NCBI GenBank assembly: GCA_024681515.1
Contig: JAILAR010000188.1
Location: forward strand, 1 to 35,394
DNA length: 35,394 bases
Origin: Eubacterium sp.
GTDB lineage: Bacteria > Bacillota > Clostridia > Lachnospirales > Lachnospiraceae
Direction: 5' to 3'
Shown: piece after piece, positions 1-35,394 of the stretch
Position numbering within the stretch: position 1 is the first letter of the stretch
How the letters are laid out: the number at the start of each line of letters is the position of its first letter
The notes under the pieces: generated by a model
Database searches by the model: none
The model's input: the letters and a program-made list of their open reading frames with translations, nothing else
Told to the model about the DNA's origin: nothing
Translations under genes and position numbers: made by a program

Positions 1-736
1 CATCCTTGACCGGACTTATATACAGATAATAGTATTCTCCATCCTTCGGAGAGTCATACCTGGCAAACATGGGCTTCCCCTGGGAAACCACTTCCCTGAC
101 CTCCGGAATAGAATTCAGGAATTCACTGTAATCCTCTGCCAAACCCGTAGGAACGGAGTCTTCCTCGGCCAGGGACATAAGTGTCTTATAATCATCCAGG
201 ACGAGGATCCCTGTGCCCCATTTTTCGTCACTCACATCCAGCAAATAGAAAGTAATACCGTCCTGCTGAATCGCAAAGATGAGAGTCTCCACTAAAATTG
301 AATTATAGGCATAGATAGCCAGCAGCTTTGCCTCTCTGTCAGTATAGTCGGAAAGTTTCTCAGGATCATAGATCGGGAAACCATTATCATCCAGTTCAAA
401 ACTCTGACTGAACTCCACATAGAACGGATCATCTGCTTCAGTGGTAGGCCATACCTCCGCTATAAGCGGATGGTTTTCCCACAGATCACAGAAGAACCCG
501 AATCCGTTTTTCACCTGATCCAGCGTCTTCTGAACATGCTCCCCTATGGGACGGAGAACTTCCTTCTTTGCCTCCAGATAGGTGGACATACTTCCTTTCA
601 CCTGGATAAATGTGGAAGCCACGATCGTCAGAACAAAGATGAGCACTATGATCAAACCGACCTGCGGTAACAGCCGTCGGTTCCACTTTGCCCTGACTCT
701 CCTCTCTCTTTTTTTTCTTTTTACACTTTCCTCCAA
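1..736 (-). CDS. Membrane-anchored sensor-like protein, 3' end outside window
   Basis: The first 245 codons are present and the gene runs off the left edge. I place the start at a TTG codon (734-736) because a GGGAGG ribosome binding site lies about 8 bp upstream and no ATG with a better site is near. The product begins with a very basic stretch (about residues 6-23), then one membrane segment (about 25-45, LIIVLIFVLTIVAS). A long, acidic, aromatic-rich stretch follows that should lie outside the membrane and ends near the edge with YYYLYISPVKD. That layout resembles the extracytoplasmic ligand-sensing part of membrane receptors. In related bacteria such N-termini precede HAMP plus phosphatase, cyclase or kinase modules, but the output domain is not visible here, so the function is unknown. 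It is last of three co-directional genes, 30 bp after the previous stop. Confidence 0.6.
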   Translation of the reverse strand, partial: MEESVKRKKRERRVRAKWNRRLLPQVGLIIVLIFVLTIVASTFIQVKGSMSTYLEAKKEVLRPIGEHVQKTLDQVKNGFGFFCDLWENHPLIAEVWPTTEADDPFYVEFSQSFELDDNGFPIYDPEKLSDYTDREAKLLAIYAYNSILVETLIFAIQQDGITFYLLDVSDEKWGTGILVLDDYKTLMSLAEEDSVPTGLAEDYSEFLNSIPEVREVVSQGKPMFARYDSPKDGEYYYLYISPVKD

Positions 737-766
737 GGATCGTTTCCTCCCGGATCTCCTCCGCAA

Positions 767-1377
767 TTACCTTTCGATCGCATCGACGATCACTTTCCCT
801 TCGTGTTCGTATACCGTACATCTTTTACCCACGTCTTTCGAAGTCATATTTGCGACGTCGTAGGTTTCCGTCGTTTTCTGATTATGATATGCATCGGTAT
901 ACTGAACGATATACGAATAGGTGTACGAGGTATCGGTACTCCCATCACTGTCCATGGAACGTGTGATATGGCGTTTCTTATCAATGACCACTCCGATATA
1001 CATCACACCATTTTCCATGATGCGTTTACGTACATTCGTGTAAAGATTGTCGGATACCTTTTTTTTCGGAAGAATCCGTAACCTGCCACCGCGAGCCCCA
1101 AAACAAGCCCAAGCACAAGCGCGGCGTATCCCTTATTGTCGTGCTTGACCAGAGAAATAATTCCCTGTATCAATCCGTATAAAAACAGGACTCCTCCAAG
1201 GATGTAGTATACAAGGCTGCTCGGGCTTCCTCCTTCAACAAAGTAATCGATCCTTCTGAACTTCTGAATATCTTCGAGCGACAACGCCTCCATCGGAGCC
1301 TGCACTGAACCTTGCATTGAATCCTGCATCGAGTTCTGAATCGAATCCTGCATCGGATCCCACATTGAATCTGTCAT
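767..1377 (-). pseudogene. Two-TM protein with DUF3592-like C-terminus, split by a frameshift
   Basis: Two overlapping reading frames read as one 203-residue protein if one A is added to a run of eight A (T8 on the plus strand, 1059-1066). The first frame (1377 down to 1003) gives a repetitive Met/Gln/Asp/Ser N-terminus, two membrane segments (about residues 56-75 and 84-103) and a basic FFRKK. It then runs into 17 unrelated-looking codons and stops. The second frame (to 767) supplies a soluble part with GVVIDKKR, a tyrosine-rich strand and a terminal VIVDAIER, the pattern of DUF3592-type domains. The joined frame reads smoothly as RKKKVSDNLYTNVRKRIMENG. The start is ATG 1377 with GGAGAG upstream, 16 bp after the kinase gene stop. 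Sequencing error, real mutation and slippage on the A-run are all possible. Annotation software would probably call two small hypothetical proteins. Confidence 0.65.
1303..1377 (-). repeat. 12-bp codon-phased repeat encoding (DSMQ)n
   Basis: The first 27 or so codons of the split gene are degenerate copies of a 12-bp unit that reads Asp-Ser-Met-Gln (DSMW, DPMQ, DSIQ, NSMQ, DSMQ, GSVQ, APME). The unit length is a multiple of three, so copies can be gained or lost without changing frame. Confidence 0.6.
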
Positions 1378-1393
1378 GACTGTTCTCTCCGTC

Positions 1394-4300
1394 TTATTTG
1401 ATTCCCAGCTGTTTTGCCTCTTTGGCCTGTTTATTCAGCTTCCACTTCAGAGAAAGCGACCGGAAGTATCCCATCCGCTTCACGAATTTCGGTACCTGCG
1501 TCTCGATCACATCGGACATGATACTCAGGAAATCCACCTTTTTCCCGGCCGAAGCGCCTTTGTAGGTCTCACTCTTTTCCCTGAGCCGTTTCACCATCAG
1601 GTTATGATAAACCGTCGCCAGATTCTTTTCCTTCTCCCGGAACTCATTCGGATTCGTCTTCTCCAGATCCTGTTTCAGCGCATCCTGATAGGAATTATAC
1701 GCTGTCATGAACGTGTCCCGTCCTTCCGGATGAAGCTTAAAGAAACAGGTCATATGCCACTTAAGGATCCTTGGATCCGCAGGATGCCGGAACCGGTTCA
1801 TCTGTTTCCGGAAATCATCCCGTCCCTCTGCCAGCTCGGAATGAAGCGGTGTATATACCTCGGCAAATCGTCCGCAGGCCTCCTCGAACCGTGCCTTCTC
1901 TGCTTTTGTCGGTTTCCATTCCCCTTTATGCTTCCGGGTCACTGCATCCCGGATCCGCTGAACCTCTTTGAACGCCTCCGCAGATTCCCGCACCTTATCG
2001 GCTCTGTCGGATATCTGCTGAATGATCTCGTCTTTCCATTCCTGCGGGACTTCCTTATCGCGCAGACGAAGCTTCATCTTTTCCTGCATGGTTTCATCCA
2101 CAATGCATGAAACCATGGCAAAATTATCTTTGATCACAGCCTCCCAGGGATGCTGGTCAAACATTTCCTCAGGTACGCCCGCCTGTCCCAGCAGGAGATC
2201 CCTGAAAGACGATATCGCATTTTCCTTCCTTCCTGCCTGTTTCAGCAGCGGATTGATAAAACAACCCTTTACATCCTCATAGTGATCGATCAGCGCTTTC
2301 TTAAACTCATCTTTATCGTTCGTATATTTGACCAACTCCGTATAGGCGGAATTGGAAACCTCCCTCAGATAGTTTTCTGTCGGTTCATCTGACATGCGGT
2401 CATTTAACTTCTCCCTGAAGGATAATGTGATATCAAAATCACTGGATTCTCCGGTCAGCTTCCTGCAGAATCCGATGGTGTTCTCGATCTCTTCGATCTG
2501 ATGATTCATATTGGACAGAGCATTCTGAAGCCGGATCTGTCCCTGGGAGAAATTATATACCGCTGACGGAATCTCCAGGCCCAGCTCCTGTGCTTTCAGC
2601 AGCGCCACCATGATCCTTGCACCTGCGGATCTCTGATCACCCAGCGCAAACACATCCCGGATCTGCCGGCCGAGTTCGGTACGTTTCTTCTGATACAGGC
2701 CTTCGAACTCCGGCTTCAGGAGCGCATGCAGACTGGAACGGAACAGTTCCATATTGGCGGTCGCTGCCGCTGCCATCATTCGGGTCACATGAAGCTGCTG
2801 ATGCTCCGTCAGCTTTGTGCAGTTACCGAAATCGATGACCGTCAGTCCCTCGTCACCGACCATGATATTTCCGTCATGGGGATCACCGTGATAGAAGCCT
2901 TCCTTGAAAAGACCGTCCTCGGTCCACTTTCTGGCAAAGGTATCTAAATACTTCTTTTTCTTTTTCAGTTCCGCCAGAAGGTTTCCTAATTTTTCTTCGA
3001 TATGATCCGGCGCCAGCCGGGCATATTCGTCCGAATCCATCGCGAGATTCTGATCTTCGGAGACATAGACCGGTCCCTTATAGTATTCCTCTCCTCTGTC
3101 AAGCTTCTCCTGAACCCCCTGCTTTACCTCGTCAGACATGCCCGGAAGCAGTTTCCGCCTGTACAGTTCCTTCAGCCGCGTGGTCTCCGTTTTCATCCGC
3201 TCCAGTAAAGCGTCGATGGTCTCTCCGGGCGCCTTCTCCAGAACCATGGAGTTGGTGGTCGGTGCGATCAGTTTATTCAGTTTCATGGAGGTAACCTTCT
3301 TGTCCTCCTCTGAGGTTCCTTTGTCATAGACCTTGCCCAGTTCGACATTTCGGGCCTCGATCTTCAGGTCCAGTTCCTCCTGGATCCGCTCCAGCTGTCC
3401 TTCATAGGTCGCCTGCATACCGCCCTTTTCATTCTCCTTGATCGGCGGAAGCGGCTGCTCTCCTTTTGCCTCACGGACTCTGTTTTCCTGATTTCTTGTC
3501 ATGATATCCGTCAGGCGTGCGCAGCTGATCATCAGATTCTTCTCACGCATCATCCGGTTCGTAACGTCCGGTTTCAGAAGCTTAACAGCTGCTTCCTCCT
3601 CCGTTCCGTCCGCCCGGCTGATCTTACAGAGAAATGTCTGTCCGACCGATGCGGCACCCAGCGGTTTTTCAACCTTGATATTCTTTACCTGCCCATGAGA
3701 ACGCTGGGTCATGGAGTACAGCTGTGCCTCCACGATCTCATCGGGAATCGGAGCCAGCTTGCTCTTCATGTCCTTGACAGCAGACTTTAATTCCTCCGGG
3801 AGACCTTCCATCGGAAGTCCCTGCATCATCTTCTGGAAGAGCGGGCCGGCACCCTTCAGGAGTCCGCCGATATAATTCCCCATGCTTTCGGCCTTCACCT
3901 TATTATTGCGTGCTTCCAGCTTTGTCTTTTCGTCAGGACTCAGTCCGGGGGCATTTTCATCTTCCAGTTTGCCCACCGGTTTTGCTTCCCGGATCATGGA
4001 AGCCAGCATCGCTCTCTGATCTATGGTATCCACGCCTTCGAAATACTTTTCAAAAACGAGTCTGGTGAAGAGGCCCTGTCCGGATTCACCGGCGGTCATG
4101 GAATCCTTCACCATTTTGGCAAGACGTTCGTTCCCCTTCTCATATTTTTCCCGCTTTCTTGCCCTTACCTCTTCTGCGCTGAGTCCAGGCTCATATGGAT
4201 TCGGAAGAGCTTCTTCGGCTTCCCGGGCCGCGGGATTGAACAGTGCACGGGAGTACTTGCTGACCGTCTGCTGGAGTGCCTGGGACGTCGCCTTCACTCC

Positions 4301-6301
4301 ACTGTCGATCATCGCCTCCGCACCTGCCAGTTTCTTCACCGTCTGATCATCCAGAGATTTCAGGATATCCTCCAGACCGTCGAGTTTCTGCGTCTTACTG
4401 ATCTGTACGCCCTTCAGAAGGCTGTCCGGAGATGTCAGAATTCCCTGCGCCGCCACCCGCATCGCCCCCTTCTCGGAGTCGTACAGAAGTCCTTTTAATA
4501 ATCCATCCGGACGTTTTCCCATGACCGCATCGATCTGACTGTCAACCACTGACTTGACGGCCGACGCCGCCTGGGTCATGCCGTCCGTAACCGCCTTCCT
4601 AAGTTCAGCCGCCTTCTCCGGTTCCATCACAAAAAGCGGCATCTTGTCCAGGATCCCGTTCACGATCTTCATATTCTTATCGCCGGTCGCGAACATATCC
4701 GAAACCAGATATGCCACCGCTTCCTTATTTCTGACCAGCATGAGTTTCATTCTTTCACCGGGATCACGCTGCATTTCATCCGCTGTCCAGCTGTCATAGG
4801 AGAAAAGAAGGTCTCCCATCAGATTCAGGATCTTCTTCTCTTTGTCTGTCCACTCATTCGGCTCTTCCTTCTCCTGCCGTCCAACGGATACCATGTCCTG
4901 TACCCGTGCACGGTTTGCCTGATCCTGCGTATTCTGAAGGATCTCTCTGGACTCCATGACATTGATCATGGAGCTGTGTTCCTTTGTGAAGATCACATCA
5001 TCATCCGAGAATTCCCAGGACCTGTCCGGCTCCGAATCAAGGATGTACAGTTTTTTTCCGGCCTGGATGCAGCGGATCATATAAGCCAGATCCGTTGAAA
5101 GGAAATTCGTATAATCCGTCACCTTATACCCGGTGCGGTTCACCAGATAATCCGTCAGAAGCTGACGATTCATCGTCTCCGGTTTATGGATATCCATGCC
5201 GTTGATGACTTCCTTCACGATGGAATCGGCTGCCTTTTTCCCATAGACGGACTCGTTGTTCACGATATCCGAAGTCAGCATATCCCTGAGGATTCCGGTA
5301 TTACGTTCCAGCGGAAGCTCGGTTTCCCCCGAATGCAACGTAAGCTGTCCGTGGGTATTCTGATGGAGCCGGAGCACGGTATCCCCAAAGAGAAATACCT
5401 TTGCCTGAACCTTTCCCTCTTTGAAATCCATCAGGGTATTCCGAAGATTGAAAAAAAGTCTTGCCATTTCCCTGGAAAGGCTCTGTTCCTTTTCATCCGT
5501 ACTTTTTGCAAGCCTTCCGATCATGTCAGAGGGCGTTTCCTCGCCGGAGAAGGCACGGTAAAGCAGGGAGGCTTCAACGCCTGCCGCCTTTACGGTCTCC
5601 TCATTCGGAAGCTCACGTCTCTGCTCCGGATCTTTCGGCGGATTTCCGCCCTTTCTCAGGCCGTACCCCTTTGCCTGGGTCATCAGATCGCGGATCTCAT
5701 TTACCTCACCGCTTATGACGCCGGTATGCATCAGTTCCTTTGCCACCTGGAATGATGCCGCCTCCCTGTGGAGACGGAGGATGTTCAGACGTACCAGTTT
5801 CTGGTGCTCCTGTTCTTCCTTGTTGGTGGCATGATTATCCCGCATGTAATTCCGACACTCCAAAATCGCCTGATCATAGAGCACCAGGAGCTTGTCCAGT
5901 TCTTCCTCCTTCACCTCGATTCCAAGCCTGGACTGATTGATCACTTTTTCGACCGATGCCAGAGAGGTCTTGACTGCCTGTATCTGTTTTTTATCCCCGG
6001 TGAGTTTCTCATCAAGGATCAGCTCCGAAGACCGGTTTCTCGCCTGGATCATCTCCAGCTGAAGCCGTTCCTCATCCGACAGGTCTCCGCCCAGAAGCGC
6101 ATTGATCTCTTCAATGTCCTTCGCAACAGCCGCTTTATCATACAGTTTTTTGTTTTTATCTTTCAGCTTTTTTGCGGTCCCTTCCGAAGCATTTCGGACT
6201 GCCTTATTCAGCTGTGCTTCGACCCTTCGTTCTCTTTCCTCTCTTTCAGCCTCTCTCTGAGCCTCTAACTGAGCATTTCTTTTTTTCGGTTTTCCAGGCA
6301 T
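1394..6301 (-). CDS. Giant ABC1/AarF (UbiB-like) atypical kinase-family protein, 1635 aa
   Basis: The C-central part is an ABC1/AarF/UbiB protein-kinase-like domain. It has an alanine-rich ATP loop GAASVGQ (residues 882-888), a candidate ATP lysine K907 in EAAVKLLKP, the catalytic-loop signature HGDPHDGN (1138-1145) and the metal-binding DFG of VIDFG (D1157). The KxGQ motif that characterises the family appears as K824-M-M-Q827, so the glycine is lost. About 800 residues of charged, largely helical sequence precede the kinase, starting with a strongly basic and Glu-rich coiled-coil-like region, and about 400 residues follow it. No signal peptide or clear membrane segment is seen. Usual family members have about 450-650 residues. 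I chose ATG 6301 because AAGGGG lies just upstream; an in-frame GTG nine codons earlier lies in a leader repeat. ABC1 proteins support quinone or lipid metabolism elsewhere, but the substrate here is unknown. It is first in a probable operon with the next two genes. Confidence 0.85.
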   Translation of the reverse strand: MPGKPKKRNAQLEAQREAEREERERRVEAQLNKAVRNASEGTAKKLKDKNKKLYDKAAVAKDIEEINALLGGDLSDEERLQLEMIQARNRSSELILDEKLTGDKKQIQAVKTSLASVEKVINQSRLGIEVKEEELDKLLVLYDQAILECRNYMRDNHATNKEEQEHQKLVRLNILRLHREAASFQVAKELMHTGVISGEVNEIRDLMTQAKGYGLRKGGNPPKDPEQRRELPNEETVKAAGVEASLLYRAFSGEETPSDMIGRLAKSTDEKEQSLSREMARLFFNLRNTLMDFKEGKVQAKVFLFGDTVLRLHQNTHGQLTLHSGETELPLERNTGILRDMLTSDIVNNESVYGKKAADSIVKEVINGMDIHKPETMNRQLLTDYLVNRTGYKVTDYTNFLSTDLAYMIRCIQAGKKLYILDSEPDRSWEFSDDDVIFTKEHSSMINVMESREILQNTQDQANRARVQDMVSVGRQEKEEPNEWTDKEKKILNLMGDLLFSYDSWTADEMQRDPGERMKLMLVRNKEAVAYLVSDMFATGDKNMKIVNGILDKMPLFVMEPEKAAELRKAVTDGMTQAASAVKSVVDSQIDAVMGKRPDGLLKGLLYDSEKGAMRVAAQGILTSPDSLLKGVQISKTQKLDGLEDILKSLDDQTVKKLAGAEAMIDSGVKATSQALQQTVSKYSRALFNPAAREAEEALPNPYEPGLSAEEVRARKREKYEKGNERLAKMVKDSMTAGESGQGLFTRLVFEKYFEGVDTIDQRAMLASMIREAKPVGKLEDENAPGLSPDEKTKLEARNNKVKAESMGNYIGGLLKGAGPLFQKMMQGLPMEGLPEELKSAVKDMKSKLAPIPDEIVEAQLYSMTQRSHGQVKNIKVEKPLGAASVGQTFLCKISRADGTEEEAAVKLLKPDVTNRMMREKNLMISCARLTDIMTRNQENRVREAKGEQPLPPIKENEKGGMQATYEGQLERIQEELDLKIEARNVELGKVYDKGTSEEDKKVTSMKLNKLIAPTTNSMVLEKAPGETIDALLERMKTETTRLKELYRRKLLPGMSDEVKQGVQEKLDRGEEYYKGPVYVSEDQNLAMDSDEYARLAPDHIEEKLGNLLAELKKKKKYLDTFARKWTEDGLFKEGFYHGDPHDGNIMVGDEGLTVIDFGNCTKLTEHQQLHVTRMMAAAATANMELFRSSLHALLKPEFEGLYQKKRTELGRQIRDVFALGDQRSAGARIMVALLKAQELGLEIPSAVYNFSQGQIRLQNALSNMNHQIEEIENTIGFCRKLTGESSDFDITLSFREKLNDRMSDEPTENYLREVSNSAYTELVKYTNDKDEFKKALIDHYEDVKGCFINPLLKQAGRKENAISSFRDLLLGQAGVPEEMFDQHPWEAVIKDNFAMVSCIVDETMQEKMKLRLRDKEVPQEWKDEIIQQISDRADKVRESAEAFKEVQRIRDAVTRKHKGEWKPTKAEKARFEEACGRFAEVYTPLHSELAEGRDDFRKQMNRFRHPADPRILKWHMTCFFKLHPEGRDTFMTAYNSYQDALKQDLEKTNPNEFREKEKNLATVYHNLMVKRLREKSETYKGASAGKKVDFLSIMSDVIETQVPKFVKRMGYFRSLSLKWKLNKQAKEAKQLGIK

Positions 6302-6323
6302 GGTATATCCCCTTTTTGTACTC

Positions 6324-6346
6324 TGCACTTCGCGCCTACGCGCTTC
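6324..6346 (-). repeat. Leader hairpin motif, copy 1
   Basis: The sense strand reads GCGCGTAGGCGCGAAGTGC. GCGC arms flank a GTAG loop. The gene-proximal edge is 22 bp before the ATG of the ABC1-family gene, upstream of its AAGGGG Shine-Dalgarno. Confidence 0.65.
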
Positions 6347-6392
6347 CTTATATCATCGCTTCGTACGTTTTTTCACTAAAACCCCAGCATTC

Positions 6393-6421
6393 ATTATAAC
6401 ATTCATACGCCTGCCTCACAA
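6393..6421 (-). promoter_or_regulatory. Promoter of the ABC1-kinase operon
   Basis: The minus strand shows a -35 of TTGTGA and a perfect -10 of TATAAT separated by 17 bp. The -10 ends 92 bp upstream of ATG 6301, so the leader RNA would contain leader hairpin copy 1. Confidence 0.75.
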
Positions 6422-6460
6422 CCTGTGATTACCACGTCTTACAACCCTCTTACGCACATA

Positions 6461-6501
6461 AAAGAAGCGGAGAACCGCAGTTCAATCACTACAGCTCTCC
6501 G
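6461..6501 (-). terminator. Probable terminator after the GGDEF pseudogene
   Basis: On the minus strand CGGAGA pairs with TCTCCG across about 22 nt containing further weak pairs, and GCTTCTTTT follows. It starts a few bases after the degenerate gene's TAA. The stem is short and the loop long, so this is moderate evidence. Confidence 0.45.
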
Positions 6502-6506
6502 TTCGT

Positions 6507-8020
6507 TTATTCACTCTCTCTGCGTTTCTTTCCGATCCGCTTGTTCTCGTACATTGTCTGATCGGCGCGGCGGATGGTATCCTCCACGGTTTGATCGGTC
6601 TCTGGATCATAGATCGCGATACCCATGGCAGAGCAGGCGGCTGGCGCCTTTCAGATAAACATCTCCCTTGTCGTGACCGTAGACATCATTCACCCGCTTC
6701 AGATTGTCGCAGTCAAACATGCCGATGGCAAAATCAAAGGATCCCGTCTTATCCAGTCTCTTCTGCAGACGCTGCGTATATTCCGTAAATGCGCCCTTGT
6801 TCTTGACATTTGTAAGGGAATCCACATAGACCTTCGAGTCCAGCTCCTTCACCTTCATGTGTTCTTTGCTGGCGAGCAGGCGTCATCACCACGCCCATCT
6901 GCTCACCGTCATACACCGTCAGGTTTGACGGGAACATACAGTCCGCCTCTCCGGACTTTACGGCTTCCAGTGCTTCCGCTGCCGTGGAGTAACAGATGGG
7001 TTCAAATTCAATTTCCGCATTCTCCATGCAGGTGGACGCATATGCCAGCGCATCCCTCAGGGCACCCGTCAGCTCTCCTGTATCCGGATCCTTTGCGCAG
7101 AACGCAAGATAATTATCCTGATATGCCACCCGGATCTTGCCGCCATGCTCCGAAAGCCACTACAGCTCATCCGGCGAAAGGTAATTGTTATTTCCGGAAT
7201 CCCTCAGATATTTCTCATAAAGCTGCTGATTGTAATAGATATTCTCATCCTGGATTTTACTCATGGCTTCATCCAGTTCTTTCAGCAGTTGCGGCTTTGC
7301 CATGCTTACACCAAAATAGAAATCCGAAGACCCGATCTTCCAGACCGGTTCCGTAACCTTCGCATCCCCGAAGGAATCCAGCATGACATACGCATCCATG
7401 TCTCCATCCGTCAACATCTGAAGTGCCACATCCTGATCCACGGAAAGCTCCGTAAGTTCCACTTCCACGCCACGCATCTTCGCCCAGTCCCGGAACATTT
7501 CCACCATGATACTTCCGCGGTCCACACCGACCTTCTTTCCGGTCAGTGTCTGCGGATCATCCGCCTGGATCTCCTTATTCTTCGGAGAAATGAAGACATA
7601 GTAGGATTCCGTTCCCATAGGCAGCGAGGAATAGACGATGTATTTCGACCGCTCCTCCATATAGGACACGTCACTGAGCATATCGATCTCGCCGTTTTTC
7701 AGCATTTCCAGCAGCTCCGGCCAGGTTCCTTCCACATATTCATAGTTCCACCCCGTATAGGCAGCCACCTTCCGCTGGTATTCATAGCCGTAACCGGACC
7801 TGCGCCCGGTTTCATCCTTGTGGTGGAACTTTGACTCATACCAGCCGACACGGACAGTCTCCCGCCCATTGCTCTTATCTTCTTCCTCAGCCAGCACATG
7901 ATGCGGCAGCACAAAAAAAACAGCCAGAAGGACGCACAGGAGCACTGACAGAGTTCGGCGGAGAGAGATCCTCACCGCTTTATTATTTAATTGTTTTTTG
8001 AACTGCCTTTTGAAATACAT
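6507..8020 (-). pseudogene. Decayed periplasmic-binding-domain diguanylate cyclase
   Basis: The remains show a BvgS-type sensor: signal sequence or membrane anchor (SLRRTLSVLLCVLLAVFFVLP), a first SBP_bac_3 solute-binding domain (about residues 50-280), a second such domain, and a GGDEF cyclase. At least three lesions are visible. First, an in-frame TAG at 7160-7162 between the two binding domains, after which the frame continues coherently (WLSEHGGKIRVAYQDNYL). Second, a junction near 6870-6884 where the second binding domain stops after GVVMTP and jumps out of frame to a linker, SKEHMKVKELDSKVYVD; most of that domain and the membrane segment are missing. Third, a junction near 6625-6640 where LKGASRLLC jumps to MGIAIYDPETD. 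That removes the GGDEF signature and roughly 60 residues. The start is ATG 8020 with AAGGG upstream. The gene cannot make a working cyclase. Confidence 0.85.
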
Positions 8021-8149
8021 CTTTGAACCCTTCATACGCACACTTGTGCATGCTATAAAATAACACACTTTCGCTCTTTTCGCAATCCTGTCAGGAACTA
8101 TATTCATGTATATTTCTGCCGACACCCTGTACATAATATAAGGCAAAAC

Positions 8150-8203
8150 AAAAGGCGGCAGTCCCGGAACGTTGGTGTGCTACGTATCCGTCTGCCGCCT
8201 TTT
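8150..8203 (-). terminator. Terminator of the lichenase gene
   Basis: A hairpin has the arms AAAGGCGGCAG and CTGCCGCCTTT around a loop of about 30 nt, with A and T tracts on both sides, so it could act in either direction. It lies about 110 bp beyond the lichenase stop and upstream of the pseudogene. Confidence 0.75.
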
Positions 8204-8311
8204 AGATCCAACACTTTCACATTTGTGCATCGCGGTTACACCCTTTGCGTTTTCACGCCGTGATCCCACGCTTCGTGTTTTCTCACTATGTGACTGTCAT
8301 TTTCTCATCAA

Positions 8312-9616
8312 TTAGTTTGCCGTATCGATCCAGAAAAGCTCTGCATCACTGTCAGCATCCTTGTACTGCTCGATATTTGCGCAGTTGTCCTTGCTTCCCC
8401 AGGAGATGTTCAGGCACTTGCCGCTCTTACGGTTCACGATCTTGTACGTGTTGTTGCGGGAAGCCTTGAACTCCCACTCCTGGCTCTGGCTGCCGTAATA
8501 ATCCCACTGATGTACATTTGCGCCATCCCATGTAGCATCGTCCTGTACCGTCAGAACCTTGCCGGTGGACACGTTCTTGATGATATAGTATCCGCTGGAC
8601 TGGCGCTCGATCTTCCATCTCTGGTTGTTGCCGCCCTTGTAGGTATACTGAATGATATTAGTTCCGTTGTCACGACGATTGCCGTTTACATCCACTGCAA
8701 GGCCGCTGTTCATGTTGATGATCTTGTAGGTCTTGCTGCTGTCGAACTGACCGCCGGAAGACTGGGAAGACTGATTATTGTTGTTATTATTGTTATTCCA
8801 GGTGTTGTTATTATTGTTATTGTTGTTGCTGCTCCAGCTGCTGGTATTGTTGTTCGATGTGTTGCTGCTGCCCGAAGTTGCAGACGGAGAATCATAGGAT
8901 GCCCAGTCATAATATGCCGTAAGACTGGTTCTTCCGTTGAATGCTCTTAACCAGTCATCCACACCCTTGCCGTTCCATGCGTTCATCATGATCTTGCCGG
9001 GCGTTTTCGGGATGTCACGGGTTGCGGTATACACTGCCTTGCCGTCCACATACCAGGTGATGGCTCCCTGAGACCAGTTAAAGCCATAGGTGTGGAAGGA
9101 CTGCGATGCATCAAATCCCAGATTGTACAGATACTCATGATTTGCTACGCCGTTGGTGTAGTAATTGAACTGTACCTTTGTTGTGTCATAGCCCAGGAAC
9201 TCGATATCGATCTCATCCCACTGAGTTCCGTCAGACGGACCTGTGTAGGTAAAGAACGAAGATACAACGCCCGGATTCTTGATGGGCTTCATGCTGACCT
9301 GATACAGGCCATAGCCGAAATACTCTTTTGTACGGTATTCACCTGCGGTGTAACCGCTCCAGTCTCTATCGATGGTGATCGCCATCTGGCCGTTGTTAAA
9401 CTTTACATTATCCGGCTTCCATGTGCAGTCGAACATGTCCCCATTGGACCAGTTGGACTTCTCAAATTTACCGGAATCGTGATAATCAAAATCCATTCCG
9501 TAATGTGTTCCGTTCCATGCAGAAGCTGCTTCAGCTTCCGGAGCCTTTCCGACCTGAAGGCTTCCGATTGTCAAAAGTGCGCCCAGAGCAAGTGCGAAAA
9601 ACCCTTTCCTTTTCAT
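8312..9616 (-). CDS. Secreted GH16 endo-beta-1,3-1,4-glucanase (lichenase) with ricin-type lectin domain
   Basis: The product should be exported and cleave mixed-linkage beta-glucans of cereals or lichenan. It has a signal peptide ending in APEAEA/A, then a GH16 beta-jelly-roll domain (about residues 32-250). The catalytic motif is DEIDIEFLG, with nucleophile E135, D137 and acid/base E139. A low-complexity linker of Asn and Ser (about 252-292) leads to a C-terminal beta-trefoil of ricin/CBM13 type (about 295-434) with QRWKIE and QEWEF repeats. ATG 9616 is chosen over an in-frame TTG at 9634 because AAAGGAG precedes it. The gene has its own upstream region and terminator, so it is likely monocistronic. 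A palindrome (9762-9777) in its upstream region may be the operator. Confidence 0.93.
8770..8870 (-). repeat. AAT/AAC microsatellite encoding the Asn-rich linker
   Basis: Runs of AAC and AAT codons encode two blocks of eight Asn joined by TW, within a Ser/Asn linker between the GH16 and lectin domains. Such trinucleotide runs are prone to in-frame length change. Confidence 0.75.
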
Positions 9617-9761
9617 TATCCTTCTCCTTTGCAATATTTCCGTACATATCCTCGTTTCACCGCATTTTTTCTTCCGTTTTTTCCGGTTTCACCGAGGATT
9701 CCCCAAATGTTACGTGATATCTGTACCGGTTCAGATGTCCTTCATGTGCTCACTATAATAC

Positions 9762-9777
9762 GAATCCATACGGATTC
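9762..9777. promoter_or_regulatory. Palindromic operator candidate upstream of the lichenase
   Basis: A perfect inverted repeat, GAATCC-GTAT-GGATTC on the minus strand, sits about 145 bp before the start codon. It is immediately followed by TATTATAGT, a plausible -10, in an AT-rich stretch. The 6-4-6 spacing suits a dimeric repressor or activator. No matching regulator gene is adjacent. Confidence 0.45.
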
Positions 9778-9882
9778 TATATAGTTTTCATTGTGTATTT
9801 TATGTTTTAATTACATAATGATAAAATATTTAGAAAAATGGCAATTTTACCAATTCTTTTATTGCAACCTGCACGAAAGGCC

Positions 9883-9922
9883 AAAAAAAAGATGTGCAGA
9901 TTGTTGATCCGCACATCTTTTT
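9883..9922 (-). terminator. Terminator of the sodium symporter gene
   Basis: On the minus strand AAAGATGTGC pairs with GCACATCTTT around a 13-nt loop and eight T follow. It lies about 60 bp beyond the symporter stop. With the operator at 9762-9777 and the 12-bp repeat at 9940-9999 it accounts for most recognisable structure in the 367-bp gap 9617-9983. Confidence 0.9.
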
Positions 9923-9939
9923 CTGATTTCTGTTTATAT

Positions 9940-9999
9940 TTTCCGATTAGCTTTCCAATTAGCTTTCCAATTAGATTTCCAGGTTACTTTCCAAGGTTC
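9940..9999 (-). repeat. Five 12-bp tandem repeats spanning the symporter stop codon
   Basis: Five consecutive 12-bp units (plus-strand consensus TTTCCAATTAGC) run through the last codons, the stop and about 44 bp beyond. The two central copies are nearly identical and the outer ones diverged. In the symporter's reading frame the downstream copies read NLIGKLIGKLIGK after the TAA. Confidence 0.8.
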
Positions 10000-11528
10000 T
10001 CCGTCTCAGGAACCACAACCGTCTTGTCATAGCAGGTAAACATCTGGTCTACCTTTGTCCTGTCCACCTTCGGTGTAAGAGCACTTACGATGGGAACGAT
10101 GATCAGACCTGCAACCATGGTAACGGCACCCGCATTGATGGGGGATTTGATCACCGGCACGAACATGTTGAAGATGGTGAAGCCGACACCCAGAATGTAG
10201 CTGGCCCATACGGCTGCTTTGGAAATATTCTTTGAGTAGAGGCCGTACAGGAACGGTGCCAGGAAGGCTCCGGCCAACGCACCCCAGGAATAACCCATCA
10301 GCTGCGCGATGAAGGTCGGCGGGTTAAAGGCAAGGATAACCGAGATCACGATGAATGCAACAACGAAGAGCTGCATCAGACGAAGCTGTGTCTTGTCCTT
10401 CATGGGTTTCTTCTTCAGAGGCTTGATCAGGTCCAGCGTCAGCGTGGAACTGGATGTAAGAACCAGAGAAGAAAGTGTGGACATGGATGCCGAGAATACC
10501 AGCACCACCACGATACCGATCAGGATGTCCGGAAGGGTCGACAGCATGGCCGGCACGATGGAATCGTATGCAACCTTGCCGGTTTCTGCATCCACGATAC
10601 CGGGAGCATCTCCGAAGAGACGTCCGAAACCGCCCAGGAAATAGCATCCGCCTGCAATGATGATCGCAAAAAATGTAGATACGATGGTTCCTGTCTTAAC
10701 AGCCTTCTCATCCTTGATGGCGTAGAATTTGTGGACCATCTGCGGAAGTCCCCAGGTACCCAGAGACGTCAGAACGATAACACCAAACAGAGCCAACGGA
10801 TCCGGTCCGAAGAAGGAAGCGAAAAGTCCCTGACTTCCCTGCAGCGCTTCGGTCGTAACGGAATTATCTGTCGGAATCTGAGACAGGCTCTGAAGTGCCG
10901 CGGTGAAACCGCCCTTTCCTGCCAGAACCGCGCCAATCACAAGACAGATACCGATCAACATGATGATACCCTGAATGAAGTCATTCAGAGCCGTTGCCAT
11001 ATAACCGCCGATCACGACGTATGCACCGGTAAGCGCTGCCATGATGATAACGCAGATCCGGTAATCGATATCAAAGGCCATCCCAAAGAGACGGGACAGA
11101 CCGTTGTATACACCTGCGGTATAGGGAACCAGGAATACAAATGCGATAATGGATCCTGCGATACGCAGTGCCTTGGAATCAAACCGCTTTCCGAAGTATT
11201 CCGGCATCGTCTTCGCATCCAGCTGCTGAGACATCAGTCTGGTACGGCGTCCCAGGATCAGCCATGCCAGAAGACTTCCGATGAAAGCATTTCCCAGTCC
11301 GATCCAGGTCGATGCCACACCGAACTTCCATCCGAACTGTCCTGCATATCCGATAAATACTACGGATGAGAAATAAGATGTACCAAATGCGAAAGCCGAG
11401 ATCCACGGCCCTACCGTACGTCCGCCCAGGACGTAATCATTGACATTCTTTGCCTTATTGCGGGAATAGATTCCAACTCCCAGCATCATGGCAAGGAAAA
11501 CGACGAGAAGAATGATTTTGACAGCCAT
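9984..11528 (-). CDS. Sodium:solute symporter (SSS family, PutP-like)
   Basis: This 514-residue polytopic membrane protein has the length and about 13 membrane segments of the SSS family. Family signatures include an N-terminal NDYVLGGRTVGPW loop, ASTWIGLGNAFIGSLLAW, a YVVIGGYMATALNDFIQG segment matching the conserved G-G-x-x-A-x-x-x-x-D-x-x-Q pattern, and FSASMSTLSSLVLTSSSTLTLD with the Ser/Thr residues that bind Na+ in characterised members. Sequence similarity to PutP suggests proline or another small solute, but the substrate cannot be fixed from sequence. ATG 11528 is preceded by GAAGGAG. It is a single-gene unit with a near-perfect promoter at 11620-11648 and a terminator at 9883-9922. 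The stop codon falls within a tandem repeat. Confidence 0.9.
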   Translation of the reverse strand: MAVKIILLVVFLAMMLGVGIYSRNKAKNVNDYVLGGRTVGPWISAFAFGTSYFSSVVFIGYAGQFGWKFGVASTWIGLGNAFIGSLLAWLILGRRTRLMSQQLDAKTMPEYFGKRFDSKALRIAGSIIAFVFLVPYTAGVYNGLSRLFGMAFDIDYRICVIIMAALTGAYVVIGGYMATALNDFIQGIIMLIGICLVIGAVLAGKGGFTAALQSLSQIPTDNSVTTEALQGSQGLFASFFGPDPLALFGVIVLTSLGTWGLPQMVHKFYAIKDEKAVKTGTIVSTFFAIIIAGGCYFLGGFGRLFGDAPGIVDAETGKVAYDSIVPAMLSTLPDILIGIVVVLVFSASMSTLSSLVLTSSSTLTLDLIKPLKKKPMKDKTQLRLMQLFVVAFIVISVILAFNPPTFIAQLMGYSWGALAGAFLAPFLYGLYSKNISKAAVWASYILGVGFTIFNMFVPVIKSPINAGAVTMVAGLIIVPIVSALTPKVDRTKVDQMFTCYDKTVVVPETENLGK

Positions 11529-11619
11529 TGTTACTGCTCCTTCATGAGAATCTGCGTCATAAGCATCTTCCGGTTTGTTTATCCGTTCACCGTTTTAACG
11601 CTTTAACGCCATGAAGTGA

Positions 11620-11648
11620 ATTATACACAGTTTAGGATGGTATGTCAA
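11620..11648 (-). promoter_or_regulatory. Consensus sigma-A promoter of the symporter gene
   Basis: On the minus strand TTGACA and TATAAT are separated by exactly 17 bp, a full consensus match. Downstream, the leader contains a direct repeat, GCGTTAAA-GCGTTAAAACG, that could be an operator. The start codon is about 90 bp downstream of the -10. Confidence 0.92.
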
Positions 11649-11722
11649 CCCGGATCTTATGCTTCGATCCGGGTTTGTTTTATACTTCGGTCCGAGTTTA
11701 GCACGGTTTTCGGTCCCGTGCT
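11647..11722 (-). terminator. Two hairpins after the FIST-GGDEF gene
   Basis: The first hairpin downstream of the stop pairs AGCACGG with CCGTGCT (11700-11722). The second pairs AACCCGGATC with GATCCGGGTT (11647-11675) and ends at the -35 of the symporter promoter. The second has its T-rich tail on the plus strand, so termination on the minus strand is inferred from position. The 19-bp stretches TATGCTTCGATCCGGGTTT and TATACTTCGGTCCGAGTTT between them are diverged direct repeats. Confidence 0.5.
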
Positions 11723-11731
11723 CGAGACGGG

Positions 11732-13519
11732 TTATGGCTCCGCCACAACCACCCGGTTCTTACCCGCATGCTTTGCCTCATAAAGCGCATCATCCACACG
11801 CATGCATGCAAGATCGGCATCCTCTCCCGCCACCATTTCCGTGACACCGAGACTCATGGTGCGGTGACCTGCAAGTGGGAAGCCGATGGCACTGAAATTC
11901 ACACGGAACAGCTCCGCGATCCGCAGTGCCCCTTCCAGATTTGTTTCCGGCAGGAGAACCATAAACTCCTCTCCGCCCCACCTTCCGACGGATGCATCCG
12001 GAACGTGTTCTTCCACAATCTTCCGCAGCATATCCGCCAGTCCGATCAGGACGTTATCCCCTTCCTTATGCCCGTAATTATCATTTACGGACTTGAAATC
12101 ATCGATATCCATCATGATCAGAGAAATCCCCATCCGGTTCTTTCCGTGGACGGACCGATACTCTCCCGCCCGGGCACATTCCGTGATCCGGTTCTGGATC
12201 TCGGAGCGGTTGTACAGACCCGTAAGGCCGTCGGAAATGGCAAGGATCTCCAGCCGGCTGTTTGCTTCCTCCAGCTCCTCTGTGGCTGCCTGGATAAAGG
12301 TCGCCAGACGGTTGATCATGGAAACCTTTCCCGAGAATTGCTCTACATCCACATCCACCTGCGGGATCGTCTTCCCCTCGGTATCTCCTTCTCTCTGCGC
12401 CGCCACAACAAGCGTCACATTATGCTGGTTGACGTGGTTTCCGTTCCGCAGAAATTCTCCGGAGGTATAGAATCCTGAGGTCGGTGCGATGGACTGGAAC
12501 GGCTGTGTTTCATTCCCGATCTCATCATCGCCCCAGAACGTTCTGCGTCCCGCACAGGAGAACACCGTGAAGGTATCCGGTATGAAATCCTGAAAATGCA
12601 CTGCTGCCTGATAAGTACTCTCCAGGATCGTCCAGGGATCCCCGTATGCGATTCTGGCATAAATATTCTCTGCGATATCCGCGGTCATCTCCAGCGATCC
12701 ATCCTCCCTGCTTCCGATGGGCGCACGAAGGATATCCATTCCGTTCAGTTCATAGAGGAACGGGAATTCCAGCGTATTGGAGAAGAAGTTCTCGTCGTTT
12801 TTGATATTCAGATATCGATTATAGGTCTCATATGCGGGTTTTCCGTCCAGTTCATACAGGATCGGTCCGCGTGCCTTCGTTACGGAGAGATGCCGTCCCA
12901 GCGGTTTCCAGCCGGTCACATGCAGGGCCTGCACATGATAGTCCTCACCACCCGTCAGCAGGAACACAACCGCGTGATCCGAGACGTCCCCGTCGGAAGA
13001 AAATACCACCGCCGCATTGTCATTGATATCTCTGGAAAATGCACCGCCTCCGCAGAATACGACCTCCTTCGGAAGCATTTCCAGATACTCGCAGTAATTC
13101 GTCATGGACATGCCCCGCATGGTCGTAAATGTCATAACCGATTTCACCCACGGATTCGAGCGGACATGCTGATTCAGACTTTCCACCACGCTTTTGGCGC
13201 GCTCCTCATCCAGAGGATACTGAAGCATTTTAATTTGCGTAGACGGGTACTCATAGACCGTGCAGATGATGCTGATGGGTCTTTTGCTTTTATCTCCCAT
13301 CAGGATATTTCCGTTGGAGGAGCATCCCATGTACAGCGCCGAAGGCATCTCCTTCTCGATCATCCCGCAGATACTGCGGATCATATTCTTGTTCAGGGTC
13401 TCCGTGAAGATCTGAAACAGGACATTCGATACCACGGAGGAATTACACCACTGGCGGATTCTTTTCAGCATACTGATCAGTTTCTCTTCACTCTCATAAT
13501 TAAACTGGAATTGCTTCAT
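11732..13519 (-). CDS. FIST-domain diguanylate cyclase (FIST_N, FIST_C, GGEEF)
   Basis: The 595-residue cytoplasmic protein should make cyclic di-GMP from two GTP under control of a ligand-sensing FIST module. Domains in order are FIST_N (about residues 25-235), FIST_C (about 240-400, with FSCAGRRTFWGD and GFYTSGEF), a short helical linker (ATFIQAATEELEEANSRLE) and a GGDEF domain (about 430-595). The active-site signature RWGGEEF is intact (GGEEF 515-519), as are DIDDFKSVNDNYGH and DDALYEAKHAGKNRV. No RxxD inhibitory site is present five residues before GGEEF, so product inhibition may be absent. ATG 13519 is favoured over an earlier start by the GGAGGG 6 bp upstream. FIST domains are thought to bind small ligands such as amino acids. 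It is the only intact GGDEF protein in the window. Confidence 0.92.
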   Translation of the reverse strand: MKQFQFNYESEEKLISMLKRIRQWCNSSVVSNVLFQIFTETLNKNMIRSICGMIEKEMPSALYMGCSSNGNILMGDKSKRPISIICTVYEYPSTQIKMLQYPLDEERAKSVVESLNQHVRSNPWVKSVMTFTTMRGMSMTNYCEYLEMLPKEVVFCGGGAFSRDINDNAAVVFSSDGDVSDHAVVFLLTGGEDYHVQALHVTGWKPLGRHLSVTKARGPILYELDGKPAYETYNRYLNIKNDENFFSNTLEFPFLYELNGMDILRAPIGSREDGSLEMTADIAENIYARIAYGDPWTILESTYQAAVHFQDFIPDTFTVFSCAGRRTFWGDDEIGNETQPFQSIAPTSGFYTSGEFLRNGNHVNQHNVTLVVAAQREGDTEGKTIPQVDVDVEQFSGKVSMINRLATFIQAATEELEEANSRLEILAISDGLTGLYNRSEIQNRITECARAGEYRSVHGKNRMGISLIMMDIDDFKSVNDNYGHKEGDNVLIGLADMLRKIVEEHVPDASVGRWGGEEFMVLLPETNLEGALRIAELFRVNFSAIGFPLAGHRTMSLGVTEMVAGEDADLACMRVDDALYEAKHAGKNRVVVAEP

Positions 13520-13619
13520 ACTCACCCTCCGATTATTTTCGATTACAAACAAATGCGCTCCATGCGCTATCACATTACAGACAAATTCCGATCATTCTTT
13601 TACGTGTTTGAGGCCGTGC

Positions 13620-14243
13620 TCACATCCCCAGAATTTTCTTCATCAGTTCCGACTGTGGGCGCCCAGGATCTTTATTGAACATGTAGATCAGATCACTGTC
13701 TCCGCTCCTGTCTGCAAATGCCGGAAACAGAAAACCGAATTCCGGTTCACCCATCTCATATTCTCCGACCAGCGGTGAGACAGCGCACACCAGAAAATCG
13801 TAAACCTCTTCCGATCCCTCCAGCCATTCATTATCCGATGCCTTGACCGGAACGTCATAGGACCCACTGAATATAAAGATCCCATACTCCCGATCCGTCC
13901 GATAGTTTTCCCCCATCACCTCATACACAACGCTGAGCAGTCCATCATCCTGCAGACGTTTCCGGTTCAGTTCGAAAAGGACCGGCCGGAAGCTGTTCCT
14001 GAGAGCCTCCCCCTCCGGGAAACTGTACTCCATGAGCTGCTCATTTGTTGCCGAAAATGGAATTGCTTTGGCCAGCGCCAGATTCTTCTTCGTGTCCGCA
14101 GCTCCGAGATTCCTGAAAAAGGTATTGAAGGATCCGTCTTCGTACCCCTCCGCATCCATATACGCTCCGGCAACTCTGGAGAAACAATTTCGCGCAGGCG
14201 TCATCCTCCGCGTCAGCTCGAGCATATCTTCCCTGTTTATCAT
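13620..14243 (-). CDS. DUF4317 family protein, short form
   Basis: The N-terminus (MINREDMLELTRRMTP, then NCFSRVAGAYMDAEG) and the SYDVPVKASDNEWLEGSEEVYDFLVCAVSPL segment match my memory of DUF4317 proteins, which are common in Clostridia and of unknown function. Remembered members are around 370 residues, so this 207-residue form may be a shortened version. No signal peptide or membrane segment is seen. The start is ATG 14243 with AGAGGT upstream and a leader hairpin motif just before that. It lies 100 bp upstream of the FIST-GGDEF gene in the same direction. Confidence 0.65.
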   Translation of the reverse strand: MINREDMLELTRRMTPARNCFSRVAGAYMDAEGYEDGSFNTFFRNLGAADTKKNLALAKAIPFSATNEQLMEYSFPEGEALRNSFRPVLFELNRKRLQDDGLLSVVYEVMGENYRTDREYGIFIFSGSYDVPVKASDNEWLEGSEEVYDFLVCAVSPLVGEYEMGEPEFGFLFPAFADRSGDSDLIYMFNKDPGRPQSELMKKILGM

Positions 14244-14262
14244 TATGTAAACCTCTGTTTTG

Positions 14263-14289
14263 TTCCATACTTCGCGCTTACGCGCTCCG
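14263..14289 (-). repeat. Leader hairpin motif, copy 2
   Basis: The sense strand contains GAGCGCGTAAGCGCGAAGT followed by ATGGAA. GCGC arms close a GTAA tetraloop. Its edge is 19 bp before the DUF4317 start codon. Confidence 0.75.
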
Positions 14290-14360
14290 TGAATTTATGT
14301 CCGTATTCTTATATTTTATCACACTCTGCATCGATTCAAAAGTATCTAAAAAAAAACCCT

Positions 14361-14404
14361 AAAAAAACCTCTGACGATCGATCAGATCGCCAGAGGTTTT
14401 TTTT
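14361..14404 (-). terminator. Terminator of the repeat/DUF6273 gene pair
   Basis: The outer stem pairs AACCTCTG with CAGAGGTT, and the inner stem pairs CGATC with GATCG. Long A and T tracts flank it on both sides. It lies 55 bp beyond the stop at 14459. Confidence 0.92.
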
Positions 14405-14458
14405 GAAAACAAGATTTTATTCTGACCGAAATTTCGTATTCCCGGTCATTTCAGGAGA

Positions 14459-15580
14459 TCACGGCTTGATCCACATAGCCGGACGAACCGCACAGTCTGT
14501 GTTATATACATAGAAATTGCCGTAATAGATATCTCCCGTGTTGGCACAATACTGCGCACGGCGTGCCTCAGAGCCCGGAGAGCGGAGCCACCACCAGCAG
14601 CAGCCGGTGAACTGCTTCATATCTGCGCCGTAATAACTGGACTCGAAATTATAGGTCATGATATTGTGCGCCTTGGCGTAAGCCGTTGCCTTGCAGGCAC
14701 GATTTCCGTTGATCGTATAGCCCTGCTCGGTCACCTTATCCTCACCGAAATACTTTGAAGCTTCGGCATAGCTCAGCAGGAACACCTTATCGGTGGTATT
14801 ATTTCCGCCCGGTGTGCCGGTCCATGGATTGTCTTCATTCGTCAGTGTTGTGGACAGGATCTTTCCCTGCTCTGCCGACGTGAACGCTGATTTATAGAAA
14901 GTATCGTTCAGCCAGGTTCTGATCTGACTGGTCTCCCAGGTAACGGCCTTGTAATCCTTACTGTACGCTACCTGATCCAGTCCATAGCGGCTGATCACCA
15001 GCATACTTCCGTCGGCCTTCTCATCCAGAACGATCCACTCGATGGCTTCTTTTCCGTTTGAGGTACTGTTATCCTGTTCGTACTTTCCGAAGGTGATGAT
15101 ATTTCCGATATTTCCGGATGCGGTCATCACACCGCTCTTATCAAATACATATTTCTTTCCGCCGATGGTTACCGTTCCCGTCACCATGGCTCCGCTTGCA
15201 TCAAAGTAGTACCACTTCCCTGCCTGCTGCTTCCAGCCTGTAAGCATAACTCCGGTGGACTTGAAGAAATACCACTTGCCGCCGATCTGCTTCCAGCCGG
15301 TCTGCATGGCGCCGGTGTTCGGCCCGAAATAGTACCATGCCTTTCCGATCTGTTTCCACCCGGTCACCATATATCCGTTGGATTTAAAATAATACCATTT
15401 TCCGCCGTCTTCCAGCCATGTCTTCTTCGCATAAGTGCCATCGGAATATGCGTACCAGTATCCTGTTGCATTTTTCTTCCATGTTCCCGTAGCCGCCTCT
15501 GCAGTCCCAAACGACTGGGGAAGAACGATCAGCGGGATCAGAAGTGCAACGATTGCTTTCTTAAGCTTCGTTTTTATCAT
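14459..15580 (-). CDS. Secreted choline-binding-type repeat protein with DUF6273-like domain (A)
   Basis: The signal peptide ends near FGTAEA/A. A GYWYAYSDGTYAKKTW lead-in is followed by about five wall-binding repeats (pattern GKWYYFxxxGxMxTGWKQI, about residues 58-158), which in choline- or glucan-binding proteins attach to cell-wall polymers. The C-terminal half (about 165-373) is a DUF6273-like module. It starts IITFGKYEQDNSTSNGKEAI, continues through TSQIRTWLNDTFY and DKVFLLSYAEASKYF, and ends in CWWWLRSPG and VRPAMWIKP. The exact substrate is unknown; attachment to the organism's own envelope is inferred. It follows paralogue B by 50 bp on the same strand, so the two are probably co-transcribed, with a shared strong terminator. 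AAGGAG lies 12 bp before the ATG. Confidence 0.85.
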   Translation of the reverse strand: MIKTKLKKAIVALLIPLIVLPQSFGTAEAATGTWKKNATGYWYAYSDGTYAKKTWLEDGGKWYYFKSNGYMVTGWKQIGKAWYYFGPNTGAMQTGWKQIGGKWYFFKSTGVMLTGWKQQAGKWYYFDASGAMVTGTVTIGGKKYVFDKSGVMTASGNIGNIITFGKYEQDNSTSNGKEAIEWIVLDEKADGSMLVISRYGLDQVAYSKDYKAVTWETSQIRTWLNDTFYKSAFTSAEQGKILSTTLTNEDNPWTGTPGGNNTTDKVFLLSYAEASKYFGEDKVTEQGYTINGNRACKATAYAKAHNIMTYNFESSYYGADMKQFTGCCWWWLRSPGSEARRAQYCANTGDIYYGNFYVYNTDCAVRPAMWIKP

Positions 15581-15630
15581 CTTCCCAGATTCTCCTTTCT
15601 CGGATATGTTATTTTTCCTGTCTGCATCGA

Positions 15631-16833
15631 TTACGGATTCACAACGATCGCAGGACGGACAATACCGGTCATATAATCGATACCGTCATAGTCGTAACTT
15701 ACATATCCATTGCGGTAAACATATGCAGCGTAATTGGAATACTGTCCCGGAGAACGCAGCCAGTACCAGCAGTTCTGTGACCACCACTGATCGCTGTACT
15801 TCTCCTCGCCTCCATGAGCGATTGCATAAGCAGTCAGCTTGCATGCACGGGCGCTGCTGTCTCCGCCGGCATATCTTCCGTCCAGATCCACGAAATACTT
15901 TTTGGCTTCCGTATCGCTGAGCAGGAACACCTTATCCTTTGTATTGCTTCCGCCTCTGGTTCCCCAGAAGAAGTTGTCGTCATTTACCACAGTCGTGGTT
16001 TTGATCTTGGTCTTCTGCGCCGACGTGAACGCCGTATTGTAGAACGTGCTGTTGAGCCAGGAACGGATCGTCGACTTATCCCAGGTCATGGGACCAAGCT
16101 TTGAATTGTACGGCATGGCATCCAGACCAAACCGGCTTACCAGGAAGAGACTGCCGTCCGAGAACTTATCCAGAACGATCCACTCGATGGCTTCCGCGCC
16201 GTCGGAGGTGATATTGTCCTGTTCGTAACTTCCGAAGGATACCACATCCCCGACCTTTGCCCCGGAGAGATCCGTACTTCCGGATTCCAGAACACCGTTA
16301 CTGTCGAAGGTATAAGTCTTTCCGGCGATCACCACCGTACCGGTCGCCATGGCACCGTCCGTTCCGAGATAATACTGCTTCGCGCCGATCTGCTTCCATC
16401 CGGTCTGCATTACCCCATTCGTATCAAACAGATACCAGCTTTGTCCGATCTTTTTCCAACCGGTCACCATGGCACCGTTGGTTCCGAAGTAATACCACTT
16501 TGAACCGATCTGCTTCCACTTTGTCTGCATAACACCTTTAGCGTTAAAGAAATAATACTTTCCGTCGATTGCTTTCCAGCTTGTGGTGATGTAGCCCCAG
16601 GAGTTCATGTAATACCACTTTTTACCGTCCTGCACCCACTCATTTTTCGGAACTCTTCCGTCTGAATAAACGAAATAGATCCCTTTCTCATTCTCTCCCC
16701 ATGTACCGTCTGCCGCCTCCGCCTTCAGTGCGGATACGGAGGGAACGATCAGAATCGCCGTAAGCGTAGCCGCAAGCCATGTTTTCCAGCGTTTTCTGCT
16801 TTTCCGATCTTGCATGTGATCTGTTTTTTTCAT
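15631..16833 (-). CDS. Secreted choline-binding-type repeat protein with DUF6273-like domain (B)
   Basis: This 400-residue paralogue of A has a signal peptide with an extended basic n-region (cleavage near ALKAEA/A). The lead-in FVYSDGRVPKNEW is followed by about six aromatic wall-binding repeats (about residues 68-190). The DUF6273-like domain (about 195-400) has VVSFGSYEQDN, STIRSWLNSTFY, DKVFLLSDTEAKKYF, CWYWLRSPG and a terminal VRPAIVVNP. The segment between WLRSPG and VRPA is rich in Tyr, Asn, Asp and Ser and differs strongly from A and C. GGAGG lies about 14 bp upstream of the ATG, so initiation may be modest; a second in-frame Met is six codons in. It is first in a two-gene unit driven by the promoter at 16925-16953. 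Confidence 0.85.
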   Translation of the reverse strand: MKKTDHMQDRKSRKRWKTWLAATLTAILIVPSVSALKAEAADGTWGENEKGIYFVYSDGRVPKNEWVQDGKKWYYMNSWGYITTSWKAIDGKYYFFNAKGVMQTKWKQIGSKWYYFGTNGAMVTGWKKIGQSWYLFDTNGVMQTGWKQIGAKQYYLGTDGAMATGTVVIAGKTYTFDSNGVLESGSTDLSGAKVGDVVSFGSYEQDNITSDGAEAIEWIVLDKFSDGSLFLVSRFGLDAMPYNSKLGPMTWDKSTIRSWLNSTFYNTAFTSAQKTKIKTTTVVNDDNFFWGTRGGSNTKDKVFLLSDTEAKKYFVDLDGRYAGGDSSARACKLTAYAIAHGGEEKYSDQWWSQNCWYWLRSPGQYSNYAAYVYRNGYVSYDYDGIDYMTGIVRPAIVVNP

Positions 16834-16924
16834 GCGTCTCAGTTACCTCCTTTATTATTTCGTTATTATTTTTCGTCTTTTCCGGTCTTAATCCCGATGT
16901 ATTTTCAACATGATCTTAAAGAAT

Positions 16925-16953
16925 AGTATACCACAGATTCAGCCTGATGTCAG
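16925..16953 (-). promoter_or_regulatory. Promoter of the repeat/DUF6273 gene pair
   Basis: On the minus strand a -35 of CTGACA and a -10 of TATACT are separated by 17 bp. It sits in the 155-bp gap between the response regulator and gene B, about 90 bp before gene B's start. Confidence 0.75.
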
Positions 16954-16988
16954 TTAAAATTACAGACGATCCAGGAACAACCCGGAGC

Positions 16989-17660
16989 CTACTCCTTTAA
17001 TGCAAGTGTCAGTTTTACGCGGTCATGGATCCCGGTCTTGTCATAAATACTGGAGATATAGTTTTTTACGGTTCCTTCGGAAATGAACAGGCGATCCGCG
17101 ATCTGGCGGTTTGTGAGTCCTTCCGCGATCAGGGAGCAGATCTCCTTCTCTCGCTCTGTCAGCGGATCCACCGCACTTTCCGGCACATGGATCTCGCTCT
17201 GTCCTGTGCCGTCCGTTCCTGCGAAGGATGACTGACTGCTCATAAGCACCGTCAGGCGCTGCATCACTTTTGCGTCCAGCACGGTCGTCCCCCCGAGGAT
17301 CTGACGAACGGCTCCCAGGATCGCATCCTTTCCGCTGTCCTTCAGCAGGTATCCGTCCGCACCGCGACCGATCGCTGCCGTGATATTCTGATCATCATAG
17401 AATGTTGTAAGCACAAGGATCTTGATCCCGGGGAATTTTGATTTCATCTCCCCGATCAGTTCGATTCCGCCCATGCCCTTCATATTGAGATCCACCAACG
17501 CAAGCTCCGGCTGCCGATCCGAAGGCAGAGATTGCAGTCCCGCCAGTGCTTCCACGCCGTCATGTGCCTTTCCGACGATCTCATGATCGTTCAGGGACAG
17601 AATGATCTCCAGACTGTCCAAAAGCATTGTTTCATCATCCACCAAATATATCCTGCTCAC
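16989..17660 (-). CDS. NarL/LuxR-type response regulator
   Basis: The 223-residue protein has a receiver domain (residues 1-120) with the acidic pocket D8-D9 and phospho-acceptor D57 (LVDLNM). Thr in VLTTF and Lys in YLLKDSG complete the switch residues. A Ser/Gly-rich linker leads to a LuxR-type helix-turn-helix (about 155-218, LTEREKEICSLIAEGLTNRQIADRL and ISEGTVKNYISSIYDKTG). It should bind DNA when phosphorylated by the kinase upstream. The start is GTG 17660 with AGGAGG 5 bp before it. It lies 222 bp downstream of the kinase stop, unusually far for a cognate pair, and the gap is filled with hairpins and two leader-motif copies. Its targets are unknown; gene B, directly downstream, has its own promoter and is a candidate. 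Confidence 0.92.
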   Translation of the reverse strand: MSRIYLVDDETMLLDSLEIILSLNDHEIVGKAHDGVEALAGLQSLPSDRQPELALVDLNMKGMGGIELIGEMKSKFPGIKILVLTTFYDDQNITAAIGRGADGYLLKDSGKDAILGAVRQILGGTTVLDAKVMQRLTVLMSSQSSFAGTDGTGQSEIHVPESAVDPLTEREKEICSLIAEGLTNRQIADRLFISEGTVKNYISSIYDKTGIHDRVKLTLALKE

Positions 17661-17674
17661 CGATTCCTCCTATA

Positions 17675-17691
17675 TTTCACACTTCGTGTTC
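17675..17691 (-). repeat. Leader hairpin motif, partial copy 3b
   Basis: This half-copy (sense CACGAAGTGTGAAAT) keeps the gene-proximal part of the motif and lacks the GCGC hairpin. It sits 14 bp before the regulator's GTG start and directly upstream of AGGAGG. Confidence 0.5.
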
Positions 17692-17698
17692 AATGGCC

Positions 17699-17810
17699 TT
17701 TGTGACCGCCCATAGAAGGCGGTCACAAACCCTCCCTTCGGTCGGGCACAAACACCTTCGGTATTTGTGGGCATGTACGGAATCAATTCTCCTGATGGAG
17801 AATCGATTCC
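17699..17810 (-). other. Three-hairpin array in the kinase-regulator gap
   Basis: Three strong stem-loops are packed into 112 bp. One is a perfect 12-bp stem with a 7-nt loop (17699-17729, arms TTTGTGACCGCC). The second is a 10-bp stem with one mismatch and a 3-nt loop (17747-17769). The third is a 14-bp stem with one mismatch and a TGAT loop (17779-17810). None has a T-tract suited to termination. In one minus-strand frame the region is open for about 60 codons (containing GIGIDSPSGELIPYMP and KGGFVTAFYGRSQR) but has no initiation site at its head, so it is not called as a gene. Confidence 0.75.
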
Positions 17811-17812
17811 TA

Positions 17813-17839
17813 TTCCATACTTCGCGCTGACGCGCTCCG
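17813..17839 (-). repeat. Leader hairpin motif, copy 3a
   Basis: The sense strand contains GAGCGCGTCAGCGCGAAGT, a full copy with a GTCA loop. Here it is far from the start codon because the hairpin array lies between it and the partial copy at 17675-17691. Confidence 0.7.
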
Positions 17840-17882
17840 TAGATTATCATAGAGCACGTGTTTCCCTTTTTTATGCCTTAAA

Positions 17883-19118
17883 TCACGTTTGCAGTCCGTG
17901 CTCTGCGCTCACCGGAAGTTCTACCACCGAGCGAAATCCATCTTCATTTGAAAATTCCGCGTAGCCTCCGCACCTCTCCGCATAGGACAGGATCTTCTTC
18001 AGGCCGAAGCCCTGTTCCAGACGCTTCTTCTCATTTTCCTTACCGTAATCGCTGTGACCGTTATCCTTCACTGTAAGCCGGATATGCGCGGAATCTCCGC
18101 TGAGCTTAACCAGAAAGGTATCCGCATGTCCGTGCTTTACACCGTTTGTCAGAAATTCCTGTAATACACCGGTCAGAAATTCCAGATGCTCGTGCGGAAG
18201 CAGCATGCCCTCCGGGAACGGATCATAAAGCCGATCACATTTTCGTTCCGTATCCATAACGAATTCGTCCATGATGCTGTCCATTCCCGCGATCAGGTCC
18301 GTGATCGGAACATCCGCACTTTCCTGATCCAGGGTTCGCACGGCCCGCCTGATAGACTCCAGACTGCCGCGGATCCGTTCATTTGCATCATTCATCCGCT
18401 TGCGTGCTTCCTCCGGTTTTACGTCATAAAGCATATCTGCCGCGTCCAATGTCATGATGGCTGCCGTGATATTATGACCCACACTGTTATGAATGTTCCG
18501 GCTGATGTTTTCCCGCTCGGTAAGGCGGGCATTCTTGTCCGCGAGAAAGCTTGCCTGGGCCAGCTGACGGTTCAGTTTCTTCTCACGCATTTCGCTGACG
18601 GAAGATTGGCGAAGACGCTCCCGCTCTGACAAACGTTTCTGCCGCTCCACGCAGATCAGATGCTTAACCAGAAGCAACACCGTCACACTTGCCATAACCG
18701 CCATTGCCCAAAGAAACTGCCGTGCGACGAACTGACCATTCAGATCCGTCCAACGCTCTGTCACACCTGTCCCCAAAAAAAGGATGGTTGCAGCCGAAGG
18801 CGGAAGCCAAAACCACAGGCCCAACGTACCGTGATGCCCGCTTTGTACGTTCATGGAATCCTCACGTACGGGTTCACTCTCCCCCACCGGCCAAAGCACA
18901 GCGAAAACGATGTATCCGGGCCAGAAACCGGAAAGGACACCGAAACATGCAGCCAGTATCCATTTCAGCCATGTGAGATGAATGCCCATGGAATGCGCCG
19001 TGACAGCCACCAGAAGAAGTCCTGCCGCAAGGAGCAGCAGGAGGGGATGTTCGGACCGGATCATGGACAATCCGGCCAAAACAGCGATGATGAAACTGTC
19101 AATCAATGCAAACAGCAT
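17883..19118 (-). CDS. NarL-family sensor histidine kinase (HisKA_3)
   Basis: The 411-residue kinase has about five or six N-terminal membrane segments with short loops (residues 1-165), a charged helical linker, and a HisKA_3 dimerisation domain with phospho-acceptor H210 in ERENISRNIHNSVGHNI. The C-terminal HATPase has the N-box EFLTNGVKHGHAD, the G1 box VKDNGHSDYG and GFGLKKI. The lack of a large external loop suggests it senses signals in or at the membrane. Its ATG overlaps the stop of the upstream hydrolase as TGATG, so I place the start at 19118 rather than seven codons earlier inside that gene. Translation is probably coupled. Its partner is the response regulator at 16989-17660. Confidence 0.92.
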   Translation of the reverse strand: MLFALIDSFIIAVLAGLSMIRSEHPLLLLLAAGLLLVAVTAHSMGIHLTWLKWILAACFGVLSGFWPGYIVFAVLWPVGESEPVREDSMNVQSGHHGTLGLWFWLPPSAATILFLGTGVTERWTDLNGQFVARQFLWAMAVMASVTVLLLVKHLICVERQKRLSERERLRQSSVSEMREKKLNRQLAQASFLADKNARLTERENISRNIHNSVGHNITAAIMTLDAADMLYDVKPEEARKRMNDANERIRGSLESIRRAVRTLDQESADVPITDLIAGMDSIMDEFVMDTERKCDRLYDPFPEGMLLPHEHLEFLTGVLQEFLTNGVKHGHADTFLVKLSGDSAHIRLTVKDNGHSDYGKENEKKRLEQGFGLKKILSYAERCGGYAEFSNEDGFRSVVELPVSAEHGLQT

Positions 19119-19615
19119 CAGACAACCTCGATCTGACACATCCGCATGGTGGTCAGGGCAGCCTCATGACTATCCGGAGTCACACCCGCGCAGCACGAGG
19201 AATCCACGGACACTTTAATTTCCGGATAAAGCGCCTTGATGATCAATGCATTGGAGACCACACAGATATCCGTGCAAAGTCCGATCAGTTCCACTTCTTC
19301 GAAGGCTCTTCCTGCCCATCCGGTGTAACCGAAGGACGGCTTATCGATCACCTTCGCGCCTTCAAACAAAAGGCCGTCACGAATCTCCCAACCCGGAGTC
19401 CCCTCGATACAATGTACCACCGGAAGATGACGGCCTTCATTGGTCTCCATATAATTCTCATGATGCGTATCCCGGGTGAAGATCACCTCATCTCCACGAT
19501 TTCGATACTCTGCTATCTTGGCCTTTACAGCTTCCACGATGGTCACTGCCTCAGCCGTTCCAAGACTGCCGTCGATAAAATCATTCTGCATATCAACTAC
19601 GATCAATGTCTTCAT
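19118..19615 (-). CDS. Isochorismatase-family cysteine hydrolase (nicotinamidase-like)
   Basis: The 165-residue cytoplasmic enzyme has the full cysteine-hydrolase triad: D8 (VVDMQNDF), K92 (IDKPSFGYTGW) and C118 (CTDICVVSNA). A probable metal site DTHHE and the cis-peptide region before the cysteine are also present. PncA-like nicotinamidase activity, nicotinamide to nicotinate, is the closest guess; other amide substrates are possible. The start is ATG 19615 with GGAGGG just upstream. The reading frame stays open for 48 more codons, but those run through a 15-bp tandem repeat and are not credible protein. It overlaps the histidine kinase start by TGATG, an odd partner for a two-component system. 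Confidence 0.88.
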   Translation of the reverse strand: MKTLIVVDMQNDFIDGSLGTAEAVTIVEAVKAKIAEYRNRGDEVIFTRDTHHENYMETNEGRHLPVVHCIEGTPGWEIRDGLLFEGAKVIDKPSFGYTGWAGRAFEEVELIGLCTDICVVSNALIIKALYPEIKVSVDSSCCAGVTPDSHEAALTTMRMCQIEVV

Positions 19616-19639
19616 TTTTCTCCCTCCGTTTCTCCTCGT

Positions 19640-19684
19640 GATTCCATGATTTTTGATTCCATGATTTTTGATTCCATGATTCAT
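19640..19684. repeat. Three 15-bp tandem repeats upstream of the hydrolase
   Basis: The unit GATTCCATGATTTTT occurs twice exactly and a third time with a changed end. It lies 25 bp upstream of the hydrolase start, inside the leader. Confidence 0.8.
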
Positions 19685-19759
19685 GTTTACATGTTTTTTT
19701 ACACGATGATTTATTTCATGATGAATATAACACTCCGATTGACAATACACAACATGCAA

Positions 19760-20635
19760 TCACTGCTCAAGGAAAGGCATCGTCCTGATCAGCGACCTGT
19801 AAATGTTTGCAAAATCCACTTTGCATTTTCCGTCCCAAATACCAACCGGGATCTTGTCCTCAAAGGTATATTCCTTCATCTCTTCTCCACTTTCAAAATA
19901 ATACACCTGAACCAATTTTTCTTCCGGTATCACGACCCAGTATTCGCGTACACCGGCGGCACGATACTTTCGCATTTTTCGAAACAGATCCATGTACCAG
20001 TTTCCCGGAGAAAGCACCTCCACTATAAAATCCGGTGCTCCAACGATACACTTCATCGTTATCTTTGACTGATCGCATACAACCATAATATCCGGCTGCA
20101 CCATCGTCTTATCATCAGCATCAAGCTGAACATCCATCGGTGCATCAAACGGTGTACATGGACCATTGTGATCCTCCACATATTGATCAAGCACGGAATA
20201 AATCCTTCCTGCAATCCGCTGATGCACAGATGTGGGCGAAGCCATATCATAGAACGTTCCATCAATCATTTCCACCCGTGCACCATCCGGGAGATTATAA
20301 TAATCCTTTATCGTCATCCCGGAACTCCCTGAAAAATGAAGTGCATCTAACTGATCTAACTGACCTGGCTGCCCTTTCTGTCCCCGTGGCCCGTACGTAT
20401 TCATCGCCGAATCTTCCAGGATGTCGTTCCACACGGGATTACCATGGCCCCATCGTATCTTCCACTCACGCTCAAAAAAAACAGAAAGTGCCTGTAACGT
20501 CTCATATCTCGGCGTGCCGGTTGACCTTCCAAACACCTTCTGCACAGTCCCTAAGGGAACTCCGGATCCATCCGCAATCTGCTTATTTGTAAATCCGTAA
20601 TCCTTCTTCAGTTTGAGCATTTCCTGTAATGTCAT
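19760..20635 (-). CDS. HTH-Uma2 fusion: DNA-binding N-terminus with PD-(D/E)XK-type Uma2 domain
   Basis: Residues 1-60 form an XRE-like helix-turn-helix (FTNKQIADGSGVPLGTVQKVFG, then PRYETLQALSVFF). A Gly/Gln linker (about 78-100) follows. Residues about 105-285 form a Uma2 domain with GMTIKDYYNLPDGARVEMIDG, SVHQRIAGRI, QPDIMVV, PDFIVEVLSPGN and KYRAAGVREYWVVIPEE. The D of QPDIMV and the E of VEVLSP fit the restriction-endonuclease-fold acidic residues. The family is widespread and poorly characterised, and nuclease activity is not established. Uma2 proteins without an HTH are about 180-190 residues. The start is ATG 20635 with GGGGGTGATA upstream. It has a near-consensus promoter at 20697-20725. 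It ends about 145 bp before the hydrolase start. Confidence 0.85.
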   Translation of the reverse strand: MTLQEMLKLKKDYGFTNKQIADGSGVPLGTVQKVFGRSTGTPRYETLQALSVFFEREWKIRWGHGNPVWNDILEDSAMNTYGPRGQKGQPGQLDQLDALHFSGSSGMTIKDYYNLPDGARVEMIDGTFYDMASPTSVHQRIAGRIYSVLDQYVEDHNGPCTPFDAPMDVQLDADDKTMVQPDIMVVCDQSKITMKCIVGAPDFIVEVLSPGNWYMDLFRKMRKYRAAGVREYWVVIPEEKLVQVYYFESGEEMKEYTFEDKIPVGIWDGKCKVDFANIYRSLIRTMPFLEQ

Positions 20636-20638
20636 CGT

Positions 20639-20798
20639 TTATCACCCCCTAAATATCCAAAGAGAGTATCATCCATTCCTCGACCGTTTCAAATCCATTT
20701 TATCGCCATTCAAGCCATTTGTCAACCATAAATCGAACATACATTCGCGCATTATCTGTATGTTTGGAAATATTCTGATAATCACCCCCGAAATATCC
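20639..20798. repeat. Pair of 20-bp direct repeats in the HTH-Uma2 leader
   Basis: TTATCACCCCCTAAATATCC (20639-20658, containing the Shine-Dalgarno) recurs as TAATCACCCCCGAAATATCC (20779-20798), 18 of 20 identical and 140 bp apart, on either side of the promoter. It may be a relic of a duplicated gene start or a pair of binding sites for the HTH protein. Confidence 0.6.
20697..20725 (-). promoter_or_regulatory. Promoter of the HTH-Uma2 gene
   Basis: On the minus strand TTGACA and TAAAAT are separated by 17 bp, about 60 bp before the start codon. Confidence 0.88.
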
Positions 20799-20848
20799 TT
20801 GTAGCTGACCGATGGCTGAATAGCCCTCAAATCAACAAAAACGAAACA

Positions 20849-20877
20849 GAGCAGACCAAAGCCTGCTCCGCAATTAT
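20849..20877 (-). terminator. Terminator of the small metallophosphoesterase gene
   Basis: On the minus strand GAGCAG-GCTTTGGT-CTGCTC forms the hairpin and TGTTTCGTTTTTG follows. It begins about 10 bp after the stop at 20879. Confidence 0.75.
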
Positions 20878-20878
20878 T

Positions 20879-21460
20879 TCAATCGAGTTTTGACATTGCC
20901 CGATCCTCTGACCCATCATCCCCTTCTTCCGCCTGAAATCGTTCGTTATTACGGATCAGTTCCTTCAGCGAAACCGGCATGTATCCGTTGATCATACAGC
21001 CCGCGTTCAGTGCATGTTTCTTTGTTTTCATGAAATGATAGGTCTCATCTCTCCGATTATGGATATGTCCGTAGATATGCCAGGCCCCTCTGTGATATGC
21101 ATTCCATTCGGCAATGGGATAATGACAGAGTGTAATCCTCTCTCCTCCATCTTCGATCTGCATCACCGTTTCGATCCCTTCAAGCAAACTTTGTGCAGCC
21201 GGATTCTTAAGGATCGGCCCGTCATGATTTCCAAGGATCAGATACTTATGCCCCTTTAACTGATTCAGATACCATTCCGCCGGAAGGGCGCTTCGATAGC
21301 AAAGATCCCCAACGATATACACCGTATCATCTTCCTGAACGCGTGCATTCCAAAGTTCGATCAGAGTCAGATCCATTTCATCTGCATTTGTAAACGGACG
21401 CCCATCAAAACGGATCACATTTTCGTGTCCAAAGTGAAGGTCACTGATATACAACTTCAT
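20879..21460 (-). CDS. Calcineurin-like metallophosphoesterase, 193 aa
   Basis: All metal-binding motifs of the family are present in order: D7-x-H9 (SDLHFGH), GDLCYR, GNHDG, CHYPIAEW and GHIHN. It resembles the small stand-alone phosphoesterases of phage and Firmicutes that act on phosphodiesters or phosphoproteins; the substrate is not known. There is no signal peptide. The start is ATG 21460 with AAAGGAG upstream. The second phosphoesterase gene lies upstream on the same strand, separated by the 13-bp repeat array, so the two may be co-transcribed through it. Confidence 0.9.
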   Translation of the reverse strand: MKLYISDLHFGHENVIRFDGRPFTNADEMDLTLIELWNARVQEDDTVYIVGDLCYRSALPAEWYLNQLKGHKYLILGNHDGPILKNPAAQSLLEGIETVMQIEDGGERITLCHYPIAEWNAYHRGAWHIYGHIHNRRDETYHFMKTKKHALNAGCMINGYMPVSLKELIRNNERFQAEEGDDGSEDRAMSKLD

Positions 21461-21480
21461 TCCGTTCTCCTTTATCGCAT

Positions 21481-21637
21481 GATCCAATCACGCATTACAA
21501 TCTTGTGATTCAATCACATAATTCAGTCGCATAATTCAATCACGCGTTTCAATCATATGTATCAACCACACGATTCAATCATACGTTTCAATCGCGTATT
21601 TCAATCGCATGTTTCAATCGCATGTTTCAATCACATG
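21481..21637. repeat. 13-bp tandem repeat array (about 12 copies)
   Basis: Ten clean consecutive 13-bp units (21508-21637, consensus TTTCAATCGCATG) and two diverged ones (21481-21507) fill the gap between the two phosphoesterase genes. Variation concentrates in the last five bases of the unit while TTCAATC is nearly constant. The array covers the last seven codons and stop (TGA, 21614-21616) of the upstream gene. There are no spacers, so it is not CRISPR. Confidence 0.92.
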
Positions 21638-22342
21638 ATACTCCATCTTCTCGGTGTCAACCCACACAAACAGCCTGTCTCCGATCGGCGTTCCGTTTGA
21701 ATATGTCGAAAACGTATCCAGAGTCAGAAGGGATCCGCAGGCAGCATCTCCTTCAAACAATGCCTTTTTCACCGGTGTATGGCCTACCACCTGCATCATT
21801 TCCATGAGATAGATCCGTTCTCCGCCCTGCGGTCTCGCCCAGATCGGCGAATCATCTTCCCACATGTAAGGACGCCCCATCTTGTTGATTCGATCAATGA
21901 TATAATCAATATCAACTTTTTCGCTACTTCCGAAATGTTTCAGAACAAACTTCTGCGTAAGTCCGGCATGACTGAATAGCACGTTATCCATTCGATGCAT
22001 ATACGCCGCATGTCCTTCAGGGAGAACCATCTCAATCCTCTGAATCCCCTTCACGATCAGTTCTCTGGCGTATGCAGAATATCCGGATTCAAACCCCTGC
22101 CATACATAACTCATATCATGATTTCCATAGCAAAGCCAGGTATTGGGATGATCTGCAATAAATGTAACCGTTGCTTCGATCGTCTCGGAATACAGTTCCA
22201 GATTCCGCTCCTGCCCCCAATCATCCATGATATCTCCCAGCAGTACGATCCTGTCATACGAATCCTGTTTGATCAATTTTTCCGCCTGCTCAAACATCCA
22301 TGGTTTTAAATGTACATCCGGAATTACAAATACCTTACTCAT
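21614..22342 (-). CDS. Calcineurin-like metallophosphoesterase, 242 aa
   Basis: The motifs D9-x-H11 (IPDVHLKP), GDIMDDWG, GNHDMSYV, FSHAG and GHTP match PPP-like phosphoesterases (Ser/Thr phosphatase, ApaH or PrpE type). It is unrelated in detail to the 193-residue enzyme next door. The start at ATG 22342 has GGAG 6 bp upstream and begins the fold exactly. An in-frame ATG at 22417 has a stronger AAAGGAG and would add 25 residues (MFVKDTCEVMISPERVSAKC and five more) that translate the leader hairpin motif. The true start is therefore uncertain. The C-terminus (HVIETCD) is encoded by the tandem repeat array. Confidence 0.88.
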   Translation of the reverse strand: MSKVFVIPDVHLKPWMFEQAEKLIKQDSYDRIVLLGDIMDDWGQERNLELYSETIEATVTFIADHPNTWLCYGNHDMSYVWQGFESGYSAYARELIVKGIQRIEMVLPEGHAAYMHRMDNVLFSHAGLTQKFVLKHFGSSEKVDIDYIIDRINKMGRPYMWEDDSPIWARPQGGERIYLMEMMQVVGHTPVKKALFEGDAACGSLLTLDTFSTYSNGTPIGDRLFVWVDTEKMEYHVIETCD

Positions 22343-22353
22343 AAATATCTCCA

Positions 22354-22380
22354 TTCCACACTTCGCGCTTACGCGCTCCG
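22354..22380 (-). repeat. Leader hairpin motif, copy 4
   Basis: The sense strand contains GAGCGCGTAAGCGCGAAGT followed by GTGGAA. It has the same GCGC arms and GTAA loop as copy 2. Its edge is 11 bp before ATG 22342, overlapping the approach to its Shine-Dalgarno. Confidence 0.75.
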
Positions 22381-22603
22381 GTGAAATCATTACTTCGCAC
22401 GTATCTTTCACAAACATGCCTTTCTCCTTTGTTCGAGTCCGTGCCACGTTCTGATTTATTCCGGACTCCCTCATCTCAGGATAACACAAAACCAGCCCGA
22501 AAGCATTCAACCCGTAGTCTAAAAACACCCGCCCCAAAACATTCGCCTGGAAATATCTGATCCGAAAACCACCCGGCAGGAAATACCTGTCAAGCATGTA
22601 TAA
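22381..22603. other. Gap upstream of the 242-aa phosphoesterase
   Basis: Apart from the alternative start at 22417 and its AAAGGAG, I see no gene, clear promoter or repeat here. The frame stays open upstream to 22654, but the translation has no recognisable domain. Confidence 0.5.
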
Positions 22604-22636
22604 CAAAAGCCACGTCCGCCCGGAACGTGGCTTTTG
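22604..22636 (-). terminator. Terminator of the histone-like gene
   Basis: The arms CAAAAGCCACGT and ACGTGGCTTTTG are perfectly complementary around a 9-nt loop. It lies about 30 bp beyond the stop at 22667 and has T-rich flanks in both directions. Confidence 0.9.
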
Positions 22637-22666
22637 CATACATATATGGTCCAACTTCTACGTGCC

Positions 22667-23032
22667 CTACTCCGGCAATTCCCGAAGGGGATCAAAACCG
22701 GGGATCATATCGGCCAGCCCGCCGAGCAGGTTCTGATCACCGAGGATCGTCCCCAGGATTCCTCCGGTCTGCACTTTATTGCCCCGGAGCAATGCCAGCG
22801 CAGCCTTCTTCTGATCCGAATCTGCTTTCCGATAGAGCTCCACCAGACGCTTCTCCGTTGCCGTCACCTGCATACTGGATTTCTTTGCAGTGGTCGTTTT
22901 CTTCGCCGCAGGTTTCTTTGCAGCCACCGTTGTCGGCTTCTTAACAGCAGGTTTCTTTGCGGCAGGTTTCTTTGCAGTTGTTGCTGCGGGTTTCTTTGCG
23001 GTCGTAGCTGCCGTCGATACTTTTCTTGCCAT
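22667..23032 (-). CDS. Lys/Ala/Pro-rich histone H1-like protein
   Basis: Of the 121 residues, the first 53 or so are AAKKPA-type repeats (TTAKKPA, AAKKPAV, VAAKKPAAKK) typical of bacterial H1-like tails that bind nucleic acid through charge. The C-terminal part is compact: an amphipathic helix (KRLVELYRKADSDQKKAALA), then a Gly/Leu-rich segment ending GGLADMIPGFDPLRELPE. A role in nucleoid or RNA binding is inferred from composition only. The start is ATG 23032 with a perfect AGGAGG. It sits 27 bp after the repeat/DUF6273 gene C, so co-transcription is likely, and the leader motif fills that gap. Confidence 0.8.
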   Translation of the reverse strand: MARKVSTAATTAKKPAATTAKKPAAKKPAVKKPTTVAAKKPAAKKTTTAKKSSMQVTATEKRLVELYRKADSDQKKAALALLRGNKVQTGGILGTILGDQNLLGGLADMIPGFDPLRELPE

Positions 23033-23044
23033 AGGAACCTCCTA

Positions 23045-23063
23045 TTCCATACTTCGTGCTTAT
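23045..23063 (-). repeat. Leader hairpin motif, copy 5 (degenerate)
   Basis: The sense strand reads ATAAGCACGAAGTATGGAA. The hairpin arms are lost but the AAGC-CGAAGTATGGAA part remains, 12 bp before the histone-like gene and directly before AGGAGG. The TAA stop of gene C (23060-23062) lies within it. Confidence 0.6.
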
Positions 23064-24271
23064 GGCTGAATGTACATAGCGGGACGGACAGGTCTGGGAG
23101 ATTCGTTGCGGCTGCCGTCATAGTCGATTTCTCCAAACCAGCCAACTTCTGCAGCATAAAGGTCATTATGACCGACCGTACGCAGCCACCAACGGCAGGT
23201 GCCGTTAAACTTTTTCTTCTCAACCGGATCAGATTCTTTCCATTCATATGGATCTGCTCCGTGGTTCTTTGCATACGCCGTAGGCTTGGCCGCACGCTCT
23301 ACGCTGTGCCCATCTTCCCGACCTTCTTCGGTGTCATCATTCTTAAAGTATTTATTTGCCTCCTCGATGCTGAGCAGGAAAACCTTGTCCTCTGTTTCAT
23401 AATTATCAATGTATCCGGAGTCCGAATTAGCATCACCCTTCACGATCGTCGTGGGGATCATAGCCTTCTCCGCCTTCGTAAAGGACTCATCCAGGAAGGT
23501 AGTGTTCAGCCATGTCCTGAGAGTAGAATATTTCCAGTCTACACCTACGTGTTCTTCGTCATAGTAATCAGCGCTAATCAAAGCATACCGGCTCACCACC
23601 AGCAGCTTTCCGTCCGCCGTCTTATCCAGAACGATCCACTCGATGTCCTCTCTTCCGTTGGAGAGATCGTCATCCTGTTCATACAAGCCGAAGAGGATCA
23701 CATCCCCCACCTTCGCAGTTGCAAGTTCCGATTCTATCAGGGCGCCGTCATGGCCGAAGGTATACTCCTTACCGCCGATGGTCCGTGTTCCGGTAACCAT
23801 AACCCCGCTGGCATTGAAGAAATACCATTTCCCTGATATCTTTTTCCAGCCCGTGACCATAACCCCGTTGCTCTTAAAGAAATACCAGTTTTTTGTAGAC
23901 TGGTTCTTATTTGAAGTCTGTTTCCATCCGGTGACCATGACGCCTGAGCCGCTGAACAGGTACCACTTTCCCTCAATCTGCTTCCAGCCTGTCACCATGC
24001 AGCCGCTTGCATCGAAATAGTACCACTTGCCTTTAATCTGTTTCCAGCCCGTCACCATGTAGCCGCTTGCATCGAAGTAATACCATTTTCCCCCGATCTT
24101 TTCCCAGGTATTCTTCGCATAAGACCCATCGGAATATGAATACCACCAGCCCTTCGCATTGTGCCTCCATTTTCCCGATGCCGCCTCCGACACTGCCCCG
24201 CTCCCCATCACCTGCGGCAGCAGCATGCCCAGGATCAGGGTTGCACAACATAGTTTCTTCCCTCTTTTCAT
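23060..24271 (-). CDS. Secreted choline-binding-type repeat protein with DUF6273-like domain (C)
   Basis: This 403-residue third paralogue has a signal peptide ending near GAVSEA/A. The lead-in GWWYSYSDGSYAKNTW precedes six aromatic wall-binding repeats (about residues 55-185); one carries an insertion, SNKNQSTKN. The DUF6273-like domain (about 190-403) has VILFGLYEQDDDLSNGRED, STLRTWLNTTF and DKVFLLSIEEANKYF. Its terminal part is more divergent: WWLRTVG replaces WWLRSPG, ending in VRPAMYIQP. The start is ATG 24271 with GGAGG upstream. It follows ktrA by 25 bp, so it may be transcribed with the potassium genes although function gives no reason for that. Confidence 0.85.
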   Translation of the reverse strand: MKRGKKLCCATLILGMLLPQVMGSGAVSEAASGKWRHNAKGWWYSYSDGSYAKNTWEKIGGKWYYFDASGYMVTGWKQIKGKWYYFDASGCMVTGWKQIEGKWYLFSGSGVMVTGWKQTSNKNQSTKNWYFFKSNGVMVTGWKKISGKWYFFNASGVMVTGTRTIGGKEYTFGHDGALIESELATAKVGDVILFGLYEQDDDLSNGREDIEWIVLDKTADGKLLVVSRYALISADYYDEEHVGVDWKYSTLRTWLNTTFLDESFTKAEKAMIPTTIVKGDANSDSGYIDNYETEDKVFLLSIEEANKYFKNDDTEEGREDGHSVERAAKPTAYAKNHGADPYEWKESDPVEKKKFNGTCRWWLRTVGHNDLYAAEVGWFGEIDYDGSRNESPRPVRPAMYIQP

Positions 24272-24296
24272 GTTACCATCCTCCATTAAAAAAAAT

Positions 24297-24941
24297 TTAT
24301 TTTAATAAATTGAGATCCGATTTTTCCAGGATCACCAACAGTTCCGTATCAGCTTCCAGCGGTATCTCCGGATCGATGAAGGAGCGCATCTCACTGTGAT
24401 CCTTCACCGCCACCACATTAATGCGGTACTTATCACGGAGCTTTAACTCGATCAGATTCTTGCCGATCCATTCCGGCTTCGGCTTGATCTCCAGAAGGCA
24501 GAGATTGTCATCAATTTCGAAGAACTCCAGAAAAGAATCCGACAGCAGGATCCGTGCGGTACGAAGGCCGGTCTCTTCCTCCGGATAAATGATCTTATCC
24601 GCCCCGATCTTTTTGAGAATCTGTCCCATACGATGATCCTTCGCTTTTGCCATGACAAAGGGCACGCCCTGTTCCTTTGCGATCATGACTGCCATGATGC
24701 TGGCCGTCAGATCCGAACCCATGGCAACCACCACAACGTCCATATCATTCAGTCCCAGCCCCTTGAGCACGTCCGGATTTGCAACATCTCCCTCAACTGC
24801 GTAGGTAACATCATCCGCGACAGACGCAACGAGCTCCGGATCCTTGTCTACAGCCATGACGTCGCCGCCCATATCATAGATCGTTCGGGCAAGCTTCTTA
24901 CCGAATCGGCCGAGACCGATGACTGCGATTGATTTTGCCAT
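24297..24941 (-). CDS. ktrA: KtrA/TrkA-type potassium uptake regulatory subunit (RCK)
   Basis: The 214-residue cytoplasmic gating ring subunit has an RCK_N Rossmann domain (IAVIGLGRFG dinucleotide loop at residues 5-14, acidic D36 in AVDKD, EGDVANPD, AMGSDLTASIM) and an RCK_C domain (about 135-214, FEIDDNLCLLEIK and ELLVILEK). In Ktr systems it binds ATP/ADP or NAD(H), in some species also cyclic di-AMP, and opens the KtrB channel. The start is 14 bp after the ktrB stop with GGGGGA as ribosome binding site. Its stop lies in a perfect AT inverted repeat, AATTTATT-TT-AATAAATT. Confidence 0.93.
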   Translation of the reverse strand: MAKSIAVIGLGRFGKKLARTIYDMGGDVMAVDKDPELVASVADDVTYAVEGDVANPDVLKGLGLNDMDVVVVAMGSDLTASIMAVMIAKEQGVPFVMAKAKDHRMGQILKKIGADKIIYPEEETGLRTARILLSDSFLEFFEIDDNLCLLEIKPKPEWIGKNLIELKLRDKYRINVVAVKDHSEMRSFIDPEIPLEADTELLVILEKSDLNLLK

Positions 24942-24955
24942 TTGAATTAATCCCC

Positions 24956-26335
24956 CTAACCCACAAAGAAATTACCGTCTGCATAACTGATCTTATTCTT
25001 ATGCTCGGTATCGTATCTGAAGAACAGCGCCATGGAGATCGGTCCGATACGTCCGAGATACATGGCCAATATGATGATCCACCTTCCTACCGTGTTCAGG
25101 GTCGGTGTGAGTGCCCTGGACAGACCCACGGTCGCCGTGGCGCTGAAGGCTTCGTACATGCCATCCACCAGTCCCACCCGGTTCGTCACCATAACTGCGA
25201 TCAAAAGCACGATGGTCACTCCGAAACTGAAAAGAACGATGGCCGAAGCTTTGTGGATCATTCCCGAGGTGACCCGGCGTCCGAAGGCCACATTCTCCCG
25301 ACGGTTTCGGATAAATGACACTCCGTTGATCAGCATGACAAACAATGTAACTGTTTTCACACCGCCGGCGGTTCCCACAGGAGACCCTCCGATAAACATG
25401 AAGAAGCACCCCAGGAAACTGGTGGACTCTTCCAATGCCTGCTGCGGTACCGCCGCAAAGCCCGCCGTTCGGAACGTAACCGACTGGAAGATGCTGTTAT
25501 TGATCTTATCCCCGAGAGAGAGATTTCCCAATGTATCCGGATTGTTATACTCCAACCCGAAAACGATGATCGCACCCAGGAAGATCAGGGACAGCGTCAG
25601 AACCATTACCAGCTTTGTATGTTCATTGAAATGCTTGATAATAGTCCGAAGCGGATATTTCTGCCGGATCCCCCGCCGGAGATTCCGGAACACATCGATC
25701 CAGACCACGTATCCGAGACCGCCCATAACGATCAGCATCATGGTATTGTACAGGACCAGCGGATTTGTCTGATAACTGATCAGACTGTCCGGTCCCAGGA
25801 TATCGATGCCTGCGTTACAGAAAGCGGAAATCGCCGTAAAGACCGAGTACCAGATGCCCTTCCCCACACCAAACTGAGGGATAAACGTGATCATGTAGAT
25901 CAGCGCGCCGATCATTTCCACCACAAAGGTCCCTTTAAATACAGCGATCAGGAACCGTTTGACACCGTTCATGGTGTTCAGATTAAAGGAATCATGGATC
26001 AGAAGGGAACTGGACAGGGACAGTTTCTTATGCACCATCAGCATAAGGACGGTGGTCACTGCTATGATCCCGAGGCCGCCCAGCTGGATCAGGATCAGGA
26101 TCACGATCTTCCCGAACAGACTCCAGTAGGCAAATGTATCCACCACTACAAGTCCCGTCACACAGATCGATGTTGTCGAGGTAAAAAAAGCGGTGGTAAT
26201 ATCCGCGCCCCCCGGTCCTTCCTTTGCGACAGGAAGCATAAGGAGCAGTGTTCCCAGCAGGATCGCGCCCAGGAAACTGATGGGGATCAGCTGTGCGGAT
26301 TTCAGTCTTCTTTTTTTCTTTTTTGCTGTTTCCAT
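24956..26335 (-). CDS. ktrB: KtrB/TrkH-type potassium transporter membrane subunit
   Basis: The 459-residue membrane protein has four M1-P-M2 repeats. The four selectivity-filter loops are visible as TSICVTGL, AFCNAGID, FRTAGFAA and TATVGLSR, each with the key glycine. A gate-like loop GGSPVGTAGGVKT follows the third repeat. The N-terminus is basic (KKKKRRLK). It imports K+, probably Na+-dependent as in the Ktr family, and works with ktrA directly downstream. The ribosome binding site is weak. The promoter is at 26432-26461, divergent from the PHP gene. Confidence 0.93.
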   Translation of the reverse strand: METAKKKKRRLKSAQLIPISFLGAILLGTLLLMLPVAKEGPGGADITTAFFTSTTSICVTGLVVVDTFAYWSLFGKIVILILIQLGGLGIIAVTTVLMLMVHKKLSLSSSLLIHDSFNLNTMNGVKRFLIAVFKGTFVVEMIGALIYMITFIPQFGVGKGIWYSVFTAISAFCNAGIDILGPDSLISYQTNPLVLYNTMMLIVMGGLGYVVWIDVFRNLRRGIRQKYPLRTIIKHFNEHTKLVMVLTLSLIFLGAIIVFGLEYNNPDTLGNLSLGDKINNSIFQSVTFRTAGFAAVPQQALEESTSFLGCFFMFIGGSPVGTAGGVKTVTLFVMLINGVSFIRNRRENVAFGRRVTSGMIHKASAIVLFSFGVTIVLLIAVMVTNRVGLVDGMYEAFSATATVGLSRALTPTLNTVGRWIIILAMYLGRIGPISMALFFRYDTEHKNKISYADGNFFVG

Positions 26336-26431
26336 TGTATACTACCGTTTTTATGTTTTTGCGTCTTATACTCTTTGCCAATGTCGGCCAAAGTCAGAAC
26401 GCACTACGTGCTTATTTTATCACAGAACTCT

Positions 26432-26461
26432 GTATTACGAAAGTAAAGAAATAACAGTCAA
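26432..26461 (-). promoter_or_regulatory. Promoter of ktrBA
   Basis: On the minus strand a -35 of TTGACT and a -10 of TAATAC are separated by 18 bp, giving a leader of about 90 nt before ktrB. For the divergent PHP gene, TTGCAC and TATCTT 18 bp apart (26464-26493, plus strand) are a weaker candidate. Confidence 0.65.
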
Positions 26462-26527
26462 TCTTGCACCGCCGCCCACCCTTATGGTATCTTGATGTTA
26501 CTGTATTACAGACAGGAGTGACAGACG

Positions 26528-27334
26528 ATGGATTATATTTACGAAACACATATGCATACCTCCGAGGCAAGTGCCTGCGCCGGCACCCCCGGTCGGGATT
26601 ATATCGAGTACATGATTGCTGCAGGCTACAGCGGTATGATCGTGACGGATCATTTCTTTAACGGAAACAGCCGGGTTCCCCGGGATCTTCCCTGGGCCGA
26701 TCGCATAGAGCAATACTGCAGCGGCTATGAGCACGCACGAGAGGCTGCGGAAGTTGTCAATGCAGTTCGGATCAAAGGAAACGCGAACGCTGACCTTTTC
26801 ACTGTTCTCTTCGGCGTGGAGTATAATTTTGAATGCGATGAATACCTGATCTACGGTATCGATAAGGACTGGCTGCTTCGAAACCCGGACATTCTCTCCC
26901 AGTCCCGGAAAGAAGTGTACGACACGGTACACGCCGCCGGTGCCATTATGGTACAGGCGCATCCGTACCGGGAGCGGGGCTACATCGAAAAGATCCATCT
27001 GACGCCGGACATCTGTGACGGTGCGGAGATCTTTAACGCAGGAAATCCTCCCTGGCAGGACGCCCTGGCGTATCAATATGCAACGGAGCACCGTTTTCTT
27101 CCCTCCGCCGGCTCCGATATCCATCGGCTTGGCCAGCATTATATGGGCGGAATGCAGTTTCCGTACAGGATCGAAACCATAGATGATTATGTCCGTGCAT
27201 TTCTATCCGGAGACGGAACGCCGGTGTTCTGCCGGGATGTAACGGATCCGAAAGCCCGGTTCCGCCCGGTGGTGGATGAACCGGAGCTTACGGTCCCCAC
27301 AAAGCTTCCTTCGCTTCCGGTGGTTTTCCACTAA
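26528..27334 (+). CDS. PHP-domain metal-dependent phosphoesterase
   Basis: This is the only plus-strand gene in the window. The 268-residue protein has the PHP metal ligands H8-x-H10 (ETHMHTSEAS), D41-H42 (VTDHFF), E in FGVEYNF, H in VQAHPYRERG and the terminal SDIHR. Similar stand-alone PHP proteins hydrolyse nucleoside or histidinol-type phosphates; the substrate here is unknown. AGGAG lies 11 bp before the ATG. It ends 7 bp from the convergent membrane-protein gene with no clear terminator between them. Confidence 0.9.
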   Translation: MDYIYETHMHTSEASACAGTPGRDYIEYMIAAGYSGMIVTDHFFNGNSRVPRDLPWADRIEQYCSGYEHAREAAEVVNAVRIKGNANADLFTVLFGVEYNFECDEYLIYGIDKDWLLRNPDILSQSRKEVYDTVHAAGAIMVQAHPYRERGYIEKIHLTPDICDGAEIFNAGNPPWQDALAYQYATEHRFLPSAGSDIHRLGQHYMGGMQFPYRIETIDDYVRAFLSGDGTPVFCRDVTDPKARFRPVVDEPELTVPTKLPSLPVVFH

Positions 27335-27341
27335 CCTGCCC

Positions 27342-28097
27342 TCACAGCAGGACCGCGATCAGCGCGATATAGCAGATGGTCTTCGGAACCATCAGTATAC
27401 CCATTTTCGGGGATTTACGTGCATAAAGGACCACGGAGAGATAGAATACAAAGCTGAACGCCACCAACACCGCCATGAGCACAAAGGAGCCTGCCGGCAG
27501 AAAACTCAGCAGGATCTCTCCGTTATGCACCTTCACATAATTCATCAGCAGAAAAATGATCATGGTCACACCCATCAATGTAAACGGAATGTTTCGAAGG
27601 ATCGACCATTTATGATTCCCTTCCCGGCGAAACCAGTTGTTCTGCGGAAAAAGGCAGAGGACCACCCGAATCACCGCGAATACCATCAACAGAATGAAGA
27701 ATGATCTGTGGAAGCCGTCCAGCAGCGTCGGCCGGATCATACTGATGTAATACGGATACGTTGCATAATAGACTACAAAATACAGCAGGATATAGAAGAC
27801 CGTCATGGTTATGGAGGAGATCATGTTCCCGAGTCCCAGCCAGAACGCATCTTTCTCCCGCTCCCCGCCGATATTGATCACCACCCGCGGGATCAGATGA
27901 AATGCATCTCCGATCATCAACGCAAATGTCATCAACGCCGCAAAGCGGTACATGTCATCCGTAAGATTCACATACTGCGGATCATGCAGACATCGTTTCA
28001 AAAAGATCAATCCCGCGATCAGTGCAAACAGAAGATATCCGATACAGAATACACTCTCACCGATCCGCATACCCAGTGGTTTCTTCTTTTTTTCCAT
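27342..28097 (-). CDS. Polytopic membrane protein of unknown function
   Basis: The 251-residue protein has about seven or eight membrane segments with few charged loops. Visible are SVFCIGYLLFALIAGLIFL, a DAFHLIPRVV segment with buried charged residues, ITMTVFYILLYFVVYY and a C-terminal ICYIALIAVLL. I do not recognise the family. The start is ATG 28097 with GAGGTT upstream, preceded by a GGTATGGAATTAGAGG stretch resembling the tail of the leader motif. It lies 94 bp downstream of the HAMP kinase gene and may belong to its transcript. Confidence 0.75.
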   Translation of the reverse strand: MEKKKKPLGMRIGESVFCIGYLLFALIAGLIFLKRCLHDPQYVNLTDDMYRFAALMTFALMIGDAFHLIPRVVINIGGEREKDAFWLGLGNMISSITMTVFYILLYFVVYYATYPYYISMIRPTLLDGFHRSFFILLMVFAVIRVVLCLFPQNNWFRREGNHKWSILRNIPFTLMGVTMIIFLLMNYVKVHNGEILLSFLPAGSFVLMAVLVAFSFVFYLSVVLYARKSPKMGILMVPKTICYIALIAVLL

Positions 28098-28191
28098 AAT
28101 CCCAACCTCTAATTCCATACCTTTCATATGAATCACGCCGCCATCTTCGGATTCTGCGAATCTGTCAGTAGCGGCATTTGCGCTCCGTTGA

Positions 28192-29487
28192 TCACACTTT
28201 ACGCAGCAGAAGTTCCACTACAAAACCGCCGTCATTGTAATATTCCAGTCCTCCGCCCTGCCGCTCCATATAGGTCTTCACCAGATGCATGCCGATACCG
28301 TAGCCACCCTTATCGGCGGCTACCTTCCCACGATAGTATTTCTCCGTGATAAGGGGCAGTTCTTCTTCCTCCACGCCAGGGCCGCTGTCACTGATACGGA
28401 TACGGATGAATGTGCCGCCCACGTCCTGCACTTCTTCAAACGACACATGGATGTCGGTTCCCGCATATTTGTGAGAATTTCCGATCACGTTATCGATCAC
28501 CTGCTCCATCCGGAGGCGGTCCATATACACCAGGCATTGTGGGATATGGTTGTCCAGAAGGATCCGTCCGTAGTTTTTCAGATTCCCGAAATATGCTTCG
28601 ATCAGTTCCGTGCTTTCTTCCGTCGGATCCACCTTGATCTGCTCCAGATCCTCCATTGTGGCATGAAATACATTTCCCATGATCTGATCGATGGTGGCCG
28701 TTTTTGTGGAAATGCTTTCCAGCTTCCCCACCAGATCCTCTGTCTCCTCGGCGGAAAGCTCTTGCTTCCTCTGCAGCTTCATTTCCATCACTTCGCAGGT
28801 AGCCTGGATGGTGGCCACCGGTGTTTTGATATCATGGCTGAGATCCGCTACCAGCTCCTTCTTCGCCTTCTCCGCCTGTACTTCTCTCTCCCGGGATGCC
28901 TTCAATTCCTCGCGCATCATGTCAAAACTTTCCGTGAAGCCTTCCGACAGAGTATTCTTCCGGATCGGAAGCGGCACCTCCAGATTTCCGCGTGCGATCT
29001 CCGTAGCATAGGCGCTGAGTTCCTGCACCGGACGCACCATGCGAAGATACAGAACCAGGATCAGTACTGCACCCAGAACGCCCACGATCCCCCAGAAGAT
29101 CAGTGCTGCAAAGAAAAACGTTCCACGTGTTCTTTCATAATCATCCGCCGCGTCATCCCAGACCGCCTTTCCCAGATAGGTTCCTCCGGGTGCGAAATCC
29201 ACTACAAGGGCATTTTTGCCGTAATACCCTGAAAGCTCCGTATCCGTCAGGGATTTTGCCATAACGATCCGGCAGTCATACCGCTCCTCCAGCGCATCCA
29301 TGGAGATTCCCGCAAGATAATCCTTCTGCATGGACAGCAGCCGGTCGTTATAAACCGTGATATCCCTGCCCTCATATGCAGTCTTTCCCCGCAGAACCAG
29401 CAGAGCGATCAGCGCCGCTGCCATGAGGACGACATATAGGATTATGATCCTGCGTATTACCTTCAAAGAATTGTTCAACCTCCTCAT
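28192..29487 (-). CDS. HAMP-containing sensor histidine kinase (HisKA/HATPase)
   Basis: The 431-residue membrane kinase has membrane segment 1 (about residues 12-33), an external domain of about 90 residues, membrane segment 2 (about 124-148), and a HAMP domain (MVRPVQELSAYATEIARGN). HisKA has H218 in DLSHDIKTPVA. The HATPase has N-box NVIGNSHKYA, G1 DSGPGVEEEEL and G2 GYGIGMHLV. It autophosphorylates and passes phosphate to the OmpR-type regulator 75 bp upstream. The ATG at 29487 has a poor Shine-Dalgarno while AGGAGG falls inside its first codons, so a later TTG (codon 8) is possible. Confidence 0.92.
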   Translation of the reverse strand: MRRLNNSLKVIRRIIILYVVLMAAALIALLVLRGKTAYEGRDITVYNDRLLSMQKDYLAGISMDALEERYDCRIVMAKSLTDTELSGYYGKNALVVDFAPGGTYLGKAVWDDAADDYERTRGTFFFAALIFWGIVGVLGAVLILVLYLRMVRPVQELSAYATEIARGNLEVPLPIRKNTLSEGFTESFDMMREELKASREREVQAEKAKKELVADLSHDIKTPVATIQATCEVMEMKLQRKQELSAEETEDLVGKLESISTKTATIDQIMGNVFHATMEDLEQIKVDPTEESTELIEAYFGNLKNYGRILLDNHIPQCLVYMDRLRMEQVIDNVIGNSHKYAGTDIHVSFEEVQDVGGTFIRIRISDSGPGVEEEELPLITEKYYRGKVAADKGGYGIGMHLVKTYMERQGGGLEYYNDGGFVVELLLRKV

Positions 29488-29562
29488 CCATCAGCCATCG
29501 ACTGATCGATCAAGTCTCCGTTCGGCAGAAATCGACAAACAATCTGTCAATTCAAATCAATA

Positions 29563-30270
29563 TCACTCTTTATTCTGAGTTTTCAGCATATACCCGGTTC
29601 CCCATACCGTACGGATCAGCTCCGGATGGTTCGGATCCTTCTCCAGCTTCTCCCGAAGTTTCCGAATATGCACGTTCAATGTTCCGTCACTGTAAAATGC
29701 ATCTCCCCACACCTCATCAAAAAGGACTTCCTTCTTCACGATGGTATCTTTATGTTCAAAGAGGCACGCCAGCAGAGCAAACTCCTTTGCCTTGAGGGGA
29801 ATCCGCTGCCCATTCCGTACCGCGGACATCGTAGATTCATCCAATCGCAGGATCACCTCGTCGGATTCCTTCCTCGCCGCATCCTCTTCCAGCTTCTTCA
29901 TCTGCTCCACCCGTTTCAGATTCACACGTACCTTTGCCAGAAGCACGGACAGGCTGTAGGGTTTCTTCACGTAATCATCCCCACCGATGCTGAGCGCTGC
30001 CAGTACATCATCGTCGCTCTGTCTGGCACTGATAAACAGGATCGGAAGCTGCCATTTGGCTCGTACCCTTTTGCAGACTTCAAACCCGGATCCGTCTCCG
30101 AGATTGATGTCCAGAAGCAGAAGGTCCACCGTATTTGTCTCCAGAAAATCATAGCAGGCTCCGGCGCTGCAGACGTATTCCGTACTCACGTCAAACATCG
30201 TAAAGTACTCCTTCGTCATCTTCGCCAGTTCTTCCTCATCATCCACGATCAGGCAATTGAAATGTGCCAT
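29563..30270 (-). CDS. OmpR/PhoB-type response regulator
   Basis: The 235-residue protein has a receiver domain (1-118) with the acidic pair DDE near residue 10 and phospho-acceptor D54 (LLLLDINLGDG). Conserved Ser in FISAR and Lys in YVKKPYS are present. A winged-helix effector domain (about 138-235) contains PLKAKEFALLACLFEH, DEVWGDAF, GTLNVHIRKLREKLE and RTVWGTGYML. The start is ATG 30270 with GAGGAG upstream, 23 bp after the metal transporter stop. The TTAAG boxes at 35129-35170, before the nearby ABC exporter, have the 11-bp spacing that this regulator class recognises, so that promoter is a plausible target. Confidence 0.92.
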   Translation of the reverse strand: MAHFNCLIVDDEEELAKMTKEYFTMFDVSTEYVCSAGACYDFLETNTVDLLLLDINLGDGSGFEVCKRVRAKWQLPILFISARQSDDDVLAALSIGGDDYVKKPYSLSVLLAKVRVNLKRVEQMKKLEEDAARKESDEVILRLDESTMSAVRNGQRIPLKAKEFALLACLFEHKDTIVKKEVLFDEVWGDAFYSDGTLNVHIRKLREKLEKDPNHPELIRTVWGTGYMLKTQNKE

Positions 30271-30293
30271 ATTCCGTCTCCTCGTTCTCCTGT

Positions 30294-31433
30294 TCAATCA
30301 GCCACATCTGCATCCGGTACGATCGCGATCTCATAATCCGGGTACAGAGCACAAGCCTCACCATACAAAGTTTCCAGCGCTTCCTTCCGGTCAACATCAA
30401 AGCTGACCACCACGTCAAACCGGGCTGTCTTCTTCTCCGTATCCGCATAGAACCCATGCATCTGCAAGGCCCAGTCATGCGACAGCACCGTTTTTTGCAG
30501 TTCATTTCGCATCCGGGCAGCTTCGTCATCCGACGTATTATAGGAATACACACCGATCCCCGTCAGGATGATGCCCGTCTTCTGAAATACATCGATCTGG
30601 ATCCTGCGTGTGATCCTGTCCACATCATCCACCGTCAGCGTGTCCGGCAGTTCCACATGTACCGATCCGTAATTTTTATTCGGGCCATAGTTAAAAATCG
30701 TCACATCATACGCGCCCCGGACATGTTCCTCCGCGCAGATGATCTGTTTCAGCTCTTTGATCGTTTCCGGATCTTCTCTTTTCCCGATAATATCATTCAG
30801 TGTTTCGATCATCATTTCGATGCCGGCCTTAATGATAAAGAGTGCGATCAGAACACCGACATAGGCTTCCAGTGAGACTTTAAAGATCAGATAAATGACA
30901 GCCGATGCAAGTACCGATGCGGAAAGGATTGCATCAAAGAGTGCGTCCGAGCCGGAAGCGATGAGCGCTCCGGAATTCACTGCTTTTCCCCGTCGTTTCA
31001 CATACATTCCAAGGATCAGCTTCACCACGATCGCAACGGAAATGATGATGATCGAAACCGAACTGTAATCTGCTTCTTCCGGTGATACGATCTTCTTAAT
31101 TGATTCCACAAGGGATGTAATACCTGCGTACAGGACAAGTGCCGCCACGATCATGGAGCTTAAGTATTCGATCCGCCCGTAACCGAGAGGATGCTTTTTG
31201 TCGGGCTGCCTTGCGCCGAGCTTCGCACCGATGATGGTCACCACGGATGACAGCGCATCCGACAGATTGTTGACTGCATCCAGTATTACGGCGATCGAAT
31301 TGGACACCAGACCGACAAATGCCTTGAATCCCACAAGGAACAGATTGGTCACAATCCCTATGATGCTGGTTTTTACGATCACTTTTTCTCTGTTTGCAGC
31401 AAGAGAGACGATATCAGCATTCTGATTTTCCAT
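30294..31433 (-). CDS. Cation diffusion facilitator metal efflux transporter, probably Mn-type
   Basis: The 379-residue protein has six membrane segments (about residues 20-215) and a long cytoplasmic tail (about 215-379) with the usual ferredoxin-like part (GAYDVTIFNYGPNKNYGSVHVEL) and an unusual extra C-terminal segment. The transport-site residues read N55-x-x-x-D59 in helix 2 (DAVNNLSDALSS) and D-x-x-x-D in helix 5 (GSDALFDA). Zn-type members use H or D with H-x-x-x-D. The N-D-D-D set is the one reported for streptococcal MntE, so manganese export is a better guess than zinc. The start is ATG 31433 with GAGGAGG upstream; a leader motif copy precedes it. The response regulator starts 23 bp after the stop. 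Confidence 0.88.
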   Translation of the reverse strand: MENQNADIVSLAANREKVIVKTSIIGIVTNLFLVGFKAFVGLVSNSIAVILDAVNNLSDALSSVVTIIGAKLGARQPDKKHPLGYGRIEYLSSMIVAALVLYAGITSLVESIKKIVSPEEADYSSVSIIIISVAIVVKLILGMYVKRRGKAVNSGALIASGSDALFDAILSASVLASAVIYLIFKVSLEAYVGVLIALFIIKAGIEMMIETLNDIIGKREDPETIKELKQIICAEEHVRGAYDVTIFNYGPNKNYGSVHVELPDTLTVDDVDRITRRIQIDVFQKTGIILTGIGVYSYNTSDDEAARMRNELQKTVLSHDWALQMHGFYADTEKKTARFDVVVSFDVDRKEALETLYGEACALYPDYEIAIVPDADVAD

Positions 31434-31451
31434 CTCCGGATCCTCCTCTTA

Positions 31452-31475
31452 TTTCACACTTCGCACTAAGGCGTA
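31452..31475 (-). repeat. Leader hairpin motif, copy 6 (variant)
   Basis: The sense strand reads CGCCTTAGTGCGAAGTGTGA. The arms are altered (CGC-CTTAGT-GCG) but the GCGAAGTGTGAAAT tail is kept, 18 bp before the CDF transporter start and just before GAGGAGG. Confidence 0.6.
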
Positions 31476-31534
31476 CCACGTAGAATATAATATCACACGG
31501 ATAGTCAATAACCAACATTTTATTGATCACGCCT

Positions 31535-31585
31535 GAAAAAAGGGCCTCCCGGTATGGCATATCACCATCTACCTGGAGGTCCCTG
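31535..31585 (-). terminator. Terminator of the ABC exporter operon
   Basis: On the minus strand AGGGACCTCC pairs with GGAGGCCCT (one mismatch) around a loop with further pairing, followed by six T. It lies about 30 bp past the permease stop. Confidence 0.85.
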
Positions 31586-31616
31586 TCATTCCTGTATTCT
31601 GCGATTCGATTTCCAG

Positions 31617-34034
31617 TTACTCCTCCGTAATCATGTCCACCGGCTGCAGTTTCCGCACCTTCAGCCCCTGCAGCCCGGAGGTGATGAGTGCCACCAGGAT
31701 GATGGCCGCTGCTGTGATGAGCATAGCCAGGGGCGAGATTTCGAAGGATACCTTCCGGATACCGAACATGGCAAGCAGTGCCTTGCAGCTCCAGATGCCC
31801 ACCCACTGCGCCAGCAGGGTGCCGAGGAGTACACCGCCGAGGATGGCCGGGATGTTGGAAAGCATGATCTGGGAGATCAGTCCGCCGGAGGTCATGCCCA
31901 TGGCCTTGCTGATGCCCATGCCCCGCCACTCACGGACCATCTTGGCCCGGATCACCAGGGATTCCACGAAGATCACCACCAACAGGGTTACCACGGAGAA
32001 CACCAGACAGATGGCGCCCATGGCATCCATGATACCACCCATGGATTCATCCACCCATTTCTCCATATCGGAGAAGGTCATATGCTCCGTTTTTCCCTTC
32101 ACAGCCTCCTCCACCCGGCCCTTCAGGGTTTCATAGCTCACACTATCTTCCGCATAAACATCATAATTGTACTTCGGCGTTGCCGGGAGAAGCTTCATGC
32201 CACCTTCCTCCGTAAGGATCATGCTTCGTCCCATCCGCTGCATCCGCTGGTTCAGGCCGGTCACCAGATATTCCTCGGTCACATCCGCAAATGTGATCTT
32301 TACCACATCTCCAACCTTCACCCCCATATCGTCCGCCAGGATAGCGGTGAGCATCACTTCATTTTCCTGTCTGGGGAGCCGTCCTTCCAGTATCACCGCA
32401 TCAAAGTTTTCCTCGGGATTTTTTATTGCCTGGGCATAAACCGTTTTCTCCTTCGAACCGAATGCGATGTTCGGCTCCAATTGGAAGAATGTAAGAAGCT
32501 TTGTTATGCCCTCCACATTCTCAATGGACTCTGTAAGGCCTTCCGATGCATACAGCTCCAGCTTGCAGTGGGTGGTGCCGGTAAGCTCGATCATCTTCTC
32601 CGCGTCCGTACCGAAGTTCTCCAGCATACCAAAGCCACACAACATGGCGATAGTCAGGATTCCCACCATCAGCACCATGGCGATGTTCCGTCTCGGATTC
32701 CCAAAGGTTTCCTTCAGGGAAAGCACCATGGGAAGGGGCAGACCGGTCTTCTCAAAGGGAAAATGATTCTTCTTGTAGTTATGGGTTCCCAGCCCGCCGC
32801 GCAGTGCAGTGAGAACCGTAATCTTCTTATAGGCCCGGCTGATCCATACGCTGACCAGCCAAACCATAAGCAGAAGCGCCAGAACCGTGCATACTGCCAC
32901 CGGAAGATTTGCCGGCTGATTCCAGGTAAGTCCCAGGATGCCGCCAACCACATTTCCGAAACCGCCGAAGGACAGGGCTCCGACCAGTACGCCGGCGATA
33001 CTTCCCAATCCAGACACCAGCAGCAGTTCCACGGTCAGTGCCCGGCGAAGCTCCTTCACGGTGTAACCGGAAGCCTCCAGGATCCCGGTGTTCTTCATAT
33101 TTCTCTGAATAAAGTTCTTCACGCTGAAGGAGATGATCAGAAAGGCAATGATCAGCAGCAGTAATGCAAAGACCATAAAAATGGCCATCACCAGCATGGG
33201 AAGGATCTGCCCTCCGCTTTTCATGGTATCCCAGTTCAGAAGCATGTAATTCGTGACATTCAGCTCCGGATGGTCCTTAGCGTAAGCGTTAGTCTTTGCC
33301 TTGTAGCTTTCACCGATCTCCTTCTCCAGCTCCTCGGTGTCAAAGTCCGCGCTCAGCACACCGTCCTTCGCCTTACCCTTATACATCCAGAACAATCCGG
33401 TACCGTCATGATCCGCAGCGTCCATCTCCTCCATTCTGCTGCGGGAGATGAAGATGTGGAAGATGCTGATATTCAGTGCCGAGCACATGTACGGGTCTTC
33501 ATTATAGCCTGCCACACGGAACTCAAAGATGTCATCATCGCATTTCAGTTCAAAGGTATCGCCAATATCAAAACGGTTCTTCGTGTAATACGGCATGATC
33601 ACGTCATTTTCGCCCAGGGTATCTGCCTTGATCTCATTCCCGCTTTCGTCCTCAAAGGTGATGTTCAGGAGCTTCCTCTGATCCTCAAAGGCTTCCGCGA
33701 AGAACTGATATTCCTCATAGGTATCATCCTTCCTGTTCCGGTACTCGGTAGTGGAGTTCAGTATCTGAGAGGCCTCATATTCCGCCAGATGCGGGTTCTC
33801 TTTGAAGGCAGCCTCCGCCGCTTCCACAAGAAGCTCCTTATCTGACATCACCAGGACCACTTCCGGTCCGTTTACAGCTTTGTAACGATCTTCCAGCACA
33901 TGTCCCATGCCGCCCATGGCAGATGCGCAGTCGAAGATCAAAAGCGCTGCAATGAAGGTCAGGATGAAGAATGTGATCATGTCGCCCTTCTGCTTTTTCA
34001 TATTATTCTTGGCTATGAAAAATAATTTATACAT
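31617..34034 (-). CDS. FtsX-like ABC exporter permease, 805 aa
   Basis: It begins with a single membrane segment (about residues 18-40) and a large external domain (about 45-270). An FtsX core follows: three segments between about 275 and 410, with GILEASGYTVKELRRAL in the cytoplasmic loop. The second half repeats this layout: a membrane segment near 445-465, an external domain to about 640 and an FtsX core at 665-790 (EWRGMGISKAMGMTSGGLISQ). This duplicated layout is typical of exporters or sensor-transporters linked to antimicrobial peptides or lipoproteins. It is coupled with the ATPase gene upstream. AAGGAG precedes the ATG. The 101-bp intercistronic gap holds a REP-like hairpin that could lower expression relative to the ATPase. 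Confidence 0.9.
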   Translation of the reverse strand: MYKLFFIAKNNMKKQKGDMITFFILTFIAALLIFDCASAMGGMGHVLEDRYKAVNGPEVVLVMSDKELLVEAAEAAFKENPHLAEYEASQILNSTTEYRNRKDDTYEEYQFFAEAFEDQRKLLNITFEDESGNEIKADTLGENDVIMPYYTKNRFDIGDTFELKCDDDIFEFRVAGYNEDPYMCSALNISIFHIFISRSRMEEMDAADHDGTGLFWMYKGKAKDGVLSADFDTEELEKEIGESYKAKTNAYAKDHPELNVTNYMLLNWDTMKSGGQILPMLVMAIFMVFALLLLIIAFLIISFSVKNFIQRNMKNTGILEASGYTVKELRRALTVELLLVSGLGSIAGVLVGALSFGGFGNVVGGILGLTWNQPANLPVAVCTVLALLLMVWLVSVWISRAYKKITVLTALRGGLGTHNYKKNHFPFEKTGLPLPMVLSLKETFGNPRRNIAMVLMVGILTIAMLCGFGMLENFGTDAEKMIELTGTTHCKLELYASEGLTESIENVEGITKLLTFFQLEPNIAFGSKEKTVYAQAIKNPEENFDAVILEGRLPRQENEVMLTAILADDMGVKVGDVVKITFADVTEEYLVTGLNQRMQRMGRSMILTEEGGMKLLPATPKYNYDVYAEDSVSYETLKGRVEEAVKGKTEHMTFSDMEKWVDESMGGIMDAMGAICLVFSVVTLLVVIFVESLVIRAKMVREWRGMGISKAMGMTSGGLISQIMLSNIPAILGGVLLGTLLAQWVGIWSCKALLAMFGIRKVSFEISPLAMLITAAAIILVALITSGLQGLKVRKLQPVDMITEE

Positions 34035-34054
34035 TGAATCATTCTCCTTGTTTT

Positions 34055-34119
34055 GTCATCCTGAGCACGAAGTGCGAAGGATCTCAGTCATAAGGATTCT
34101 TCGCTTCGCTCAGAATGAC
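34055..34119. repeat. REP-like imperfect inverted repeat between ATPase and permease genes
   Basis: The left arm GTCATCCTGAGCACGAAGTG (continuing CGAAGGATC) and the inverted right arm GTCATTCTGAGCGAAGCGAA (continuing GAATCC) are diverged copies of one sequence facing each other around a spacer of about 10 nt. The TCATTCTGAGCGAAGCGAAG type of sequence recurs in many bacterial genomes as an intergenic palindromic repeat. It forms a long stem in the transcript. Confidence 0.75.
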
Positions 34120-34135
34120 ATTCACCGACAGCGTC

Positions 34136-35044
34136 TTACCATCCCATGTCCGTCAGGAACTCTTTCAGCTTTCTGTGCCTTGCAACCGCTTCTTCTTTCT
34201 GCGGATTCGACTCATCCTTATAATCTCCGATGTAGGGGCCCAGATCCACCTCACTGGTGATGATTCCGTCCGCCAGATAGATCACCCGATTGGCCCGCTC
34301 CGCCGCCTTTACCGTATGGGTTACCATGACGATACTCTGTCCTTCGTTATTCAGATCCGACAGGATGTCCAGCACATTGATGGTGTTCTGGGAGTTCAGT
34401 GCGCCGGTGGGCTCATCTGCGAAAAGCACTTCCGGACTGTTGATGACGCCCCGGACCACCGCCACTCTCTGCTGCTGTCCGCCGGAAAGCTGCGTCGGGA
34501 ACTTCTTCCAGTCCTGCTCACCGATCTCCACCCGCTGCAGCAGGTTCTTTGCCTTCTCTGCCAGAGTCTTCCGATCTTTTGTCCGAAGCAGGCCACTGAC
34601 CATGACATTGTCCAGTGCACTCATGCTGTCGTTCAGATAGTTCTGCTGGAATACGAAGCCACAGTGGTTTCTGCGGAAGAGAGCCAGCTGATCGTTACTG
34701 AATTTTGAGATTTCGATCCCTGCGGACGCTCCCATCGTTCCATTCTTCGCACTCTGATCGACCGCCCTTTTTCCCGTTTTGCTATCTTCATTTTGGGCAG
34801 CCGGTCCACTCACTTCGTCTGCCGTATAATATGTGATCGTTCCGAGACTCGGCCGGTCCATACCGGACAGGGCATACAGCAGTGTACTCTTCCCGGAACC
34901 GGAGTTCCCCATGATCACCGTGAAGTCCCCCTGATAGATGGACAGATTCAGATTCTTCAGCACGTGCTGCTGCACCGATTCATTGGAAAATGTTTTGGAC
35001 AGATCCTTTGCCGTAAGGATCACCTTCTTGCCGGACTCGCTCAT
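34136..35044 (-). CDS. ABC exporter ATPase (MacB/LolD type)
   Basis: The 302-residue cytoplasmic ATPase energises the FtsX-like permease. It has Walker A GNSGSGKST (46-54), Q-loop VFQQNYL (about 131), signature LSGGQQQR (186-193), Walker B VLFADEP (206-212), D-loop GALNSQ and switch H in VTHTVKAAERA. Two departures from the usual 220-250 residues are visible: a hydrophilic insertion of about 40 residues before the Q-loop (about 74-112, Ser/Asn/Asp/Gly-rich) and a charged C-terminal tail of about 40 residues. AGGAGG lies 9 bp before the ATG. Regulatory boxes lie upstream at 35129-35170. Confidence 0.93.
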   Translation of the reverse strand: MSESGKKVILTAKDLSKTFSNESVQQHVLKNLNLSIYQGDFTVIMGNSGSGKSTLLYALSGMDRPSLGTITYYTADEVSGPAAQNEDSKTGKRAVDQSAKNGTMGASAGIEISKFSNDQLALFRRNHCGFVFQQNYLNDSMSALDNVMVSGLLRTKDRKTLAEKAKNLLQRVEIGEQDWKKFPTQLSGGQQQRVAVVRGVINSPEVLFADEPTGALNSQNTINVLDILSDLNNEGQSIVMVTHTVKAAERANRVIYLADGIITSEVDLGPYIGDYKDESNPQKEEAVARHRKLKEFLTDMGW

Positions 35045-35076
35045 CTCACGTTCCTCCTGTTGATGTCATTCAAATA

Positions 35077-35134
35077 AAAGACTCCCTGTTTCATTTGCTG
35101 ATCTTACTATACAGCAAACAAAGCAGGAAGTCTT
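35077..35134 (-). promoter_or_regulatory. Nested hairpin in the ABC operon leader
   Basis: On the minus strand AAGACTTCCTG pairs with CAGGGAGTCTT, and inside it TTTGCTG pairs with CAGCAAA. CTTTTATTTG follows, so it looks like a terminator of the upstream gene or an attenuator. Its loop contains TATAGT, a possible -10, so the alternative is a promoter embedded in the inverted repeat. Confidence 0.55.
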
Positions 35135-35170
35135 AACCTCAATCTTGTCCGATTCTTAATTAATTCTTAA
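35129..35170 (-). promoter_or_regulatory. OmpR-family regulator boxes (TTAAG direct repeats)
   Basis: On the minus strand ATTAAG-AATTA-ATTAAG forms a direct repeat with 11-bp periodicity. A third TTAAGACT follows about 23 bp downstream. The first pair fits the NTTAAG-N5-WTTAAG box published for the streptococcal OmpR-type regulator CiaR. The boxes lie about 110 bp upstream of the ATPase start, and no good -35 is present, as expected for an activated promoter. Confidence 0.55.
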
Positions 35171-35193
35171 TCACCACATGATTTATCCATGTT

Positions 35194-35250
35194 TTATGTT
35201 GTTCTTGGCAAGTAAAACTCTTTGTATTCCTTCTTGAAATCAAAAGTCAC
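35194..35250 (-). pseudogene. 18-codon relic of a GyrI-like domain protein
   Basis: GTG 35250 with GGGAGG upstream opens a frame reading MTFDFKKEYKEFYLPRTT, then TAA. The first 15 residues match my recollection of the N-terminus of GyrI-like small-molecule-binding proteins (usually about 200 residues, continuing with a PSIVxVP strand). The rest of the gene is missing; the DNA beyond the stop shows no trace of it. It starts seven bases after the VOC gene stop, as in an operon. The alternative is a genuine leader peptide. Confidence 0.5.
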
Positions 35251-35256
35251 CTTGTT

Positions 35257-35394
35257 TTACCTCCCTGCATCTTTCTCTTCAAATGGTTTATTCCAGGAGC
35301 CGATCTCAATCAGATTCCCTTCCGGATCGGCAATATAACAGGTTCTCTGTCCCCACGGCTCCAGCTCAGGCGGAAGGACCGGTGTAGCACCATT
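35257..35394 (-). CDS. VOC (glyoxalase/bleomycin-resistance) family protein, C-terminal 45 residues
   Basis: Only the 3' end is in the window. The final strand and metal-ligand region are typical of VOC proteins: WGQRTCYIADPEGNLIEIGSW, where the Glu of LIEIG is the usual metal-binding position, and a short hydrophilic tail to TAA 35257. The substrate cannot be told from this part. Confidence 0.8.
   Translation of the reverse strand, partial: NGATPVLPPELEPWGQRTCYIADPEGNLIEIGSWNKPFEEKDAGR

Follow-up and report, generated by a model that had tools for sequence, protein, structure and literature searches.

The window, that is the whole stretch of 35,394 nucleotides analyzed here, belongs to a draft assembly of 197 contigs from a rumen-type Lachnospiraceae bacterium and carries, before genes of its minus strand, copies of a short hairpin followed by a conserved tag (Table 1). 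Four strong copies were found at the places given by the original prediction, all on the minus strand, with 0, 0, 1 and 2 mismatches to a 19-mer for which chance expectation is 0.01. They score 38–53 bits with R2, a 34-nt hairpin covariance model whose training set includes all four; it was built from 22 of 30 loci of the own genome, the other eight being a palindromic duplicate and seven copies that were odd, near-identical or variant in length. The three weak copies that had also been proposed stood less well: each keeps the GAAGTRTGRAA tag exactly, but R2 gives their hairpins only 12–14 bits (E 0.15–0.52), so that taken alone they are marginal. Exact GAAGTRTGRAA occurs at six sites of the window, all on the minus strand, and at eight when one mismatch is allowed, versus 2.7 expected. 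As had been claimed, six of the seven copies lie near the start codon of a minus-strand gene, on its upstream side, and two carry a GUAA loop. The exception, at 17813–17839, is about 150 nt upstream of the gene, from which a further repeat module and the weak copy at 17675–17691 separate it. What had gone unnoticed is that the hairpin forms the 3′ half of an element of ca. 108 nt, seen at 17807–17913 and 22348–22456, and that the element family spans the whole genome. Of the 14 copies that showed a 5′ module, 13 went into R1, a covariance model of the full element.

Table 1. Copies of the element and associated repeats in the window.
Feature	Position	Strand	Context	Scores
Full element (5′ two-part stem, ca. 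40-nt apical loop, 3′ hairpin, tag)	22348..22456	-	Immediately ahead of a calcineurin-like phosphoesterase gene (Pfam), against its Shine-Dalgarno	R1 101.2 bits, E 7e-26 in window; among the 13 R1 training copies
3′ hairpin YAC-GGA-GCGC-GUAA-GCGC-GAA-GUR plus tag UGGAAU; one-base insertion in 5′ foot	22351..22385	-		R2 46 bits
Full element	17807..17913	-	Between histidine kinase and LuxR-type response regulator genes (Pfam)	R1 94.9 bits; among the 13 R1 training copies
Second dispersed repeat, three hairpins, begins GGAATCGATTCTCCATCAGGAGAAT	17692..17806 (boundaries approximate)	-	Separates element 17807..17913 from the response regulator gene	Five sites in own DNA
Relic of element 3′ end (GAACACGAAGTGTGAAATATAGGAGG)	17669..17723	-	Precedes the response regulator start	R1 11.8 bits, E 0.17; R2 11.7 bits, E 0.52; tag exact
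Intact 3′ hairpin, 5′ module decayed or absent	14257..14356	-	Before DUF4317 gene	R1 37.2 bits; R2 51.4 bits
3′ hairpin (GUAG loop), doubtful 5′ remnant	6315..6420	-	Before ABC1-kinase protein gene	R2 37.7 bits; R1 23.5 bits
Weak copy	31446..31525	-	Before cation-efflux gene	R1 20.8 bits, E 6e-4; R2 13.8 bits, E 0.15
Weak copy (tag plus half hairpin)	23042..23080	-	Before gene named histone-like in the original prediction; no Pfam match for this gene	R2 12.9 bits, E 0.26; tag exact
Possible further decayed copy, absent from the original prediction	8258..8356	-		R1 15 bits, E 0.022; R2 8 bits, E 4.6

Genome-wide, at least 139 matches to R1 were obtained at E≤1e-3 (the best 150 of 970 candidates being scored) and at least 148 to R2 at E≤10 (the best 150 of 1194). 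The 14-nt 3′ tag occurs in 211 copies with up to one mismatch, against one for the reversed tag; this contrast, together with the 19-mer statistics, rules out a chance origin of the motif. Some copies are in tandem. Outside this genome, no match was obtained in 35 of the 40 other congeneric genomes searched, and 391 other genomes of the order, for each of which few candidates were scored, gave none save two that look like chance. These (L418 and L419, listed at 29.5 and 27.1 bits) belong to other genera; the first spans a point where one frame stops and another starts, its R2 score being 18.9 bits, and the second has no R2 match at E≤1. Viral contigs, plasmids and phages, queried with a single exact pattern and a single element, gave no match. 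The element is thus nearly confined to one species and, since close relatives mostly lack it, resembles a spreading element.

The fold of the element, two stems of which the hairpin is the second, is supported by covariation. Compensatory stem changes, looked for in view of the original prediction, were present: in 73 distinct rows, 14 of the 20 stem pairs vary on both sides, 91.7% of the cells are paired, and the covariation score is 0.284 compared with 0.086 or less in slid controls. None of 500 shuffles reached the observed value on any of five covariation measures, in an alignment that was fitted to the model and is hence biased toward structure; an unfitted alignment, A2, agreed on four of the five, the count of further pair types not exceeding the shuffles. 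Inverted arms, examined with the terminal repeats of MITEs in mind, surround the 5′ module alone, and their variation is compensatory. A promoter in the apical loop was considered and rejected, a −10-like word being present in just 21 of 71 loops read, at scattered positions.

To define the placement of the element, 144 R2 copies were analyzed after dropping the four weakest of 148 matches; the end tag was recognizable in 136 of them and the loop readable in 122. A start codon with a Shine-Dalgarno sequence follows within 4–40 nt at 94 of the 144 copies in sense, at 2 of 144 in antisense and at 178 of 2880 random positions. The downstream gene is co-directional at 126 of 129 element clusters, and in 93 of the 136 copies with a recognizable tag the Shine-Dalgarno core begins 0–4 nt past it. 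Random orientation and distance, the outcome at odds with the original prediction, were sought and not found. A control repeat of the same genome, with 3 sense and 5 antisense among 12 copies, had no such bias. The Shine-Dalgarno address is not absolute, since a few copies, e.g. L040 and L047, have nothing like that sequence beside them. Two of the 129 clusters have a sense gene on the upstream side and face a convergent one, a raw count not scaled to the share of convergent gaps in the genome.

The original prediction offered two readings, a leader controlling translation or RNA stability and a repeat that inserts preferentially at these sites. In one form of the first, a trans-acting protein, or a ligand, would bind the two stems with their GGA/GAA loops and so govern how a large, functionally mixed regulon is translated or degraded, amplification being gene recruitment. 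In line with this are the almost sense-only placement against the Shine-Dalgarno, the compensatory stem changes, the strong conservation of the apical-loop words GACT and AARGC, and the few sites shared with the relatives G017 and G019. In addition, GNRA loops of several different sequences account for 67 of the 81 tetraloops, and the stems contain 40 G-U versus 19 A-C cells; both counts come from related copies that are not independent, and they point to selection on the RNA strand. However, the empty congeneric genomes and the chance-like matches in the order are unlike most regulatory RNAs, and a search of Rfam 15 found no such family: the window had no match at the gathering threshold, and 20 own-genome loci returned, at E≤5, nothing but a tRNA. 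A function common to the genes behind the copies, as expected of a regulatory leader, was not apparent among 104 downstream proteins scanned with Pfam (of 111; seven, comprising overlaps and short or very long ones, were removed by hand). These fell into 144 families, none common to more than three proteins (25 families shown), bearing out genome-wide the claim that the genes are unrelated.

Predicted access to the Shine-Dalgarno also spoke against control by the hairpin. In a first comparison it was 0.62 behind the element (n=87) and 0.44 in other genes of the same genome (n=53; p 1e-4). Matched controls showed no gain, the native value of 0.61 becoming 0.604 with the hairpin shuffled and 0.594 with it removed, and the idea that the element frees the Shine-Dalgarno was for that reason dropped. 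Reversal of the hairpin lowered access to 0.43. The element is thus predicted by these folding models to be about neutral in sense and harmful when reversed. A controlling role was not borne out, given unchanged predicted access and the lack of a common gene class, and a functional leader RNA is considered unlikely. The inserting repeat is well supported by species-restricted amplification, element-free sites in relatives, tandem copies and the unrelated genes.

Element-free sites were examined in orthologous leaders. The element is absent from 15 of 15 leaders that could be spanned, for seven sites of the own genome, and none of the 15 has an R2 match at E≤1; three locus comparisons (L358, L365 and L362) were unspannable. 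It is likewise absent from ten further leaders orthologous to those of four window genes: the gap orthologous to 17807..17913 lacks it in G036, G002 and the readable part in G017, and so do the leaders of the DUF4317 orthologs of G019, G002 and G017. The two clearest sites retain their Shine-Dalgarno in relatives without the element, and at one site 104 nt in the own genome correspond to 2 nt in G017, the AGGAG being kept. Because these leaders lack the element, its copies are, as judged from the sequence comparison, insertions. Inspection of the compared sites, incidental rather than systematic, showed no target duplication. A search for Y1 transposases (PF01797) gave one partial match at a contig end, which reads as an ordinary IS200/IS605 gene.

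The possibility of an ordinary repeat of the REP or BOX type, its placement being only what selection has left over, was weighed against known families. According to PMC3049150, BOX of Streptococcus pneumoniae is modular and structured, in some cases transcribed, mostly restricted to one species and its nearest relatives, overrepresented between convergent genes, and judged parasitic by its authors. The present element shares the modular build, structure, size, near single-species range and element-free sites described there, but is set apart by placement, nearly every copy lying in sense orientation on the 5′ side of a gene and close against the Shine-Dalgarno. With REPs, it has in common a short GC-rich hairpin, many intergenic copies, some of them grouped, and a possible RNA role, as described in portions of PMC3733652 and PMC8266576. 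REPs lie mainly downstream of coding regions (PMC3733652, in part), whereas this element precedes co-directional genes near their starts. The hairpin foot, YAC and GTR in alignments read by eye, lacks the GTAG or CGTC tag, and no RAYT was recognized in the draft assembly, whose one Y1 match is partial and IS200/IS605-like; without foot tag or clear enzyme, a RAYT-driven REP was rejected. Both the contrast with the convergent gaps of BOX and the downstream sites of REPs, and the unbiased orientation of the control repeat, make an ordinary repeat distinctly unlikely.

Further likenesses are to ERIC and Correia/NEMIS, which are co-transcribed structured repeats near genes, the orientation of ERIC affecting mRNA stability; they differ in belonging to other lineages and in that the portion of PMC2229807 consulted describes no Shine-Dalgarno tie. 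Also comparable are the TAACTGA repeats of Beggiatoaceae, with 169 sets in one genome, most just before start codons of functionally mixed genes, and a suggested translational role (PMC4679880, in part). Those direct heptamers overlap the expected Shine-Dalgarno position, where one is mostly lacking, whereas here a folded element leaves the Shine-Dalgarno intact. No description of the present element was found among titles and abstract beginnings of the open-licence literature, no paper there for four sequences of TCATYCTGAG-like repeats, and no mention in the available parts of PMC8040213 and PMC2267715.

We read the element as a species-amplified structured interspersed repeat, like BOX, REP and ERIC but oppositely placed: 5′, sense and against the Shine-Dalgarno. 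That a small structured repeat has multiplied in one species by entering the gap before the Shine-Dalgarno, nearly always in sense, is given a probability of about 0.6. Directly observed are the number of copies, their fold and orientation, their abutment on the Shine-Dalgarno, their nearly single-species range and the element-free orthologous sites. Parasitic and other small repeats usually avoid intercistronic space and positions before genes. That this one occupies such positions counts against the preferred explanation, as does the partial Y1 match being the sole lead to a mobilizing enzyme.

Under the preferred reading, the target would be the gap from the upstream stop codon, or promoter, to the downstream Shine-Dalgarno, most copies ending within a few bases of the latter. 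Spread would proceed by a non-autonomous copy-and-insert process whose address may be the Shine-Dalgarno itself, either as a strand-specific target or through one-sided annealing of leaders via the common AGGAGG, and orientation and distance would thereby be fixed together. A non-mobile alternative is that genes exchanged leaders, through recombination or template switching where they share the Shine-Dalgarno, upstream sequence being copied along. Fixed orientation and abutment would then need no transposase, tandem copies would be compatible with slippage, and modules do occur in varying combinations; yet copies also occur without a Shine-Dalgarno, and exchange leaves unexplained why this sequence alone among leaders multiplied. 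Although present data cannot separate it from targeted insertion, we regard leader exchange as very improbable.

Returning to the inserted repeat, selection would retain copies in sense for leaving the Shine-Dalgarno accessible, which a reversed copy would occlude. Within the mRNA the two stems would probably form a local, translation-neutral structure, possibly acting as a nuclease block or processing site between cistrons. More tentatively, and as something possible rather than probable, the repeat may represent a novel type of element, selfish or domesticated, for which the ribosome-binding site serves as genomic address and which is copied strand-specifically into the gap just upstream of the Shine-Dalgarno genome-wide, its RNA fold (GNRA hairpin, GGA/GAA internal loop) keeping the start site open and so making intercistronic insertion tolerable. 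A single repeat family that precedes some hundred genes or more, is oriented almost uniformly and lies close against the Shine-Dalgarno constitutes a natural experiment on leader evolution, and raises the testable question whether a mobile sequence is targeted to translation starts or is retained there for an RNA role. The copies are divergent from one another, so that activity of the element may lie in the past.

Seven copies of a short hairpin, four strong and three weak, had been predicted between window positions 6324 and 31475, six of them directly before the Shine-Dalgarno sequences of unrelated genes. The four strong copies were recovered where predicted, with 0–2 mismatches against a chance expectation of 0.01. 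The three weak ones (17675-17691, 23045-23063 and 31452-31475) carry an exact GAAGTRTGRAA in the same orientation, but their model scores were marginal (E 0.15–0.52). Genome-wide, the strong-copy pattern matched 58 times, versus 8 for the reversed pattern (≤2 mismatches), and comparison of the flanks showed many of these copies to be part of an element ~108 nt long. A covariance model of this element built from 13 copies (R1) gave at least 139 matches in the genome at E ≤ 1e-3, and a model of the 34-nt 3′ hairpin built from 22 copies (R2) gave at least 148 at E ≤ 10, each from 150 scored candidates. The window holds the full-length element at two places (Table). A 14-nt version of the tag that ends the element occurs at 211 sites, versus 1 for its reverse (≤1 mismatch).

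The 5′ module of the element consists of a stem of ~8 bp and a 5-bp stem (GCRCG/CGYGC), separated by a GGA/GAA internal loop and capped by an apical loop of ~38 nt that starts with GGACT and contains TAAAGC. The 3′ module reads YAC-GGA-GCGC(C)-loop-(G)GCGC-GAA-GTR, followed by TGGAAT; the R in the GTRTGG of the original prediction arises because the pair at the foot of the hairpin is U-A or C-G. In an alignment of 13 copies made without the model, 89.5% of cells were paired and double-change cells numbered 21 versus 7.3 in shuffles; further pair types, one of five measures, did not exceed the shuffles. Compensatory changes in the stems were also found among 73 distinct copies, in an alignment fitted to the model: 91.7% of cells were paired, double changes occurred in 14 of 20 pairs, and covariation was 0.284, compared with 0.134 for shuffles and no more than 0.086 for slid controls. 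Tetraloops close 81 of the 122 readable hairpins, 67 of them GNRA, and G-U cells outnumber A-C cells by 40 to 19, in counts that are not independent since the copies are related. Hairpins of the G-N-N-A type are stable in DNA too, so the fold alone is no proof of a role in RNA.

Position was analyzed for 144 R2 matches with their flanks. A start codon with a Shine-Dalgarno sequence follows 4–40 nt downstream in 94 of 144 on the sense strand; on the opposite strand only 2 of the 144 show this, and among random positions the share is 6%. The criterion is strict, and some of the 50 failing copies are the first in a tandem or are followed by a weak Shine-Dalgarno sequence. The anticipated fixed orientation and distance held for most copies genome-wide: 126 of 129 clusters have a co-directional downstream gene (home-made gene calls; exceptions in Table), and the Shine-Dalgarno core begins 0–4 nt past the tag in 93 of 136 copies, directly at its end in 61; 13 of the 136 have no core within 30 nt. 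By reading, two copies (L040, L023) lie just 5′ of an intrinsic-terminator-like hairpin, not of a start codon. Another repeat, TCATYCTGAG...CGAAGRATC, with 86 copies in the genome, showed no placement bias among 12 examined (3 sense, 5 antisense).

Locations of elements, exceptional clusters and neighbouring repeats (contigs of the Eubacterium sp. genome unless G019, another genome of the genus, is named)
Feature	Location	Context
Full-length element	window 17807-17913	
Full-length element	window 22348-22456	
Exceptional cluster	C111:16764	sense gene upstream, convergent gene downstream
Exceptional cluster	C186:39033	sense gene upstream, convergent downstream; then GGAGG + ATG of few codons only
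Exceptional cluster	C142:79909	antisense to both neighbour genes
Inverted pair of TCATYCTGAG repeats	window 34056-34118	between genes
Tandem hairpin units, L181	G019 C200:3991-4136	four scored copies 37 nt apart
Tandem hairpin units, L173	G019 C47:7-106	three copies 33 nt apart
Second dispersed repeat	window 17692-17806	sense strand, before gene
Second dispersed repeat	C21:1860	sense strand, before gene
Second dispersed repeat	C109:17078	sense strand, before gene
Second dispersed repeat	C62:7929	sense strand, before gene
Second dispersed repeat	C12:46601	sense strand, before gene

BOX repeats are described as overrepresented between convergent genes (PMC3049150) and REPs as lying mainly downstream of coding regions (PMC3733652); compared by description, not sequence, the placement of the element is the reverse. 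TAACTGA repeats, as described (PMC4679880), likewise precede the start codons of mixed genes but, unlike the element, overlap the Shine-Dalgarno position. ERIC illustrates that stability can depend on the orientation of a co-transcribed repeat (PMC2229807).

The 104 downstream proteins scanned contain 144 Pfam families and are functionally mixed. In folding predictions, reversing the hairpin lowered Shine-Dalgarno access from 0.61 to 0.43, and 65 of 87 leaders had the greater access in their native form (p 5e-8); shuffling or removing it produced no change. Sense copies thus appear to leave initiation unaffected, and antisense copies appear to impair it. Such impairment can partly explain the orientation bias; it does not explain location at Shine-Dalgarno sequences instead of gene 3′ ends.

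Insertion was assessed at seven sites within two syntenic 20-kb stretches, using 15 spannable orthologous leaders from G017, G019 and G036, other genomes of the genus. By eye the element was present in none of the 15, and R2 gave no match near the gap at E ≤ 1. Near C12:30056, 104 nt separate the stop codon from AGGAG, versus 2 nt in G017; near C148:16095 there are 101 nt (three tandem hairpins), versus 14 in G036 and 21 in G019, with AGGAG kept. At the remaining five sites the gap has diverged too far for the element ends to be placed. Ten ortholog leaders of four window genes also lack the element, one leader being only partly readable. The favoured reading is a copy-and-insert process that would be addressed by the Shine-Dalgarno sequence, with selection afterwards retaining sense copies; a close variant is recombination copying leaders via their common Shine-Dalgarno sequences. 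The main rival explanation is a leader RNA that would have a protein as its binding partner. Position, orientation, fold and the element-free sites in relatives are observed; the Shine-Dalgarno address, the agent and any RNA role are inferences.

With stricter filters at E ≤ 0.01, R2 found nothing in 35 of the 40 congeneric genomes compared with this one; there were 136 matches here, 13 in G019, 6 in G017, 4 in G036, 2 in G002 and 1 in G007. Across 61 genomes (this one, 36 of the genus and 24 from other families), R1 matched only here and in G019, G017, G036 and G002. Among 9 scored candidates from each of 392 genomes of the order, a search gave only this genome and two weak matches, which looked chance-like on inspection; with so few candidates scored, absence across the order is weaker evidence. 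Some sites are shared between genomes: G019 has four tandem hairpins beside the ortholog of the gene preceding C12:33114, and, by flanking gene starts, L167 of G017 and L170 and L176 of G019 correspond to copies here. The element family therefore predates the species split, although most copies were gained in the present lineage.

Other hairpin repeats can occupy the same leaders. The second dispersed repeat (Table) has as many as three hairpins (GGAATCGATTCTCCATCAGGAGAATCGATTCC, CACAAACACC..GGTGTTTGTG and GACCGCC..GGCGGTC); in some copies it follows directly 3′ of the tag, and it is a modular partner of the element. In some ortholog leaders of window genes, for example in G036, a different hairpin repeat stands at the element's place. 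Repeats such as TCATYCTGAGCGAAGCGAAGRATC (348 copies in G011, 231 in G035) precede the Shine-Dalgarno sequence at L304 and L292 of G036 and L302 of G017. The orthologs of C148:18668 in G036 (L403) and G017 (L393) have a different hairpin, in which both share GGAGTGGC(G/A)AAGCCACGGAGCAATCC, where this genome carries the element.
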